A DNA stretch of 64,000 bases from assembly GCF_023715605.1 (NCBI RefSeq), contig NZ_JAMBOL010000001.1, positions 372,001 to 436,000 of the forward strand, given 5' to 3'. A program made the position numbers and the translations under genes. Positions 1 to 64,000 of this stretch are shown here, piece after piece (positions within the stretch are counted from its first letter, which is position 1; every line of letters starts with the position of its first letter). The notes under the pieces are model-generated. The model ran no database searches. It saw only the letters and a program-made list of their open reading frames with translations, and was not told the DNA's origin. Source of the stretch: Halalkalibacter oceani. Lineage in GTDB: Bacteria; Bacillota; Bacilli; Bacillales; Bacillaceae_D.

Positions 1-1
1 C

Positions 2-550
2 GGAACGGAAATGGAGCTGCAATTTGACGGATCCTCGGCCGAGCTGATCCCGAACTCCGCCTTGGCCGCTTTGCTAGCTGAAAATTTCAAAAAGATCGGG
101 ACTGAGCAATATACGCAGGAGGAAATTGATTTCGCCCGTACGATACAGGCAAGCTTTACAGAACAGCAGATGGACGTTGTCCGCCGCAATCAGAATAAAG
201 CTATTTCAAATGACGTCACCCCTTTTTCAACGACGCTCGGCTTTATGCCGGGTTCGACAGATGTCGGGGACGTCAGCTGGAAAGTCCCGACAGGCAAAAT
301 TTACGCAACCACTTGTGCCTACGGGACTCCGTTTCATTCATGGCAGCTCGTGACCCAGGGAAAGTCATCGATTGCTCATAAAGGGATGCTCCTGGCCGGC
401 AAGGTGCTGGCGGCAACAGCGGTTGATTTAATCGAACAGCCGGATTTAATCATTGAAGCGAAAAGGGAATTCCGTGAACAGCTCAACGGAAAACAGTACG
501 AATCGTTAATCCCTGCTGATGCCAAGCCGTCACCGGTTAGAAAGGCGTAA
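2..550 (+). CDS. M20-family amidohydrolase, AbgB-like (3' part only)
   Basis: This is the C-terminal part of a zinc amidohydrolase of peptidase family M20, most like AbgB (p-aminobenzoyl-glutamate hydrolase subunit B) and related amidohydrolases. The reading frame is open from base 2, so the gene begins outside the window and no true start is visible. The segment after residue ~80 carries the recognisable family signature: GSTDVGDVSW, a TxAxGTPFHSW-like stretch, and a GKSSIAHKGM motif in the catalytic domain that follows the lid domain. Members usually have about 430-480 residues, so roughly 40 percent is present. The substrate is probably an N-acyl or aminoacyl amide and cannot be specified. 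An MFS transporter gene begins 27 bases downstream on the same strand and may be co-transcribed. Confidence 0.8.
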   Translation, partial: GTEMELQFDGSSAELIPNSALAALLAENFKKIGTEQYTQEEIDFARTIQASFTEQQMDVVRRNQNKAISNDVTPFSTTLGFMPGSTDVGDVSWKVPTGKIYATTCAYGTPFHSWQLVTQGKSSIAHKGMLLAGKVLAATAVDLIEQPDLIIEAKREFREQLNGKQYESLIPADAKPSPVRKA

Positions 551-576
551 AAACGATCATCGATCGAGGCCATGCC

Positions 577-1845
577 ATGCTGCCGAGCCACTTTTTTAGA
601 AAATATGCCATTTATGCCGGATTACTGTTTTTTGCGATTAATGGAATGGTTCAGCCTTTCTTTACGTTGTACGCTCAGGAAATCGGCGCATCGACGGCGG
701 CAATTGGTTTTATGGTCACACTGCGGGCGTTGCTGCCGATCTTTATTGCGCTTCCCTCTGGTCAATTAATCGATTCAATTGGACCGATGAAAATGCTGAT
801 ATTCGGTTGTTTTTTACTCGTGCTTTCCTTGTTTACGACGTTTATCGCCACAGGGCTGTGGACATTGGCTCTTTCGCAGCTATTATTAGGAGCAAGCATG
901 GTGATCACGACTTCTTCCTTTCAAGTGATGGTATCAGAAGGTGATAAACGCGAACGCGACGGCAATATTAAAAAATACTCAATGGGGATGTCAGCTGGTG
1001 GAATGATTGGTCCGCTGCTCGGAGGCTTAATCGTCTCGCTTTTTGCTACGGATTTAATCGGGTATCGGATGTCCTTTCTTTTTTCAACGGCGGTGGCCGC
1101 GATCTGGTTGTTTGGTTCCATCGTTCTTTCACGTTATTATCCTCATCCTGATCCTGCCAAAGCCGCCGTTCAGCCGCGTGAGCTCCTCAAGGTACAAGGT
1201 GTCGCCAACAGTTATGTAAGCGGTGTTCACCTGACGAAAAACCGCGCTGTTCAATTTGGCCTGATCGGCACATTTTTAATTATGTACATTCAAGCAATCT
1301 ATATGAGTTTTATGCCGCTTTACTTGCATGAGCTAGGTTATGGTACATGGATGATTTCAATCATTATCGCGGAAAAAGGTTTATCCGGTATCCTGGCGAT
1401 GCTTTTGCTCGGATGGGTGATGAAGCATGCGCAGCTTGAACGCATCTTGATTACGGCGGGAATGATTGCCGCTGTATGTGTAGCGATTACCCCATTGGTC
1501 AGCTTTCATATCGGAAGCATCATTCTTTTGGTGCTTGTTATGGGAGCTGCTGTCGGGATTAATATGCCTGTCAGCATGATGATTATGGTCAATCATACGA
1601 AAGATGCAGACAGGGGGAAAGTCATGGGATTGAGGCTTCTGATGAACCGCTTTTCACAGGTCATCAGTCCCGCCGCGTTCGGCTTGTTAGGGCATACGTT
1701 AGGGCTGACGGCTGCCTTTTATACAGGTGGTATTTTTCTTGTCAGCACGATGTGCGGCTTTTCGATTTTCAGTAGTCGAAAGTTGAAATTGACATCAGCT
1801 GACGGGGCCAATAAACAACAGCAAAAGCGGGTGCGGGCTCCGTAA
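577..1845 (+). CDS. MFS transporter
   Basis: A 422-residue major facilitator superfamily protein of the inner membrane. The sequence is a succession of about 12 hydrophobic helices with the expected central hydrophilic loop (around residues 190-225, rich in Pro/His/Lys/Arg). The SGQLIDSIGPMKM stretch between helices 2 and 3 is a degenerate MFS motif A. The ATG at 577 has a GAGG 8 bases upstream. The gene follows the amidohydrolase with a short gap, so the transporter may import or export that enzyme's substrate; this is inference from position only. A strong hairpin with a T-rich tail follows the stop codon. The substrate is unknown. Confidence 0.8.
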   Translation: MLPSHFFRKYAIYAGLLFFAINGMVQPFFTLYAQEIGASTAAIGFMVTLRALLPIFIALPSGQLIDSIGPMKMLIFGCFLLVLSLFTTFIATGLWTLALSQLLLGASMVITTSSFQVMVSEGDKRERDGNIKKYSMGMSAGGMIGPLLGGLIVSLFATDLIGYRMSFLFSTAVAAIWLFGSIVLSRYYPHPDPAKAAVQPRELLKVQGVANSYVSGVHLTKNRAVQFGLIGTFLIMYIQAIYMSFMPLYLHELGYGTWMISIIIAEKGLSGILAMLLLGWVMKHAQLERILITAGMIAAVCVAITPLVSFHIGSIILLVLVMGAAVGINMPVSMMIMVNHTKDADRGKVMGLRLLMNRFSQVISPAAFGLLGHTLGLTAAFYTGGIFLVSTMCGFSIFSSRKLKLTSADGANKQQQKRVRAP

Positions 1846-1871
1846 AAATGATTCTTTACGAACCACCTGAA

Positions 1872-1918
1872 GGGGATATGGCGCAAGGAAAATCGACGCC
1901 ATATCCTTTGTTTATTTT
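1872..1918 (+). terminator. Rho-independent terminator after MFS gene
   Basis: The inverted repeat GGATATGGCG / CGCCATATCC (1874-1883 and 1897-1906) is followed by a T-rich tract ending near 1918. It closes the amidohydrolase-MFS unit and separates it from the stress-gene promoter downstream. Confidence 0.75.
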
Positions 1919-1954
1919 CAAGAATGACTCGACATTTTCTGTACCGATTCATAT

Positions 1955-1979
1955 GTTTTATTTTGCGTGGACGGGGTAT
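1955..1979 (+). promoter_or_regulatory. sigma-B type promoter for the DJ-1/PfpI gene
   Basis: GTTTTA at 1955-1960 and GGGTAT at 1974-1979 are separated by 13 bases, close to the Bacillus general-stress sigma-B consensus (GTTTaa, 12-15 bases, GGGTAT). The predicted start of transcription lies about 28 bases before the GTG codon of the next gene. B. subtilis yfkM belongs to the sigma-B regulon, which agrees with this reading. Confidence 0.65.
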
Positions 1980-2013
1980 CGTAAGAGTAGACTGAAACAG
2001 GAGAGTGATATAC

Positions 2014-2529
2014 GTGAGTAAGAAAATAGCTGTTGTCGTAACAGACTTATTTGAGGATTCTGAGTATACGGAGCCTGTCAAAGCATTTAAGGAAGCAGGT
2101 CATGAAATTGTGACGATTGAAAAAGAAAGCGGGACTACCGTCACAGGGAAGAACAAAGAAGCATCCGTAACGATTGATAAAGGCATTGACGATGTCAAAC
2201 CGGCTGACTTCGATGCTCTCTTTATTCCGGGAGGCTTTTCTCCGGACATGCTTCGCGCCGATGATCGCTTTGTAACGTTCACAAAGCAATTTGCCGAAAG
2301 CAAGAAGCCGATTATGGCTATTTGTCATGGACCTCAGCTTTTAATTACAGCCAAAGTGCTGAAAGGCAGAGACGTGACTGGATATAAATCAATTCATGTA
2401 GACCTCGAAAATGCAGGGGCAAACTTGCATGACAAGGAAGTTGTCGTTTGTGGAGGAAACCTCGTCACGAGCCGGACGCCGGACGATTTGCCTGCCTTTA
2501 ACCGCGAGTCGCTCAATGTATTGAAATAA
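2014..2529 (+). CDS. yfkM: DJ-1/PfpI family general stress protein (YfkM-like)
   Basis: A cytoplasmic protein of 171 residues in the DJ-1/ThiJ/PfpI superfamily, like B. subtilis general stress protein 18 (YfkM). Family members are cysteine-dependent hydrolases, glyoxalases or deglycases; the exact reaction here is not known. The nucleophile-elbow motif AICHGPQ contains the conserved Cys, preceded by FIPGG, where the oxyanion-side glycines lie. A VVCGGNLVTSRTP stretch near the C-terminus is typical. The GTG at 2014 is chosen because AGGAGAG ends 8 bases before it; a GTG three codons upstream overlaps that site. A sigma-B-type promoter lies upstream and a strong terminator directly follows, so the gene is probably monocistronic. 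Confidence 0.85.
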   Translation: MSKKIAVVVTDLFEDSEYTEPVKAFKEAGHEIVTIEKESGTTVTGKNKEASVTIDKGIDDVKPADFDALFIPGGFSPDMLRADDRFVTFTKQFAESKKPIMAICHGPQLLITAKVLKGRDVTGYKSIHVDLENAGANLHDKEVVVCGGNLVTSRTPDDLPAFNRESLNVLK

Positions 2530-2540
2530 GGATCGAGCAA

Positions 2541-2579
2541 AAGGCGCACACTATCGCTATGATAGTGTGCGCTTTTTTT
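2541..2579 (+). terminator. Rho-independent terminator after yfkM
   Basis: A perfect 12-bp stem (GCGCACACTATC paired with GATAGTGTGCGC, loop GCTAT) is followed by seven T residues. Confidence 0.9.
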
Positions 2580-2743
2580 CGAAGGATAAAAATTTATAAA
2601 ATTCCAGCCACCCATGTAGCCATTTCAAGGGAGTTGGTAAGCTCTTATAGCAGGGCGAAAAGTTAGTCTCGTTTCTCTTTCGCTTTTATGCTAGGATTAA
2701 AAAAGATGTACGGACAACTTTTAAAGAAAAGAGGATGAGAACG

Positions 2744-3418
2744 ATGACTCAATCTATTGCTTCATTTATTGATCATACAGCCTTGAAGGCAGACACAACA
2801 AAAGAGCAGATCATCACATTGTGTGAAGAGGCGAAAGCGTACCAATTTGCTTCTGTCTGCGTCAATCCGACATGGGTAAAGCTGGCTGCGGAGCTATTAA
2901 AGGATGAAGAAAATGTAAAAGTATGCACGGTAATCGATTTTCCTCTTGGCGCCTCGACAGCGGAGGTTAAGCATTTTGAAACCGTCAATGCGATTGAAAA
3001 CGGAGCAGGCGAAGTCGATATGGTCATTAATATCGCCGCGTTGAAAGCGAAGAACGACGAATTCGTTGAACGCGATATTCGGACGGTTGTCGAAGCCGCT
3101 AAAGGGAAAGCTTTAACAAAAGTCATTATTGAATCATGCCTGCTGACGGACGAAGAGAAAAAGAGAGCATGTCAAATAGCGGTGCGGGCCGGTGCTGATT
3201 TTGTCAAGACATCTACCGGTTTCTCGACCGGTGGGGCGACGGTGGAAGATATCAGACTGATGAGAGAAACGGTCGGTCCTGACATTGGGGTAAAGGCCTC
3301 TGGCGGGGTTCGTGATTTAGAAGGAGCGCGGGCGATGATCGAAGCCGGTGCGACGAGAATCGGGGCGAGCGCGGGAGTCGCGATTGTTAACGGTGAAAAA
3401 GGCGAATCAGGCTATTAA
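2744..3418 (+). CDS. deoC: Deoxyribose-phosphate aldolase DeoC
   Basis: A cytoplasmic class I aldolase of 224 residues that cleaves 2-deoxyribose 5-phosphate into glyceraldehyde 3-phosphate and acetaldehyde during deoxynucleoside catabolism. The TIM-barrel protein has the Schiff-base lysine in [14 protein letters not shown], the acidic EVDMVINI strand and the VKASGGVR phosphate-side motif. Length is normal for the family. The ATG at 2744 is preferred to the one at 2735 because the GAGG ribosome binding site sits about 9 bases before it. The usual partners (nupC, pdp, deoR) are not adjacent. The cytidine deaminase gene cdd, whose product feeds the same pathway, lies 19 kb away in the core cluster. 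Confidence 0.93.
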
Positions 3419-3423
3419 GACGA

Positions 3424-3451
3424 TTGACAGTTTTTGGGGATTTATTATATG
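3424..3451 (+). promoter_or_regulatory. Promoter of the CsoR-family gene
   Basis: TTGACA at 3424-3429 and TATATG at 3446-3451 are separated by 16 bases, a good vegetative promoter for the regulator starting at 3566. A near-palindrome, CTTACGTGAG, lies immediately downstream of the -10 and could be an operator; that is a guess from position. Confidence 0.55.
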
Positions 3452-3565
3452 CTTACGTGAGTATTATGAATGAAAAGCCGAGCCTGTATGAAAGGCATAG
3501 GACAAGCCTGACCTTAACGTGCCGATTAAGGAAGCGCGATATTTCGTGAAAGAGAGGGAGACTCA

Positions 3566-3826
3566 ATGGAATATACGCCGGAGATGAAAAATCGTTTGAA
3601 ACGGATAGAAGGACAAGTGAGAGGCGTTTTGCGATTAATGGAAGAAGGACAGGATTGCAAATCCGTTATTACGCAAATGTCGGCAGCGAAATCAGCGATG
3701 GACAAGGCGATGGCCTATATCGTTGCCAAAAATATGCAACACTGTCTGCTGGAACAAGTGGAAAAAGGCGAAGAGACAGAGGATGTCGTTGAACAGGCGA
3801 TTCAGCTCCTTGTCAAAAGCCGCTAA
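3566..3826 (+). CDS. CsoR/RcnR/FrmR-family repressor with CstR-type thiols
   Basis: An 86-residue all-helical regulator of the CsoR superfamily, which binds DNA as a tetramer and is released by metal, formaldehyde or sulfane sulfur. The N-terminus (RLKRIEGQVRGV) is the diagnostic family motif. The two cysteines are C31 (QDCKS) and C60 (QHCLL). The position that holds the Cu(I)-ligand His in true CsoR proteins is N56; the only nearby His is H59, next to the Cys. This Cys-Asn-Cys pattern resembles CstR-type persulfide sensors rather than copper sensors. No rhodanese, TauE or copper-transport gene is adjacent, so its target must be itself or lie elsewhere. The start ATG follows AGAGAGGGAG. Confidence 0.8.
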   Translation: MEYTPEMKNRLKRIEGQVRGVLRLMEEGQDCKSVITQMSAAKSAMDKAMAYIVAKNMQHCLLEQVEKGEETEDVVEQAIQLLVKSR

Positions 3827-4356
3827 TCGTTTACAAGAGTGCGGGAAAAGGCGGGTGAGTCTGCGAGTCGATGTTAACGTGAGCAGTGGCGGGTTCTTCC
3901 TGCCAAGGGAGGAAGAAGGAGAAAGACCCTCATGTTCAGAAAATCGTCAACCGATTGTCAGGATTCCGCACCCCCGTACAAGAAAAAAGGTGGCACTCGC
4001 CACCTCAGACTGTAGACAAAACGCCTTTGAGAGATGACTCTCAAAGGCGCTTTTACGTTATTTTGTCTCTTTTGGGTTGGTGACTGACACTGGAGGATGT
4101 GTGTTTCTCCAGGGTCAGTTGGCTCATTTTTTCAGCAAAAGCAAGCATCGCCTGCATCCAACCCTTTCAGGTTCGTTCAACGCCCTCCTGCGGAAAGCGT
4201 GCCCCCCCATCCCGGGAGCGGGGTCGAAGCTCTGGATCGGGACAAATCCTTATACCACCTTTTTTCTTGAGGGCGGAACAGAAGCTGAGTTTGAGATAAT
4301 AAAGGCGGCAGCTTTACGGGACAGATAAGAGATGAAAAAAACTTTTGTCTAACGCC
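3827..4356. other. Gene-poor 530-base interval with several hairpins
   Basis: No credible coding sequence was found here. It contains a short hairpin GGTGGC-ACTC-GCCACC (about 3989-4004). A perfect 12-bp hairpin CGCCTTTGAGAG/CTCTCAAAGGCG (4022-4049) is nested inside an outer AGACAAAA/TTTTGTCT pair (4014-4021 and 4061-4068). A third imperfect inverted repeat, CTGACACTGGA with TCCAGGGTCAG, lies at about 4082-4125. The rest is unstructured by eye. It lies between the convergent CsoR-family gene and chrA, so part of it probably serves as terminator. Confidence 0.6.
4014..4068. repeat. Nested inverted repeat / terminator-like hairpin
   Basis: The inner stem is 12 bp with an ATGA loop, followed by CTTTT. 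An 8-bp outer pair (AGACAAAA with TTTTGTCT) encloses it. The nested symmetry is more elaborate than a simple terminator and suggests a small mobile or structured intergenic element. Confidence 0.5.
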
Positions 4357-5544
4357 TTACGCCAGTAAAAATCCGCCTGCTGCTCCTGTAAGGACAATGA
4401 CCCATGGCGGCAGCTTCCAAAAGACAAGCATGCCGAACAAAATCGCCGCAAGGGCAAAATCAATTGCTGAGAGAATTGAACTCGTCCAGATTGGATGATA
4501 GAGAGCGGAAAAGAGAATCCCGACAACCGCCGCATTGACCGCCATTAACACTCCTTTGATCGTGGCGTTTTGCCGCAATAACTGCCAAAACGGCAAAGTC
4601 CCGAAAATAAGCAAAAATGCCGGTAAGAAAATGGCGACTGTGGCGAGCAGTCCTCCCTGCCAGCCATTGATTACCGCGCCGATATAAGCGGCAAACGTGA
4701 ACAATGGACCAGGAACGGCCTGGGCGGCACCGTATCCAGCCAGAAACTGCTCTTCCGTAAGCCAGCCAGTCGGCAGAAATTCCCGCTCAAGCAAAGGTAA
4801 CACGACATGACCTCCGCCAAAGACAAGTGAGCCGGCGCGATAAAAACTGTCAAACAACGCTACCGCCTGCAGGCTGGATACTTCCCGCAAAATAGGCAGA
4901 GCAACGAGTAAAGCGAAAAACAATGTTAAACAGCCCGCGGCAAACCGTTGCGAAATCAGGAATGTCCCTTCACTCTCCGAAGGTTCGATCGTTTGCCGGC
5001 GATAGAGCAGGAACCCGGCAAACCCGGCCGCCAGAATGACGCCGACCTGGGTAAAGGCCGTTTGCCATAACAGCGTAACAACGAGCGCGAGGAGAGCGAG
5101 CGTTCTTCTTTGGACATCAGGTGTTAAATTTTTGGCCATTCCTAAAATAGCATGGGCAACGACGACGACAGCAACAATTTTCAGACCGTGGATCCAGCCG
5201 TTGTTCCCTAATCCAAACTGGTGCAAAGCTAATGCAAAAAGGATAAGAGCCACCACCGAAGGGAGGGTAAAGCCGATAAATGAGATAATTCCTCCCAATA
5301 CGCCCGCGCGCATCACGCCGATCCCGATGCCAACCTGGCTGCTCGCCGGACCGGGAAGAAATTGACAGAGCGCGACTAAATCGGCGTAGCTTTTCTCATC
5401 GATCCATTTCCTTCGTCGAATATATTCTTCATGAAAATAGCCTAAATGGGCGATTGGACCGCCAAATGAAGTGAAACCGAGCCTTGTGGAAACAAGCAAA
5501 ATTTCCAGCAAGGACTTGAACGTTGATGTCCGGTTGTCAGGCAT
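4357..5544 (-). CDS. chrA: Chromate transporter ChrA (two-domain CHR family)
   Basis: An integral membrane protein of 395 residues from the long-chain chromate ion transporter family, which exports chromate (and possibly sulfate) from the cytoplasm. It has the two homologous halves of this family: the first begins with RLGFTSFGGPIAHLGYF and contains CQFLPGPASSQ, and the second contains LVFGGGHVVLPLLE and AQAVPGPLFTFA. The paired FGGP/FGGGH and PGP motifs are diagnostic. The ATG at 5544 has AAGGAAGG eight bases upstream and replaces a GTG three codons earlier that overlaps this site. It is transcribed 16 bases after a PadR-family regulator gene, forming a two-gene operon that is probably induced by chromate. 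Confidence 0.9.
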   Translation of the reverse strand: MPDNRTSTFKSLLEILLVSTRLGFTSFGGPIAHLGYFHEEYIRRRKWIDEKSYADLVALCQFLPGPASSQVGIGIGVMRAGVLGGIISFIGFTLPSVVALILFALALHQFGLGNNGWIHGLKIVAVVVVAHAILGMAKNLTPDVQRRTLALLALVVTLLWQTAFTQVGVILAAGFAGFLLYRRQTIEPSESEGTFLISQRFAAGCLTLFFALLVALPILREVSSLQAVALFDSFYRAGSLVFGGGHVVLPLLEREFLPTGWLTEEQFLAGYGAAQAVPGPLFTFAAYIGAVINGWQGGLLATVAIFLPAFLLIFGTLPFWQLLRQNATIKGVLMAVNAAVVGILFSALYHPIWTSSILSAIDFALAAILFGMLVFWKLPPWVIVLTGAAGGFLLA

Positions 5545-5560
5545 ACTGATCACCTTCCTT

Positions 5561-5869
5561 TTACTCGTTTATTTCTTTAAAGAGTTCATATGCTTTCGCT
5601 CTCGCTTCGTTTAACACCAATTCCCCTTTAGCGGTTATCGAGTAGTATTTGCGAATTTTTCCATCGACTTTCTGTTCTTCCTTCTCCAGAAGTCCATCCT
5701 CCTCCATCGAGTGCAGAATCGGGTATAATGTTCCGGCGCTGATCTGGTAGCCGTGCTCCTTCAATTCTTCCAGCATCCACAGGCCGAAAACCGGATGCTC
5801 CTTCGCATGATGGAGGATGTGAATGTGAATGAAACCTAAAAACAGTTTGCGCAACACTTTTTCCTCCAA
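5561..5869 (-). CDS. PadR-family transcriptional regulator
   Basis: A 102-residue winged-helix repressor. The wing-helix region reads FGLWMLEELKEHGYQISAGTLYPILHSMEEDGLL, with the SxGTLYPxL recognition-helix motif of PadR proteins, followed by RKYYSITAKG, the beta-wing signature. The start is a TTG at 5869 because a perfect AAGGAGG lies 8 bases before it. A longer reading frame upstream has no ribosome binding site and would run through the operator. The length equals that of minimal PadR (subfamily 1) proteins. It precedes chrA by 16 bases on the same strand and very likely represses that operon and itself, possibly sensing chromate or a redox change. Confidence 0.85.
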   Translation of the reverse strand: MEEKVLRKLFLGFIHIHILHHAKEHPVFGLWMLEELKEHGYQISAGTLYPILHSMEEDGLLEKEEQKVDGKIRKYYSITAKGELVLNEARAKAYELFKEINE

Positions 5870-5896
5870 AGCACCATCCTCCTTCCAGTAACTAGT

Positions 5897-5915
5897 GATA
5901 TCGAAACCCGATATC
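5897..5915 (-). promoter_or_regulatory. Candidate PadR operator (19-bp palindrome)
   Basis: A perfect inverted repeat GATATCG-N5-CGATATC sits 28 bases upstream of the TTG start of the padR gene, where an autoregulatory operator is expected. It differs from the ATGT-N8-ACAT site of B. subtilis PadR, so the specificity would be distinct. Confidence 0.5.
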
Positions 5916-6040
5916 GAGAATCTAACAAAACGTTTTATTTTCCGCAAGGGCGCCGGAACATTCTTAATAAAATCTTTACATGTATAGGAGTGAAGTGATG
6001 AAGGAAGGGAGGCAGAAAGGGGATGGTTTAAACAAGAAGA

Positions 6041-6195
6041 GCTTGAGTCAAAACGAGCTTTGACAAGTCGGCAATGGCTTCACACGCCACAAGCCGGTTG
6101 TGAGTGGGTTTCTCACAACCGGCTTTAAAAGATCGCGGCGGCTACGTTCATTGCTTAGAGGGTGGATCTAAAGTATTTTACCTACATCACTATCT
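6041..6195 (+). repeat. Dispersed two-hairpin intergenic element, copy R1
   Basis: This copy has GCAATG (6071-6076) and GCC(AC) (6086-6090), then a perfect 14-bp hairpin (6091-6104 with 6112-6125), then GGC and CATTGC (6149-6154), which can pair back with the first segment. A degenerate second hairpin follows. Its first 80 bases are nearly the same as the copy at 51965-52126. The rest of the 370-base interval between padR and the XRE gene shows nothing else recognisable. Confidence 0.75.
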
Positions 6196-6243
6196 GAACA
6201 AATGAAAAAAGGGTAATCCGCCACTCCTGAAATATAATTCAAT

Positions 6244-6912
6244 TTAGCTATTAATATCAGATATATGGAACGGAATCAATTTATCCGATTTGTCTCCGTG
6301 CCATTTCAGCGTTATAGCATCATTTGCTACATGTTGATTAATGAAAACAGACTGGATCGCCTGAACCGTTCGCTGTGTATCAAAAATGTTGAAAATGCTG
6401 AATGACCAATTTGTTTGCACAGTTAACTTTCCATTATCATTGAAAACTAATAAATCATCCGCTACAGGTTTAAAGAACACATTTTTAGATTTTATATCTG
6501 CATGAATGGTTGTATTCCAATCTCTGTCTGGATTTTCTCCATTGTAACTAATATCCCTGATCAGATTAACATTACTTAGTTCCAGACTGTTTACATTAGC
6601 TTGAAATGATGTAGTGCTTACTAATGTATTGATTAACAATACTGCTAAAATAACTACTACACTTACTAACATCTTTTTTTGTTTAAGGCCGAAGTTTAAT
6701 TTTCGCACCATTTTCTCATCCTCTCTTAGTAAAAAATCTAAAGAAACATGAAAGCAGTCGCAAAGGACAATGACCATTTCTAAGTCCGGGTAGCTCCTCC
6801 CAGTTTCCCAACTTGATATCGTTGATCTTGACACTTGTAATTTTTCAGCTAATTGCTCTTGAGTTAAATGGTGGTCTGCTCTTAGCTTTTTGATTTTTCG
6901 TGATAAATTCAT
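6244..6912 (-). CDS. XRE-family HTH protein with a membrane anchor
   Basis: A protein of 222 residues with an N-terminal Cro/CI-type helix-turn-helix (about residues 4-60; LTQEQLAEKLQVSRSTISSWE). A single hydrophobic helix (about residues 80-100, LVSVVVILAVLLINTLV) and a C-terminal domain of about 120 residues of unknown fold follow; this domain presumably lies outside the membrane. The layout suggests a DNA-binding protein controlled from the membrane, as known for small Bacillus regulators encoded next to stress or peptide-response genes. The second of two adjacent ATG codons is used because GGAG is 7 bases before it. The coding region is visibly richer in A and T than its neighbours, a sign of acquisition. 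No partner gene is adjacent on this strand. Confidence 0.75.
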   Translation of the reverse strand: MNLSRKIKKLRADHHLTQEQLAEKLQVSRSTISSWETGRSYPDLEMVIVLCDCFHVSLDFLLREDEKMVRKLNFGLKQKKMLVSVVVILAVLLINTLVSTTSFQANVNSLELSNVNLIRDISYNGENPDRDWNTTIHADIKSKNVFFKPVADDLLVFNDNGKLTVQTNWSFSIFNIFDTQRTVQAIQSVFINQHVANDAITLKWHGDKSDKLIPFHISDINS

Positions 6913-7075
6913 CATTTGTCTCCTTTCTGAGATTAGAATATTTGAGAGTGAAGGAAATGACTAGATAAGCTCTTTCACATCCTGATTTTTTCAGAGACAA
7001 GATTCTTGTCATCGTTGATATAGCAGCGTTTCTTAACCTTTTTCTTCACAGATCAAGACAATAGTAAAAGAGCAC

Positions 7076-7175
7076 GATCCTCAAGTAGGAACAATGCTCT
7101 TCAAAAAAACCGTCTTTATTTATAGGATGGACATTTAAATACTAGGTTCCGCTTCGGGAAAGTGTCAAAATGTCC
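7076..7175. other. Hairpins downstream of the ABC exporter operon
   Basis: Two inverted repeats are visible: AGAGCA/TGCTCT around 7077-7101, and GGACATTT (7129-7136) with AAATGTCC (7168-7175) enclosing TTCC-GCTTCG-GGAA. They follow the last gene of the leftward operon and may terminate it, although T-runs are weak. The remaining sequence back to 6913 shows no gene. Confidence 0.35.
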
Positions 7176-7203
7176 GCAGGATTGGCAATGGCGCCACTTC
7201 TCA

Positions 7204-7989
7204 TCAATTCCCGGCTCCGCGGTACTTTTTCACTCCGGCGTTCCAGAGCAGGACGGAGAGCGTTAAAAAGATCACACCCATCACCGGTGTCAGAAAGGCG
7301 TACCCATACCATTCTTCCCGCTCGAGGAAATAAGCGGCCGGGTAGACGCCGACGAAGGCGAACGGCAAAATCCAAGTGAGAACGAAGCGGATGACACGGT
7401 GGTAAATGTCGACCGGGTAGCGGCCGTAGTTGCCGATGTTATACATCATCGGCATAATATCAGTGCGGCTGTCCGACCAGAAGCTGATGCTGGCAATTGA
7501 GATAAAAATACCAGCGTAAATTAGCGTGCCACCGCCGACCATTGCAATAAAGACGAGCGCGTCATACCAGGCAAAGGACAAACCGAGAGTTGATCCGGCG
7601 TAGAGCATGATCACAATCCCGGTAATCACGCCGAATAACGATTCAAGCTCCATCCTTTCCAAAATAATTTGAAACAGGCTGTAAATCGGTCTTGTCAGCA
7701 CCCGGTCGAATTCGCCTTTGACAATGTAGCGCTCATTGAAATCCCAAATGTTGAAAAACGCGCTAAAGAAGGCGTACGGGACGAGAAAAAAGCCATAAAT
7801 AAAGATGATTTCCTCCCGGTTCCAGCCACTTAACAAAGTAGTATGGCCGAAGACGACTAAAATAAAGACAAAGTTAACCGCTTGAAACAATAAGTCCGAA
7901 AAAATTTCAACAACCGTATCGACGCGGTACGTGAGCCGCGTTTTTAAATATTGTGAGGCATATTGAAAGAAAATCGATAAATAGAACAT
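7204..7989 (-). CDS. ABC-2 type exporter permease (DUF990 family)
   Basis: A 261-residue membrane protein with about six hydrophobic helices, the second permease of an ABC-2 exporter. It resembles the paired DUF990-type permeases common in Bacillales and actinomycetes. Features include the N-terminal YLKTRLTYRVDTVVEI segment, a cytoplasmic DFNERYIVKGEFDRVLTRP stretch, and IYAGIFISIASISFW. The start ATG has AGGAGGT seven bases upstream and lies 3 bases after the stop of the sister permease. With the ATPase gene it forms a three-gene operon (8781-9791, 7993-8784, 7204-7989). The substrate is unknown; drug, lipid or polysaccharide export are all possible. Confidence 0.82.
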   Translation of the reverse strand: MFYLSIFFQYASQYLKTRLTYRVDTVVEIFSDLLFQAVNFVFILVVFGHTTLLSGWNREEIIFIYGFFLVPYAFFSAFFNIWDFNERYIVKGEFDRVLTRPIYSLFQIILERMELESLFGVITGIVIMLYAGSTLGLSFAWYDALVFIAMVGGGTLIYAGIFISIASISFWSDSRTDIMPMMYNIGNYGRYPVDIYHRVIRFVLTWILPFAFVGVYPAAYFLEREEWYGYAFLTPVMGVIFLTLSVLLWNAGVKKYRGAGN

Positions 7990-7992
7990 CAG

Positions 7993-8784
7993 CTAACCTC
8001 CTTGCACGATCAGCTGTTTTTTCGCCAACATCCATAAAAGCTGAAGCGGGATCAGCAAAACCACTGCCCAAAACGCTTGCAGCATGAGGGCGGTATACAT
8101 TTCATTGCCGCTGAATCCTTCAGTGAAAATCATGCTTGGAATATAGCTGATCGCCTGAAATGGCAAATACATCATGACCGACTGGGCCCACAGCGGATAA
8201 AAAGAAATCGGGAGAAGCAGGCCGGAAAATAAATCAATCACGACTCGTTTCGCGCGAATCAAGCCCGAATTATTAAATAAGAAAAACGTTAAAATCCCCG
8301 TCAGCAAATTGATTTGTGTGTTGACAATAAAGCTGAACAGCAGAGAAACGAAAAAGAAGAGCCATGTCGTCGCGCTGGCGGAAAAGCTGACCGGAAACAG
8401 CAAAGCGACGATCACCATTCCGGGCACGGAAAAGAATAACAGACGAAAGATGCCTTCGCCGAGCGCCTGCATCGTTTTCATCCCTAAATAGTTGTAGGGC
8501 CGGATCATTTCAATCGCGACTTTCCCTTCTTTAATCTCCATCGCAATCTCGCGGTCGATATTATTGAAATAGAAGGCGCGCGCCATCCAGGCTACGGCGA
8601 TATAGGTCGTCATCTGCAGCACGCTCAGTCCTTCAATGTCTTCCTTGCCGCCATAAATCGCTGTCCATAAAAAGTAATAGGCGGCGATATTAATGCTGTA
8701 GATTAAAATGCCGCTATAATAATTTGTCCGGTAGGCGAGCATCATCAAAAAGCGGATCCGAATCATTTCAATATAGGAATTCAT
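7993..8784 (-). CDS. ABC-2 type exporter permease (DUF990 family)
   Basis: A 263-residue membrane protein, the first permease of the exporter operon. It has about six membrane helices. Its MAMEIKEGKVAIEMIRPYNY-like cytoplasmic segment corresponds to the GEFDRVLTRP segment of its partner, which shows that the two permeases are distant paralogues forming a heterodimer. The ATG overlaps the TGA of the ATPase gene (ATGA), implying translational coupling. Confidence 0.82.
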   Translation of the reverse strand: MNSYIEMIRIRFLMMLAYRTNYYSGILIYSINIAAYYFLWTAIYGGKEDIEGLSVLQMTTYIAVAWMARAFYFNNIDREIAMEIKEGKVAIEMIRPYNYLGMKTMQALGEGIFRLLFFSVPGMVIVALLFPVSFSASATTWLFFFVSLLFSFIVNTQINLLTGILTFFLFNNSGLIRAKRVVIDLFSGLLLPISFYPLWAQSVMMYLPFQAISYIPSMIFTEGFSGNEMYTALMLQAFWAVVLLIPLQLLWMLAKKQLIVQGG

Positions 8785-9791
8785 GAGATCGCCATTCCTT
8801 CTTCATAAATCTTGCGGATCATTTCCTCTGTTGACACTTTGTTCATGCGGACATTGCTGATCGGATTAGCCTCAATAACGGTGCTGATCAGCTTTGATAC
8901 AGCGCGCTCATCGCCATTCAACTGAGCGAGCCACGTCGTTGCGTCTTTCTGTTCCCAGTAGACTTGCGGAAGCTGGGGCAGATTGGCAGCCGCGACGGGT
9001 TCAATAAACTCGAACTCGACCTGCTTCCCTTCGACCGCCCCGGCCTGAAGCTGATCAAGTCGCCCGTCATAGACGATTTTTCCTTCATCGAGGAGCACAA
9101 CCCGTTCACACAGCGCTTCGATGTCACTGAGATCGTGCGTAGTCAATAAAATCGTCGTATTGTACGTTTCATTGATTTCCTTTAAAAATTCCCGGATTTT
9201 CAGCTTGACGAGCACATCAAGCCCGATTGTCGGCTCATCCAAAAAGAGGAGCGGCGGGTTATGGATCAGGGCGGCGGCTAATTCACAGCGCATGCGCTGG
9301 CCGAGAGAAAGCTTGCGGACCGGCTTGTCCAGCAACGGCCCGATGTCCAAGGTTTCAATCACATGGCTCATATGCGAGTTGTAATCTTCATCAGAGACAC
9401 GGTACACCTTCTTTAACAGCCTGAAAGACTCCTGCACGGCAATATCCCACCAGAGCTGAGAGCGCTGGCCGAAGACAACACCGATTGTCCTGACGAATTG
9501 TTCACGCTCTTTGTGCGGATTCATCCCATTCACGAGCACGGTGCCTGATGTCGGCGTCAGGATGCCTGTCAGCATTTTGATCGTCGTTGATTTACCTGCC
9601 CCGTTTTCGCCGATATAGCCGACCATTTCCCCCTGCTTAATCGTTAAGGAAATATCATCGACGGCAGCCATCACCTTATAATTCCGCGTTAATAAATCGC
9701 GAAAGGCGCCAGTCAGCCCGGAGCGGCTCGAATACGATTTAAACTCTTTTCGTAAATTAGTAACCTGTATAATATTTTGCTTGATGTCCAT
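8781..9791 (-). CDS. ABC exporter ATP-binding protein (DrrA/CcmA type)
   Basis: A 336-residue ATPase that energises the two downstream permeases. Walker A is GENGAGKST, the signature motif is KLSLGQRMR, Walker B is LLFLDEPTIGLD, and the switch His lies in TTHDLSDIEAL. The extra C-terminal region after residue ~240 is typical of DrrA-like exporters. An N-terminal sequence of about 20 residues (NLRKEFKSYSSRSG) precedes the core. It is the first gene of the operon; the upstream region contains a hairpin-rich repeat but no clear promoter. Confidence 0.88.
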   Translation of the reverse strand: MDIKQNIIQVTNLRKEFKSYSSRSGLTGAFRDLLTRNYKVMAAVDDISLTIKQGEMVGYIGENGAGKSTTIKMLTGILTPTSGTVLVNGMNPHKEREQFVRTIGVVFGQRSQLWWDIAVQESFRLLKKVYRVSDEDYNSHMSHVIETLDIGPLLDKPVRKLSLGQRMRCELAAALIHNPPLLFLDEPTIGLDVLVKLKIREFLKEINETYNTTILLTTHDLSDIEALCERVVLLDEGKIVYDGRLDQLQAGAVEGKQVEFEFIEPVAAANLPQLPQVYWEQKDATTWLAQLNGDERAVSKLISTVIEANPISNVRMNKVSTEEMIRKIYEEGMAIS

Positions 9792-9904
9792 TTCTCTTCC
9801 TCCAAGCTCTTACTCTATTAAAACAAAGTATAGTTTACCTCTAAGGAAGGATGACAGCAAGCATCTGGCCCGATTCCGTGACGATCGGACAAAACTTGGC
9901 GGCA

Positions 9905-10003
9905 TATAGCAGCAATCGCTTTCCTCATAACGGGCTTTAAAAGATAGTAACGCTTGTCCAGCTGAGGGGCCGGGCAAAAGGCAACAACCTTTGACCCGGC
10001 CCC
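9905..10003 (+). repeat. Dispersed intergenic element, degenerate copy R6
   Basis: The sequence AACGGGCTTTAAAAGAT matches the middle of copy R2, but the 5' arm of hairpin 1 is missing. Hairpin 2 is intact: GGGGCCGGG (9966-9974) pairs with CCCGGCCCC (9995-10003) and encloses AAAAGG and CCTTT. It may serve as a terminator for the gene at 10038-10433. Confidence 0.55.
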
Positions 10004-10037
10004 GCTGAAACGGCCCATACTGATTCAGATTGGCATG

Positions 10038-10433
10038 TTACTGATTCTTCCACATAAGGTAGCGATACCGGATCGTGCAGCCGATGCAGAAGCCGAAAAG
10101 AGCAAGGAGTGCAGCTGCCGCGACGGCAATGCCAAAAAATAGAGTGAGTAGACCAGCGTTTAAAAGAGAACTGATTAACGCCAGCCCGAGGCAGATCGTC
10201 GCGATCCACTGGTTGAAGAGCTGCTGCTGACGGTCCTCCTGAATATAGGAAAATAGAGGCTTTCTCAGAAAAGGTCTTGTGACTTCAATTAGTGGATTGC
10301 GCTTTCTCAGCAGAGTAATGACGCCATTCAGAAAAGGAAGCAGCAAGATCCAGTGTGAAAAAATCAGACCGGCGGTAACGGTGATCACGATAAAAAGCTG
10401 GTTCAATTGGACGAGAGGTTTTGGAATGCCCAA
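10038..10433 (-). CDS. DUF4395 family membrane protein
   Basis: A 131-residue protein with an N-terminal PKPLVQLNQLFIVI motif, three to four hydrophobic segments and a C-terminal FCIGCTIRY motif. The NQ(x)n...CxGC pattern is that of the DUF4395 family. The paired cysteines near the C-terminus, in or near the last helix, might bind a metal or form a disulfide. Function is unknown. The gene follows the Na/Pi transporter gene on the same strand after 39 bases, so the two may be co-transcribed. Confidence 0.75.
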   Translation of the reverse strand: MGIPKPLVQLNQLFIVITVTAGLIFSHWILLLPFLNGVITLLRKRNPLIEVTRPFLRKPLFSYIQEDRQQQLFNQWIATICLGLALISSLLNAGLLTLFFGIAVAAAALLALFGFCIGCTIRYRYLMWKNQ

Positions 10434-10472
10434 GATGTCACCTCCTTATGATTGTCTGGTTTGACTGTCTCG

Positions 10473-11402
10473 CTAACGGAGATCAGCATGCAGCCACTCG
10501 ATAAAGCGGGTAAATGGTGTGACGAAAAATAGCATAACGAGAGAACAAACGACATTAAAGATTAAACTCGCATGCGCCAGCTGCATCATCGGTGTTGAAG
10601 TAAGGCTGCTGGCAAGTTCACCGAGCCAGCCGATTAAAGGAAGAAACAGGAGCACACCAAGTACATTTAACCAGATGTTAGCATAGGCGACCTGCTTTGC
10701 GTTTTTACCAGAACCGATACTGGCGAGATAGGCGGTGATACATGTGCCGATGTTTGCGCCGAGCATAATGGCAATGCCGGCCGACAGTTCCAGCAAATGA
10801 TCATTCATGAACCCCATCGCGATAGCGGTAGTCGCCGTGCTTGATTGAATCAGCGCCGTCAGCACAGTGCCGATGCCGATACCTAACAGCTCGTACTCAT
10901 TCGTTAAGTCAAAAAACGCATGGACAAACGGGATCGTTGCCAGCGGATAGGCGAGCTGCTCCAGTCCGTTCATGGAAATAAAAATACAGGCAAGGCCAAA
11001 AAACAAGCAGCCAAATGAGTAAGCGTTAGAATGAGGCAACAGCAAAAAAAGCAAGCCTAAAAGCAGGAGCGGCCCAATGAAGAGGGTAAGGTCAAGTGCC
11101 AGCAGCTCGGTTGTCATCGTCGTGCCGATATTCGCTCCGAGGATGATGCCGATTGAGTTTCGGAAGCTGAGCAAGCCGGCAGCGACAAGGCCGACCGTCA
11201 TCACCATAATCGCCGAGCTGCTTTGCAGAACCGCTGTCGCGAAAGCCCCGATTAAGAGCCCCATCCAGGCTGTGCGCGTCATCCGTTCAAGCAGGGATTG
11301 AAACCTGCTTTTTCCCAGGTGCAGCAATCCGGCGCGCATCACAGTCATCCCAAATAAAAATAAAGCAATAAAAACAGCAAGCAAGGAAAATAACTCTTTC
11401 AT
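10473..11402 (-). CDS. yqeW: Na+/phosphate cotransporter family protein (YqeW-like)
   Basis: A 309-residue membrane protein with two inverted Na/Pi cotransporter repeats. The first carries GAFATAVLQSSSAIMVMTVG and GANIGTT; the second carries TALIQSSTATTAIAMG and GANIGTC. The QSSS/QSST and GANIGT motifs are the hallmark of the NptA/type II Na/Pi family and form the substrate site. It lacks the C-terminal PhoU domain seen in the second member of this family at 62668. The ATG at 11402 has AGAGGTGA eight bases before it; upstream codons in frame have no ribosome binding site. B. subtilis yqeW lies next to rpsU-yqeY as here, although here it is divergent from rpsU. Confidence 0.85.
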   Translation of the reverse strand: MKELFSLLAVFIALFLFGMTVMRAGLLHLGKSRFQSLLERMTRTAWMGLLIGAFATAVLQSSSAIMVMTVGLVAAGLLSFRNSIGIILGANIGTTMTTELLALDLTLFIGPLLLLGLLFLLLPHSNAYSFGCLFFGLACIFISMNGLEQLAYPLATIPFVHAFFDLTNEYELLGIGIGTVLTALIQSSTATTAIAMGFMNDHLLELSAGIAIMLGANIGTCITAYLASIGSGKNAKQVAYANIWLNVLGVLLFLPLIGWLGELASSLTSTPMMQLAHASLIFNVVCSLVMLFFVTPFTRFIEWLHADLR

Positions 11403-11586
11403 GACGCCACTCACCTCTCTCTTCACTCTATGGACAATCGCTGACAAGCATGACAAAAAAGGAAAAAAATCTATGAAGCAGCGAATGGAAGGAGCGGCGC
11501 GAAAAAAGATATTATTTTACTCACGAATAAAAGGGAGATAAAGATGATGAAATCGCCTTTTTTTTCGCTTATTTCCTGATTTTAAG

Positions 11587-11615
11587 TTGACCAGCATATC
11601 TCTCTATATTATAAT
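11587..11615 (+). promoter_or_regulatory. Promoter of rpsU-yqeY
   Basis: TTGACC (11587-11592) and a perfect TATAAT (11610-11615) are separated by 17 bases, a strong vegetative promoter suited to a ribosomal protein gene. Confidence 0.85.
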
Positions 11616-11620
11616 GCTAT

Positions 11621-11648
11621 AAGACGTGCATGAAGAGGTGTATGTCTT
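11621..11648 (+). promoter_or_regulatory. 5'-terminal leader hairpin of rpsU
   Basis: AAGACGTGCA (11621-11630) pairs along its whole length with TGTATGTCTT (11639-11648, two G-U pairs) around an eight-base loop. The predicted transcript start is about 11622, so the hairpin would form the very 5' end of the mRNA, where such structures stabilise transcripts or bind a repressor. Confidence 0.55.
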
Positions 11649-11679
11649 GAGTTGGTTGTTTCGGAGGGAGGGAAATATA

Positions 11680-11853
11680 ATGGCAGAAACTCGTGTTCGC
11701 AAAAACGAATCGATTGATGCTGCACTTCGTCGCTTCAAGAGATCACTCTCTAAAGAAGGAACGTTGGCTGAGGTTAAAAAGCGCAAGCACTACGAAAAGC
11801 CGAGTGTGAAACGCAAGAAGAAATCTGAAGCAGCAAGAAAACGTAAGTTCTAA
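11680..11853 (+). CDS. rpsU: 30S ribosomal protein S21
   Basis: A 57-residue, highly basic ribosomal protein that binds the 30S platform near the anti-Shine-Dalgarno region and aids initiation. It has the family sequence [20 protein letters not shown] and the lysine/arginine-rich tail ending RKRKF. The ATG at 11680 is preceded by GGAGGGAGG. An in-frame extension upstream lies in the leader and is not expected to be translated. yqeY follows 20 bases later. Confidence 0.97.
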
Positions 11854-11873
11854 TTGGTGAGAGGGTGTTTCCA

Positions 11874-12317
11874 TTGAATCTTCTTGAACGTTTAAATCAG
11901 GATATGAAGACTGCGATGAAGAACAAGGAAAAGCAAAAACTCTCGGTCATCCGTATGGTAAAGTCGTCGTTGCAAAACGAGCAAATTAAGCTCGGACGTG
12001 AGTTGACAGACGATGATAGCCTTACGGTGCTTAATCGCGAACTGAAACAACGCAAGGATTCCCTCCATGAGTTTGAACAAGCAAACCGTGAAGATTTAGC
12101 TTCCAAGCTACGTGATGAAATTACTGTGCTTGAAGACTATATGCCAGAGCAGCTTTCTGATGAAGAGGTTTCGCAGATCGTTCAAGCAACGATTAAGGAA
12201 GTCGGAGCTACCACCAAAGCAGATATGGGTAAGGTCATGGGAGCAATCATGCCGAAGGTTAAAGGAAAAGCTGATGGTGGTCTTGTGAATCGTCTCGTGC
12301 AACAACACTTATCATAA
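11874..12317 (+). CDS. yqeY: GatB/Yqey-domain protein YqeY
   Basis: A 147-residue soluble helical protein homologous to the C-terminal YqeY domain of the GatB subunit of amidotransferases, which binds tRNA. Motifs include [31 protein letters not shown] and [21 protein letters not shown] near the C-terminus, conserved for tRNA-elbow contacts in GatB. The start is taken as TTG at 11874 because family members begin directly at LLERL and a GGTGAGAGG lies upstream; a GTG three codons earlier overlaps that site. Its place behind rpsU is conserved in Bacillales. Its own role is not established. Confidence 0.92.
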
Positions 12318-12324
12318 CATATGA

Positions 12325-12371
12325 CACAAACGCTTCATCTCTTACAAAACGGGGGATGAAGCGTTTTTTGT
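12325..12371 (+). terminator. Rho-independent terminator after yqeY
   Basis: CGCTTCATC (12331-12339) pairs with GATGAAGCG (12355-12363), followed by six Ts; the flanking ACACAAA/TTTTGTGT can extend the stem. Confidence 0.85.
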
Positions 12372-12486
12372 GTAAGGCGATTTGATAAAGAAAAAGCTAG
12401 AGGATAAAATAGTTTTGAAAGAAGTGAAACCATCCATGCCGGTTATTCGTAACAAGAAGGTAAGAAAAAAAGAGAGGAGGGAAGGT

Positions 12487-13827
12487 ATGGGGGAAAGGCG
12501 TCAGTGGCTGGCTGTGTCCCTGTTGCTGTTTGTCGTTGTCTGCTGCTTCCTTGTTCCGGCATCAGCTGTACATAGCAATGAAGAGCAGGGAGACGGACCA
12601 CTCGTTTATTATATCCCGGTGGAACAAACCGTTGAGCGCGGGCTGGAAGCTTTTATGAAGAGGTCGTTTGAGACGGCGATTGCCGAGGGCGCGACACATT
12701 TGGTGCTTGAAATGGATACCCCGGGGGGAGCCGTCGATGCAGCGGGAGATATCGCCACGCTCATCCAGGAGACGGACATTCCTGTCATTACATTTGTTAG
12801 AAGCAAGGCGATTTCAGCGGGAGCTTACATCGCGCTGAATACGGATCAAATCATTATGACGCCGAGGGCAACGATGGGATCAGCGAAGGTTATTGACGGT
12901 GCGGGAAATGCAGCCGAAGAGAAAACGCAGTCATACTGGCTTGCGGAAATGCGCGGAGCAGCTGAATTAAACGGGCGCGATCCGGTCTATGCAGCGGCGA
13001 TGGCCGATGAGCGGATTGATCTGCCTGAACTTGGCGCCCCCGCCGGAGAGCTGTTAACCTTGACCGCCGATCAGGCGTTGGAGATCGACTATGCGGAAGC
13101 GATTGTGACGAGCCGCGAAGAACTGTTGGCCCATCTTGGCTTAGAAGATGCGGTTGAACGCGAGATGGAGATCACGTTTGCCGAACAGTTGGCGCGCTTT
13201 GTTACCCACCCAATCGTTATCCCGATCCTGTTGTCAGTCGGCAGTCTCGGCCTGGTACTCGAATTGTATTCACCCGGGTTCGGGATTCCGGGCATTATGG
13301 GCATTTCAGCGTTGCTGCTATTTTTCTTCGGTCATATGTTTGCCGGTTTTGCCGGACTTGAAGCACTGATTCTGTTTATCGTTGGCTTTATCCTGATTTT
13401 GGTTGAGATTTTTGTTCCCGGGTTTGGAATTTTCGGTTTGCTCGGGGTCGGAGCGCTAATCGGCGGGATGCTGCTGGCATCGTTTTCGACGACGCTCATG
13501 TTGATTTCTCTTGCGATTGCTTTTGTTGTAACGGCGATTGCCGCTCTCTTTATTTTCCGCTATTTCGGACAAAGAGGGCCGATGAAAAGGGTGATCCACA
13601 CCGATTCGACCAGCACCGAAAAAGGCTATATTAGCAATGTGACAAGATCAGAGCTGATCGGCGCCAAAGGGGAAACGCTGACTCCTCTTCGACCATCGGG
13701 TTCTGCGATTTTTGGCAAGGAACGGCTTGACGTCGTTACCGAGGGAAGCTATATTGGACAGGGAAAGCAAGTAGAGATCGTCTATACCGCCGGATCTCGA
13801 ATTGTGGTACGTGAAGTAAAGGAATGA
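12487..13827 (+). CDS. yqeZ: NfeD1b-type membrane serine protease-like protein (YqeZ)
   Basis: A membrane protein of 446 residues. It has a signal or first membrane segment (residues ~7-27), an extracellular ClpP-like domain (~40-230) with the catalytic-serine motif SAGAYIAL preceded by EMDTPGGAV, four membrane helices (~240-390) and a C-terminal OB-fold NfeD domain (~400-446). Proteins of this kind partner the flotillin encoded next to them and help organise membrane microdomains. The ATG at 12487 is chosen because AGGAGG lies 6 bases upstream and the signal segment follows at once; a longer basic N-terminal reading has no ribosome binding site. floA follows 23 bases downstream in the same operon. 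B. subtilis controls this operon through sigma-W; no clear sigma-W site was located here. Confidence 0.92.
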   Translation: MGERRQWLAVSLLLFVVVCCFLVPASAVHSNEEQGDGPLVYYIPVEQTVERGLEAFMKRSFETAIAEGATHLVLEMDTPGGAVDAAGDIATLIQETDIPVITFVRSKAISAGAYIALNTDQIIMTPRATMGSAKVIDGAGNAAEEKTQSYWLAEMRGAAELNGRDPVYAAAMADERIDLPELGAPAGELLTLTADQALEIDYAEAIVTSREELLAHLGLEDAVEREMEITFAEQLARFVTHPIVIPILLSVGSLGLVLELYSPGFGIPGIMGISALLLFFFGHMFAGFAGLEALILFIVGFILILVEIFVPGFGIFGLLGVGALIGGMLLASFSTTLMLISLAIAFVVTAIAALFIFRYFGQRGPMKRVIHTDSTSTEKGYISNVTRSELIGAKGETLTPLRPSGSAIFGKERLDVVTEGSYIGQGKQVEIVYTAGSRIVVREVKE

Positions 13828-13850
13828 ATAAAAGAGGAGGAATGTGAAAG

Positions 13851-14846
13851 ATGCCATTGGATATTACGATTTTAATCGGGCTGGCAGTCATTATCATTTT
13901 GTTAGCGGTGCTGTTTACATTTGTACCGGTCATGCTGTGGATTTCCGCATTAGCTGCAGGAGTTCGCATCGGAATTTTCGAGCTTGTTGGAATGCGCTTA
14001 CGTCGTGTTATTCCAGCCCGCGTTGTTAATCCGTTAATCAAAGCGGTCAAAGCGGGTCTTGATCTTAGTACGTCAAAGCTTGAAGGGCACTATCTTGCCG
14101 GAGGGAACGTCGACCGCGTCGTTAATGCGCTGATCGCCGCCCAGCGTGCGAATATTGATCTGAGCTTCGAGCGTGCGGCAGCGATTGATCTTGCCGGGCG
14201 TGATGTGCTTGAAGCGGTACAAATGAGCGTTAACCCAAAGGTTATTGAAACACCGTTCATTGCCGGTGTGGCGATGGATGGGATTGAAGTAAAGGCGAAA
14301 GCACGGATTACGGTGCGAGCCAATATTGACCGCCTTGTCGGGGGTGCCGGTGAAGATACGGTTATCGCCCGCGTCGGGGAAGGGATTGTTTCGACAATCG
14401 GTTCGGCCGATAACCATAAGAAGGTGCTTGAAAATCCGGATATGATTTCGCAGACCGTCCTTGCAAAAGGGCTCGATGCCGGAACGGCATTTGAAATTCT
14501 CTCGATTGATATTGCCGACATTGATATCGGTAAAAACATCGGGGCAGAGTTGCAAACCGATCAGGCGGAAGCCGACAAGAAGATCGCTCAGGCGAAAGCG
14601 GAAGAGCGTCGCGCGATGGCCGTAGCGAAGGAACAGGAAATGAAAGCGAAGGTCGAGGAAATGCGCGCGAAAGTTGTCGAAGCGGAAGCCGAAGTACCAA
14701 TGGCGCTTTCAGAAGCATTGCGTAAAGGCAACATGGGCGTCATGGACTATATGAATTATCAAAACGTGATGGCTGATACCGACATGCGAGATTCGATCAG
14801 CAAAGCAACAGATGGCAACGATTCTCATGCAGACAGAAATCAATAA
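13851..14846 (+). CDS. floA: Flotillin-like protein FloA
   Basis: A 331-residue membrane-microdomain scaffold. An N-terminal hydrophobic hairpin (residues ~5-45) anchors it, followed by the SPFH/PHB domain and a long Ala/Glu/Lys-rich coiled coil (~230-290, [20 protein letters not shown]) that drives oligomerisation. FloA is active in lipid-raft-like clusters with NfeD1b (upstream gene). The C-terminus ends in a short acidic/polar tail. The start has GAGGAGGAATGTGAAAG upstream. Length and order match B. subtilis floA (yqfA). Confidence 0.95.
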
Positions 14847-14884
14847 GAGATGTCTCCCCAAGATGATAAGGAGGAGAACGCATA

Positions 14885-15427
14885 ATGGAAAATTTGCTTA
14901 GTCTAATCTTCGAAAATATCTTCCTCGTCTTAATCATCATCGGCGGGATAATCAGCTTCCTCGGCCGTTTAGGCGGCAACCAGAATGAGCAGCAGCGGCA
15001 GAAATCACGACCGCAGCAGCAACGGTCCGGCCGTCCGCAGCAGGGCCAGGGGAAAATCGACTGGCGTGAGATTTTCCAGCAGGAGGAAGCGAAGCCGGAA
15101 CGTCCGCGCAGGTCGACCTATGCCGGTCCAAGTGGCTTGGAGGAAGAACAGCCCCGGCAGACAGCTGAGGTGCAGTTTGAGAGTCCGATCGCCGAGATAG
15201 AAGAGGAGCAGCGGCAGCTGAAGAAGCGCTACGAGGAGGCGCGTCGCCGGCAGCAGCGGGCAGCTGAGGCGGCCAGGAGCAGCGAGCAAACGCCACAAAA
15301 CGGGCAGCTCGATCTTCAGTTAAACCGTTTGTCCAACAATGAGGCGATGAAAGCTGTTGTCTGGGCCGAAGTGCTTGGCCAACCGCGGGCGCGCAAGCCG
15401 CATCAAACGTTTCAGCGTCCCCGCTAA
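14885..15427 (+). CDS. yqfB: Membrane-anchored low-complexity protein YqfB
   Basis: A 180-residue protein with one N-terminal membrane helix (residues ~5-27) followed by a long hydrophilic segment rich in Gln, Arg and Glu (e.g. QQRQKSRPQQQRSGRPQQ, EEEQRQLKKRYEEARRRQQRA). It ends in a conserved short motif (AVVWAEVLGQPRARKPH) seen in small membrane proteins next to floA. The function is unknown. The middle is probably disordered or coiled-coil. It lies 38 bases after floA behind AAGGAGGAG, and a strong terminator follows, so it is the last gene of the yqeZ-floA-yqfB operon. Confidence 0.85.
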   Translation: MENLLSLIFENIFLVLIIIGGIISFLGRLGGNQNEQQRQKSRPQQQRSGRPQQGQGKIDWREIFQQEEAKPERPRRSTYAGPSGLEEEQPRQTAEVQFESPIAEIEEEQRQLKKRYEEARRRQQRAAEAARSSEQTPQNGQLDLQLNRLSNNEAMKAVVWAEVLGQPRARKPHQTFQRPR

Positions 15428-15433
15428 TTCAAC

Positions 15434-15480
15434 AAAGCAAGTCTTACTGGATTGCATCCGGTAAGGCTTGCTTTTTTTTG
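15434..15480 (+). terminator. Rho-independent terminator after yqfB
   Basis: A 16-bp stem beginning AAGCAAG and ending CTTGCTT (two G-U pairs) is followed by eight Ts at 15472-15479. Confidence 0.9.
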
Positions 15481-15627
15481 TTGAAATGATTCGGTGCTCT
15501 AACAAAGGGGTCAAGCACTTCACCTTCACCGTGGAAACGGCGCGGAGGACCGGCGATTGAGAGAAGTCACTTTATGAGATTTGAGTGCTATCCTACGCCG
15601 CTTTCACATAAAGATGAAGGAGAGGGG

Positions 15628-15930
15628 GTGCAGGATAAAATGAAAAAGGTTAGGCAGCAGCTGACAACATGGATGACAAAGCAATTGCAGCTTCCCGCTG
15701 ATGTCATGATGGACCTGCCACGGATTACGATGATCGGACAGCTTCATATTTACATCGAGAATCACCGTGGGGTCTTGCGCTTCTCGAATCAGGAGCTTAG
15801 ATTGCTCTTGAAAAATGGTCACCTCTTAATCAAAGGAGATCACTTTGTCATCAAGACAATTTTGCCTGAAGAATTGTTGCTGGAAGGAAGAATTGATCAG
15901 GTTCTGTATATAGATGATACCAATACATAA
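15628..15930 (+). CDS. yqfC: Sporulation protein YqfC
   Basis: A 100-residue YabP/YqfC-family sporulation protein. The conserved core is LPADVMMDLPRITMIGQLHIYIENHRGV followed by LLLKNGHLLIKGDHFVIK and a final ILPEELLLEGRI. In B. subtilis, yqfC and yqfD are sigma-E genes expressed in the mother cell; the molecular role is not established. The GTG at 15628 has AAGGAG five bases upstream; an ATG four codons later is the alternative start. It is followed by yqfD after 39 bases. Confidence 0.9.
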   Translation: MQDKMKKVRQQLTTWMTKQLQLPADVMMDLPRITMIGQLHIYIENHRGVLRFSNQELRLLLKNGHLLIKGDHFVIKTILPEELLLEGRIDQVLYIDDTNT

Positions 15931-15969
15931 GTGACGTATACCGAGCGTTAAAGGAGGAGACAATTAACA

Positions 15970-17157
15970 ATGAATGCGACTATGATCAACCTGATGCACG
16001 GCTATGTGCGTGTCAGCGTCGATGGTGCTTATCCGGAGAGATTGCTTAATCGTTGCATCGAGGAAAAGATTACAATTTGGCACATTCGCCGCATTAGCGA
16101 GAATCGGATTGTTTTCTACATGTATGTAAAGGATGTCAGGCGGTTAAGGCCGCTGCTGCGTCTGACAAGCTGTAAGGCGAGATTTATTCAAAGGCGCGGC
16201 GGACCGTTCTTTTTCAAGCGGATGCTTGGACGTTCCGGCTTTGTCGCTGGCCTGTGCGGCTTCTTTATCGTGATGTTCGTCTTATCCAATATGATCTGGC
16301 ATATCGAAATTAAGGGTGCTTCTCCACAGGTTGAGCATGAACTGCGCCAAGTAATGACGGAAATGGGCATCAAGCGGGGCGCATTTCATTTCTCGCTTCC
16401 GAGCGTCGAATTAATTCAGCGCGATGTAACAGAAGCGGTGGCCGGCGCGACGTGGGTCGGCGTCCGGAAAAAAGGGACGACCTTTGAGTTCGAGGTCGTC
16501 GAGCAGCAGCTGCCTGAGGAAGCGGAGCGTCACAGTCCGCGGCATCTGATTGCGACAAAGGAAGCGGTCATTCATGACATTTTCGTTGAGCACGGCCAGG
16601 CGATGGTCAAGCCGAATGATTTTGTGCGCAAAGGCGATATTCTCGTCTCCGGATATATTGGTAAAGAAGGCCGGGCGGAAGTTGTGCCGGCACAGGCGGT
16701 TGTACGTGGGGAAATTTGGTACAAGTCAACGGTTTCCATTCCTCTTGAGACGGTGTTCACGACATTGACCGGCGAAAGACAGACAAAGCATTATGTAACA
16801 TTTTCCGATGTTAGTGTGCCGATCTGGGGCTTTTCGCGGCAAACGTTGGAGCAGTATCAGCCTTTTGAGCAGGAAACTCCAATTCGGATCTGGAAATGGA
16901 CGCTTCCGTTAACGTATAAACGAGTTGATTATTATGAAACAGATCAGTATGCCCGCTCGTATACAAAGGAGGAAGCGATCGAAGCAGCAAAGGAACGGGC
17001 TCGTGTCGATTTAGTGAAGCATTTACCAGAGGAAGCGGAAATACTTGGCGAAAAAGTTTTGCACGAAGCCTTGGGGAATGGTAAAGTTAACTTACAGATT
17101 CATTACCAAGTACTCGAAGATATTACATCGGAGAAGCCGATTATTCAAGGAGATTGA
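15970..17157 (+). CDS. yqfD: Sporulation protein YqfD
   Basis: A 395-residue membrane protein with an N-terminal cytoplasmic domain of about 85 residues, one membrane helix (about residues 90-110, GFVAGLCGFFIVMFVLSNMIW) and a large extracytoplasmic domain. It belongs to the YqfD sporulation family and is expected in the mother-cell membrane under sigma-E. The start ATG is 12 bases after AAGGAGG; an ATG five codons in is an alternative. phoH begins within a few bases of its stop. Confidence 0.92.
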   Translation: MNATMINLMHGYVRVSVDGAYPERLLNRCIEEKITIWHIRRISENRIVFYMYVKDVRRLRPLLRLTSCKARFIQRRGGPFFFKRMLGRSGFVAGLCGFFIVMFVLSNMIWHIEIKGASPQVEHELRQVMTEMGIKRGAFHFSLPSVELIQRDVTEAVAGATWVGVRKKGTTFEFEVVEQQLPEEAERHSPRHLIATKEAVIHDIFVEHGQAMVKPNDFVRKGDILVSGYIGKEGRAEVVPAQAVVRGEIWYKSTVSIPLETVFTTLTGERQTKHYVTFSDVSVPIWGFSRQTLEQYQPFEQETPIRIWKWTLPLTYKRVDYYETDQYARSYTKEEAIEAAKERARVDLVKHLPEEAEILGEKVLHEALGNGKVNLQIHYQVLEDITSEKPIIQGD

Positions 17158-17162
17158 GTCTA

Positions 17163-18125
17163 TTGTCAGAAACGAAAACCATTCAGCTAGAAGTGAAGAA
17201 TGCGAGTGAAACCCAGGCACTTCTCGGTCCGCATGATCGACATTTAAAGCGGATCGAAGAATTACTTGCTGTTACGCTTGTGACAAGGGGAGAGGAAGTC
17301 CTTGTGACAGGTGATGCAGAAAAGGTCGCGCTTGTTCATTCTATTCTTGCAGCTTTGATTGAACTGATTAGAAAAGGCATAACTGTATCCGAACGGGATG
17401 TGGTTTACGCGGTACAGCTTGCTGAGACGGATCGTCTTGATGAGCTGAATGAGCTCTATAATGAAAAAGTTGCCGTCAACGTTAAAGGGAAGCCGATCAT
17501 GGCCAAGACGCTCGGTCAGCGTCACTATGTGTCGGCTATTCAAAAGAAGGATATGGTTTTTGGAATCGGACCGGCTGGTACAGGAAAAACCTACTTGGCT
17601 GTCGTAATGGCGGTCACTGCCCTTAAAGAAGGGCGGGTCAAGCGGATTGTCCTGACGCGGCCGGCGGTCGAAGCAGGTGAAAGCCTCGGCTTTTTACCCG
17701 GCGATTTAAAAGAAAAGGTCGATCCATATTTGCGTCCCCTTTACGATGCCTTACACGATGTCCTTGGCGTCGAGCAGACGACCCGCTTAATGGAGCGAGG
17801 AACGATTGAAGTCGCTCCGCTCGCCTACATGCGCGGCCGGACGCTTGACGATGCGTTTGTTATTCTGGATGAGGCGCAAAATACGACGAAGGAACAGATG
17901 AAGATGTTCATTACCCGTCTCGGCTTCGGCTCGAAAATGGTGATTAATGGCGACTTGACACAGATTGATCTGCCAAAGGGCAAAAAGTCCGGATTAAAGG
18001 TCGCGATTGACATTTTAGCTGGAGTGAAGGATATTGCTTTTATTTATTTACAGCAGTCTGATGTCGTGCGCCACACGCTTGTTCAGCAAATTATCCAGGC
18101 CTACGATCAAAGCGAGGACGAGTGA
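17163..18125 (+). CDS. phoH: PhoH-family ATPase
   Basis: A cytoplasmic P-loop ATPase of 320 residues that in bacteria is linked to RNA metabolism. Walker A is GPAGTGKTYLAV, Walker B is DDAFVILDEAQNTT, and the LTRPAVEAGESLGFLPGDLKEKVDPY segment is nearly invariant in the family. The N-terminal region (1-100) carries the KH-like portion. The start is taken as TTG at 17163, nine bases after AAGGAGA; another TTG three codons upstream overlaps the ribosome binding site. It lies directly after yqfD. Confidence 0.95.
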   Translation: MSETKTIQLEVKNASETQALLGPHDRHLKRIEELLAVTLVTRGEEVLVTGDAEKVALVHSILAALIELIRKGITVSERDVVYAVQLAETDRLDELNELYNEKVAVNVKGKPIMAKTLGQRHYVSAIQKKDMVFGIGPAGTGKTYLAVVMAVTALKEGRVKRIVLTRPAVEAGESLGFLPGDLKEKVDPYLRPLYDALHDVLGVEQTTRLMERGTIEVAPLAYMRGRTLDDAFVILDEAQNTTKEQMKMFITRLGFGSKMVINGDLTQIDLPKGKKSGLKVAIDILAGVKDIAFIYLQQSDVVRHTLVQQIIQAYDQSEDE

Positions 18126-18131
18126 GGAAAA

Positions 18132-18254
18132 ATGGAAAGAGAAGACGTCTTTTTAGAGGAGGCGCTTTATACGGAAGAGGCTGACTCGAAACTGGTTGTC
18201 ATTTGCGCTGTTTGCGGAGATGATGCGGAGGCAGCCTCTTTTCTTCAAAAGTAA
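18132..18254 (+). CDS. Putative 40-residue protein with CxxC
   Basis: A short reading frame of 40 codons begins 6 bases after the phoH stop, behind GTGAGGAAAA, and ends 34 bases before pgpH. The predicted peptide is acidic (EREDVFLEEALYTEEAD) with a VICAVCGDD motif in the middle, a CxxC that could bind zinc or act in redox. I do not recognise a family. The ribosome binding site, the tight fit between conserved genes and the lack of other content support it, but its small size leaves doubt; it may be a decayed remnant. Confidence 0.45.
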   Translation: MEREDVFLEEALYTEEADSKLVVICAVCGDDAEAASFLQK

Positions 18255-18288
18255 AAGGGATACTAAAGGGGAACCGGGGTGAATTATC

Positions 18289-20463
18289 ATGAGAAGACGC
18301 GCACCGATAGATCAGCAAAAATGGTGGAAACAGCTTCGCGATCATCAGTATATTCGAACAATCCTTTTTTTTATCATGGGGATTCTTCTTTACCTGCTTA
18401 TGCTGGGCAGCGTGATTCCGGACACGCTCGATGTGCGCCTTTCGCAAATCGCTGATCGGGATATTCGGTCTCCTATTACCGTAGAAAATAAAGTGGAAAC
18501 GGAACGACGGCAAAATGAAGCGATTGATGCCATCTCTCCTGTCTATGACCAGAAACGTGAATATGCGCAAAACCAGGTCGTCAAAGTCAATGATATTTTT
18601 GAGCTTGTCATTCAAGTGAAAAATGACTATGAGACAGCTGAAGCGGAGGCCGAGACGGAACGAGAGCTTTCGCAGGAAGAGAAGCTGAATGAACAGCTCG
18701 CTCTTGTCGAGCAGGAGCTTTCTGATGGGACAAGCAATGATCTGAGCGAGGAAACATTGCTGACGTTGCTTGCTGCCTCGCCTACGCAGCTGCAGATTGC
18801 CAGGGAAGCGACTTCCAATGCCGTATATGAGATAATGAGTGAGCGGATCACGATTCGGGATCTCACTGAAGCAAAGAGTAACGTCAGCAATCAAATTGCA
18901 ATTTCCACCGTCAGTAATCGCTTATTGCAAGCGATGATTGAAATCGCCCAATTTGCGATTATTCCAAACTACATTTATGACGCCGAAGCGACTGAACGAC
19001 TGCGCCAGGAAGCGGCAGAAAGCGTTGAGCCGGTCATCATCCGCGAAGGGCAGCTGCTCGTCGAAGAAGGAGAGATTATTAATCATGATCTCTATGAACA
19101 GCTTCGCCTCGTCGGTCTGTTGGACGATTCCTTTAACATTTATCCATACATTGGACTTGCTCTGCTCGTCGTGCTTATTATCAGCATGCTTGCTTATTAT
19201 GTGAATGAATCGCAGACGTCCGTTCAACGAAATAACAGTCATCTGCTGATGTTTACGCTGATTTTTATTTTGACCGTTTCGTTGATTAGAGTCACAAGTA
19301 TTTTAGAAATCTTTCAAGTTCAGGGGATTGGCTATGTTGTTCCAGTTTCCTTGGGAGCGATGCTGATTACGCTGCTGATCCACACCCGGCTTGCGATCTT
19401 TTCAAGCATCATATTTGCCGTCATCGGCAGCGTGCTTTACAGTGATCCGAACAGCGCCGGAACGTTTCATTTCACCTATGGCTTTTATATGCTGTTCAGC
19501 TCGTTCGCCGGCGCGTATTTTCTAAGTCGTTCCACGCGGATTTCGCGGATTTTACTGGCGGGGCTGTTTGTTTCAGCGATTAATATTATCGCTGTAGCAT
19601 CCTTGCTCTTTTTGAAAACTGTGCAGAGCAACTGGTTCGAGCTGGGCATGCATGTCGGCTTTGCCTTTTTGTCCGGCTTCACGTCAGCCGTGCTGACAAT
19701 CGGACTTCTGCCGTTCTTTGAGGCAGGCTTCGGCATTCTGTCGACGACTAAGCTGATTGAATTATCCAATCCGAATCATCCGCTGCTGCGAAAAATTTTA
19801 GTCGAGACACCGGGAACGTATCATCATAGCGTCGTCGTTGGCAATTTGTCAGAAGCGGCCTGTGAAACGATAGGCGAAAACGGTTTACTCGCCCGGGTCG
19901 GCTCCTATTATCACGATCTTGGAAAAACAAAGCGGCCTCATTTCTTTATTGAAAACCAGATGAAGATGGAGAATCCGCATGATAAAATATCACCACAGCT
20001 TAGTAAAACGATTATTATCGCCCATCCGTATGATGGGGCTGATATGCTGCGGGAATACAAAATGCCGAAAGAAATTATTGATATTGCCGAGCAGCATCAC
20101 GGAACGACATTATTGAAATATTTCTACCATAAAGCGAATCAGGATTCTGATCATCCATTGCCTGAAGAGCAATTCCGCTATCCGGGGCCGAAAGCGCAAA
20201 CGAAAGTAGCCGCGATTGTCGGGATTGCTGACAGCGTCGAAGCGGCTGTCAGGACGATTCAAAAGCCGACACCTGATAAAATCGAGTCACTTGTCCGGAA
20301 AATCATCCAAAGTCGTCTGGAGGACGGGCAATTCGATGAATCGGATCTTACGCTGAAAGAGCTGGATAAAATTGCTGTTTCCATCTGCGAAACGTTAAAA
20401 GGGACCTTCCATCAGCGGATTGAATATCCGGAGGATGCAAAAGGAAAGGGAGACAAAAAATGA
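18289..20463 (+). CDS. pgpH: Cyclic-di-AMP phosphodiesterase PgpH (7TMR-HD)
   Basis: A 724-residue membrane protein that hydrolyses c-di-AMP to pApA. It has a first membrane helix (residues ~24-44), a large extracellular 7TMR-HDED domain (~45-280), seven membrane helices (~285-480) and a cytoplasmic HD domain (~495-700). HD motifs are TPGTYHHSVVVGN, SYYHDLGKTKRP and IAEQHHGT, which supply the metal ligands. Size and layout match B. subtilis PgpH (YqfF). Its stop overlaps the ybeY start (ATGA), so the two are translationally coupled. Confidence 0.95.
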   Translation: MRRRAPIDQQKWWKQLRDHQYIRTILFFIMGILLYLLMLGSVIPDTLDVRLSQIADRDIRSPITVENKVETERRQNEAIDAISPVYDQKREYAQNQVVKVNDIFELVIQVKNDYETAEAEAETERELSQEEKLNEQLALVEQELSDGTSNDLSEETLLTLLAASPTQLQIAREATSNAVYEIMSERITIRDLTEAKSNVSNQIAISTVSNRLLQAMIEIAQFAIIPNYIYDAEATERLRQEAAESVEPVIIREGQLLVEEGEIINHDLYEQLRLVGLLDDSFNIYPYIGLALLVVLIISMLAYYVNESQTSVQRNNSHLLMFTLIFILTVSLIRVTSILEIFQVQGIGYVVPVSLGAMLITLLIHTRLAIFSSIIFAVIGSVLYSDPNSAGTFHFTYGFYMLFSSFAGAYFLSRSTRISRILLAGLFVSAINIIAVASLLFLKTVQSNWFELGMHVGFAFLSGFTSAVLTIGLLPFFEAGFGILSTTKLIELSNPNHPLLRKILVETPGTYHHSVVVGNLSEAACETIGENGLLARVGSYYHDLGKTKRPHFFIENQMKMENPHDKISPQLSKTIIIAHPYDGADMLREYKMPKEIIDIAEQHHGTTLLKYFYHKANQDSDHPLPEEQFRYPGPKAQTKVAAIVGIADSVEAAVRTIQKPTPDKIESLVRKIIQSRLEDGQFDESDLTLKELDKIAVSICETLKGTFHQRIEYPEDAKGKGDKK

Positions 20464-20930
20464 AGCTAACTGTTGATATGAATGATGAAACGTCGACAAT
20501 CACGGAAGCCCAGCAAAGCCTCGTGCGAGAGCTGCTGAAAAAAACCGCTGAACTTGAAAAGCTGGAAGGGGAGACCGAGGTGTCGGTTACATTTGTCAGC
20601 CTTGAGCGTATTCAGGAGATCAACCGTGACTATCGCGGCAAGGATCTGCCGACAGATGTCATCTCTTTTGCCTTAAATGATCAGGATGAAGAAGAGCTTG
20701 AGGTCGTCGCTGAAGGTCTTCCGAATGTATTGGGGGATATCATCATTTCGGTTTCTCATATCCGTTCCCAGGCCGAGGAGTACGGTCATTCCTTTGAACG
20801 GGAGCTTGGCTTTTTAACAGTGCATGGGATGCTTCATCTGCTCGGCTATGATCATCTCACTGAAGAAGAAGAGAAAGACATGTTCTCTCGCCAAGAGGAT
20901 ATCTTGAGCGCCTATGGACTTTCGCGATAG
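20460..20930 (+). CDS. ybeY: Endoribonuclease YbeY (rRNA maturation factor)
   Basis: A 156-residue zinc-dependent endoribonuclease involved in 16S rRNA 3'-end processing and ribosome quality control. The UPF0054 zinc motif HxxxHxxxxxH is present as VHGMLHLLGYDH, preceded by YRGKDLPTDVISFA. It overlaps pgpH by 4 bases and dgkA by 17 bases, indicating a tight operon. Length is typical. Confidence 0.95.
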   Translation: MKLTVDMNDETSTITEAQQSLVRELLKKTAELEKLEGETEVSVTFVSLERIQEINRDYRGKDLPTDVISFALNDQDEEELEVVAEGLPNVLGDIIISVSHIRSQAEEYGHSFERELGFLTVHGMLHLLGYDHLTEEEEKDMFSRQEDILSAYGLSR

Positions 20931-21303
20931 AAACAGAAGAGGAGTCAAGCGGTTACTGGCAGCCTTTGCTTTTGCGTTACAGGGAGTCCGTGATGTGGTC
21001 ACCCATGAGAAGAATATGCAGCTTCACTTGATCATCGCAGCCGCTGTTCTTGCGCTGGCAGGTTTATTAAGGCTCCCGCTTTTGCACTGGGTTCTTCTAC
21101 TCTTGGTGATAGCTGGAGTCTTTGCCTTGGAAATGATGAATACAGCAGTGGAGCGGGTCGTCGACCTTTGCACTGAGGAGTTTCACCCGTTAGCCAAGCG
21201 GGCAAAGGATATTGCCGCCGGTGCTGTCTTCATGTATTGTTTGTTTGCCGTCGTGATTGGTATCATCCTGTTTCTTCCACCAATCCTTCGACTGCTGAAA
21301 TAG
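20914..21303 (+). CDS. dgkA: Undecaprenol / diacylglycerol kinase family protein
   Basis: A 129-residue integral membrane kinase. In Gram-positive bacteria this family (YqfH/DgkA) phosphorylates undecaprenol to supply the lipid carrier for wall synthesis. It has three membrane helices, with the active-site motif ALEMMNTAVERVVDL in the middle and KRAKDIAAGAV before the last helix. The N-terminal basic segment (RDRNRRGVKR) precedes an amphipathic helix. It overlaps ybeY by 17 bases. Confidence 0.93.
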   Translation: MDFRDRNRRGVKRLLAAFAFALQGVRDVVTHEKNMQLHLIIAAAVLALAGLLRLPLLHWVLLLLVIAGVFALEMMNTAVERVVDLCTEEFHPLAKRAKDIAAGAVFMYCLFAVVIGIILFLPPILRLLK

Positions 21304-21353
21304 GACGGGCTGTCGTGAGTGTCAAAGAGTCTGAGCGAAAGGAGCAACCTCCC

Positions 21354-23396
<2,043 letters not shown>

Positions 23397-23400
23397 GCAA

Positions 23401-23437
23401 AAACGCCACAGGGCGCCCTATCCCTGTGGCGTTTTTG
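23401..23437 (+). terminator. Rho-independent terminator of era
   Basis: AAACGCCACAGGG (23401-23413) pairs perfectly with CCCTGTGGCGTTT (23422-23434), followed by further Ts. It is copy 1 of a repeated sequence. Confidence 0.9.
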
Positions 23438-23862
23438 TCGAAGAGCGAGCGAAGCCGGCGCCAGATTTTAAAGGGGAGAAGCGTTTTTCTTCTTCCCGCG
23501 CGCTGCGAAGCCGCTCCCAATTCAGAAACAGGGCGCCCTATCCCTGTGGCGTTTTTGCCGAAGAGCGAGCGAAGCCGGCGCCAACTCGAAAGTGAAAAAG
23601 ATGGCAGCGGCTTCGTTCTGCGCAAAGCCTGTACCAAAGTAAGACGCTTTGGTACAGGCTGTAAAACATCGGCGCAGACTTCGCACGCTGCTTCAAGCCT
23701 GAAAAAAGGTGAAAACCAACCTTTTTATCTCAGGCTTGCGCCGCGGAGCCGCTCCCAATTCAGAAACAGGGCGCCCGATCCCTGTGGCTTTTTGGTCTAA
23801 GAGCGAGCGAAGCCGCTCCCAATTCGGAAACAGGGCGCCCGATCCCTGTGGCGTTTTTGCCT
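23404..23862 (+). repeat. Four-copy array of terminator-like repeats
   Basis: The sequence CAGGGCGCCC(T/G)ATCCCTGTGGC followed by TTTTT and GAGCGAGCGAAGCCG recurs at about 23409, 23529, 23767 and 23831. Copies 3 and 4 are exact 64-base tandem neighbours; copies 1 to 3 are separated by unrelated hairpin sequence including element R4. The joining sequence GAAGCCGCTCCCAATTC also recurs three times. Copies have accumulated few differences, so the duplication is recent. Confidence 0.85.
23600..23740 (+). repeat. Dispersed two-hairpin intergenic element, copy R4
   Basis: GCAGCG (23604-23609) pairs with CGCTGC (23686-23691) and CTGCGC (23618-23623) with GCGCAG (23672-23677), leaving an internal loop GCTTCGTT / ACTTCGCA. 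Inside is a perfect 14-bp hairpin (23626-23639 with 23647-23660). A second hairpin (AAGCCTGA 23695-23702 with TCAGGCTT 23730-23737) follows, enclosing AAAAGGT and ACCTTTTT. The stems differ from R3 by compensating changes while the loop is the same. Confidence 0.8.
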
Positions 23863-24044
23863 GGGCGAAGGGCCATTGTTTTTTTAAAAGAAAACGATTA
23901 TGATGAAAGAAAGCAAGAAAAATTTGTCATTGTGTCGTTGTCAAGAGCGGTCAATTAGCAATATTTCCTTAACATGATTACAGGTAAACAAGGTCATCAT
24001 ACAAGTATAGAGCGTTGACGTTTATGACGAAAGGTGGAAACTGT

Positions 24045-24191
24045 ATGCTCGATTTTTCCTGGAAAATCTTTTCAATGACGGGTAATCTGGATACGTACTT
24101 GTTAATGAAAGAGCTTGAACGTGAGTCGGACGATCAGTTTGGACAAGAGGACACGGAGGAAAGTGAAGCATTTGACGCTCCAACCCATTAA
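24045..24191 (+). CDS. yqzL: YqzL family small protein
   Basis: A 48-residue protein. The sequence MLDFSWKIFSMTGNLDTYLLMKELE matches the YqzL family, which is encoded between era and recO in Bacillales. The acidic C-terminal half (DDQFGQEDTEESE) is less conserved. AAAGGTGG precedes the ATG by 6 bases. Its function is unknown. The ORF is below common length cut-offs and easily missed. Confidence 0.88.
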   Translation: MLDFSWKIFSMTGNLDTYLLMKELERESDDQFGQEDTEESEAFDAPTH

Positions 24192-24233
24192 AAGGTATTG
24201 ACACCTCACAATCAGACCGTGTGGTGAACCTCA

Positions 24234-24989
24234 ATGATGCAAAAAGTAGAAGGAATTGTGATACGGACAACCGATTATGGAGAATCAAACAAAATTGTCA
24301 CCCTATATACACGGGAATTCGGAAAGATAGGTGTCATGGCACGAGGGGCGAAAAAGCCGAAAAGCCGGCTAACGGCGGTGTCGCAGCTCTTTATTTATGG
24401 AACCTTTCTCTTTCAGAAAAGCACCGGACTCGGGACGCTCCAGCAAGCGGAGATCATCGATTCCTTTAAAGAAGTCAGGCATGATCTGTTTTTGGCGGCC
24501 TACGCGGCCTACATCGTCGAAATGACCGACAAGCTGACGGACGAAAAGCAGCCGAATCCGGCGCTGTTTGACCTTTTAGCGAAGACGCTTCATTATATCG
24601 ATGAAGGGATGGACCGCGACGTCCTGCTGTATATTTTTGAAATGAAAATGCTTGCCGTAGCTGGAATTCGCCCGGAGCTTGACCAATGTGCAAGCTGTGG
24701 CCGCGCCGATGAGCCGGCTGCTTTTTCGGTTAAAGAGGCTGGATTTTTATGTGAGCGCTGCTTGTATCGCGATCCGCATGCCTACCGGTTGACGAGTCAA
24801 GTAGCGAGGCTGTTGCGGTTGTTTTTTTATATTGAGCTAGATCGGCTTGGACAAATTTCCTTGAAGCCGGAGACGAAACAACAGCTGAAAACGATTATTT
24901 CCAGCTACTACGATGAATACTCAGGGTTGAAATTAAAATCAAAGCGGTTCCTTGAACAGCTTGAGCGCATGGATTTCCCGCCTTCATAA
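24234..24989 (+). CDS. recO: DNA repair protein RecO
   Basis: A 251-residue recombination mediator that loads RecA onto SSB-coated DNA with RecR. The N-terminal OB-fold begins VEGIVIRTTDYGESNKIVTLYTREFGK and AMRARGAKKPKSR-like MARGAKKPKSR follows. A four-cysteine zinc site lies at about residues 148-180 (CASCG and CERC). The start region has GGTGA upstream of two adjacent ATG codons; the first is used. yqzL lies just upstream and a strong promoter for glyQS begins right after the stop. Confidence 0.94.
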   Translation: MMQKVEGIVIRTTDYGESNKIVTLYTREFGKIGVMARGAKKPKSRLTAVSQLFIYGTFLFQKSTGLGTLQQAEIIDSFKEVRHDLFLAAYAAYIVEMTDKLTDEKQPNPALFDLLAKTLHYIDEGMDRDVLLYIFEMKMLAVAGIRPELDQCASCGRADEPAAFSVKEAGFLCERCLYRDPHAYRLTSQVARLLRLFFYIELDRLGQISLKPETKQQLKTIISSYYDEYSGLKLKSKRFLEQLERMDFPPS

Positions 24990-24992
24990 ATA

Positions 24993-25022
24993 TTGACAGA
25001 GCAGTGGAAGTTCAGTTATGAT
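24993..25022 (+). promoter_or_regulatory. Promoter of the glyQS T-box leader
   Basis: TTGACA (24993-24998), an 18-base spacer and TATGAT (25017-25022) form a near-consensus vegetative promoter. Transcription should begin near 25029. Confidence 0.8.
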
Positions 25023-25028
25023 GCTACT

Positions 25029-25254
25029 AAATGAATAACGTGCGAAGAAGGAAAGAAGTACTTGTCAGCAAGTAAAGAAAGCGAACCTAGGATGGTGTGA
25101 GCTAGGGATTTACCCTGATAAAGGAAGGCACTCCCGAGCACAGAATGGTAAAGTGATTTAAGCGGAAGCTCCGTTTAAATAAATAGGGTGGAACCGCGGG
25201 AAACAAGCTCTCGTCCCTATGTCATGCGCATGACATAGGGGTGGGGGCTTTTTG
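25029..25254 (+). ncRNA. T-box riboswitch (glycine)
   Basis: The leader contains the T-box core AGGGTGGAACCGCG (25185-25198), whose UGGN pairs with the uncharged tRNA acceptor end. A terminator built on the palindrome CCTATGTCATGCGCATGACATAGG follows, ending in a T-run at 25249-25253. Uncharged tRNA-Gly would favour the alternative antiterminator and switch on glyQS. A GGC triplet at 25127-25129 on the 3' side of Stem I is the likely glycine specifier; I could not fold the stem by computation, so the specifier is inferred. Confidence 0.93.
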
Positions 25255-25307
25255 TATGAACAGAAGAGCCGCTTGGCGCCTTTTCGATACTTCAAGGAGG
25301 GTTTATT

Positions 25308-26195
25308 GTGAATGTACAAACGATGATTTTAACGTTGCAACAGTATTGGTCAAAGCAAAACTGCATGATTATGCAAGCCTATGACACCGAAAAAGGAGCC
25401 GGAACGATGAGTCCGTTTACGCTCTTGCGGACGATTGGACCTGAACCGTGGAATGTCGCCTATGTTGAGCCATCGCGGCGGCCGGCTGATGGCCGTTACG
25501 GTGAAAATCCGAACCGGCTTTATCAGCATCATCAGTTTCAGGTAATTATGAAGCCGTCTCCTTTAAACATCCAGGAGCTGTACCTTGACAGCTTGAAAGC
25601 ACTTGGCATTGATCCACTGGAGCACGATATCCGCTTCGTTGAGGATAACTGGGAAAATCCGACGCTCGGCTGTGCCGGATTAGGCTGGGAAGTGTGGCTC
25701 GATGGGATGGAAATTACTCAGTTTACCTACTTCCAGCAGGTTGGCGGACTTGAAGCAAATCCTGTTTCAGCGGAGATTACATATGGACTGGAGCGGCTCG
25801 CCTCCTACATTCAGGACAAGGAAAATGTCTTTGAGTTGGAGTGGGTCGAGGGCTTCACCTATGGCGATATTTTCAAGCAGCCGGAATATGAGCATTCGAA
25901 ATATACGTTTGAAGTGTCGGACAGTCAGATGCTGTTCACTCTTTTTGGTACGTATGAGCAGGAAGCGAAGCGCGCGCTGGACGAAAACCTTGTTTTTCCG
26001 GCCTATGATTATATTTTAAAATGCTCTCACACCTTCAATTTGCTTGATGCGCGTGGAGCGATTTCGGTGACGGAACGAACCGGCTATATTGGCCGTGTTC
26101 GCAATCTCGCCCGGGCTGCGGCGAAGATTTATTACGACGAACGGGAACGTCTCGGTTTTCCAATGCTGAAGAAGGAGGGAGAAAGCCATGAGTAA
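25308..26195 (+). CDS. glyQ: Glycyl-tRNA synthetase alpha subunit
   Basis: A 295-residue catalytic subunit of the bacterial alpha2beta2 glycyl-tRNA synthetase. It contains the class II core with [31 protein letters not shown] and [21 protein letters not shown]. The start is GTG at 25308, behind AAGGAGG. It overlaps glyS by 8 bases, and the T-box leader controls both. Confidence 0.97.
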
Positions 26196-28266
26196 ACAGG
26201 ATTTTCTGTTAGAAATCGGAGTCGAGGAATTACCGGCTCGCTTTGTCACCAGCTCAATTGCGCAGCTGCAGGAGAAAATGGAAAAATGGCTTGCCGACGA
26301 GCGGCTTGATTATGAAAACATACAGGCCTTCGCTACGCCGCGAAGATTAGCGATTTTGATTGAGGGGTTGGCTGACTGTCAGCCGGATATTGAGGAAGAA
26401 GCGAAGGGACCAGCGAAGAAAATTGCGCTTGACGAAGACGGAAACTGGTCAAAGGCGGCCCAGGGCTTCGCTCGCGGACAAGGTGTAACAACCGATCAAC
26501 TTTTCTTTAAAGAAGTAAAAGGAGTCGAGTATGTGTACGCCAACCGCTTTATTGCCGGCAAAGAAACGCGTGACCTGCTTCCGGCGCTGAAGGAGCTGAT
26601 TTTAAGCCTTCATTTTCCGAAAAATATGCGCTGGGGAAGCCATGAGCTGCGCTTTGCCCGTCCGATCCAATGGCTGATCGCATTGTATGGTACCGAGGTA
26701 ATTCCGTTTGAGATTACGGGGATCGAAACCGGAACGACAACGTACGGCCATCGTTTTCTCGGAAAGAAAATTGAACTGAAAACGCCGAAAGAGTATGAGC
26801 AGGCTTTACTGGCGGAATACGTCATCAGCCGGCCGGAGGAGAGAAAGCAGGCGATTCGCAGTCAGCTAGAAGAAATGGCGGCGGAGAAAAACTGGGTCAT
26901 TCCGATTGACGAGGATTTACTGGAAGAGGTTCATCATCTCGTGGAGTACCCGACAGCGCTCTCCGGCAGCTTTGATGAGGAGTTTCTCGCTTTGCCGAAG
27001 GAAGTGCTGATTACCTCGATGCGGGAGCATCAACGTTATTTCCCGGTCGAGAATCAACAGGGAGAGCTTCTGCCTTATTTCGTCACCGTCCGCAATGGCG
27101 ATCATAAGCATTTGGACAATGTCGCGCGCGGAAATGAAAAGGTGCTGCGGGCCCGTCTCGCTGACGCCGACTTCTTCTATCAGGAAGATCAAAAAGTAAA
27201 GATTGAAGATGCCTTGAAGCGTTTGGAGAACATCGTTTATCACGAAGAGCTCGGCTCAATCGGCGACAAGGTTAGACGGATTCAGGAAAGTGCTGATAAG
27301 CTGCTCGCCGCTCTTGAGGCCGATAGCCGGACAGCTGAGGTGACACGGCGGACAGCGGAAATTTGCAAATTTGACCTCGTGACGCAGATGGTCTATGAAT
27401 TTCCGGAGCTTCAAGGCCGCATGGGGGAAGTGTATGCTGAGCTGGCGGGGGAACAAAAGGAAGTTGCCAAGGCGATTAATGAGCATTATCAGCCGCGCTT
27501 TGCCGGAGATGCGAGTCCAGCAACTCTTGCCGGAGCGGTTGTCAGCATCGCCGATAAGCTCGATACGATTGTGACTTGTTTTGCGATCGGTCTGATTCCA
27601 ACCGGCTCCCAGGATCCTTACGCGCTCAGACGGCAGGCGGCGGGAGTTGTGCAAATGGTTACGGATCATCAATTGGAAGTCGAGCTTGAAGATTTGATTG
27701 AAATCGCCTTAGCTGTTGCCGAAGAGCAGAAGCTGCTGAAGCGTCCGCGTCAGGAACTCAAAGAAGAGCTTGTTCAATTTTTTGCGCTGCGGGTAAAAGC
27801 CGCCCTTCAGGAAAAAGCCGTCTCCTATGACGTGATTGATGCGGTGTTAGCCGAGCGGATCGGTCATATTCCGACGCTGATCAACAAGGCGCTGCTCATC
27901 GGGGAAAAGCACGACCAGCCTGATTTCAAGAAGGTTGTTGAAGCGCTCAGCCGAATAACCAATATCGCCAAAAAAGCGAGCGGTACTGGGGAGATCAACG
28001 AAGAGAAATTTGAGAAAAAGGAAGAAAATGAGCTGTATTCGTCTTATTTGACGGTAAAAGACGGTGTTCCACAAGCGTTAGCTGAAGGGAAAGTGGAGCA
28101 GGCTTATCAGCTGCTTGCTGACTGCGAACCAGTGATTCACCGTTATTTCGATCATATTATGGTCATGGCGGACGATGAGGCACTTAAAGCAAACCGTCTT
28201 GCGCAAATGCATGCTTTTGCAGAAGTAATTCGTTCATTTGCTCATTTTCAGGCGCTCGTGTTGTAA
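26188..28266 (+). CDS. glyS: Glycyl-tRNA synthetase beta subunit
   Basis: A 692-residue subunit needed for tRNA recognition by the alpha2beta2 enzyme. It starts with [14 protein letters not shown], the family signature, and includes [23 protein letters not shown], the central HD-like region and a C-terminal anticodon-binding domain (DALRR, ending with [11 protein letters not shown]). Length is standard. Confidence 0.97.
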
Positions 28267-28362
28267 AGAGGAAGAGGCTCAATCGTTTTACTTCTGAGAA
28301 TAATCATATATAATAATTTTAGATTAGAAGGGCACGGTGCGTGCTAAGGACGGTGAGTAGCT

Positions 28363-28998
28363 ATCGAACTAACAAGCCGGCAAGAAACTATTGTAGAAAT
28401 CGTCAAAAATAATGGTCCGATTACGGGAGAGCAAATTGCAGAACGACTTTCGTTAACAAGAGCGACGCTGCGTCCGGATCTCGCCATTTTAACGATGGCC
28501 GGATATTTGGATGCCAGACCGCGAGTAGGGTACTTTTACACAGGCAAGTCCGGAACTCAGCTGTTAGCTGAGAAGGTTAAGCATATAACGGTGAAGCATT
28601 ATCAGTCGCGTCCGGTTGTCGTGCAGGAAGCGGCTTCCGTTTACGATGCGATCTGTACGATGTTTCTTGAAGATGTCGGCTCCCTGTTTGTCGTCGATAA
28701 GCAGGCGACCCTCGTCGGCGTCCTCTCGCGAAAGGATTTGCTCCGGGCGAGCCTCGGGAAGCAGAGTCTCGAATCGATCCCGGTCAGTATCATTATGACG
28801 AGGATGCCGAATATTACGGTCTGCAAGGCAGATGATTTGATTACCGAAGTCGCCAAAAAGCTGATTGATAAGCAAATCGACAGTTTGCCGATCGTGACAG
28901 AGGTTGATTACGGTTCGGGCTTTGAGGTGACCGGACGGATTACAAAGACGAATATTACCGCGCTTCTTGTTGATTTGGCGAATGATGAAATGATTTAA
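28363..28998 (+). CDS. ccpN: CcpN-type repressor; no canonical start codon
   Basis: A cytoplasmic regulator of about 211 residues with an N-terminal winged helix-turn-helix ([26 protein letters not shown]) and two CBS domains (about residues 75-205). In B. subtilis CcpN (YqzB) represses the gluconeogenic genes gapB and pckA in the presence of glucose. The frame that encodes the whole conserved N-terminus ([13 protein letters not shown]) is preceded by TGA at 28354-28356 and contains no ATG, GTG or TTG before 28495, which lies after the DNA-binding helix. A GTG at 28353 is in another frame; deleting a single T at 28362 would join it exactly to this frame and give V-S-S-I-E-L, matching the start of B. 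subtilis CcpN (M-S-T-I-E-L). Either the sequence carries a one-base insertion or an ATC codon at 28363 is used. ppsR follows, as in B. subtilis. Confidence 0.85.
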
Positions 28999-29045
28999 TG
29001 AAGGGCTCGGACAATCAATTATTGGAAGAAGCGAGGGAGGTCATG

Positions 29046-29858
29046 ATGGAAGGAATAAAGCAACGTCCTGTCGTGTACGTCGTTTCCGATTCAGTTGGTG
29101 AAACGGCAGAGTTGGTCGTCAAAGCAGCAGCAAGCCAATTTAGCGGGGCAGGCTTGGAAGTTAGACGTATTCCCTATGTAGAAGATAAAGCAACGATCGA
29201 AGAAGTGATCATTCTCGCCCAGCAGGCAAGGGCGTTGATCGCGTTCACGCTCGTCGTTCCGGATATGAAGAATTATTTACTGGCAAAAGCGAAGGAAGTC
29301 AATGTCGAGACAGTCGACATCATCGGACCGATGCTGGAAAAGATCGGCGTGATCACGAATGAGGAACCACGCTATGAGCCAGGTTTAATTTACCGCCTCG
29401 ATGAAGATTATTTCCGCAAAGTCGAAGCGATTGAATTTGCTGTCAAGTATGATGACGGCCGTGATCCACGTGGCATTGTCCGGGCGGATTTAGTGTTAAT
29501 CGGCGTTTCACGGACATCAAAAACTCCGCTTTCGCAGTATTTGGCCCATAAACGCTTAAAGGTGGCCAACGTCCCGCTTGTTCCGGAAGTGGAACCGCCG
29601 CAGGAGCTGTTTTCGATTGCGCCGAAAAAATGCGTCGGGTTGAAGATCAGTCCGGAGAAGCTGAACGACATTCGGGCGGAGCGTCTGAAAGCGCTCGGTT
29701 TAAAGGCGCAGGCAAATTATGCCAACCTGGACCGGATTAAGGAAGAGCTGAAATATGCGGAAGAAATTATGGAACGGATCGGCTGTCCGGTGATCGACGT
29801 CTCGAATAAAGCGGTCGAGGAGACGGCGAATCTGATTTCCAGTATGTTTCAGAAGTAG
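29046..29858 (+). CDS. ppsR: Pyruvate, phosphate dikinase regulatory protein / PEP synthase regulator (YqfL)
   Basis: A 270-residue bifunctional serine/threonine kinase and pyrophosphorylase of the DUF299 family. It inactivates pyruvate phosphate dikinase (or PEP synthase) by ADP-dependent phosphorylation and reactivates it by Pi-dependent dephosphorylation. [16 protein letters not shown] starts the fold, and the P-loop-like [17 protein letters not shown] is visible at about 150. The start at 29046 gives the family length; a far upstream ATG at 28998 has no ribosome binding site. Neighbouring ccpN controls gluconeogenesis, consistent with a joint role in PEP-pyruvate flux. Confidence 0.93.
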
Positions 29859-29894
29859 GCGGGGGTTCTCTGGGGAGGGATCAGATGTCTCTCG

Positions 29895-30036
29895 GAGAAT
29901 GGCAATGGCTCCGTTCGCTACTCGACTAGAGAGGAGAACTTCACTCTTCTCTAGTCTTTTACATACTGTAGCGACTCCGCACATTGCTTCGGGCTTGCTC
30001 CAAAAGGTAAATTTCAACCTTTCGGAGCAAGCCCTT
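29895..30036 (+). repeat. Dispersed two-hairpin intergenic element, copy R3
   Basis: GCAATG (29902-29907) pairs with CATTGC (29982-29987) and CGCTAC (29916-29921) with GTAGCG (29968-29973) around the loop GCTCCGTT / ACTCCGCA. Inside is a 13-bp hairpin (29924-29936 with 29944-29956). Hairpin 2 pairs GGGCTTGCTCC (29991-30001) with GGAGCAAGCCC (30024-30034) and encloses AAAAGGT and AACCTTT. The remaining sequence to 30284 is AT-rich and shows only a weak sigma-B-like pair (GTTTTT 30159, AGGTAT 30180). Confidence 0.8.
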
Positions 30037-30260
30037 AATCTTTTTGCTAGTCAAAGGAGGAAATGTTGCGTATAATAAAGAATTGTGATTCTTATTGAAT
30101 TTTAAACGCATAAATTGAAAAAGAACAAATAAATTTAAAAAGTCAAGACTTTTTCTTCGTTTTTTGGAAATGATAGTAAAGGTATAAGAGCAAATGAGGA
30201 ATAAATTGGTTTGTTCGACAAAAATCAACGCATTTCTTTTATTTTAGGGCAGGATTTTTG

Positions 30261-30284
30261 AAGGAGGTGTTGAATTCAACTACC
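30261..30284 (+). promoter_or_regulatory. Ribosome binding site with a palindrome before the start
   Basis: AAGGAGG (30261-30267) is 17 bases from the ATG at 30285, too far for normal initiation. The gap is filled by the 12-base palindrome GTTGAATTCAAC (30269-30280). If the palindrome folds, the effective distance falls to about 5-6 bases. A TTG at 30270 is an alternative start but too close to the ribosome binding site. Confidence 0.4.
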
Positions 30285-30767
30285 ATGAATCCTTCATTGC
30301 AAACATTATATGTGGATGCTGATGCGTGTCCGGTGAAAAATGAAATCATTGACACGACTCAGGCTTTTCAGTTGAATGTTATTTTCGTATCTTCCTACGC
30401 CCATCATATTAAGGCGCCGTCTTTCGTCAAAATCGTAACGGTGGACAGTGAGAAAGAAGCGGTGGATTTATATGTGATGAACCGCATAAAAAAAGGCGAC
30501 CTGTGTGTAACCCAGGATCACGCACTCGCTTCTATCTTATTGGCAAAGGGAGCTGTTGTATTATCGCCGCGCGGTCATCTTTATTTAGAAGATACGATTG
30601 ATCAAATGCTTGATGCTCGTTATGTTTCACAAAAACAAAGACGCATGGGGGCGAAGACAAAAGGGCCAAAAGCTTTCACAAAGACAGATCGTTTGCGATT
30701 TGCCCGGCAGCTTAAGGAAATTCTTGCAGAAAAAGCAGGAAGATCGCAAAAAAGCTCGAATGTTTAA
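30285..30767 (+). CDS. yqxD: YaiI/YqxD family protein (DUF188)
   Basis: A 160-residue protein of the UPF0178 family. The motif YVDADACPVKNEI at the N-terminus, DLYVMNRIKKGDLCVTQDHALA in the middle and LSPRGHLY are diagnostic; the fold is PIN-like with clustered aspartates, suggesting metal-dependent nuclease activity, not proven. The ATG at 30285 is used because the conserved N-terminus starts just after it; upstream TTG and GTG codons lie within the ribosome binding site. The gene sits directly before dnaG as in B. subtilis. Confidence 0.88.
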   Translation: MNPSLQTLYVDADACPVKNEIIDTTQAFQLNVIFVSSYAHHIKAPSFVKIVTVDSEKEAVDLYVMNRIKKGDLCVTQDHALASILLAKGAVVLSPRGHLYLEDTIDQMLDARYVSQKQRRMGAKTKGPKAFTKTDRLRFARQLKEILAEKAGRSQKSSNV

Positions 30768-30800
30768 AGACTTGTGAAGATGTAAGTTGGTGATGACACA

Positions 30801-32600
30801 ATGAGCATTCGGATACCTGAAGAAAAGGTGGAATTGATAAGACGCTCGTCAGATATTGTTGAGGTGATTGGCGAACATGTCCAGCTGAAAAAACAAGGAC
30901 GGCAATACATCGGTTTATGCCCTTTTCATGGCGAGAAAACCCCGTCTTTCTCTGTTTCTGCCGATAAGCAGCTTTATCACTGTTTCGGCTGCGGGGCGGG
31001 AGGAAATGTTTTTTCGTTTTTGATGGAGCTGGAAGGTCTGACGTTTGTTGAAGCGGCACAACAGCTGGCAAAGAGGGCAAATATTGATTTGCCGGACATC
31101 GTCGTAAACCGAGGAGCTGACAGTAAGGAAAACGGTCCGCAAAGCATCATGCGGGCAGGCCATGAACTGGCGGCGAAGCTCTACCACCATGTCCTGACGT
31201 TAACGGAGGAAGGCAAGGCCGGACGGGAATATATCGCAGAGCGCGGTTTTACAAAAGAACAGATCGAGCATTTTCAGATTGGATTTGCGCCGGATCGCTG
31301 GGATGCCCTGACAACGATCTTGTCGAAGCGGCAGTTTCCTCTCGACATCATGGCGCAGGCAAGCCTGCTCGGCACCCGCCAGCAGGACGGCGGCCATTTT
31401 GACCGCTTCCGGCAGCGATTGATGTTTCCGATTTGGGATGGACAAGGAAATGTCATTGCCTTTGGCGGACGCACCGTTTCCGGAGAGCAGCCGAAGTATT
31501 TGAACAGTTCGGAGTCGCCGATCTTTCAAAAAGGAAGAACGCTTTACGGCCTTCATTTAGCCCGTCCGACGATGCGCAAGGAATCGACAGCGGTGCTGTT
31601 TGAAGGGTATGTCGACGTGATTGCCGCCTGGGGCGCCGGAGTGCGCAACGGAATCGCGACGCTCGGCACAGCCTTAACAGAGGAACAGGCCAGGCTGCTA
31701 AGGCGAAATGCTGAAACGGTCATCCTTTGTTATGATTCCGACCAGGCCGGCACAGATGCCGCTTTTCGCTCGGCAGGTCTGCTTGAGGAGGCAGGCTGCT
31801 TTGTGAAAGTGGCGCAAATGCCTGATGGCCTTGATCCCGATGACTATATTCGAACTTACGGCGCTGAACGGTTTCAATCGAATGTAATAGGGGCTAGCCT
31901 GACGATGATGGCTTTTAAAATGCGCTACCTTCGTCAAGGGAAAAATCTACAGCACGAAGCGGACCGAATGCGCTATATTGAAGAGGTCCTGACAGAGATT
32001 TCTACCTTGCAGCGCGCCGTCGAACGCGACCACTATTTAAGACAGCTGGCGGATGAATTTTCCCTGTCGCTTGAAGCGTTGAAGCAGGAGCAAATTCAGA
32101 TTTACCGCTCGCGACGCAGGAAAGAGCAGGCGCACCGGACGGAGCAGAGAAAGCCTGTTCCAAAGCATTTTGAAAAGAAAAAGCTGCTGCCGGCCTATCA
32201 TAATGCCGAACGGCTTCTGTTGGCTCATATGCTGAGGGATGCTGAGATTGCCGAGCGCGTCCAGGAACGGATCGGCGGTGAATTTAATATTGATGATCAC
32301 CAGGCAATTGCAGCGTACCTGTTTGCTTATTACGGAGAAGGCCATCCGCCGAATCCGGGTCACTTTATTCAAGAGCTGGCCGATGAGCGGCTGAAACGCA
32401 TCGTAACTGAGCTTGCCATGCTCCCTGTAAATGAGAATTGCCAGGAGCAGGAATTGCTTGATTATATGGCTCAGATTGAAAAGTACCCAAAAAGGGTACA
32501 AATAGAGCAAAAGGAATTGGAGATGAAGCGGCTGGAGGATCCTGTAGAAGCAGCCAGGCTTCTTATGGAAATCAATCGCCTGAAGCAGGAGCTTCATTAA
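30801..32600 (+). CDS. dnaG: DNA primase
   Basis: A 599-residue primase that makes RNA primers at the replication fork. The N-terminal zinc-binding domain shows CPFHGEKTPSF and YHCFGCG (CHC2 type). The TOPRIM core has LFEGYVDVIAAW and the acidic ILCYDSDQAGTDA. The C-terminal region (from about 450) is the helicase-binding domain. GGTGATGACACA precedes the ATG. sigA follows, forming the classic macromolecular synthesis operon without rpsU, which lies 19 kb upstream. Confidence 0.97.
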   Translation: MSIRIPEEKVELIRRSSDIVEVIGEHVQLKKQGRQYIGLCPFHGEKTPSFSVSADKQLYHCFGCGAGGNVFSFLMELEGLTFVEAAQQLAKRANIDLPDIVVNRGADSKENGPQSIMRAGHELAAKLYHHVLTLTEEGKAGREYIAERGFTKEQIEHFQIGFAPDRWDALTTILSKRQFPLDIMAQASLLGTRQQDGGHFDRFRQRLMFPIWDGQGNVIAFGGRTVSGEQPKYLNSSESPIFQKGRTLYGLHLARPTMRKESTAVLFEGYVDVIAAWGAGVRNGIATLGTALTEEQARLLRRNAETVILCYDSDQAGTDAAFRSAGLLEEAGCFVKVAQMPDGLDPDDYIRTYGAERFQSNVIGASLTMMAFKMRYLRQGKNLQHEADRMRYIEEVLTEISTLQRAVERDHYLRQLADEFSLSLEALKQEQIQIYRSRRRKEQAHRTEQRKPVPKHFEKKKLLPAYHNAERLLLAHMLRDAEIAERVQERIGGEFNIDDHQAIAAYLFAYYGEGHPPNPGHFIQELADERLKRIVTELAMLPVNENCQEQELLDYMAQIEKYPKRVQIEQKELEMKRLEDPVEAARLLMEINRLKQELH

Positions 32601-32655
32601 AAGAATCGACCCCGGCATGTAGCTTTAGTTGTGAACAATGGAAGGAGGGGATCGA

Positions 32656-33774
32656 ATGGCAGATAAACCAATACGCCCACTAGCGGAAGGTGAGTTGTCG
32701 ATCGATCAGGTGAAAGAACAATTAGTCGAGACAGGAAAGAAGCGAGGAGTTTTAACGTATAGCGAGATTACAGAGAAACTGGCGGCGTTTGATCAGGACT
32801 CCGACCAAATGGACGAGTTTTTTGAATACCTTGGCGAACAGGGTGTGGAAATACTAAATGAATCAGATGACGTCCCGAATATTCAGCAGGCGGTCAAAAA
32901 TGAAGAAGAATTCGATCTGAATGATTTGAGCGTGCCTCCAGGGATAAAGATAAATGATCCGGTTCGGATGTACTTAAAAGAAATCGGACGGGTTCCATTG
33001 CTTTCTGCCGAAGAAGAAATTGAATTGGCAAAGCGGATCGAACAGGGCGATGAGGAAGCGAAGCGCCGTTTAGCGGAAGCGAACCTCCGTCTCGTTGTCT
33101 CGATTGCCAAGCGTTACGTTGGCCGGGGCATGCTGTTTCTTGACCTGATTCAGGAAGGAAATATGGGTCTGATCAAAGCCGTTGAAAAATTCGACTTTGA
33201 GAAGGGCTTCAAATTCAGCACATACGCAACATGGTGGATTCGTCAGGCGATCACGCGGGCGATCGCGGACCAGGCGAGAACGATCCGGATTCCGGTTCAC
33301 ATGGTGGAAACGATTAATAAGCTGATCCGCGTTCAACGTCAGCTTCTCCAGGATTACGGCAGAGAGCCGACGCCGGAGGAAGTGGCGGCGGAAATGGAAT
33401 TAACGCCTGAGAAAGTGCGTGAAATTCTGAAGATTGCTCAGGAACCTGTCTCTTTGGAAACGCCGATCGGGGAAGAAGATGATTCCCATCTTGGTGATTT
33501 TATCGAGGATCAGGAAGCGCTCGCTCCTTCTGATGCGGCGGCCTATGAACTCCTGAAAGAACAGTTGGAAGATGTACTTGATACGCTGACCGACCGAGAA
33601 GAAAATGTACTGCGCCTGCGCTTCGGGCTTGATGATGGCCGGACGCGGACATTGGAGGAAGTCGGAAAAGTATTCGGCGTGACACGGGAGAGAATCAGAC
33701 AAATTGAAGCAAAGGCTTTACGCAAGCTTCGTCACCCGAGCAGAAGTAAGAGACTGAAGGATTTTCTTGAATAG
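32656..33774 (+). CDS. sigA: Primary sigma factor SigA
   Basis: A 372-residue housekeeping sigma factor. Region 1.1 is acidic; region 2 has [41 protein letters not shown] for -10 recognition and core binding; region 4 has the helix-turn-helix [19 protein letters not shown] for the -35. The ATG at 32656 is selected because AAGGAGGGG is just upstream; an ATG six codons earlier overlaps that site. A terminator follows. Confidence 0.97.
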
Positions 33775-33789
33775 AATGTTGCTAATTGT

Positions 33790-33842
33790 GTAAAAAGGGT
33801 CAGATTCCGACTAATGCAGTGTCAGAGTCGGCCCTTTTTTGT
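33790..33842 (+). terminator. Rho-independent terminator after sigA
   Basis: An imperfect long stem starting AAAAAGGGTCAGA and ending GTCGGCCCTTTTTT is followed by a T-run. Confidence 0.8.
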
Positions 33843-33875
33843 TCCCTTATCAGGTAAGGCTTGGGAGGAGAAGGG

Positions 33876-34430
33876 ATGAACGAGCAAAGAAAAACAACGA
33901 TTATCAATGAAATCAAATACTGGAAAAAGTCAAAGCTGTTACCGGACCAGTATTGTGATTATTTACTCACGCTTTACACAGAAGGAGAGCACGATATTGA
34001 ACCGGAGCCGGAACAGAAACGCTCGCTTCACCTGCGCTTTCAGCCGAGTCGGACGCTTCTCATATGTATCATGGTGCAAGCGTTGTTCTTGTTGGCTCTT
34101 CTTGTCATTTATTTTACAGAGTTTCCATTGGGATTGCAAATTTCCACTGGGATATTTTTTACAATCGCCATTATTCTGCTGGCTAATCGAACGAAACGGC
34201 AGACCCTTGCTCTTTCGTATTTGTATTTGCTGGAGGCCGCTGTGCTTCTCTTTTTACTGACGATTCACGCGGTCGTGACAATGTTTGCCGGGGAAACGCT
34301 CTACATTGCGCTGGCGACCTTTATTCATTGCCTGGCGTGGTTTATGATCGGCTGGAAATGGAAGCTTCGGTTCTTTACGATTGCCAGCCTGCTTGGCGGT
34401 CTGCTCCTGCTTTACTTTATATTTCGTTAA
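33876..34430 (+). CDS. Conserved membrane protein between sigA and cccA
   Basis: A 184-residue protein. The first ~60 residues are hydrophilic (NEIKYWKKSKLLPDQYCDYLLTLYTEGE) and five hydrophobic helices follow to the end. The N-terminal segment looks like the short cytoplasmic domain of Bacillus proteins found next to cccA. I do not recognise a function. GGGAGGAGAAGGG lies immediately upstream of the ATG at 33876. Confidence 0.7.
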   Translation: MNEQRKTTIINEIKYWKKSKLLPDQYCDYLLTLYTEGEHDIEPEPEQKRSLHLRFQPSRTLLICIMVQALFLLALLVIYFTEFPLGLQISTGIFFTIAIILLANRTKRQTLALSYLYLLEAAVLLFLLTIHAVVTMFAGETLYIALATFIHCLAWFMIGWKWKLRFFTIASLLGGLLLLYFIFR

Positions 34431-34575
34431 AAGAGTGACAAAAAACGCAAATCTGCCGCAGGCCCTTTCTTTTGGAATCAAATTCAAGTAAAATGAGAAG
34501 GGTAATCTTAAGCGTCTACATAAAATTGTTTGACGACAAGCGTTGAACGTATGGTGATTAAAGGAGGATTTAAGA

Positions 34576-34947
34576 ATGAAGGGAAGACCATTAATGCCTT
34601 TCGCGATCACAGCCATTATCGGGATTCTTCTTATGGTGTCGCTCTCTTTCATCGGGCTAAACGAGCGGGCTGAAATGAACGCTGACGGTGAGGAAGCAGA
34701 AGAAATAGAAGAATTTGAAGATCCGATTGCAGAAGGTCAAGTGTTGGCTGAACAATCATGTATCGCCTGTCATGGCGGCGACCTGAGCGGTGGCGCAGGT
34801 CCGGCTTTAACCTCGCTTGAAGGGACATACACGGTTGAAGAGATTGCGAACATTATTCAAAATGGACAAGGAAGCATGCCTGCAACTGGTTTAAACGAAG
34901 TTGAAGCAGATGCGGTCGCGCAATATCTATTATCAATTTCTGAATAA
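34576..34947 (+). CDS. cccA: Membrane-anchored cytochrome c-550
   Basis: A 123-residue electron-transfer protein. One N-terminal membrane helix (residues ~8-28) anchors it to the outside of the membrane, followed by an acidic linker (EEAEEIEEFED) and a small class I cytochrome c domain. Heme attachment is CIACHGG (CxxCH) and the sixth ligand is the Met in GSMPATG. The location behind sigA is as in B. subtilis. The RBS is AAAGGAGG. Confidence 0.94.
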   Translation: MKGRPLMPFAITAIIGILLMVSLSFIGLNERAEMNADGEEAEEIEEFEDPIAEGQVLAEQSCIACHGGDLSGGAGPALTSLEGTYTVEEIANIIQNGQGSMPATGLNEVEADAVAQYLLSISE

Positions 34948-35152
34948 GGGTTGCGGCAAGGCGAATGTCATACGGAGCAGGCTGTTTGCTGCTGTACCCG
35001 GTTAGAAACAGATTCCTGCTCAGGGATGTTTTAAAAGGACGAGAGCCTTTTGAGACATCCCTTTTTGCATAAACGGCCAGACAGCAAGTACAATGGAGGA
35101 GAGGAGTATTCCTTTCTGTTTTTAAAAAACAAGTAAAGCAACAGGTGATGCT

Positions 35153-35860
35153 ATGAATGAAAGACAATTATCAAATAGGCTCATTAAAGTAGCTGATTAT
35201 GTCCCGCCAGGAGCAACCGTAGCGGATATCGGCTCTGACCATGCGTATTTGCCATGCTATTTATGCCTGCAGCATGCCGGCACGAGAGCGATTGCCGGGG
35301 AAGTGAATGAAGGGCCGTTTCAATCGGCGAAGGAGCAGGTGGCGCGTACGGGCTTAAGCGGACGGATTGATGTCCGCAAAGGCAACGGACTTGAAGTCAT
35401 TGAGCCCGGAGAAGCCGATGTCATTACGATTGCCGGCATGGGAGGCAGTTTAATCACTTCGATTTTGGAAGAGGGCAAGGAGAAGCTTGAAGGCGTGTCA
35501 CGTCTCGTTTTGCAGCCGAACGTCGCCGCGGAAGTGATCCGGGCCTGGCTAAGAGCGAATCAGTGGGTTTTGACCGCTGAGGAAATTTTAGAGGAAGATG
35601 AGAAGGTGTACGAGATCCTTGTCGCGGAACGGGGCGATGATGCGGGCCTATACGCCGGGGACGTCGAAAAGAAGCTTTTGCTCGGCCCTTATTTACTTAA
35701 GCAGAAAAACGAAGCCTTTCAAAAAAAATGGCGTCACGAGCTGACGAACTGGAAACGAATTCTCGACCAGCAGGCTCGCGCGACCGAAACCGAAGAGCTG
35801 CGGCAAAGGCAAAAGCAGCTGCAAAACCAAATTAACATAGTAGAGGAGGTTCTTGGATGA
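35153..35860 (+). CDS. trmK: tRNA (adenine(22)-N1)-methyltransferase TrmK
   Basis: A 235-residue SAM-dependent methyltransferase that makes m1A22 in tRNA. SAM motif I is VADIGSDHAYLPCYL, motif IV is ITIAGMGGSLI, with a C-terminal coiled-coil (residues ~190-230). It overlaps yqfO by ATGA, as in other Firmicutes. Confidence 0.94.
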   Translation: MNERQLSNRLIKVADYVPPGATVADIGSDHAYLPCYLCLQHAGTRAIAGEVNEGPFQSAKEQVARTGLSGRIDVRKGNGLEVIEPGEADVITIAGMGGSLITSILEEGKEKLEGVSRLVLQPNVAAEVIRAWLRANQWVLTAEEILEEDEKVYEILVAERGDDAGLYAGDVEKKLLLGPYLLKQKNEAFQKKWRHELTNWKRILDQQARATETEELRQRQKQLQNQINIVEEVLG

Positions 35861-36978
35861 CAAAAGCAGTTAATGGACAAGCATTGATTCAGCATTTTGA
35901 AGCGTGGTCGCCAAAAGCATATGCCGTTGAAGGAGATAAAATCGGCCTGATGCTCGGCACGTTAAACAAGCCTGTACATAAAGTAATGGTCGCGCTCGAT
36001 GTGCTGGAAGACGTGATCGATGAAGCGATTGAAGAGCAGGTTGACTTCATTATCGCTCATCATCCGTTACTCTTCCGGCCGTTGAAAAAAATTGATCTGA
36101 CGACCGCGCATGGCCGGATCGTTGAGAAGGCGCTTAAGCATGACATTACGATCTATGCCGCCCATACAAATTTGGACATTGCCAAGGGCGGTGTCAATGA
36201 TATGATGGCAGAGGCGCTTGGCCTGAAGGAAACAGATGTGCTTGCCCCGACTCAGACCCAGCAGCTGAAAAAGATCGCCGTCTTTGTTCCGAAAACCCAT
36301 ATTGAACAAGTTCGGCAGGCGATTAGCCAAGCTGGGGCAGGGCATATCGGCGCATACAGCCATTGTACGTTCCAAAGCGAGGGCACCGGTACCTTCAAGC
36401 CGTTGGAAGGGACAAATCCATTTATCGGCGAACAGGGCAAGCTGGAGTATGTCGAAGAGCTAAAGCTGGAAACAATTGTGCCCGCTGAGCGTCAGAATCG
36501 CGTCATTCAGGCGCTGATCAAAGCCCATCCATATGAGGAGCCTGCCTATGATATTTACCCGCTCGATAATCAGGGAGACGTGCTCGGGCTTGGAAGGATT
36601 GGCAAGCTGGAGGAAGCGGTCAGCCTCGGTGAATTTGCGGAGCAGGTAAAGGCAGCCTTTGAGGTGAGCGGCGCTCGCGTCGTCGGTGATTTGGCGAAGC
36701 CGGTGCAAAAGGTCGCCGTGCTTGGCGGAGATGGCAACAAGTATATGAAGGATGCGATTTTTAAAGGAGCTGACGTCATCGTAACCGGTGACGTGTATTA
36801 CCACGTCGCCCACGATGCGATGATGGACGGGCTGGCGATTGTCGATCCGGGTCATAATGTCGAGAAGGTGATGAAGGAAGGCGTCAAGCGCTATTTAGAG
36901 CGCTTCATTGCTGAGAAAGGCTATCAGACGACGGTCATCGCCTCAAGCCGAAATACCGATCCTTTTACATTTGTCTAG
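35857..36978 (+). CDS. yqfO: Nif3-like dinuclear metal-centre protein YqfO
   Basis: A 373-residue protein of the NIF3/DUF34 family, the long form with a PII/CutA-like insertion (about residues 130-235). Metal-binding motifs are IIAHHPLLFRP and AAHTNLDIAKGGVND in the first half and VTGDVYYHVAHDAMMDG with DPGHNVEK in the second. Proposed roles are GTP cyclohydrolase-related or metallochaperone-like; none is settled. It is translationally coupled to trmK. Confidence 0.93.
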   Translation: MTKAVNGQALIQHFEAWSPKAYAVEGDKIGLMLGTLNKPVHKVMVALDVLEDVIDEAIEEQVDFIIAHHPLLFRPLKKIDLTTAHGRIVEKALKHDITIYAAHTNLDIAKGGVNDMMAEALGLKETDVLAPTQTQQLKKIAVFVPKTHIEQVRQAISQAGAGHIGAYSHCTFQSEGTGTFKPLEGTNPFIGEQGKLEYVEELKLETIVPAERQNRVIQALIKAHPYEEPAYDIYPLDNQGDVLGLGRIGKLEEAVSLGEFAEQVKAAFEVSGARVVGDLAKPVQKVAVLGGDGNKYMKDAIFKGADVIVTGDVYYHVAHDAMMDGLAIVDPGHNVEKVMKEGVKRYLERFIAEKGYQTTVIASSRNTDPFTFV

Positions 36979-36999
36979 TCGAATGAGGACTGGATGATG

Positions 37000-37165
37000 T
37001 ATAATGAAAGCGAACTGGAAAACTGCAGCTAGGGTTCCGCTGATGAAAGGTCTGTGACCGAGGGCTGCATCTTTTGCAAAACGTAAAAGGCACCTATTGA
37101 CATAAAAGGTCCGAGGGGAAAGGTTCAGTGTATTTGTGATGCGCTGGGATCTTTCCCCTTTTTTG
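37000..37165 (+). ncRNA. ykkC-class riboswitch (2c/NDP type likely) with terminator
   Basis: The segment GCAGCTAGGGTTCCGC ... GACCGAGGGCTGC (about 37024-37048 and 37056-37068) has the ykkC core CUAGGGUUCCG followed by a CCGAG element, closed by a GCAGC/GCTGC stem. A TATAAT -10 lies at 37000-37005. The expression platform is a long terminator: AGGGGAAAGGTTCAGTG (37114-37130) pairs with CGCTGGGATCTTTCCCCT (about 37142-37159), followed by Ts to 37164. The gene controlled is a Nudix hydrolase. The ykkC subtype 2c, which senses nucleoside diphosphates, is known for this gene association; assignment to 2c rather than the guanidine, ppGpp or PRPP subtypes is inferred from the gene. Confidence 0.75.
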
Positions 37166-37225
37166 TCGTGTCAAAAACGTGCTTGCAGGAAGTGTGGAAT
37201 CATTGGGAGACAGAGGAGGAGAAGG

Positions 37226-37663
37226 ATGAGAATAGACGATATTAGACCGGGAGTGGCGATGATCGTGTTCAACGAGCAAAACGAGGTTCTTTTGCAGAAG
37301 CGGGGAGATGTAGGCCTGTGGGGGCTGCCTTCAGGACATGTCGAGCGCGGAGAAACGGTGGAGGAAGCGGCGATCAGGGAGATGAAAGAAGAAACGAATC
37401 TTGAGGTGGAAATTGTCAGGCTGATCGGTGTCTATTCGGAGCCGGAATCTCAAGTATTCGTTTATCCGGATCAGCGGGCTGTTCATTTTGTTACCGTCTG
37501 CTTTTTAGCAAAGGTTGTCGGCGGAAAGCTGAAAGGCGACGGGGAAGAGACGATTGATGCAACATATTTTCCAACTGATGCGCTGCCTCAACAGCTGCTG
37601 ACGATGCATCCACAATGGCTCAGCGACGCTCTCGCCAACAAAGAAGCGGCGTTTATCCGCTGA
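37226..37663 (+). CDS. Nudix hydrolase
   Basis: A 145-residue hydrolase of nucleoside diphosphate derivatives. The Nudix box GHVERGETVEEAAIREMKEET fits the pattern GX5EX7REUXEEXGU through the acidic residues. The start ATG at 37226 follows GAGGAGGAGAAGG; the longer frame upstream lies within the terminator and is not translated. A ykkC-class riboswitch controls it, suggesting that a nucleotide signal turns it on. The actual substrate cannot be read from the sequence. It is convergent with ispH. Confidence 0.9.
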   Translation: MRIDDIRPGVAMIVFNEQNEVLLQKRGDVGLWGLPSGHVERGETVEEAAIREMKEETNLEVEIVRLIGVYSEPESQVFVYPDQRAVHFVTVCFLAKVVGGKLKGDGEETIDATYFPTDALPQQLLTMHPQWLSDALANKEAAFIR

Positions 37664-37668
37664 AAAAA

Positions 37669-37705
37669 AATAGCGCACAAGGTGAAAAAGACGATGTGCG
37701 CTATC
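37669..37705 (-). terminator. Terminator between the Nudix gene and ispH
   Basis: ATAGCGCAC (37670-37678) pairs with GTGCGCTAT (37696-37704). On the minus strand the hairpin is followed by eight Ts, so it serves ispH best and may also act on the plus strand. Confidence 0.75.
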
Positions 37706-37718
37706 TCTGAAATTATTA

Positions 37719-38663
37719 TTATTTTTTCGCTTTTACCTTCGGAAGAATTTTCTGAAGGGTTACTTTGCGTTCACGGACCCATGTTGAAGGGTCATGTTCG
37801 TCATAGCTTTCAAGAAAGCTGATGACTTCCTTTGTAATCGGAGTCGGGGTTGAGGCACCTGATGTCACGCCGACGGTCTCGACGCCTTCGAGCCATTCGA
37901 GCTGCAGCTCGGTCACATCGCCGATCCGGTATGCGGTCGTTCCGGCAATTTGCTCCGACACCTGCGCCAGACGATTTGAGTTATTGCTTTTTGGATCGCC
38001 GACGACGATCACAAGGTCGCAATCCTTTGCTTGTTCCGCTACGGCCTCCTGCCTCACCTGGGTTGCGAGGCAAATTTCATTATGCACCTCGGCCGTTGGA
38101 AAGCGTTCCATCGCCTTTTTCATAATTTCACTGACATCCCACTGGCTCATCGTCGTTTGGTTGGTAATAATCAGCTTGTTGGTTGTCAGCTGGAGCTGTT
38201 CGACATCAGCGACAGATTCGACGAGATGGACGGCATCCGGCGCTACACCAATCGCCCCTTCCGGCTCAGGGTGGCCTTTTTTCCCGACGTAAATAAATTG
38301 ATACCCCTCAGCCTGCTTGTCTCGAATGAGGTCGTGCGTACGCGTTACATCGGGGCAGGTTGCGTCGACGACGGTCAGTCCCTTTTCCCGTGCCAGCTTC
38401 CGCACCTCCGGCGATACGCCGTGAGCGGTAAAAATCACGGTCCCTTTTTCAACCTTCTTCAAAATTTCGACCCGGTTTGGTCCATCTAGTGAAATAATCC
38501 CGTCTTCTTCGAAGGCATCAGTCACGTGCTGGTTATGAACAATCATCCCTAAAATATAAATCGGACGAGGGAGATCCAGGTTGGCCGCAGCCTGACGTGC
38601 CAGCACCATTGCATCAACAACACCATAGCAATAGCCGCGCGGGGATATTTTTTTTACTTTCAT
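37719..38663 (-). CDS. ispH: 4-hydroxy-3-methylbut-2-enyl diphosphate reductase IspH
   Basis: A 314-residue iron-sulfur enzyme catalysing the last step of the MEP isoprenoid pathway. The three cluster cysteines are in [21 protein letters not shown] and NEICLATQ. A conserved catalytic-site stretch [10 protein letters not shown] is near residue 265. The partner ispG lies at 53526-54635. A good promoter and two leader hairpins lie upstream. Confidence 0.96.
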
Positions 38664-38709
38664 TGTAGGCCTCCTAGTCGCTCTGTTCGTAACAGGGCAT
38701 ACTTGTGAC

Positions 38710-38773
38710 TGTTCAGTTCATTAAGAAATTCCCTGAACATGACAGCACCATCCGTTATGATAACGAATGGTGT
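38710..38773 (-). promoter_or_regulatory. Leader hairpins before ispH
   Basis: TGTTCAG...CTGAACA (38710-38739) and CACCATCCGTTA-TGA-TAACGAATGGTG (38747-38773) are two consecutive hairpins in the ~125-base ispH leader. Neither has a T-run, so they are not simple terminators. They could stabilise the mRNA, end carD transcription or bind a regulator. Confidence 0.4.
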
Positions 38774-38793
38774 CTATTATGTCTTCTTCAATT

Positions 38794-38822
38794 AGTATAA
38801 TAGAGATTGCTTTTCGTGACAA
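38794..38822 (-). promoter_or_regulatory. Promoter of ispH
   Basis: On the minus strand TTGTCA (38817-38822) and TATACT (38794-38799) are separated by 17 bases. It begins just after the carD stop, so ispH has its own transcript with a leader of about 125 bases. Confidence 0.7.
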
Positions 38823-38825
38823 TGA

Positions 38826-39320
38826 TTACGCTTGTTTGACTTCCTGCAGGGCCGAGTCAATAAATTCGTAGGCCTGCTCTTCGGTCATATCGTTCATCAG
38901 AATCAGTTCACTGGCAATCATTTGTCTTGCTTTCTGCATATGGTTTCGATCTTGAATATGGAGGCCGTTTGCCCGTTCAGTCTGCTTTCTGGATAGAGAG
39001 GAAATCAAATGGGCGGCGTCGATAATGCTGCCGCTTTTAAGAAGGTTCTCCGTATCACGTGAAAAGTGACTTGTAGATGGCGGAATTTCCGGTCCGTTTT
39101 GCAGCGCTTCTACAAGTGCATCTAATTCCGAAGGATCTATGACTTTACGCAATCCGGAATCCCCAATGCGATTTTCCGGCAGCATAAGCTTTACATCCAC
39201 GAGCGGGAAATCAAGAACGAAATATGAATGTGTCTCACCTAAGACATCCTTCACTTCAATATCTTGAATCGTACCGGCACCGTGATATGGGTAGACAACA
39301 TGGTCACCAACTTTAAACAT
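38826..39320 (-). CDS. CarD-like transcriptional regulator (YdeB type)
   Basis: A 164-residue protein with an N-terminal RNA-polymerase-interacting Tudor-like domain (FKVGDHVVYPYHGAGTIQDIE, ~1-65) and a helical C-terminal DNA-binding domain. CarD proteins bind RNA polymerase beta and stabilise open promoter complexes. The ATG at 39320 has GGAGG seven bases upstream; an ORF extension of 17 codons upstream has none. It lies between ispH and yqfQ, which are neighbours in B. subtilis, so it is an insertion relative to that genome. Confidence 0.88.
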   Translation of the reverse strand: MFKVGDHVVYPYHGAGTIQDIEVKDVLGETHSYFVLDFPLVDVKLMLPENRIGDSGLRKVIDPSELDALVEALQNGPEIPPSTSHFSRDTENLLKSGSIIDAAHLISSLSRKQTERANGLHIQDRNHMQKARQMIASELILMNDMTEEQAYEFIDSALQEVKQA

Positions 39321-39466
39321 GAGCATTCCTCCAATCGAGTAGTAGTTATAGTATACCACAAAAAAAAGCAAAAATAAAATTTTACTACTCCGGGTTGAAG
39401 GTTGTCAATAAAAAAGTAAGCAAAATGGGCTAAAATTTCAGAGGAAGCTGAAATTGCCGTCAATCG

Positions 39467-40003
39467 CTAAATATAGAGCTTCGGTAACGGCATTCCTTCA
39501 ATCGTTTTCTTTTCCGGCTGCTTGGGTGCTGGCTCCGGCGTAACGGGTACTGTTTCTTCTTTCTCTTCTTCGACCGCCAGCGGTAAAGTCGTCTCTTCGG
39601 CAGCGGTTTCCTGCTCATCAGAGGAGCTTCTCATAATTCGCCAAATGGTCGGCAGGTTGCGAACGAGCGGGCCGTATTGCTGCACCATCGGCACTACTTG
39701 CTGGGTCAGGCCGAGAACGCGCTGCGCATTCGTCAGCATCGTCGTCCAGTTAATTCCCCCGGCTGCGGCAGAACCTGGACCTAAGCCGACCGCTCCGCCT
39801 ATTCCGCCCGCGCCACCTCCGAATAAGCGCGCCAATAAGCCGCCTCTAACGGCCTGCCCGCCTCCCATCAGACCGGCAGCGGGGAACTGTCCGAACTGGC
39901 CGGCGCCGGGCGCGAATGAGCCTGCCTGTGACATCATGCCGCCCATCGCAGGCGGAGGCTGCATTGGAATCGGGCCAAAAGGAGGACCAAAAACTTGCTG
40001 CAT
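39467..40003 (-). CDS. yqfQ: YqfQ (VrrA-like) low-complexity protein
   Basis: A 178-residue protein with a Gly/Pro/Gln/Ala-rich N-terminal half (PPFGPIPMQPPPAMGGMM, GGGAGGIGGAVGLGPG) and a conserved central helix segment (INWTTMLTNAQRVLGLTQQVVPMVQQYGPLVRNLPTIWR). The C-terminal tail is acidic and Pro-rich. The family is Bacillus-specific; a role in the spore or cell surface has been suggested but not shown. The ATG at 40003 follows AAAGGAGGAAGG. It lies next to ispH and cshB, the B. subtilis order, apart from carD. Confidence 0.85.
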   Translation of the reverse strand: MQQVFGPPFGPIPMQPPPAMGGMMSQAGSFAPGAGQFGQFPAAGLMGGGQAVRGGLLARLFGGGAGGIGGAVGLGPGSAAAGGINWTTMLTNAQRVLGLTQQVVPMVQQYGPLVRNLPTIWRIMRSSSDEQETAAEETTLPLAVEEEKEETVPVTPEPAPKQPEKKTIEGMPLPKLYI

Positions 40004-40419
40004 ACTGATCCTTCCTCCTTTCGTCATTTTTTATAAGGTCAGAAAATATAAGAAAATATCAGGTTGATGTGAAGAAACGTGCCGGCTCGTGCGCTACGCA
40101 GGTCAATGTCAAAAGAGCTTGTAACGGCTCCACACACCGCTTCTTAGAAAGGACGCTACATGGTTTTTCTGCTATAAACGTCTACACTCTAGTCATATGC
40201 ACGAGCCCTTCAAGTGGTGAGGGAAATGAGAAAAGGAAAGGGCTCGAAACAAAACGAGCGTTGCCCGGGGGCCAGCCAAAAGGTAAAAACAAGCCTCTTC
40301 ATAAGTAAATTAGCCACAGTATGGCAAACTATGATAAAATGAACCATTGCAAACAGTATATTTCGCTACGGTTTTAGCTGGAAGGAACATCGAAATGATG
40401 AATGAAAGTAGGAAGGTAC
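40004..40419. other. 416-base spacer between yqfQ and cshB
   Basis: This divergent spacer has no gene. A 9-bp inverted repeat, GGCTCGTGC (40083) and GCACGAGCC (40199), spans about 125 bases. A degenerate remnant of the dispersed element (GGGGGCCAGCCAAAAGGTAA near 40265-40285, without the 3' arm) is visible. TATGATAAAAT-like A/T-rich sequence near 40328-40340 may be the cshB promoter -10. Confidence 0.5.
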
Positions 40420-41775
40420 ATGATCTCAAAAAATTTTCAACGATTTGAATTAAAGCCATTTTTAATAGAAGCACTCGATGCGCAAGGCTTTTCCATGCCG
40501 ACGGAAATCCAGGAAAGGCTGATTCCGGCGATTGCGAACAAGCGGGATGTCATCGGACAATCACAGACGGGAACGGGAAAAACGCTTGCTTTTTTACTGC
40601 CGATGTTAAATCGGATTGATCCGGAGAGAGCAGAAGTACAAGCCGTCATCACCGCGCCGACGCGTGAGCTAGCCTCTCAGCTGTTTCAGGAGGTAAAGAA
40701 GCTGCTTGAATTTGATCAGGCAGGCATTCAGGCGAAGCTGCTCGTTGGCGGAACCGACCGGGCGCGAACGATTGAAAGCTTAAAGTCCCAGCCGCAGCTC
40801 GTTGTCGGGACAGCCGGCAGACTGGCCGACCTCGTCGGTGAGGGCGCGTTAAAGGTTTATACGGCAGACATGCTCGTTGTCGATGAAGCTGATCAAATGC
40901 TTGATATGGGCTTTATCGAAGAGGTTGACCGGGTAGCGTCACGGATGGCTGAACAGCTGCAAATGATGGTCTTCTCGGCGACCGTGCCGGAAAAGCTTCA
41001 GCCATTTTTAAAGAAATATATGCAGGATCCGCGCCATGTGCACGTTGAACCGAAGCATGTGACAGCTGTTAAAATCGAGCACAGGATCGTCCCGCTCCGC
41101 CATCGTGAGAAGCTGAGCTTCATCGTCGAGCTTGCTCAATCGTTAAATCCGTATTTGGCGATTATTTTCACGAATACGAAGGAGCAGGCCGATGAAGTCG
41201 CTGACGCGATGCTTGCCGCTAACCTGAATGTTGAACGACTTCACGGCGGCTTGCAGCCGAGACAGCGTAAACAGGTGATGAAGCTCGTTAACGATGTCAA
41301 GGTGCAATACCTTGTCGCGACCGATCTCGCCGCGCGCGGGATTGATGTGAAGGGGGTTAGCCATATTATCAACTACGGGCTGCCGCAGGATTTGGATTTC
41401 TATATTCACCGCGTAGGACGGACAGGCCGGGCCGGAGCTGATGGCATCGCCTATACGATTTATGAGGAGCAGGATCAAAATGCTGTTGCCAAGCTGCAGA
41501 AGCGCGGCATTCACTTTACTTTTTATGATTTCAGACAAAATAAATGGACGAAGCTTGATAAAGCGCCGCTTGGAGTGCCGGGACAGCGCAAGCCGCGCCG
41601 CAATAAAGGAGAAGCACCAGCGGAAAGCGGTGTGAAGCCTGCGCAAAAGCGGACCGGAGGCAAGGCTGTCGCCAAAGCGAAGAAAGTAAAGCCGGCTTAT
41701 AAAAAGAAAGCTCGTTTCAAGCAGGAGAAGGAAGCGAAAAGGCAACGACGCAGCGCGGCGAAGAATAAGAAGTAA
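40420..41775 (+). CDS. cshB: DEAD-box RNA helicase CshB
   Basis: A 451-residue ATP-dependent RNA helicase. Motifs in order are the Q motif (LKPFLIEALDAQGFSMPTEIQ), I (SQTGTGKT), Ia (APTREL), II (DEAD), III (SAT), V (ATDLAARGID) and VI (HRVGRTGRAG). The C-terminal tail from ~380 is very basic (Lys/Arg-rich), as in CshB, which acts in ribosome assembly and cold growth. The ATG at 40420 was chosen to match the family N-terminus; an ATG six codons upstream is also possible. nfo follows 24 bases later. Confidence 0.93.
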   Translation: MISKNFQRFELKPFLIEALDAQGFSMPTEIQERLIPAIANKRDVIGQSQTGTGKTLAFLLPMLNRIDPERAEVQAVITAPTRELASQLFQEVKKLLEFDQAGIQAKLLVGGTDRARTIESLKSQPQLVVGTAGRLADLVGEGALKVYTADMLVVDEADQMLDMGFIEEVDRVASRMAEQLQMMVFSATVPEKLQPFLKKYMQDPRHVHVEPKHVTAVKIEHRIVPLRHREKLSFIVELAQSLNPYLAIIFTNTKEQADEVADAMLAANLNVERLHGGLQPRQRKQVMKLVNDVKVQYLVATDLAARGIDVKGVSHIINYGLPQDLDFYIHRVGRTGRAGADGIAYTIYEEQDQNAVAKLQKRGIHFTFYDFRQNKWTKLDKAPLGVPGQRKPRRNKGEAPAESGVKPAQKRTGGKAVAKAKKVKPAYKKKARFKQEKEAKRQRRSAAKNKK

Positions 41776-41799
41776 CGATAAATAAGGGAGAGAGGAAAA

Positions 41800-42711
41800 A
41801 TGGATTTAAAAATAGGTTCTCATGTGTCAATGAATGGGAAAAAAATGCTGCTCGGAGCTAGTGAAGAAGCGGCGTCGTACGGATCGAACACGTTTATGAT
41901 TTACACCGGTGCGCCGCAAAACACGCGACGTAAGGCGATAGAGGAATTGAATATTGAAGCAGGTCTCGCTCATATGGCCGAAAACGGAATTGCCGATATC
42001 GTCGTCCACGCGCCTTATATTATTAACATTGCTAACACGACTAAGCCGGAAACGTTTGAATTAGGCGTTCGTTTCTTACGCTCGGAAATCGAACGGACGG
42101 AAGCACTCGGTGCAAAGCAAATCGTTTTGCACCCGGGGGCCCACGTCGGCGCGGGGGCTGAAGCTGGAATTAAGAAGATCATCGAAGGCCTGAACCTCGT
42201 TTTTGAAGAAAAACGGGATGTGCAAATCGCCCTTGAAACGATGGCCGGAAAAGGCTCTGAATGCGGGCGGACATTTGAAGAGCTGGCAGCGATCATCGAA
42301 GGGGTGACGCATAACGAGCGTCTTTCTGTCTGCTTTGATACGTGCCATACTCATGACGCCGGCTATAATCTGATCGAAGATTTCGACGGGGTGCTCGACA
42401 GTTTTGACCGGATAATCGGCCTTGATCGCCTGAAGGTCGTTCACTTGAATGACAGTAAAAATGAACGTGGCGCAGCGAAAGACCGTCACCAGAATATCGG
42501 CTTCGGTCATCTTGGCTTTGATACGCTTCATGCGATCGCCCATCATCCGCAGCTAACGAACATTCCAAAGATATTGGAAACGCCGTTCGTCGGTGAAGAC
42601 AAAAAGAACAAAAAGCCGCCGTATAAGCATGAGATCGCCATGCTTCGCAGCGGACAATTCGACCCGGAATTAGTGGACAAAATAGCATCGCACGAAAGCA
42701 GCATCAACTAA
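41800..42711 (+). CDS. nfo: Endonuclease IV (apurinic/apyrimidinic)
   Basis: A 303-residue zinc-dependent TIM-barrel AP endonuclease for base-excision repair. Metal ligands lie in [42 protein letters not shown] and [27 protein letters not shown]. Named yqfS in B. subtilis. AGAGGAAAA precedes the ATG. A terminator follows at 42791-42829. Confidence 0.96.
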
Positions 42712-42790
42712 AATAGCCGCCTCTGCCCGCCTGTCGGGAGAACATTTCTCGTAACGAGGCGCCGCAGGGGCGTGCCATCAGGTTGCGCCG

Positions 42791-42829
42791 GCCAGTAGGA
42801 AAGTGCGCTTTCCTTACTGGCTTTTTTTT
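42791..42829 (+). terminator. Rho-independent terminator after nfo
   Basis: GCCAGTAGGAAAG (42791-42803) and CTTTCCTTACTGGC (42808-42821) form a stem with one bulge, followed by eight Ts. Confidence 0.9.
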
Positions 42830-42953
42830 AAAGGTCTGATTTGAGGAAGGCGCCGTCATCCGGCGGAAAGCGGAGTTTCCTCTCAGGAGCCGGCAACTGA
42901 TTTTTCATTTGTTCGGCTCTTCATGCAGGCAAACATACGTTAGACTCATCCTC

Positions 42954-43217
42954 TTAAAGATAATGGCTGAATTGCTGGAGCAGCTGTTGAATGACGCCGG
43001 AAACATGACTGTCAACTTCTGTCTGCAGGCGGTGAATCATCCGGCTGACCTGGGCTTGATTTGCCACATCAATATCTTCAGAGCGAAGGACGGCAATCAC
43101 CTTGTCTGCTTGTTCCGATGTTAGAGGGATCTGATATTGCTTAGCGAGTTGGAGAAGCTCTGATGGTGTCAGTGAATTCACCTTATTATTGACTAATTGC
43201 TGCATGATGACATTCAT
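42954..43217 (-). CDS. yqfT: DUF2624 family protein YqfT
   Basis: An 87-residue soluble helical protein. The N-terminal MQQLVNNKVNSLTPSELLQLAKQYQIPLT followed by QADKVIAVLRSEDIDV is the DUF2624/YqfT signature. Function is unknown. The ATG at 43217 lies seven bases after AAGGGG; an upstream extension of 28 codons has no ribosome binding site. It is convergent with nfo, and in B. subtilis follows nfo. Confidence 0.8.
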   Translation of the reverse strand: MNVIMQQLVNNKVNSLTPSELLQLAKQYQIPLTSEQADKVIAVLRSEDIDVANQAQVSRMIHRLQTEVDSHVSGVIQQLLQQFSHYL

Positions 43218-43373
43218 GGAAGCACCCCTTTTTCCAAAGTGAGATGCTGACAGTATATGAACGCAGGAAGAAAATGTGCAGAAAAAAAGGAAATCCTTCA
43301 TTTCTTATCGAAATAAGGTTCACAGGTGAGATAATATGCAGAAAAGGCAGTTTAACAAAAGGAGTGGGGCGCA

Positions 43374-44486
43374 TTGAGAGAGAAGGATATAAATAGACAA
43401 ACAGCCCCAAGCCCCAAAGGGAGAAATTCGATGGATACAGTTTATCAATCACAAATAAATTATCAAACCTCGAAGCAGGAGGACCTGGCTGAACAGTTTT
43501 TTTTAATAGAAGAATTAGGGATACCCTACTTGAAAGTTGATGAGGAGCTACATATACAAAAGTGGAACCATGCCTTTCTTGAAGCAACGAAGATACAGGA
43601 GGCTGATTTAACTTATACACTTGATCAGTTGGCGGAGCGGGAACCTTTCTTCGCTTTTTGTCTTGATTTACTTGAAGAGACGATCCAGACGAAAAAGCGG
43701 CAGGAAGATGACTACGAGGATGAGGAAGCGAATTATCGAATACGGGTCGCCCCTTATGTCGCAGAGGAAAGCCTTTATATCATCCTCGAAGACCGGTCGC
43801 TGCAGAAGCAATTTGAGCATTTATTAACCTTTCATCATCAAATGGAAGCCGTTTCCCATATTGCTGCCGGAGTAGCGCATGAATTACGAAACCCTTTATC
43901 TGTTATAAAGGGATTTTTACAACTGGCTAAATTAACGAATGAATTTGAAAAATACTATGATACGATCTTATCCGAGCTGAATCGAATGAACGGCATCATC
44001 GAGGATTTTCTTTCCGTTTCGCGGAAGAAGATTGACAGGAAAAGGCAATCCCCGGTTCAGATTATGGAATCGCTAATTGAAATTATTAAAGCGGAATGCT
44101 TGCTTCATGATGTTGAACTGAATATCGAATTAACGGAAACGACAAGGCTCGTTCATGTCAATGAATCAATGGTGAAGCAGGTGATGCTCAATCTTTTGCG
44201 CAATTCGATTGAAGCTTACGGGGAAGCCAATAAGAACCGCACGCTCTGGATCGGTACGAAAATGGAAAATGATCATTATGTTGTCTACGTCAAAGATAAT
44301 GGAAAAGGAATGCCGGAGTCGGTATTGAAGCAAATCGGCAAGCCCTTTTTCACGACGAAAGAGAGCGGGACAGGTATTGGCATTCCGCTCTGTAAGAAGA
44401 TTATTGAAGATCATGGAGGAAGTTTTAAAATTGAAAGTACATATAATGTCGGAACAACCGTGACGGTCACGCTTCCCCTTCATTGA
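43374..44486 (+). CDS. Sporulation-type PAS histidine kinase
   Basis: A 370-residue cytoplasmic histidine kinase without membrane helices. It has a PAS domain (about residues 40-145), a HisKA domain with the phosphorylated His in AHELRNPLSVIKGFLQL, and a HATPase domain with N box (MLNLLRNSIEAY), G1 (VKDNGKGMP), F box (PFFTTKESGTG) and G2 (GTGIGIPLC). The architecture is like the KinA/KinB/KinE/ResE-type kinases that feed the sporulation phosphorelay. No response regulator gene is adjacent, which also fits orphan sporulation kinases. The start is TTG 43374, nine bases after AAAGGAG. A terminator follows. Confidence 0.85.
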   Translation: MREKDINRQTAPSPKGRNSMDTVYQSQINYQTSKQEDLAEQFFLIEELGIPYLKVDEELHIQKWNHAFLEATKIQEADLTYTLDQLAEREPFFAFCLDLLEETIQTKKRQEDDYEDEEANYRIRVAPYVAEESLYIILEDRSLQKQFEHLLTFHHQMEAVSHIAAGVAHELRNPLSVIKGFLQLAKLTNEFEKYYDTILSELNRMNGIIEDFLSVSRKKIDRKRQSPVQIMESLIEIIKAECLLHDVELNIELTETTRLVHVNESMVKQVMLNLLRNSIEAYGEANKNRTLWIGTKMENDHYVVYVKDNGKGMPESVLKQIGKPFFTTKESGTGIGIPLCKKIIEDHGGSFKIESTYNVGTTVTVTLPLH

Positions 44487-44487
44487 A

Positions 44488-44526
44488 AAGCAGCTTCTCA
44501 ATCCTTTGAGAGGGTGCTTTTTTTCT
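44488..44526 (+). terminator. Rho-independent terminator after the kinase gene
   Basis: AAGCAGCTTCTCAA pairs with TTGAGAGGGTGCTT (some G-U pairs), followed by a run of Ts. Confidence 0.75.
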
Positions 44527-44738
44527 TGTGACGTATCCATTTAGGGCGGAGATCAAAATGGTGATAAGTGGCAGAGAAAGGGATAATCTTACCTATGCTT
44601 GAAATTTGCTTCCATTTCATTTTTCGTAATTGAGAGGAAAAGGGAGAAAAGCAGGCGGAATGGTAAGAAGAATCAGGGGTCAGTTCTTTCAAAATCCGCT
44701 AAACACGGTAAATGTCAAAATTTATCGATTGGTCCTGG

Positions 44739-44767
44739 TTGTGTTCGACTTTTGATTTCGGTACGAT
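44739..44767 (+). promoter_or_regulatory. Promoter of the lytic transglycosylase gene
   Basis: TTGTGT (44739-44744) and TACGAT (44762-44767) are 17 bases apart. The remaining sequence from 44527 to 44738 shows no gene or clear structure. Confidence 0.4.
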
Positions 44768-44811
44768 AGTTCTCGTTGAAATTGCAAGGGTAACAAAAGG
44801 AGGAATGAGAG

Positions 44812-45513
44812 ATGAAACGCATCTTTCTGACTAGTCTTATTGTGATACTAACGATCACGGCTGGCTTTTTTTATGTCGAAAACCGCCAGCTTCATCATAC
44901 AATATCAGAAAACGAGCTTGCTTACGAAGAGCTTCGTACCGTTCAGGAAATGGAACAGATCCAGCTCTATTATTTGCAGCAGCCTAGAACAGAAGTGCCG
45001 CCGGCCAATTATGACACATGGCTTCGGTCAAAAGAGGTTGCCGATCAGCTTTATCAGGACAGTGAAGGGAAATTCAAAAAAGAATGGGGCGTCTTTCTTG
45101 GAGAGATGGCCCAACAGCGTGATATCGATCCATTTCTTGTCTATGAGTTGTTGCGAACCGAAACAGGCGGGACATTTGATCCGACGCTTGTCGGACCGGA
45201 AACGCGTTACGGACATGCCTACGGAATGGCGCAGTTTATGAAAAATACAGCACCGTGGATTGCGGAAATGGCGGGGCTGCCGTATGAGGATGAGCTATTA
45301 TTTGATCCTTTGTATTCAATTGAATTATCAGTTGAATATTTGAGCTTTCTTTATCATGAATACGAGGATTGGGACCACGCTTTAACGGCCTATCATCGCG
45401 GGATGTACGGCCTGGAAAAGTATTTGAGCGAAAACGGCCATGCCGAAAGCTGGTATGCGGTTGAAATTCAGGAAAAGGCCGATAAGTTCAATTGGGTCGC
45501 GTATGTGAATTAA
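44812..45513 (+). CDS. Lytic transglycosylase (SLT domain)
   Basis: A 233-residue exported or membrane-anchored murein hydrolase. An N-terminal hydrophobic helix (~4-22) is followed by a spacer and a goose-type/SLT domain (~95-225). The catalytic Glu lies in LLRTETGGTFDP, followed by the family features YGMAQFM and LTAYHRGMYGLEKY. AAAGGAGG precedes the ATG. It is separate in orientation from ppk. Confidence 0.85.
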   Translation: MKRIFLTSLIVILTITAGFFYVENRQLHHTISENELAYEELRTVQEMEQIQLYYLQQPRTEVPPANYDTWLRSKEVADQLYQDSEGKFKKEWGVFLGEMAQQRDIDPFLVYELLRTETGGTFDPTLVGPETRYGHAYGMAQFMKNTAPWIAEMAGLPYEDELLFDPLYSIELSVEYLSFLYHEYEDWDHALTAYHRGMYGLEKYLSENGHAESWYAVEIQEKADKFNWVAYVN

Positions 45514-45514
45514 G

Positions 45515-45600
45515 GAAGGCAACGGCTTTTATAAAATCAGGCGCGCACTTCGCACACTGCTTAGAGAGGGTGACCTAAAAGATCTTAGGTCACCCTCTTT
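45515..45600 (+). repeat. Dispersed element, shortened copy R5, with terminator
   Basis: GGCAACGGCTT is joined directly to ACTTCGCACACTGCTTAGAG, so hairpin 1 has been deleted. Hairpin 2 (AGAGGGTGACCTAA 45565-45578, TTAGGTCACCCTCT about 45585-45598) is perfect and followed by T's, and acts as terminator for the transglycosylase and ppk genes. Confidence 0.7.
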
Positions 45601-47721
45601 TCAGTCGTCTTCTCCTTCGCTGAAGCGGGCGGCCTGTTCGTAGAAGTAAAGCTGGCTCTGGATCGGCTGTTCATGTGGGAGCCGCTTGATGTATTGATAG
45701 GTGCCGTCCTTCATTTGTTCGCGCGCTTTCGTATTATCCTGCAAGGTGACTTTAAAGATTTCTTTGATGCGCTTTTTGCTTTGTTCATTGAGGACCGGAA
45801 ACAAAATTTCAATCCGCTTTTCCATATTGCGCGTCATCCAGTCGGCCGATGAGAGGAAAATCCGTTCCTCTCCACCGTGGTGGAAATAAAAGATCCGGCT
45901 ATGCTCAAGAAAGCGGTCAACGATGCTGCGGACGCGGATGTTTTCACTGACACCGGGGATTCCCGGACGGAGGCAGCATATACCGCGGACAATCAAGTCA
46001 ATTTGGACACCGGCCTGGGAGGCTTCATAGAGCTTCAAAATAATCGGCTTATCGGTCAGTGAATTCATTTTCGCCATAATCCTTCCCTGGCCACGCTCCT
46101 GATGCACTTCAATTTCCCGGTCAATCAATTCGAGAAATTTTTCCCTGATTTCAAAAGGAGCGGTCGATAAATGGTACCAGGCGGGTTTTTCACTATATCC
46201 GCTTAAATAATTAAAAAAGTTTGTCGCATCAATGCCGAACTGCTCATCAGCGGTAAAAATCCCCATGTCGGTATAGAGCTTGGCTGTTGAATCATTGTAA
46301 TTACCTGTGCCAAGATGGACAAAGCGCTGAATCCGGTCGTTCTCATGGCGGACGACAAGCGTGATCTTGCTGTGGGTCTTGAGCGAGGTGATGCCGTAGA
46401 TGACATGAACGCCTGATTTTTCAAGCTTCTTCGCCCATTGAATATTATTTTCCTCATCGAAGCGCGCCTTCAGCTCGACGAGTACCGTCACCTGCTTGCC
46501 ATTTTCGGCGGCAAGCGCCAGGGCATGAATGATTGGCGAGTCGCCGCTGACACGGTAAAGCGTCTGCTTAATCGCCAGCACCTGCGGATCTTCAGCCGCA
46601 AGGGAGATAAAGTCAACGACAGGCTGGAACGATTCATATGGATGATGTAAAAAAATATCCTTTTTCAAAATAGCCTGGAAAATATTTTCTTCCCCAATTA
46701 AATCCTCCGGTGTTTGCGGAATCAGGTTTTCATTGGCGAGATGCTCATGCCAGGCGGCGAGCTTTTGGTAAAGCTTAAACAAGAACGTCAAATCGATCGG
46801 CCCTTTAAAGGAATAGACGTCGTCCTTATGAATTTCAAGCACATCAAGCAGCAGGTTAAGGACATTGGGGTCCATCATCCCTTCTTGCATTTCAAGGCGG
46901 ACGGCCGCTCCCCATTTCCGCTTCTTCAATTCCTTTTCTATTTCCAGCAGCAAGTCCCGTGAGCTTTCCTCATGAATCGTTAAGTCGGCATTTCTTGTGA
47001 TCCGGAATGAAGAAACGGATTTTACATGAAAGCCGGTAAAAAGCTCACCGATAAAATGGCTGATCACATTTTCCAGTAAAATAAGCTGTTCAACACCTTC
47101 CGCTGACGGCAGTTGGATAAAACGGTTTAAGACAGCAGGGACTTGGACAATCGCCAGCTGGTTCTTTTCCTGACGTTTGCTATCCTCTGATTTACTAAGG
47201 ACAACGGCGAGATTGAGACTTTTATTTAACAGCATTGGGAAAGGGCGGTACGCGTCAATCGCCATCGGCGTAAGCACGGGAAAGATATAATGATGAAAAC
47301 GATCGCGCAGGAATTCAATCTGTTCCGGCGTGCATTCGTCAATCGAGAGGAACTGAAAGCCGGCATGATATAGCATCGGCACAATCGTTTCCGTATAGAC
47401 AGAATCCTGCAGACGGACAAGCTCATGATTCTTTTCAGAGATCTTCTTCAGCTGCTGCTTCGGTGTGAGGCCTGCTTTATTTTCAGGGCGGTTGAAGCCG
47501 GCTTTAACCTGATCCTTCAGGCCGGCGACCCGTACCATAAAAAATTCATCGAGATTTGAACTGAAAATGGCCAGAAATTTCAGCCGTTCCAAGAGAGGAT
47601 TACGTTCATCAATCGCTTCTTCAAGCACGCGCTCATTAAAGGCGAGCCAGCTTAATTCACGATTGTTGTAATAATTGGGGTTGTTGAGGTCAATCGGGTT
47701 TTGGTTTGTTTGCTCTGTCAT
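45601..47721 (-). CDS. ppk: Polyphosphate kinase 1
   Basis: A 706-residue enzyme that makes polyphosphate from ATP. It has the N, H, C1 and C2 domains of PPK1. The autophosphorylated His lies in RFVHLGTGNYND, with the second essential His in FLEHSRIFYFHHGG; the N-terminus ELSWLAFNERVLEEA is also diagnostic. The ATG at 47721 is favoured over one two codons upstream by spacing to AGAGG. ppx lies immediately upstream on the same strand, so synthesis and breakdown genes are linked. B. subtilis has no ppk here. Confidence 0.94.
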   Translation of the reverse strand: MTEQTNQNPIDLNNPNYYNNRELSWLAFNERVLEEAIDERNPLLERLKFLAIFSSNLDEFFMVRVAGLKDQVKAGFNRPENKAGLTPKQQLKKISEKNHELVRLQDSVYTETIVPMLYHAGFQFLSIDECTPEQIEFLRDRFHHYIFPVLTPMAIDAYRPFPMLLNKSLNLAVVLSKSEDSKRQEKNQLAIVQVPAVLNRFIQLPSAEGVEQLILLENVISHFIGELFTGFHVKSVSSFRITRNADLTIHEESSRDLLLEIEKELKKRKWGAAVRLEMQEGMMDPNVLNLLLDVLEIHKDDVYSFKGPIDLTFLFKLYQKLAAWHEHLANENLIPQTPEDLIGEENIFQAILKKDIFLHHPYESFQPVVDFISLAAEDPQVLAIKQTLYRVSGDSPIIHALALAAENGKQVTVLVELKARFDEENNIQWAKKLEKSGVHVIYGITSLKTHSKITLVVRHENDRIQRFVHLGTGNYNDSTAKLYTDMGIFTADEQFGIDATNFFNYLSGYSEKPAWYHLSTAPFEIREKFLELIDREIEVHQERGQGRIMAKMNSLTDKPIILKLYEASQAGVQIDLIVRGICCLRPGIPGVSENIRVRSIVDRFLEHSRIFYFHHGGEERIFLSSADWMTRNMEKRIEILFPVLNEQSKKRIKEIFKVTLQDNTKAREQMKDGTYQYIKRLPHEQPIQSQLYFYEQAARFSEGEDD

Positions 47722-47843
47722 TCGCATTCAACCTCTCTACTCTCTAAATTCATCTTTGCCAGTAAGGGAAGACAAGTCCTGTGATTGACGTACGGGACTA
47801 ATGTCTTACCCTTTCATTTTAACAGTTGATTGTAAATTTTATG

Positions 47844-49403
47844 TTAAGATTCGGCTTTCAATGCATCACTAGAGAGATACGTTAACGTTAATGGTCGGCG
47901 AATTGCTTTTTCGAGATGTTTTTTATGTTTCTGCGCTTGAAGCTGTTCAAAATGGGCATCCTCCTGGTAGAAGAGGGGAAGGGCCAGCTGCCCGTCTTCA
48001 TCGGCGCGCCGGCCGACTTCGACAATCGTTTTTCTTCTTGTACGATCGAGGCAAAAAGCGAGCTTCATAATCGCTCCTAAAAACTCATACAGCTTCAGCC
48101 GCTTTTTATCGAGCAGATTTTTGAACGGCTTGGCGTATTTCAACAGCTGCGACTTTGATTTGAAGGACGAAATAAAGGCAATCGCCAGCCGCTCCTGATG
48201 GGACAGACCTTCAATTGTCATATTTGTTAATAAGTAAAACGTATTTTGACTGCTTGCTTCGCTGTTGATAAATTCTCCAATATACAGCACGCGCGCGCTT
48301 TGACGCAGGAGCTGCAGCGCTTCGTTGCGCTGGTGACTCACCTGACATTGATCCGCAAGCTCGGCGTACAGCCTTGTTGCCAAATAAGAAATATGGTTGG
48401 CATGGTCAAGATTAACCTCATAGCTATGGGACAATTGATAAAAGCTTTCCTCGGCGACGTTCGGAAAACAGGCCGTATCCATCGTCCGCAGCAGTTCTTC
48501 ATAAAAGATTCCGTCACGCAGCCCTTTCCGGCTCATGACAAATGTTTTTGCCTGAACGAGCTCGACGAGCGAAGCAATGACTTCAGCCGCCGGGACGATA
48601 ATATCAGCGCGGTCTTTCGAGAGGCCATCGATCGTCAGCCTTTCCTGATACGAAAGGGTAGCGAGTGCGTCCGTTAGTTGGCGCAGTTCCTTCGTCGGCA
48701 GCTCATATTGGTGCAGGCCGGCTAGCGGGTACTCTTTTTGCCGTTGATGGATCAACGATAAGTTCCGGGCGCTGCCGCCAATCCCGATCACTGGATAGTC
48801 GGGGTATTCGTGCAGCCAGGAGAGGCTGGAAAGCTGGGAGCGGATATACGCCTTGATCGTTTGCAGCTCTTCTTCCGTCGCTTCACAGCCGGAAATGAAC
48901 TGCTGCTTTAACGTGATCGCCCCGAACGGGAAGCTGTGATAGTGGCGCAGTTCACGGTCTTGAAACAAGGTGATTTCTGTACTTCCGCCGCCGATGTCAA
49001 TCGTGATGCCGTCGGTAATGTTTGTGGAGTTGACGACGGCTAAGTAGCCGTAAAAGGCTTCCTCATATTCTGACAGAATGCGGATTTCGAAGCCGAGCCG
49101 TTCGTAGACAAGCTCGGTGATTTCTTTCCGGTTGGTCGCTTTTCTCATGGCGGCCGTCGCGACTGCCGTGACTTTCTGGACCTGGTGAAAGAGCAGAACT
49201 TCCTTGAAGCGGGTTAAGGTTTCAAGCAGAATCCTGGTTCCTTCCGTCGTAAATGCTCCTTTTTCATCCATATGGGCACTTAGACGGGCAACGGTTTTGT
49301 AGTTATGTAATTCCTTATAGCAGCCGTTATGATCGATTTGGTTAATTACGAGCCGAATCGAGTTCGAGCCGATATCAATAACGGCAAAATCATTTTCAAT
49401 CAC
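47844..49403 (-). CDS. ppx: Exopolyphosphatase / guanosine pentaphosphatase (Ppx/GppA)
   Basis: A 519-residue enzyme of the Ppx/GppA family that releases phosphate from polyphosphate and may hydrolyse pppGpp. The ASKHA phosphate loops are AVIDIGSNSIRLVI and ITIDIGGGSTEITLF. A C-terminal HD-like domain (~310-500) gives the long form. The start is a GTG behind GGAGATG. It precedes ppk by about 120 bases on the same strand. Confidence 0.92.
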   Translation of the reverse strand: MIENDFAVIDIGSNSIRLVINQIDHNGCYKELHNYKTVARLSAHMDEKGAFTTEGTRILLETLTRFKEVLLFHQVQKVTAVATAAMRKATNRKEITELVYERLGFEIRILSEYEEAFYGYLAVVNSTNITDGITIDIGGGSTEITLFQDRELRHYHSFPFGAITLKQQFISGCEATEEELQTIKAYIRSQLSSLSWLHEYPDYPVIGIGGSARNLSLIHQRQKEYPLAGLHQYELPTKELRQLTDALATLSYQERLTIDGLSKDRADIIVPAAEVIASLVELVQAKTFVMSRKGLRDGIFYEELLRTMDTACFPNVAEESFYQLSHSYEVNLDHANHISYLATRLYAELADQCQVSHQRNEALQLLRQSARVLYIGEFINSEASSQNTFYLLTNMTIEGLSHQERLAIAFISSFKSKSQLLKYAKPFKNLLDKKRLKLYEFLGAIMKLAFCLDRTRRKTIVEVGRRADEDGQLALPLFYQEDAHFEQLQAQKHKKHLEKAIRRPLTLTYLSSDALKAES

Positions 49404-49515
49404 ACCATTTCATCTCCTAACTGAGATCACGTTACAAAGAGCAATGTGTTCCATTAATAAAAGAGGTAACTTCTTCTCTCATTATAACAAAAACAGCAAT
49501 TCATGTGCGGCTGAC

Positions 49516-49543
49516 TGGACAGAACGAGAAATTCGATTATAAT
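49516..49543 (+). promoter_or_regulatory. Promoter of the zinc uptake operon
   Basis: TGGACA (49516-49521), a 16-base spacer and TATAAT (49538-49543) drive the znuC-znuB-zur genes. A Zur-box-like sequence is located just downstream. Confidence 0.65.
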
Positions 49544-49561
49544 GAGAAAAGATATTCGTTT

Positions 49562-49582
49562 AAATCGTAATGATTCTTATGA
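49562..49582 (+). promoter_or_regulatory. Zur box
   Basis: AAATCGTAATGATT is an exact match to the left arm and centre of the Bacillus Zur operator (AAATCGTAATNATTACGATTT); the right arm is degenerate (CTTATGA). It lies at the expected transcription start of the zinc operon, so zinc-bound Zur would block it. Confidence 0.65.
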
Positions 49583-49613
49583 GAATCAGAATGGAAATAA
49601 AGAGGGTGGTACT

Positions 49614-50375
49614 ATGGAGGAAGTCGTAGCGATTCACGATGTTTCCTTTCATTATGGAAATCGGAATGTGCTGGAAAACATTTCGTTAACGGTTGAGAAA
49701 GGGGCTTTTTTAGGCCTTGTCGGACCGAATGGATCGGGAAAGTCGACGCTGATCAAACTGATGCTTGGTTTGCTTGAGCCGCAACAAGGTGAACTGCGCC
49801 TGTTTGGCAAGCGTGTCGATAAATTTAAGCATTGGGATAAGATCGGCTTTGTCTCACAAAAAGCGAACAGCTTCAATTCCGGTTTTCCGGCAACCGTTTA
49901 TGAGGTTGTTTCGATGGGGTTATATGGAAAGGTCGGCTTGTTTCGTTTTTTGAATAAGCATCATAAGGAAAAAGTGTACGAAGCCGTCGAGCAGGTCGGC
50001 ATGACAGAGTACCTTCATCAAAATATTGGCGAGCTTTCAGGCGGGCAGCAGCAGCGTGTGTTTATCGCGCGTGCTTTGGTGAGCGATCCGGAGCTGCTTA
50101 TTTTAGACGAGCCCACTGTCGGTGTCGATGTGTCGAATGTCCGCCAGTTTTACGGGTTGCTTGAGGAATTAAACAGGGCTAGAGGCATGACGCTGATTAT
50201 GGTTACCCATGATATTGGCGCGATGACTGATCATGTGACGGATGTAGCCTGCTTGAACAAGCATTTGCATTTTCACGGGAATACAGCTGAATTCACTGCA
50301 AACCAGGATTTGTCCTCCTTTTACGGCCATGATGTCCATCTGCTCTCCCATAATCATAGTCATGGAGGTCATTAA
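49614..50375 (+). CDS. znuC: Zinc ABC transporter ATP-binding protein
   Basis: A 253-residue ATPase. Walker A is GPNGSGKST, signature ELSGGQQQRVFIARAL, Walker B LLILDEPTVGVD. The C-terminal tail is rich in His (HDVHLLSHNHSHGGH), typical of AdcC/ZnuC zinc ATPases and presumably metal-binding. The ATG at 49614 follows GAGGGTGG. znuB follows 3 bases later. The substrate-binding protein gene (znuA/adcA) is not next to it and must be elsewhere. Confidence 0.88.
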   Translation: MEEVVAIHDVSFHYGNRNVLENISLTVEKGAFLGLVGPNGSGKSTLIKLMLGLLEPQQGELRLFGKRVDKFKHWDKIGFVSQKANSFNSGFPATVYEVVSMGLYGKVGLFRFLNKHHKEKVYEAVEQVGMTEYLHQNIGELSGGQQQRVFIARALVSDPELLILDEPTVGVDVSNVRQFYGLLEELNRARGMTLIMVTHDIGAMTDHVTDVACLNKHLHFHGNTAEFTANQDLSSFYGHDVHLLSHNHSHGGH

Positions 50376-50378
50376 CAA

Positions 50379-51236
50379 ATGCTTGATGCGTTTTTACGAT
50401 ATGAATTTCTTCAGAATGCGCTATTTACAGGAATGATGATCGGCCTTCTTGCGCCGATGCTCGGTGTTTTTCTAATGGTCAGACGGCTGGCTCTGATCGC
50501 TGATGCATTGTCGCATATTACGCTTTCGGGCATCGCCGCAAGCCTTTTGCTCGGCAAGCATGTTGCTTTTTTTCAAGGGATGAATCCATTGTATATGGGG
50601 ATGGTCTTTTCAGTCGGCGGTTCTCTCTTGATTGAGCAGCTGCGGAGCGTGTACAAGTACTACAAGGAAATCGCGATCCCGATTATTTTGTCGGCGGGTA
50701 TCGGACTTGGCGTCGTGTTCATTTCTCTGGCCGACGGCTTTAATAATGATTTATTCAATTATTTATTTGGCAGCGTGATTGCTGTCAGCCGTTCAGACCT
50801 TTGGACGATCAGTGTTATTACAGTTATCGTTCTGATTGTGCTACTATTGTTTTATAAAGAGCTGTTCTTTCTGTCATTCGATGAGGAGCAGGCGGTGGTC
50901 GCCGGCTTGAACCGAAGACTGATTCATTTTATTTTTATTGTGATGGTCGCGCTTGTGATCGCGGCTTCGATGAGAATTGTCGGCATCTTACTTGTTTCGT
51001 CATTAATTACGTTACCTGTGGCCGCGGCGATGCGCCTCGCGAAAGGGTTTAAGCAAATGTTTATCTATTCGGTCATTTTTGGCGAGATCGCAGTCATTGG
51101 TGGTCTGATTTCGGCTTTTCAGCTGGACGTTGCTCCCGGAGGAATGATCGTCATGATCGCGGTGATCATTCTGCTGGTGACCATTTATGCGCAAAAGGCC
51201 TGGAGAAAGCTCAGCAGCCATTTGTACAGCTCGTAG
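50379..51236 (+). CDS. znuB: Zinc ABC transporter permease
   Basis: A 285-residue ABC-3 family permease with about eight membrane helices. Recognisable motifs are MLGVFLMVRRLALIADALSHITLSGIA, GLNRRLIHFIF and LLVSSLITLPVAAAMRLAKGFKQ. It moves Zn(II) (or Mn) into the cell with the ATPase. The gene is followed by zur, 12 bases later. Confidence 0.9.
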   Translation: MLDAFLRYEFLQNALFTGMMIGLLAPMLGVFLMVRRLALIADALSHITLSGIAASLLLGKHVAFFQGMNPLYMGMVFSVGGSLLIEQLRSVYKYYKEIAIPIILSAGIGLGVVFISLADGFNNDLFNYLFGSVIAVSRSDLWTISVITVIVLIVLLLFYKELFFLSFDEEQAVVAGLNRRLIHFIFIVMVALVIAASMRIVGILLVSSLITLPVAAAMRLAKGFKQMFIYSVIFGEIAVIGGLISAFQLDVAPGGMIVMIAVIILLVTIYAQKAWRKLSSHLYSS

Positions 51237-51248
51237 GGAGGTTTGGAC

Positions 51249-51665
51249 ATGAAGAATGTGAATGAAGCAATGGAACGATTGAAGGAAAAAGGATACAAGC
51301 ATACAGGGAAGCGCGAGGATATGCTGAAGCTGTTTGCTGATGAGAAGCGGTATTTATCGGCAAAAGAAGTGCTGGAGTCGATGCAGGGAGATTACCCGGG
51401 GATGAGCTTTGATACGATTTATCGCAATTTATCGCTGTTTACAGAAATGGAAATTCTCGAAGCGACTGAACTCGAAGGGGAGAAACGGTTCCGGTTCAGC
51501 TGTTCGACCGACGAGCATCATCATCATTTAATCTGCCTCGATTGTGGTGCGACGAAGCATATTCACAATTGTCCGATGGATATGCTAAAGGCGACATTTC
51601 CTGATTTCGAGGTGACGGGCCATAAGTTTGAAATCTATGGAAGATGTGAACAGTGTCAAGAATAG
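51249..51665 (+). CDS. zur: Zinc uptake regulator Zur (Fur family)
   Basis: A 138-residue Fur-family repressor. The N-terminal winged helix (KGYKHTGKREDMLKLF, DTIYRNLSLF) is followed by the metal-sensing domain with STDEHHHHLICLDCGATKHIHNCPM and a C-terminal GRCEQCQE; four cysteines (two CxxC-type pairs) form the structural zinc site. It is the third gene of the operon, which it most likely represses. The ATG at 51249 has GGGAGG seven bases upstream. Confidence 0.92.
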   Translation: MKNVNEAMERLKEKGYKHTGKREDMLKLFADEKRYLSAKEVLESMQGDYPGMSFDTIYRNLSLFTEMEILEATELEGEKRFRFSCSTDEHHHHLICLDCGATKHIHNCPMDMLKATFPDFEVTGHKFEIYGRCEQCQE

Positions 51666-51738
51666 CTTCTTAAAATCCCAAGTGTTGGCTCGGGTAGGCG
51701 GTGGCGAATTCATCCATCCTAACAGTAGGAGGGGATGA

Positions 51739-51963
51739 ATGATGGCAAAACCACTTGTGAAATGTAATGTGGCAAACTGTACCTTTTGGGGAGAAGGAAA
51801 CAAATGTCAAGCCGAAGCGATCCTTGTTGAGATTGACGCCAATTCAACGGCTGATTTCAACATGGAGGCGGGAGCTGAACCTTACGGCGAGGCGGAATAC
51901 CATCATGAAGCAACACAGAAAAAAGAAACATGCTGCCATACCTTCCGGCCAAAGGATGAATAA
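51739..51963 (+). CDS. DUF1540 protein, cysteine-rich
   Basis: A 74-residue protein. It has the DUF1540 pattern: CNVANCTFW, GEGNKCQAEAILVE, and a C-terminal ETCCHTFRPKDE. The paired cysteines suggest a small zinc-binding protein, perhaps linked to zinc status given its position 73 bases after zur. AGGAGGGG precedes two ATG codons; the first is used. The element R2 follows. Confidence 0.82.
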   Translation: MMAKPLVKCNVANCTFWGEGNKCQAEAILVEIDANSTADFNMEAGAEPYGEAEYHHEATQKKETCCHTFRPKDE

Positions 51964-51984
51964 GCTTGAGACAAAACTAGCTTT

Positions 51985-52126
51985 TAACCTATTGGCAATG
52001 GCTTTACACGCCACAAGCCCGTTGTGAGAAATCCACTCACAACGGGCTTTAAAAAGATCGTGGCGGTTTCGCTCATTGCTTAGAGGCTGGCAAAAGGTAA
52101 AAAAACAACCTTTTGTCCCAGCCTCA
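51985..52126 (+). repeat. Dispersed two-hairpin intergenic element, copy R2
   Basis: GCAATG (51995-52000) pairs with CATTGC (52074-52079), and GCCAC (52010-52014) with GTGGC (52060-52064), leaving 9-base internal loops. Inside, a perfect 14-bp hairpin (52015-52028 with 52036-52049) differs from that of R1 by one compensating pair change. Hairpin 2 (GAGGCTGG to CCAGCCTC, 52083-52125) encloses CAAAAGGT and ACCTTTTG and reaches the end of the yqfW gene. Confidence 0.85.
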
Positions 52127-52696
52127 TTCCGCAAGCCATTTGTCGACCCATGCTTTTGCTTCAAGCCAGTTTGTAGCGCGAATCACATTGCAAGGTACGG
52201 GCAGGCGATTATATGGTGTGTCCATCAGAATAACCGGAATTTTAAATTCTTCGGCAATCGCCACGGCGTTGTCATGCTTGTCCTCAAAAAAGATATCAAG
52301 CCGGTGGCTGCGAATCGCCTCGATTTTGTCGTGTTTTCCGACTAATTCAATATGGTCAAACGGCAACGACCTGCTCGTGAACCACTTTTTCGTAACGGAA
52401 GCCAAGTGTTCCCTTCTGGCCGTAATGTAAATCAGATCATGCTGCTCCGTCCATTCATGTAACGTCTGTTCGGCATATTCGGCCAGGCGCGCCTGTTCGT
52501 AAATGATACCTTCATGCTTCCCCATCCATTCCCAAAACTGCTGCTCACTTATCTCCAAAATATTGGTCAGGTCATATTCAACAATATCATCTAAAGTCAG
52601 TGATTTATTGAAATGCTTGTTTAAGTAAGGAATAAAAGTATCCGGAGCGGTAATCGTACCATCGATATCCAGTCCGATTCTTTTTTTTGTTGTCAT
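52124..52696 (-). CDS. yqfW: HAD-family nucleotidase YqfW
   Basis: A 190-residue putative 5'(3')-deoxyribonucleotidase of the NT5C/HAD family. The nucleophile motif is GLDIDGTITAP, motif II is YITARREH, and motif IV lies in IFFEDKHDNA. Its substrate would be a nucleoside monophosphate; not tested here. It is the B. subtilis yqfW neighbour of zur. Its stop codon overlaps hairpin 2 of the repeat. Confidence 0.88.
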   Translation of the reverse strand: MTTKKRIGLDIDGTITAPDTFIPYLNKHFNKSLTLDDIVEYDLTNILEISEQQFWEWMGKHEGIIYEQARLAEYAEQTLHEWTEQHDLIYITARREHLASVTKKWFTSRSLPFDHIELVGKHDKIEAIRSHRLDIFFEDKHDNAVAIAEEFKIPVILMDTPYNRLPVPCNVIRATNWLEAKAWVDKWLAE

Positions 52697-52945
52697 TCAA
52701 ATCACCTCAAAATTAAAACAAAACTTATCTTATTACCATACACGAAATTAGAATATCGGTCTAGTCAAGACATTGAAAAAAGTTCTTCCCGATAACGTGA
52801 GGCTGCTGCAAAAGGGAACGCCATCTTTTTTCAGCAGTCTGGTCAACGTCAGTTTTCCTGATGAAGAAATGATTGTCACCTATAATTCAAAGCGGAAGCG
52901 TCATACTAGTACTGTTCCCCGAAATAAAGAAAGTGAGGGATTCAT

Positions 52946-53452
52946 ATGGCAGATGAACAAAAACCAAAAGATGAACCCATCAGGTTATTGGATGAAGACG
53001 ATCGTTCTTTGACGCTTGTCAATAACCACGTTGAGGGGCGAGATGATGATCGCAACCTCGGATTAAGAGGAGAAGCAGAAGCTGAGGGAATGCCGTCGAA
53101 CCAGCCAACCGTTGATACACCTCCATCAAATTTCCAAGAGGAAAGCGCAGCAGAATATGCACCTGTTCAAGGAATGGCAGGAGTCCGCGGTCTTGGTGGA
53201 GCGCGCGATGCTGAAAGCGAAGAGACGGCGGAGATGAACGAAGATGACGTGACAGCAGGTCGCGGCGTCGGCACATTCGCCATCGTTCTTTCCATACTCT
53301 CACTGTTTTTCCTCCCGGTATTGCTTGGAGCAGCCGGGATCGTAGTTGGCTTTGTATCACGTCGTAACGGCGCCACTTCGCTCGGGAACTGGGCGATTGG
53401 GATCGGGGCCGTTTCGATTCTCATGACCGTCTTCTTCTCGCCGTTTTTTTAA
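52946..53452 (+). CDS. yqfX: YqfX-like membrane protein (DUF4190-type C-terminus)
   Basis: A 168-residue protein with a long acidic N-terminal region (~1-105) and two membrane helices at the C-terminus (GVGTFAIVLSILSLFFLPVLLG and LGNWAIGIGAVSILMTVFF) separated by a short basic loop (SRRNGA). Family position between yqfW and ispG matches B. subtilis yqfX; a sporulation link is possible but not shown here. GTGAGGG lies upstream of the ATG. Confidence 0.75.
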   Translation: MADEQKPKDEPIRLLDEDDRSLTLVNNHVEGRDDDRNLGLRGEAEAEGMPSNQPTVDTPPSNFQEESAAEYAPVQGMAGVRGLGGARDAESEETAEMNEDDVTAGRGVGTFAIVLSILSLFFLPVLLGAAGIVVGFVSRRNGATSLGNWAIGIGAVSILMTVFFSPFF

Positions 53453-53471
53453 CGGGGAGGGCGGGGAACAA

Positions 53472-53512
53472 AAAAGGGCTGGGCAAAAGTTTACCTTTTG
53501 TCCAGCCCCTTC
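53472..53512. terminator. Bidirectional terminator of the AAAAGG-ACCTTTT type
   Basis: GGGCTGG (53476-53482) pairs with CCAGCCC (53502-53508), enclosing CAAAAG and CTTTTG. A-rich sequence on the left and T-rich on the right suit convergent yqfX and ispG. It is a solitary copy of hairpin 2 of the dispersed element. Confidence 0.75.
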
Positions 53513-53525
53513 CTCTTTTAAAAAA

Positions 53526-54635
53526 TCAAGCCTTTGACGCAAGCTCAGCCTGTTGCTTGGCGAAATATTCTTCGGCGATCTGGTCAATTTCTTTTTTGAG
53601 TTCTTCGACCATGATCTCTTCTGGAACTTTGCGGACAATTTCTCCTTTGCGGAACAGCAGTCCTTCACCGCGGGCGCCGGCAATGCCGATATCGGCTTCA
53701 CGCGCTTCGCCTGGTCCGTTGACGGCACAGCCGAGGACGGCCACCTTGATCGGTGCTTTGATCTTGGCGATGTAATCCTCGACTTCATTGGCGATGCTGA
53801 TCAAATCAATTTCAATCCGGCCGCATGTCGGGCAGGAAATAAGCGTCGCCGCATTGGCTGCCAGGCCGAAAGACTTCAGCAGCTCGCGCGCAACCTTTAC
53901 TTCCTCAACCGGGTCGGCGCTCAAAGAAATCCGCAACGTGTTGCCGATGCCCATATTTAAAATGGCTCCAAGTCCAGCCGCACTTTTGATCGTTCCGGCG
54001 AACAGTGTGCCTGATTCGGTAATCCCGAGGTGAAGCGGATAATCAAAGGCACGAGATGCTTTGTCATAAGCTTCGATCGCCAAATTGACATCGGACGCCT
54101 TCATCGAAACGATAATATCGTGAAAGTCCAGCTCCTCAAGTATGCTGATATGATGGAGGGCGCTTTCGACCATCCCGTCAGCGGTCGGATAGCCATATTT
54201 TTCTAATATCCGCTTTTCAAGCGAGCCGGCATTAACACCGATCCGGATCGGAATGCCTTTTTCTTTCGCCGCTTTGACGACAGCCTCCACTTTATGACGC
54301 TTGCCGATATTCCCCGGGTTGATCCGGATTTTATCAGCGCCGCCTTCGATCGCTTTTAAAGCCAGCTTATAATCAAAATGGATATCAACAACAAGCGGAA
54401 TCGAGATTTGCGCCTTAATATCCGCAATTGCTTCCGCGGCGCGCATATCGGGACATGCCACCCGCACGATTTGACATCCTGCCTCTTCTAATCGTTTTAT
54501 TTCTGCAACGGTAGCTTCAACATCATGTGTTTTCGTTGTTGTCATACTTTGCACGACAACCTCATTGTTTCCCCCAATCGTCAAATTACCTACCTTAACC
54601 GGCCGGGTTTTTGTACGATGTGTTCGTTCGGTCAT
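53526..54635 (-). CDS. ispG: 4-hydroxy-3-methylbut-2-en-1-yl diphosphate synthase IspG
   Basis: A 369-residue iron-sulfur enzyme of the MEP pathway, converting MEcPP to HMBPP. The TIM barrel starts [20 protein letters not shown], and the cluster cysteines are in LISCPTCGR and [11 protein letters not shown]. The HMBPP produced is used by IspH (37719-38663). AAAGGAGCGAGG precedes the ATG. Confidence 0.97.
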
Positions 54636-54743
54636 TGACCTCGCTCCTTTATATCGAAGAGACAGTCTCTTCTTCTAATCTCAGATTAGACAATCGTCTT
54701 CATTCTATCAATGACCTTTACGGTTTGGCAAGGATAAACTCAC

Positions 54744-55103
54744 TTAATGCGAATGATAAAGCGGGAATCGGTAAACCTTGCCAATTTGCATATCCTCCGG
54801 CTCAAGTCCTTGATTCAGCTCTTTGAAATCATAGACAATTTCCTGGATCGAAGCCGGGATTGGACCTTCATGAAGATGTTCAACAATCGACAAAACGGTA
54901 TGGCCCGGTTCAACGATGACCTCCTGATAAGGCGCTTGCGCTAAAGGAGGAGGCAAAGGTTGTTCGGCTTCTCGCTGGATCTGTGCCTCCTGCTCGGCTT
55001 CAGCCGCCTTCGTTAACCCATTGGGTAAAGTTCCAATCGAAAGATCATAATAAGTGCAGTATAAAATCATCAACACTATCGCGATCGTCACGAGTCGTTT
55101 CAT
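54744..55103 (-). CDS. yqfZ: LysM-domain protein YqfZ
   Basis: A 119-residue protein with an N-terminal signal or anchor helix (~2-20), a Gln/Glu/Pro-rich linker and a C-terminal LysM-like domain (VEPGHTVLSIVEHLHEGPI ... GKVYRFPLY). LysM domains bind peptidoglycan, so it probably resides in the wall or spore cortex. It follows ispG in B. subtilis also. Confidence 0.82.
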   Translation of the reverse strand: MKRLVTIAIVLMILYCTYYDLSIGTLPNGLTKAAEAEQEAQIQREAEQPLPPPLAQAPYQEVIVEPGHTVLSIVEHLHEGPIPASIQEIVYDFKELNQGLEPEDMQIGKVYRFPLYHSH

Positions 55104-55239
55104 TAGCTTGTCCTCCTTTTAGCGCCTGCCTGTAATGGAAGACGCCATCTGCCGTTTTACCGTTTCTACTATTATCCAGTATATGTGGACAAGGAATAAT
55201 TATGACAACTTTGCTTGAACGTTGAGGAGGTTTTTTCGG

Positions 55240-56463
55240 ATGAATGAGCGCCAGCCTGTCTATTTGATTGTTTTTATCGGGTTGCTCCCTTTTATTATGG
55301 TGATTGGGAATTCGATGTTTATTCCCCTTCTGCCGATGATGCAGACAGACTTAATGATTACCACGTTCCAGGGCGGGATGCTGCTGACAAGCTTTTCGAT
55401 TCCGGCTGCTTTGTTTGTCCCTTTAGGCGGTGTTCTTTCCGACCGCTATGGCCGGAAGCAGGTCGCATTGACCGCACTTCCCTTTATTATGGGAGGAGCG
55501 CTGCTTGCGTCAGTGGCGACGAGCAGTGCGCTAACTTCCTTTGCTTTACTGCTTGTCGCCAGAGTGCTGCAAGGAATCGGAGCGGGAAGCATCACGCCGC
55601 TGGCAATGGCTCTCGTCAGTGACTTGTATCAGGGGCAGCAGCGCAACCAGGCGTTTGGGTTAATTGAAGTATTTAATGGCGCGGGGAAGGTCGTCAGCCC
55701 GATTATCGGGGCGTTGCTTTTGCTCTATTCATGGTCGCTCAGCTTCGTTGTGCTGTTCGCATTTGCCCTGCTGGCATTTGTCGGGATCGCCTTCTTTTTA
55801 CCGGGTAAGAAAAATCAGGCCCGCGGCCAAGAGGCGATTTGGGTTAAATTTCGGCGTTTACGGTCTTTGTTCCAAAGGGAGTGGCGCTGGCTTCTGCCAA
55901 TTTTTACGGCTGGTGCATTCGGGATGTTCATGCTGTTTGGTTTTTTGTTTTATTTGTCCTTTCGGTTAGAAGAACAGCAATGGGCATCGCCGATCTGGGC
56001 CGGGCTTTTTCTGGCGATCCCGCTGCTTGCTTTGACGCTGTCTTCCTATACGACCGGAAAGAAGCTGCACGGCAGGGAGGACAGCTATAAAAGAGGGATG
56101 CTGTCTGGCGCGGCCTTGATGATTCTCAGCATTTTCGGTATGATTTTTTCAACAGAGCTATCCGTTGTACTCGCCGGTCTTCTCCTATTTGGAGCGGGCT
56201 TTGGGATTGTTCTTCCTTCCGCCAATGCAGCGCTCGCTTCCATTGTCTCGGAGCAGGAAAGGGGGACGGTCTTTGCTTTTTATGCGATGCTGCGCTTTTT
56301 AGGGGTGGCTTTTGGCCCGGTGTTATATGCTCAATGGGTTGCCGATGTTGAGCAAATGATGTATACTTCATTTTTTTGTGTAACATTGGTCGGTCTTCTG
56401 TTCATGAGCAGCTGGTCTTGTTTGCCAATTGGGAAAAGCTGTCGCCCATTTCCTTTAAGCTGA
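55240..56463 (+). CDS. MFS drug efflux transporter (DHA1 type)
   Basis: A 407-residue, 12-helix proton antiporter. The drug-efflux motif A is GGVLSDRYGRKQVAL between helices 2 and 3, motif B is LLVARVLQGIGAGSI, and motif C-like GAGKVVSPIIGALL lies in helix 5. These motifs mark DHA1 antiporters. The ATG at 55240 has GAGGAGG nine bases upstream. No regulator gene is next to it. Confidence 0.85.
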   Translation: MNERQPVYLIVFIGLLPFIMVIGNSMFIPLLPMMQTDLMITTFQGGMLLTSFSIPAALFVPLGGVLSDRYGRKQVALTALPFIMGGALLASVATSSALTSFALLLVARVLQGIGAGSITPLAMALVSDLYQGQQRNQAFGLIEVFNGAGKVVSPIIGALLLLYSWSLSFVVLFAFALLAFVGIAFFLPGKKNQARGQEAIWVKFRRLRSLFQREWRWLLPIFTAGAFGMFMLFGFLFYLSFRLEEQQWASPIWAGLFLAIPLLALTLSSYTTGKKLHGREDSYKRGMLSGAALMILSIFGMIFSTELSVVLAGLLLFGAGFGIVLPSANAALASIVSEQERGTVFAFYAMLRFLGVAFGPVLYAQWVADVEQMMYTSFFCVTLVGLLFMSSWSCLPIGKSCRPFPLS

Positions 56464-56524
56464 TCGGTAAATGAGACAAAAGGCCCTTTTCTTTTATTCA
56501 ATAAATGTGTTTCCTTGTGTATAG

Positions 56525-56546
56525 AACACTCGTTACATAGAGTGTT
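56525..56546 (+). promoter_or_regulatory. Inverted repeat upstream of ypuA
   Basis: AACACTC-N8-GAGTGTT lies 53 bases before the ypuA start and overlaps a TTGACA hexamer (56545-56550). It resembles a shortened CIRCE element (TTAGCACTC-N9-GAGTGCTAA) but the spacing and outer bases do not match. It may be an operator for another regulator. Confidence 0.35.
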
Positions 56547-56598
56547 GACAGAGCGCTTAGAGAAATCAAAGAAAGCTCGTCAAAAAAAGGAGTCGATT

Positions 56599-57474
56599 AT
56601 GATGAAAAATGTAAAAAGAAGCTGGGTGCTTTTACTTGTTTTTAGTTTGTTCATGCCGATGCTTGTTTTCGCTGACGCAGCTCCAGGTGACGTGATCGTG
56701 ACCCTTGGAGATTCTCTTTCCGCGGAACAGCGGCAGGCACTGCTAAATGAAATGGGAGCAACGGAGAATGATCCGATTGTATATGTGACAAATGAAGAAG
56801 AGCATCAATATTTAGGAGACTATATTAGTGCGAGTCAAATTGGGACACGCGCGCTTTCCTCCTCGAAAATTACGTTGCAGGAAAGTGGAGCGGGAATTAA
56901 TGTAGAAACGCATAATATAAAATGGGTGTCGGAAGCGATGTATGCCAATGCGCTGATTACAGCCGGCGTGGAGGATGCCGATATTTATGTGACGGCGCCG
57001 GTCGAAGTATCGGGAACGGCGGCATTAACCGGTCTGATCAAGGCGTATGAAATTGCAACAGAGATTGAAATTCCTGAAGAACAGAAGCAAATCGCCAATG
57101 AAGAAATGGTGACGACTGCCGAACTGAGTGAGTCAATTGGTATAGAGCAGGCGACGGAATTAATGAACCGGGTCAAAGAAGAAATTGCGAACAACCCTGT
57201 GGAGACAGAGGATGATCTGCGTGAATTGATTCGTCGGATTGCAGAGGAGCTTGGCATTACGTTGACTGATGAAGAACTGAATGGACTTGTCTCATTGTTT
57301 ATGCGAATGAAGGACTTAAACATTGACTGGAATCAGGTGCAGGAACAAATTACAAATGTGCGCGACAATCTTGGCGAATTTTTAAATCGGGAAGAGACGC
57401 AAGGCTTTATTCGCAGCTTCCTTGATTTTATTAACAGCCTGATTGATTCACTGCGCGGTGTTTTCAGTTCATAA
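56599..57474 (+). CDS. ypuA: DUF1002 family secreted protein YpuA
   Basis: A 291-residue exported protein. A signal peptide (VLLLVFSLFMPMLVFADA, cleaved near residue 25) precedes the DUF1002 domain, with VTLGDSLSAEQRQALLNEM, VTNEEEHQYLG and TGLIKAYEIATE as typical segments. The C-terminal third is helical. Function is unknown. AAAGGAG is six bases before the ATG; 28 codons of open frame upstream are not expected to be translated. Confidence 0.85.
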   Translation: MMKNVKRSWVLLLVFSLFMPMLVFADAAPGDVIVTLGDSLSAEQRQALLNEMGATENDPIVYVTNEEEHQYLGDYISASQIGTRALSSSKITLQESGAGINVETHNIKWVSEAMYANALITAGVEDADIYVTAPVEVSGTAALTGLIKAYEIATEIEIPEEQKQIANEEMVTTAELSESIGIEQATELMNRVKEEIANNPVETEDDLRELIRRIAEELGITLTDEELNGLVSLFMRMKDLNIDWNQVQEQITNVRDNLGEFLNREETQGFIRSFLDFINSLIDSLRGVFSS

Positions 57475-57598
57475 CCGGACCTGATTCGTGCACGCTGGCG
57501 CCGGCAAAACGGATAAAAGTGAATTTTATGCTTTTTTCCGTTTTGCTGAAACCAAGTGATGGGGGTTAGCCGTATGTATAGGAAAGGGGGACGGGGTT

Positions 57599-58246
57599 AT
57601 GGAATGGTTAGATTCAGCTAGTATCGGATTTTTAGTTGTGTTTCTCGGAACGTTATTTTTAATTGGCGAACTGCTCGTACGGGCGAAGGGCCTTTTTGCA
57701 CTATTAGGGATCGCGATTATGGCGATGTATTTCTCCTATCATTTGTCAGGGGAAGTCGGTTTTTGGGTTGTCATTCTTTATGTAGTAGGGCTTGCTTTGA
57801 TTATCATTGATGGCAAGGTGATTACGGATGGTACCGTCGCTTTACTCGGAATTATCCTGATGATTATTGGCTTGGCCGTACCTGCACCAACGTTTCTTTA
57901 CGGAGTGTTTGTCTCAATGGGCTTCCTCTTGGGAGGGTTTGGTTCCGCCCTTTTTCTGAAGGTGTTTCCATCGCGTAATTTGTGGGCGAAAATGACCTTG
58001 AAGGATCGTTTAACGGGAGATCTCGGCTATAACTCAATCAATGAGAGCTACACATCATTAGTCGGCAAGGAAGGCAAAACGTTAACGCCATTCCGCCCGA
58101 CTGGCTCGATTGAGATTGACGGGGCCCAGTACAGCGCGACAAGCGGTGGTCAATGGATTGAAGCGGGCGCACCGATTGAAGTTGTTTCCGTTGACGGAAC
58201 GCGGATTGTCGTTAAGAAGCGCGAAGAAAACAAGGAAAGCGAGTAA
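57599..58246 (+). CDS. NfeD-family membrane protein (short form)
   Basis: A 215-residue protein with four membrane helices and a C-terminal OB-fold NfeD domain (~150-205; LVGKEGKTLTPFRPTGSIEIDG). It lacks the ClpP-like protease domain of the YqeZ form at 12487. Similar short forms associate with flotillin FloT, but no floT gene follows in the window. GAAAGGGGGACGG lies before the ATG. Confidence 0.8.
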   Translation: MEWLDSASIGFLVVFLGTLFLIGELLVRAKGLFALLGIAIMAMYFSYHLSGEVGFWVVILYVVGLALIIIDGKVITDGTVALLGIILMIIGLAVPAPTFLYGVFVSMGFLLGGFGSALFLKVFPSRNLWAKMTLKDRLTGDLGYNSINESYTSLVGKEGKTLTPFRPTGSIEIDGAQYSATSGGQWIEAGAPIEVVSVDGTRIVVKKREENKESE

Positions 58247-58253
58247 TGTATGA

Positions 58254-58294
58254 GGGCTGGGCAGAAGGTTGTTTTTTTACCTTTTGCCCAGCCC
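58254..58294 (+). terminator. Hairpin after the nfeD gene (AAAAGG type, inverted)
   Basis: GGGCTGGGCAGAAGG (58254-58268) and CCTTTTGCCCAGCCC (58280-58294) form a 15-bp stem with one G-U pair. It is the reverse complement of hairpin 2 of the dispersed element. The T-run lies in the loop, so termination may be weak. Confidence 0.6.
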
Positions 58295-58405
58295 TTAAGC
58301 ATGAGCGGAATTGCTACAATCTGCGATCGCCAATAGCTCAAAGCTAGTTTTATCTCACCTTTTCATTCTTGTCGGGATTGCTCGGTCCAGTCCGAGGTAT
58401 GGAAA

Positions 58406-58434
58406 TTGACAGGCGTACATAGTTTTGTTAATAT
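58406..58434 (+). promoter_or_regulatory. Promoter of the iron-siderophore operon
   Basis: TTGACA (58406-58411), a 17-base spacer and TAATAT (58429-58434) directly precede and touch a perfect Fur box. Confidence 0.7.
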
Positions 58435-58449
58435 TGATAATCATTATCA
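58435..58449 (+). promoter_or_regulatory. Fur box 1 (perfect 7-1-7)
   Basis: TGATAATCATTATCA is an exact 7-1-7 inverted repeat matching the B. subtilis Fur operator TGATAATNATTATCA, immediately after the -10. Iron-loaded Fur would block initiation. Confidence 0.9.
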
Positions 58450-58563
58450 GTGGTTGTTTGGATAATGAGCAATTTCCACTGGAAAAAGGAGGAGGTTTTG
58501 GCCTCTTGTTTGCTAGGGGGCAAAGGGGAAGCGGTCACGCAGCTTTTTTTTTCGATTTTTAGT

Positions 58564-58582
58564 GAGAATGATGATCATTATT
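58564..58582 (+). promoter_or_regulatory. Fur box 2
   Basis: A 19-base sequence agrees with the classical Fur consensus (GATAATGATAATCATTATC) at 16 of 19 positions, including a perfect AATGAT-G-ATCATT core. It is 30 bases before the permease start. Confidence 0.65.
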
Positions 58583-58611
58583 AATGGGTTGGGAAGGAAG
58601 TAGACATCGTC

Positions 58612-59604
58612 ATGGCTGGATCGAAGCGGTTGATTACAATAGTATGGTTTGTTGCGGCCCTGACTGGATTGGCGGCAACCCTTTTTATCAGCGTCTCCTA
58701 TGGAGCTAAGGATGTCACACTGGAGACGGTGTGGGCTGCAGTCTTCCACTATGATGAACAATGGACGACCCACCAGGTCGTCCATGATATCCGCCTTCCG
58801 CGAGTACTTGGAGCGGCTGTTACGGGGATGGCCTTTGCCATTGCGGGAGCGATTATGCAAGGGATAACGCGTAATCCGATGGCGGACACCGGGATTTTGG
58901 GGGTGAACGCGGGAGCGGCCTTTGTTGTTGCGCTCAGCTTTGCATTTATCCCATCGGTCTCATACAGCACATTAATTGTACTTGCTTTTTTCGGAGCGGG
59001 GCTGACGACTATCTTTATTATGCTGCTCGGTTCCGTTCACTCGCCATTGAGGCTGACGATCGCCGGGGCCGTTGTGGCGGCGATTTTGCAGTCGTTGAGC
59101 ACAGGAATCGCCATCTATTTTCAACTGAGTCAGGATCTGGCGTTTTGGTATGCGGGGGGAGTAGGCGGAATTGGCTGGGAGCATTTGCGGCTCCTCGCGC
59201 CGATCGTCTTCATCGTCGCGGTTTGGGCGGTCATGCTAGGGCGCCCGATCACCTTTTTGTCTCTTGGTGATGATTCGGCGGTAAGCTTGGGCGTTTCCCT
59301 TAATGCCGTCAGGCTGCAAGGGATGACGGCCGCCGTTCTATTGGCAGGCTCAGCGGTCGCAGTCGCCGGCTCGATCGGGTTTGTCGGTCTGGTTGCCCCC
59401 CATATTGCCCGCTGGCTTGTCGGGATCGATTACCGGAAGCGAATTTTGATGTCGGCCCTGCTTGGGGCGACTTTACTCGTCTGGGCTGATTTTGCTTCGA
59501 GGATGGTCAATCCGCCAAGGGAATTTGCGATCGGGGCGATGGTTGCTCTCGTCGGTGTTCCTTTCTTTCTTTACATCGCACGAAAGGAAAGGAGGGAGCT
59601 GTAG
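58612..59604 (+). CDS. Iron-siderophore ABC permease (FecCD family), first
   Basis: A 330-residue inner-membrane permease of the BtuC/FecCD family, with about nine to ten helices. Diagnostic segments are RLPRVLGAAVTGMAFAIAGAIMQG, NPMADTGILGVNAGAAF and SIGFVGLVAPHIAR. It pairs with the second permease that starts 3 bases after its stop. The start codon ATG at 58612 follows GGAAGGAAG. No ATPase gene is present in the operon, so it probably uses a shared ATPase, as several Bacillus siderophore systems do. Confidence 0.9.
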   Translation: MAGSKRLITIVWFVAALTGLAATLFISVSYGAKDVTLETVWAAVFHYDEQWTTHQVVHDIRLPRVLGAAVTGMAFAIAGAIMQGITRNPMADTGILGVNAGAAFVVALSFAFIPSVSYSTLIVLAFFGAGLTTIFIMLLGSVHSPLRLTIAGAVVAAILQSLSTGIAIYFQLSQDLAFWYAGGVGGIGWEHLRLLAPIVFIVAVWAVMLGRPITFLSLGDDSAVSLGVSLNAVRLQGMTAAVLLAGSAVAVAGSIGFVGLVAPHIARWLVGIDYRKRILMSALLGATLLVWADFASRMVNPPREFAIGAMVALVGVPFFLYIARKERREL

Positions 59605-59607
59605 CAG

Positions 59608-60642
59608 ATGAAGCTGGAGGAAATCATCAGGAGCAGGAGAAAACGTCTCCTTGGCGTTTCGCTTGTTTTTGTCTTGATTGTTCTGCTTATCATTCTCATT
59701 GGCTTACATACTGGCTCGATGCCGATTTCTCCACTAGGGGTTTGGAAAACGCTGTTCGGTTATGGCACCCCGTACGAGACGATGGCCCTGTACGAATTTC
59801 GGCTGCCGCGCATACTCGTTACGATGCTTGCAGGAGCAGGTCTTGGGGTGGCAGGGATGGTTTTTCAGGGCGTTTCGCGCAACTCGCTTGCCGACCCCGG
59901 CATCCTTGGTGTGAATACTGGAGCGGCGTTTGGCTTAATCGTCTACATTAGCTTTTTTTTAGAAATGAACGGACCGATGTCACTAATGATTCCACTGTTT
60001 GCCTTTGCCGGTGGCTTGCTTGTGGCCTTTATTGTTTTCCTGCTTTCCTATGATCGCTATCGCGGTCTTCTGCCAATCCGGCTAATTCTCGTCGGCATTG
60101 CGGTGGCGGCTGGATTCAGCGCTTTAACGCTGCTGCTGTCGCTCAGGCTCGATGACACGACCTATGCGTTTGCCGCACGCTGGCTGGCCGGTAATGTCTG
60201 GGGAAGAGAGTGGGTGCATGTTTGGGCGCTTTTGCCGTGGGTAGTGCTCTGCTTTCCGCTAATCTATATGCAATCGCGAAAGCTTGATTTATTCAGTCTC
60301 GGCGACGAGATCGCCACAGGGCTCGGCAATTCACCGACAAAAAACAGATTTCTGTTGCTGCTGCTCGCGGTCGCCTTGTCCTGCGCAAGCGTTTCAGTCG
60401 CCGGAGGGATTAGCTTTATCGGTCTGGCTGCTCCCCATATTGCGCGTCGCCTTGTCGGACCAAAGCATAGCGGCTCTTTGCTTATAACGGCATTGATCGG
60501 CATGGCGGTTCTCGTGATGGCCGATACAGCCGGCCGTTCGCTTTTTCGCCCTAATGAAATTCCTGCCGGTGTCATTGTCGCTGCTTTAGGTGGTCCTTAT
60601 TTTCTTTATTTGCTGCTGCGAAAAAATAAATTTGAATCATGA
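59608..60642 (+). CDS. Iron-siderophore ABC permease (FecCD family), second
   Basis: A 344-residue permease that forms a heterodimer with the previous one. RLPRILVTMLAGAGLGVAGMVFQG, NSLADPGILGVNTGAAFG and GISFIGLAAPHIARRLVG are the family motifs. AGGAGGGAGCTG is in the ribosome binding position. The binding-protein gene follows 15 bases later. Confidence 0.9.
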   Translation: MKLEEIIRSRRKRLLGVSLVFVLIVLLIILIGLHTGSMPISPLGVWKTLFGYGTPYETMALYEFRLPRILVTMLAGAGLGVAGMVFQGVSRNSLADPGILGVNTGAAFGLIVYISFFLEMNGPMSLMIPLFAFAGGLLVAFIVFLLSYDRYRGLLPIRLILVGIAVAAGFSALTLLLSLRLDDTTYAFAARWLAGNVWGREWVHVWALLPWVVLCFPLIYMQSRKLDLFSLGDEIATGLGNSPTKNRFLLLLLAVALSCASVSVAGGISFIGLAAPHIARRLVGPKHSGSLLITALIGMAVLVMADTAGRSLFRPNEIPAGVIVAALGGPYFLYLLLRKNKFES

Positions 60643-60657
60643 AAGGATAATGAACCA

Positions 60658-61634
60658 ATGAAATTTATTATCAAACCTTTATTGCTGCTTCTTTTCATCA
60701 TGCTGCTTGTCGCTTGCGGACAAACAGGGGAAACGACAGCTGACGTCGAGACATCGTCTGCCGGCGAGGACGCAGTTGTGACGGAAAATGGCAACGAAAC
60801 GGAGGCGGACGAAGGTGAGCCGATGGTTGATCCGGATTCGGTCATCGCCTCGATGTCGATTCATATGACGAATAATCTGCTGGCGCTCGGGATTAAGCCG
60901 GCAGGTTCGGCAATTGGTGGGGCGTAGGTGATTTTCTACCGCATGTCGCGGATTTGCTTGAGGGCAGCGCAAAGCTGGGCGTTGTAACAAGTCCTGATAT
61001 GGAAGCCATCTTGGCGCTGGAGCCGGATTACATTTTTACGGATGCGCATTTCGGCGCGGAGTCGCTCGACACATTGGAAAAAATCGCCCCGGTCATCAGC
61101 ACGGATATCGATGAAGGGACATGGCGCGATCATTTGCTGGAGACGGCTTCATATGTCGGACGCGAGCAGGTCGCAGAACAGTTTATCGAAGCATACGAAG
61201 AAAAGGCAGAGCGGGTGAAGTCGTTCATCCACGATGAACTTGGTGAAGAGGCGAAAGTGATGGCGATCCGCGTCTCGGCCAAGGAAATGAGGGTAATGAG
61301 TATGAACCGTCCGATGGGGCCGATTATGTTCGATGACCTCGGGTTAACGCCGATTGATGGATTGGAAGAGATGACGGGGGACGAGCCATTTGCCGTTATT
61401 TCAAAAGAAGTGCTGCCTGATTTGGGGGCAGATGCGATCTTTTTGATCGTCAACAATGATGATGATGCGAAGAGAAGTTTTGACGAGCTGGCGAAAAATC
61501 CAGTCTGGAATAATCTCGAAGCGGTAAAGAACAATCATGTCTACACGCTCGACGGCCAAACATGGCTTGATTATTCCGCACTCGGACAGGACATGGCATT
61601 GGATGATGCGGAGAAGCTCTTTACGGAGCAATAA
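60658..61634 (+). pseudogene. Iron-siderophore binding lipoprotein, frameshifted
   Basis: The gene encodes an FhuD/FeuA-type substrate-binding lipoprotein. The first part (60658-60927) has a lipoprotein signal ending LLVACG and reaches SIHMTNNLLALGIKPAGSAIGGA before TAG at 60925. The frame starting with VGDFLPHVADLLEGSAKLGVV at 60924 continues the homology to residue C-terminal at 61634 (SPDMEAILALEPDYIF, NHVYTLDGQTWLDYSA). A −1 shift at the GGGG run (60919-60922) joins the two parts without loss. Either the sequence has a one-base deletion, or the gene is inactive, or a programmed slip occurs. If broken, the permeases would lack their binding protein unless another copy exists. Confidence 0.85.
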
Positions 61635-61645
61635 CATTATCTTGG

Positions 61646-61680
61646 GAAGCGAGCGCTAAGGAGCGACTCGCTTCTTTTGT
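61646..61680. terminator. Terminator between the binding protein and DUF1189 gene
   Basis: GAAGCGAG (61646-61653) pairs with CTCGCTTC (61667-61674), with TTTTGTTTT following on the plus strand. It reaches the end of the minus-strand gene. Confidence 0.7.
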
Positions 61681-62432
61681 TTTGGCAGCGGAATTGATTT
61701 CATTGCCAGCAATAAATAGACAAAAGTCGCTAGTACAAAAGCAGTGAATGGAACTTTCCATAAAAATGTGTCGATCCAAAATAGCACAATTGCCGGATAC
61801 GTGAAAGCATGAGCGGTCATCAGCCATAAGTGACGGTAAGTAAGAAAACGCTGCTTTTGACGAAAGGCCAGGCCGATGAAAGCGAGGGCCGTAATGCCGA
61901 GAAAGGCTGTTCCTGCTAATGCCGCATACATCAGGATGCTCACGACTCCGAGCAAAATTGGCAAAAAGCCGGCCAGGTCATCAATCCGAGCTTTGAGCTG
62001 ATCACCAGAGAGCTGCTGGCCGCCAAGAAGAAGATAAGGGACTGTTTGGAGATGACCTTCGTCGATCATAATCAGTTCCTGTTTTTGCAGGACGACCCCA
62101 TTGTGAAGTGCCGGCAATTCCTCCTTTGGATAGGTGAGATTTGGATCAATCACAAAAAGATAATCATTTGTATGTTCAGCGATATAGACTTCTTCATGTT
62201 CCATGCTTAATTCCCCGTTAACAAGCTGGAAATCGGGAAGATCGGCTTGTAACGTCTCTTGCAGATGTTCAACATTAGCGACTGCGCTTATCATTGTCGA
62301 AAGGACAAATGGAAAGCTGGCCAAAAGCATGACAAAAAGAACATGCCAAATTGTCGAAGTAATAGGGCGGAGCCGGCTATAGGCGACTACCTTCCGATCA
62401 TAACATTTTGTAAACCATTTCCAGAAACTCAT
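61656..62432 (-). CDS. DUF1189 family membrane protein
   Basis: A 258-residue membrane protein. One helix near the N-terminus (~28-48), an extracytoplasmic beta-rich domain (~50-150) and four helices at the C-terminus. The extracellular stretch ELSMEHEEVYIAEHTNDYLFVIDP and C-terminal organisation fit DUF1189. Its function is unknown. It is transcribed towards the Fur operon. Confidence 0.75.
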   Translation of the reverse strand: MSFWKWFTKCYDRKVVAYSRLRPITSTIWHVLFVMLLASFPFVLSTMISAVANVEHLQETLQADLPDFQLVNGELSMEHEEVYIAEHTNDYLFVIDPNLTYPKEELPALHNGVVLQKQELIMIDEGHLQTVPYLLLGGQQLSGDQLKARIDDLAGFLPILLGVVSILMYAALAGTAFLGITALAFIGLAFRQKQRFLTYRHLWLMTAHAFTYPAIVLFWIDTFLWKVPFTAFVLATFVYLLLAMKSIPLPKQKKRVAP

Positions 62433-62667
62433 GACTGCCTCCTTTTTCCCTTCCCTATTTTAACGAATGTCGCTAGAAAATACTATGAGTATGATCCATG
62501 TATTTCAGGGAAGAATCACTAAAAGAAAGAGCGTATATGAAAAAATACGAAATACATATTTACAAACCGTTCATAAATGAATAATAATAGACAGGGTGTC
62601 GATGTTGAGCTTTGTCGAATTTGACAAAAGTTTACGATGACTTATGAAAATGAAGGGATGAGGATTT
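62433..62667. other. Divergent spacer before the Na/Pi-PhoU gene
   Basis: The 235-base AT-rich spacer contains TTTGTC-GAATTT-GACAAA, a perfect 6-bp inverted repeat near 62612-62629 whose right arm also reads TTGACA and may be a -35 element with TATGAA 16 bases downstream. No gene is visible. Confidence 0.4.
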
Positions 62668-64000
62668 GTGGATTTACAATCACTCTTGTTCATGTTTTTT
62701 GGGGGTCTGGGGATTTTCCTGTTCGGAATTAAATTCATGGGGGATGGATTACAGAAGGTTGCCGGGGAGCGCCTGCGGGATCTTCTCGATAAATTTACGA
62801 CCAACCCGTTAATGGGGGTGATAGCTGGTCTGTTTGTAACGGTGCTTTTGCAAACGAGTTCCGGCACAACCGTATTAACAATTGGATTAGTAAATGCCGG
62901 CTTTATGACATTAAAGCAGGCGATCGGTGTCATTATGGGAGCGAATATCGGAACGACGGTAACAGCGTTTATTATCGGGATCGATATATCTGCCTATTCT
63001 TTACCGATTATTGCCCTCGGAGCTGCCTTGATTTTCTTTTTGAAAAATAAGAAATTCAACAATTATGGACAAGTTATTTTTGGCTTCGGTGCTCTTTTTT
63101 ATGGACTAGAGCTAATGGGAGAAGGAATGAAACCATTACGTGAACTTGAAGCCTTTACAGAATTAACACTTAGCATGAGTGAAACGCCTTTGCTTGGGGT
63201 ACTGATTGGTACGGTATTTACCGTGCTCGTGCAAAGTTCCAGTGCGGCGATTGCGCTTTTACAGCAGCTTTATGAGCAAGGTGCGATAGGGTTGGATTCC
63301 GCGTTGCCTGTATTGTTCGGTGATAATATTGGGACAACGATAACAGCGGTTTTAGCTGCTATTGGGGCATCGGTTGCTGCTAAACGGGCAGCTTTAACGC
63401 ACGTCATTTTTAATTTAATTGGGACCGTACTTGTCTTAATTATCTTTCCATTCTTTTTGAATTTTATTGAATTTTTAGCGGTCGAGTTAGGCTTAAATCG
63501 TCCAATGACAATTGCTTTTGCCCACGGGATCTTCAACGTATCGAATACGATCATTCAGTTGCCGTTTATTGCTGTACTGGCTATGATTGTAACTAAGCTT
63601 GTCCCGGGTGAGGAATATAGCATTGAATACAAGACGAAGCATTTAGACCCGAGATTTATTGGTAGTTCACCAGCAATCGCACTTGGTCAGGCAAAGCAGG
63701 AAGTATTACGAATGGCTGATTTCTCGGAAAAAGGGCTTTTTGAGGTCAGTCAATATCTTCGTAACGGCACGAAGCGCCATGCTGAAATGGCCGTGCAGTT
63801 TGAAGAGGCGATTAATAATTTAGATCGCAAAATTACAGACTATTTAATTTTAATTTCGTCACGCTCCCTGTCAGGTCCGGATTCAAAAATGCACTCGATG
63901 CTGATGGATACGGTTCGAGATATTGAAAGAATCGGCGACCATATCGAAAACATTGTTGAATTGAAGGATTATCAAAAAGCGAACAAGGTTAATTTATCGG
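62668..64000 (+). CDS. Na/Pi cotransporter family protein with PhoU domain (5' part)
   Basis: A membrane protein cut by the window edge; about 444 residues are present and the frame is open to the end. The N-terminal part has two Na/Pi repeats: LLQTSSGTTVLTIGLVNAG with GANIGTT, and VLVQSSSAAIALLQQLY with GDNIGTT. From about residue 345 a cytoplasmic helical PhoU-like domain begins (ALGQAKQEVLRMADFSEKGLFEVSQYL ... DIERIGDHIENIVEL). The full family form is about 540 residues. The GTG at 62668 is supported by GGGATGAGG upstream. It is a distant relative of the protein at 10473-11402 but has the additional regulatory domain. Confidence 0.88.
   Translation, partial: MDLQSLLFMFFGGLGIFLFGIKFMGDGLQKVAGERLRDLLDKFTTNPLMGVIAGLFVTVLLQTSSGTTVLTIGLVNAGFMTLKQAIGVIMGANIGTTVTAFIIGIDISAYSLPIIALGAALIFFLKNKKFNNYGQVIFGFGALFYGLELMGEGMKPLRELEAFTELTLSMSETPLLGVLIGTVFTVLVQSSSAAIALLQQLYEQGAIGLDSALPVLFGDNIGTTITAVLAAIGASVAAKRAALTHVIFNLIGTVLVLIIFPFFLNFIEFLAVELGLNRPMTIAFAHGIFNVSNTIIQLPFIAVLAMIVTKLVPGEEYSIEYKTKHLDPRFIGSSPAIALGQAKQEVLRMADFSEKGLFEVSQYLRNGTKRHAEMAVQFEEAINNLDRKITDYLILISSRSLSGPDSKMHSMLMDTVRDIERIGDHIENIVELKDYQKANKVNLS

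Follow-up and report, generated by a model that had tools for sequence, protein, structure and literature searches.

Dispersed two-hairpin repeats with a covarying core in Halalkalibacter oceani, best read as MITEs of the stem-loop-inserting kind

The window analysed here, a stretch of 64 kb from the genome of Halalkalibacter oceani (G000), contains several intergenic repeats that share a plan of two adjacent hairpins. An earlier note on this DNA listed four good and two degenerate copies and took the paired changes in their stems as the mark of a selected RNA or single-stranded DNA structure, not of a decaying transposon. The repeats thus raise the question whether they are structured RNAs or mobile DNA, and why their stems change in pairs. 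According to our best reading they are IS1182-type MITEs, of an already described kind that inserts at stem-loops; their conserved core covaries and did not turn up in those insertion sequences that were examined.

Copies in the window

The covariance model R1 was used for locating the cores. All four good copies (R1 to R4), which score 85–97 bits, belong to its training set; the cores were confirmed where the earlier note had placed them. The following features were recognised.

6039..6156, plus strand: copy R1, subfamily A (sequence); core at 6068-6156, 88.3 bits with model R1
6039-6054, plus strand: left end of R1, GAGCTTGAGTCAAAAC (sequence)
9905..10008, plus strand: degraded copy, inner-hairpin remnant and 3′ hairpin (sequence; comparison with sister species G008)
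23440..23520, minus strand: additional copy (model R1, 46.2 bits, E 1.3e-9)
23601..23693, plus strand: R4 core, second stem CTGCGC/GCGCAG (model R1, 85 bits)
23694..23738, plus strand: R4 3′ hairpin (sequence and fold)
29899..29989, plus strand: R3 core, B type (model R1, 97.1 bits)
29990..30034, plus strand: R3 3′ hairpin (sequence; alignment with G008)
45515..45605, plus strand: degraded copy with a 14-bp 3′ hairpin (sequence and fold)
51962..51977, plus strand: left terminal repeat of R2, AAGCTTGAGACAAAAC, in a 164-bp unit (sequence)
51992..52081, plus strand: R2 core, subfamily A (model R1, 93.4 bits)
52082..52125, plus strand: R2 3′ hairpin, end of the unit (sequence and fold)

The minus-strand copy is extra to the first list. 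The DNA folds of the R1–R4 pieces were better than those of 200 out of 200 dinucleotide shuffles (z −4.4 to −10.1), and the weaker fold of the 9905 piece was equalled by 2 of 200. Both degenerate copies stand as remnants by sequence and fail by the model, which returned nothing up to E 10 for the 9905 copy and 14.5 bits (E 0.24) for 45516-45562. At the place matching the 9905 copy, G008 carries a full subfamily-A copy in opposite orientation. R4 is absent from G008 along with neighbouring repeats. R3 is located downstream of a ppsR-like gene, its left end was not recognised, and a different copy occupies the matching place in G008; in the alignment every outer-stem letter of its 3′ hairpin differs there. 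The right terminal repeat of R2 is the outer arm TTTTGTCCCAGCCTC of its 3′ hairpin. A second hairpin enclosing AAAAGGT...ACCTTTT had been ascribed to all good copies, which does not hold for R1, whose 3′ hairpin is degraded. The paired difference between the inner stems of R1 and R2 (GCCGG../..CCGGC vs GCCCG../..CGGGC) and the three interchangeable versions of the second stem (GCCAC/GTGGC, CGCTAC/GTAGCG, CTGCGC/GCGCAG) are indeed present. No Rfam family reached its gathering score in the window, in agreement with the earlier note, which named no family with this loop.

Core fold and covariation

The core is built of three helices, in which all 25 pairs covary among 130 distinct sequences, and an unconstrained fold of 14 copies yielded the identical plan. 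The shared plan, the covarying stems, the kept loops and the intergenic setting described earlier are all borne out. The internal loop GCTYCGTT/ACTYCGCA is kept as well, although it is mostly paired and not open as proposed: columns 13-147, 14-146, 18-141 and 19-140 pair within it, the latter two pairs covary, and only a 3x3 loop TYC/TNC is left unpaired. This loop, an AAMCCCA apex and a TTTWAAA stretch are the conserved features of the core. The covariation of this dispersed repeat is strong, yet it need not indicate a functional RNA, a caution that holds for covariation in dispersed repeats as such.

Paired changes could also originate from correction or inversion between the two arms (template switching, recombination) or from exchange of whole hairpins, instead of from selection on the fold. 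In 43 copies of subfamily A all 13 two-sided changes retain pairing, including swaps from C-G to G-C and from T-A to A-T, the one-sided changes show no wobble preference (G.T 5, A.C 8), and 6 of the copies have the apical loop in inverted form, as such a process would produce. Furthermore, at places that correspond in G008 the 3′ hairpin can differ as a whole (R3; C80:56404), which represents exchange of hairpins, and for this part of the second hairpin the claimed pairwise change of stem bases does not apply. Nevertheless, in the outer and second stems, which are short and far apart, all 12 pairs have changed on both sides; these stems are interrupted by the kept 3x3 loop and by unpaired 3′ sequence, neither of which is self-complementary, and the loops are maintained across families. 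We therefore regard arm correction or hairpin exchange as a rather doubtful source of the covariation as a whole.

Unit ends, IS1182 relation and insertion sites

A complete unit of about 165 bp begins with a terminal repeat of 16 bp, followed by a short linker, the folded core of 85–90 bp and a 3′ hairpin; the outer arm of this hairpin serves as the second terminal repeat. Seventeen subfamily-A units of 155–168 bp, being those among 88 copies that passed the end pattern, have the same two outer ends and different flanks. With up to 8 mismatches in 32 allowed, both ends were IS1182-like in 32 of the 88 copies from H. oceani and in 29 of 50 picked other copies, and in none of 40 shuffles per copy; matching ends are absent in the remaining 56 and 21 copies, respectively. 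Some genomes with the element also harbour intact insertion sequences of IS1182 type, and the ends of these are of the types seen on the elements; five transposases scored above the NCBIfam IS1182 cut-off. In genome G285 the resident insertion sequence has two unequal ends, CCCATAAG and CTCAAAAG, and the elements carry both in the same order. The insertion sequences of G421 (L217) and G025 (L210, L222) have ends that differ from those of the elements.

PF13751 and NF033551 served as IS1182 markers, while PF05598 was dropped because G000 has no match to it. PF13751 was detected in 13 of 16 element-bearing genomes. G000 itself has one weak PF13751 match and no NF033551 match at E≤1e-20. Within the order sample IS1182 genes occur in 11 of 19 genomes with the core vs 192 of 378 others, i.e. 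without association with the core.

Comparison of the 17 subfamily-A sites with G008 revealed clean replacement at three of them (C36:359893, C47:89812, C124:17489). Here folding of the G008 sequence gives a plain hairpin of 38–44 bases with its feet exactly at the ends of the unit, and no target duplication was seen at these three sites. The other 14 comprise one site with one foot exact, one hairpin with diverged flanks, six sites shared in some form and six unclear ones. The unit ends, their likeness to IS1182 and the plain hairpins are direct observations, and the verdict "not a decaying transposon" is not supported: a subset of the copies is bounded by transposon ends, some of them where the sister species has a plain hairpin, and single copies do decay, with A.C mismatches about equal to G.T.

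We consider it probable (roughly 60%) that the elements represent MITEs, a form of non-autonomous mobile DNA, and that those with complete ends have been moved by IS1182-family transposases. An inserting unit would take the place of a stem-loop already there, in many cases a terminator, with the feet coinciding and no duplication of the target, and its own 3′ hairpin, if it terminates transcription, could substitute for the lost one. Such swapping of terminator hairpins for transposon ends bears on the evolution of gene 3′ ends in Bacillales. Against this reading speak the lack of association between IS1182 genes and the core, the scant marker matches in G000, the copies without matching ends, the 14 sites without clean replacement, and the core itself: it was not found in the insertion sequences searched, and a MITE with terminal repeats should not need a covarying one. 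Its fold may be kept since mobile copies need folded DNA, with the inserted copies left to decay.

The end types flanking the core vary (GAGGCTGGGACAAAA, GGGGCTGTCYCAWAAG, GAGGCCACTGAAAAA, and GAGTCTGTTCAAAAAG in A. deserti), whereas the core plan is constant. Model R1 located no core in 16 loci, ten of them IS1182 loci, and a derivation of the interior from an IS1182 insertion sequence is not supported; what the two have in common is limited to the ends and a few letters next to them (ACTAGC). Tentatively, and with more doubt than confidence, we suggest that the core is a portable recognition module of folded DNA, of which the fold rather than the letters has persisted through five families and through at least three types of IS1182-like ends. 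If so, a DDE transposase or a partner protein would read a defined single-strand or cruciform structure, and structure-dependent transposition would have left a record of covariation that can be tested pair by pair. The previously unexplained hairpin repeat becomes a testable case of structure-guided transposition: more than 100 copies are present in a single genome, the sister species shows plain hairpins at three corresponding sites, and the conserved parts of the fold are defined.

The same constancy of the core amid changing ends and its absence from the insertion sequences examined would also fit a core that is a small mobile element in its own right, mobilised by an enzyme acting on folded DNA and captured repeatedly inside IS1182-type MITEs. 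Many copies indeed consist of a core without left end, and their 3′ hairpins vary from copy to copy. Thirteen sites with copies lacking the left end or otherwise atypical were chosen, nine of which were aligned to G008, and only C102:70568 looks empty among these nine. G008 has no recognisable core there and an 84-aa ORF crosses the place, while in G000 a core without 3′ hairpin replaces about 31 bases without evident hairpin, a possible core-only insertion. The enzyme is hypothetical, and with a single site of this kind we judge an independent element unlikely. Under the MITE reading the copies without left end may be old, or may have moved by another route.

Genomic setting, spread and known systems

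The H. oceani genome yielded 145 matches at E≤1 and at least 133 copies at E≤1e-4, a lower bound from 150 scored candidates. Within Bacillales the element is patchy, occurring in 19 of 397 genomes, 9 of 135 genera and 5 families, and eight cores from two other families are 89–92% identical to the subfamily-A consensus. Further copies elsewhere in the genome and in relatives, as a test of the earlier note, were thus found. Some alkali-loving relatives of Bacillus carry hundreds of scattered copies near gene ends. Arrays of elements and one nested copy were also seen.

Plasmids gave no match for two element queries and phages none for one. Plasmid matches of two short hairpins were only short terminator-like palindromes (seven of the places inspected), and three pattern matches in viral contigs were taken as chance, the rest of the core being absent from the printed sequence. 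No description of these repeats was found in the open-licence papers searched.

Location at gene 3′ ends was observed directly: 76 of 84 copies adjoin at least one such end (a raw count without background rate), and no ORF of more than 250 aa spans any of the 84. The copies show no preference for a strand or a gene class; between tandem genes 18 are sense and 27 antisense. An RNA role is not supported: among stem mismatches G.T is only slightly commoner than A.C (66 vs 51 overall), which leaves little preference for wobble pairs, and orientation between tandem genes is mixed; a cis-acting RNA is disfavoured by the same tests. Of the earlier alternatives the RNA has no support from these tests, while single-stranded or cruciform DNA may still apply. 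Rfam offers no family above threshold in the window, and the one match at E≤1 in loci L002–L004 is a sub-threshold mir-5736 (31.5 vs 90 bits). That each copy is a structured RNA in its neighbour's transcript (terminator, stabiliser or regulator) and has spread incidentally is very improbable on these grounds, even though conserved loops with covarying stems, the hairpin on the 3′ side, proximity to the 3′ ends of genes and the lean of the outer stem alone to G.T (22 vs 8 A.C) would fit it.

As for identity with a described repeat, the kind is known, a MITE entering stem-loops having precedents in IS1272 and EFAR, which reportedly integrates at stem-loops and deletes them. The bcr1 repeat makes a target duplication; none was seen at the three clean sites here.

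IS1272 replaces inverted repeats without duplication (PMC5678879), and TnSha1/IS1272 insert at terminator hairpins, where the stem-loop is lost bluntly (PMC4923244). The elements resemble these IS1182-family members in their IS1182-type ends, in the replacement of stem-loops or terminators and in the lack of duplication; unlike them, they are non-coding and have an internal folded core absent from the examined insertion sequences. PMC2267715 describes EFAR (Enterococcus faecalis repeats, there Efa-1) as intergenic pairs of adjacent hairpins of about 163–170 bp, and PMC3733652 terms EFAR a MITE. By description, EFAR is similar in size (155–168 bp here), in the two adjacent hairpins and in intergenic place. 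The one E. faecalis plasmid stretch searched showed no conserved TYC/TNC loop core, although a single stretch says little. Likewise compared by description, bcr1 of the Bacillus cereus group is a short, structured, mobile intergenic repeat (PMC2267715). A GTAG-type tag at the core foot, a trait of REP/BIME with their RAYT (Y1) transposase, was not noticed by eye in the core alignments. BOX, RUP and SPRITE of Streptococcus pneumoniae are modular hairpin repeats that cluster, insert into each other and have terminator-like parts (PMC10969869); by description, the arrays and the nested copy here are similar, and the difference lies in the IS1182-type ends of the present elements.

Copies in the window and spread of the repeat

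A covariance model of the 85-90 bp core (model R1), trained on 14 copies of the core all taken from the Halalkalibacter oceani genome under study (G000), was run over the window with filters off. The four good copies R1-R4 were confirmed in the sequence and by the model where the earlier note had placed them. Besides these, the scan gave a fifth copy and opposite-strand shadows of R1-R4, all else having E ≥0.04.

Cores found in the window by model R1
6068-6156, core of R1
23601-23693, core of R4
29899-29989, core of R3
51992-52081, core of R2
23440-23520, minus strand, fifth copy

The two degraded copies at 9905 and 45515 are visible by eye but were undetected by the model, and the second hairpin claimed to be common to the good copies is degraded in R1. 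R4 is surrounded by degraded modules related to it, most of them in minus-strand orientation; about 250 bases of this array (23385-23860) are absent in G008, the genome of a sister species.

The genome-wide search proposed in the earlier note yielded at least 145 core matches at E ≤1 and at least 133 at E ≤1e-4 in G000 (4.47 Mb, 124 contigs), scoring being capped at 150 candidates, and the core was found in further genera and families. All 13 genomes of the genus have matches at E ≤1e-4 (1 to at least 149 per genome, likewise capped), and in the family the core is present at E ≤1e-5 in 15 of 41 genomes and two of seven genera. An even sample of the order, for which the best 10 candidates per genome were taken with stricter filters so that weak or rare cases may escape, showed it in at least 19 of 397 genomes, 9 of 135 genera and 5 families. 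The exact core pattern of the B type (R3, R4; no left end) occurs in 36 stretches of named genomes, namely six Halalkalibacter species, Alkalihalobacillus deserti and Metabacillus arenae. A pair of copies spaced by 245 bases is common to G008 and an H. oceani stretch. The consensus of subfamily A, the type of R1 and R2, is 89-92% identical to eight cores of G089, G084 and G205 from two other families, and 73% and 69% identical to single cores of G421 and G081, respectively; matched pieces of G000 and G002, a genome of the same genus, are 67-78% identical over the stretch tested. Judged from these sequences, the high core identity between families would fit horizontal movement. In several genomes core and hairpin are repeated in tandem about every 115-132 bases (loci L111 2369-2696, L155 1259-1798 and L193, G000 C28:87120-87476).

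Covariation and decay of the core

Two-sided changes were found at 25 of 25 core pairs in 139 matches (130 distinct), with 94.1% of 3,110 cells pairing and a covariation score of 0.656 (shuffled 0.19, slid 0.08-0.12); this alignment was fitted to the model and is biased towards its plan, and the shuffle controls ignore relatedness. When 14 copies were aligned with MAFFT, independently of the model, the same folded plan emerged, with both sides changed in 19 of 28 predicted pairs. The covarying stems described earlier are upheld. The internal loop does keep its bases but is smaller than described, as columns 13-147, 14-146, 18-141 and 19-140 pair, the last two with covariation. TYC opposite TNC remains; among 130 sequences 125 have the T and 118 the C on the 5′ side, and on the 3′ side the figures are 120 (T) and 117 (C). 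Conservation extends to AAMCCCA at the apex and to a TTTWAAA stretch on the 3′ side. Of the 43 subfamily-A copies, these being the copies among 88 extracted with consensus length and >80% identity, 6 carry the apex in inverted form.

A copy acting as RNA should tolerate G.U and not A.C. Stem mismatches over the 130 sequences comprised 66 G.T and 51 A.C, and the lean towards G.T was confined to the outer stem (22 vs. 8). Among the 43 subfamily-A copies one-sided stem changes gave 5 G.T, 8 A.C and 14 others, all 13 two-sided changes retained pairing, and change per site was half as frequent in stems (0.026) as in loops (0.052). Inserted copies thus decay with little regard to wobble and pairing is maintained in lineages, which implies that source copies are selected or that the arms correct one another.

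Usable flanks were available for 84 copies (88 extracted, 97 listed, at least 145 matches). With genes taken simply as the longest ORFs, the raw counts are 31 copies with convergent neighbours, 18 tandem sense, 27 tandem antisense and 8 with divergent neighbours; no ORF >250 aa spans any of the 84. Loci L012, L013, L014 and L015 (G000) and L085 (H. oceani) hold copies in what we take to be the 23S-5S rRNA spacer, antisense to both genes; their cores are near-identical, and the 3′ hairpin stem varies between operons. At L076 a sequence presumably resembling a thiamine riboswitch leader lies downstream of the copy at 9806-9895.

Ends and insertion sites

The outer ends of subfamily A are constant, GAGCTTGAGACAAAAC on the left and TTTTGTCCCAGCCTC on the right; 17 of 88 copies passed the end pattern, and in these the ends lie 155-168 bp from each other. 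Similar ends are found on IS1182-type insertion sequences of G154 (AGAGGCTGGGACATAAC/AGAGGCTGGGACAAAAC), G205 (GAGGCTGGGACATAACT/GAGGCTGGGACAAAACT), G285 (GGGGCTGTCCCATAAG/GGGGCTGTCTCAAAAG) and, for a single end, G081 (CCGAGGCCACTGAAAAA), all of them element-bearing genomes. When both ends were scored against four IS1182-type pairs, ≤8 mismatches in 32 were found for 32 of the 88 own copies and for 29 of 50 others (hand-picked from the 139 matches), a score that no shuffle (40 per copy) reached. The resident insertion sequence of G285 has two unequal ends, which recur on the elements in the same order. The left end is mostly 11-12 bases from the core in two types; the gap is narrower in the G346/G285 type (3-5 bases) and wider in the fourth (22-33 bases).

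Seventeen subfamily-A sites were compared with G008, whose identity to G000 was about 90% across a tested stretch. At three of them (C36:359893, C47:89812, C124:17489) G008 carries a plain, nearly fully folded hairpin of 38-44 bases with its feet at the ends of the unit, and no duplication was seen at these clean sites. C47:362491 has an exact left foot and a diverged right flank, and at C36:496521 the hairpin is present with diverged flanks. Six sites are common to G008 in some form (C80:74033, C49:19026, C29:75886, C47:408506, C69:88792, R2) and six gave no clear reading (C124:108161, C36:300084, C22:102581, C47:72229, C47:433451 and C46:19315, for which the flanks have two matching locations separated by 13 kb). 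The mode seen at the clean sites is that described for IS1272, of which three newly arisen insertions took the place of inverted repeats of 22-30 bp without duplication (PMC5678879), and for TnSha1 (PMC4923244).

In G008 the inner hairpin of the C29:75886 copy (locus L231, C67:9970-10562) harbours another element, which has the ends AGGCCACTGAAAAAC and a core of its own. The direct repeat TCACAACG stands on both sides of this element, so elements with a different end type may produce duplications. One copy in L116 (H. urbisdiaboli, near 6445-6586) has within its inner hairpin a GGCACTGAAAAAGG palindrome, which is surrounded by a near-perfect 9-base direct repeat.

B-type copies consist of core and a 3′ hairpin that varies from copy to copy; at two matching sites (R3, C80:56404) the entire 3′ hairpins differ between G000 and G008. 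Of 13 sites of left-end-less or atypical copies asked in G008, nine were aligned, with the core wholly or partly common to most. At C102:70568 no core can be recognised in G008, where an 84-aa ORF spans the site; the G000 copy, without 3′ hairpin, stands in place of about 31 bases without evident hairpin. This is what would be left by an independently moving core, a single case and not proof.

Relation to IS1182-type elements

The repeat works like a stem-loop-replacing IS1182 MITE, a non-autonomous mobile element, whose ends and insertion mode were found in a subset of copies only; matching ends are missing in over half of the own copies. An interior derived from an IS1182 insertion sequence was not found: model R1 detected no core in 16 loci, ten of them IS1182 loci. 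IS1182 genes showed no association with the core in the order sample (11 of 19 core genomes, 192 of 378 others), and no good IS1182 gene was found in G000, a draft in 124 contigs from which repeats may be missing. Five transposases passed the NCBIfam IS1182 cut-off, and PF13751 is present in 13 of 16 element-bearing genomes asked. The earlier note had seen a selected RNA or single-stranded DNA structure and not a decaying transposon. The covarying stems are upheld. The IS1182-type ends and hairpin replacement in a subset speak against the exclusion of a transposon, and decay with little regard to wobble speaks against the RNA; single-stranded DNA may still apply. The kind of element is already known; new is a covarying core maintained in many families.

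On a Sutcliffiella horikoshii plasmid (L260, 1354-1521) a roughly 165-bp unit is bounded by AGAGGCTGGGACATAAC / TTTTGTCCCAGCCTCT and contains an inner hairpin, but model R1 finds no core in it. On Lactobacillales plasmids, solo palindromes of IS1182-like arms (..CTGGGACA..TGTCCCAG..) directly follow genes (L165 1628-1669, L257 1499-1540, L258 1503-1542), as if they were minimal end-to-end elements that might act as terminators.
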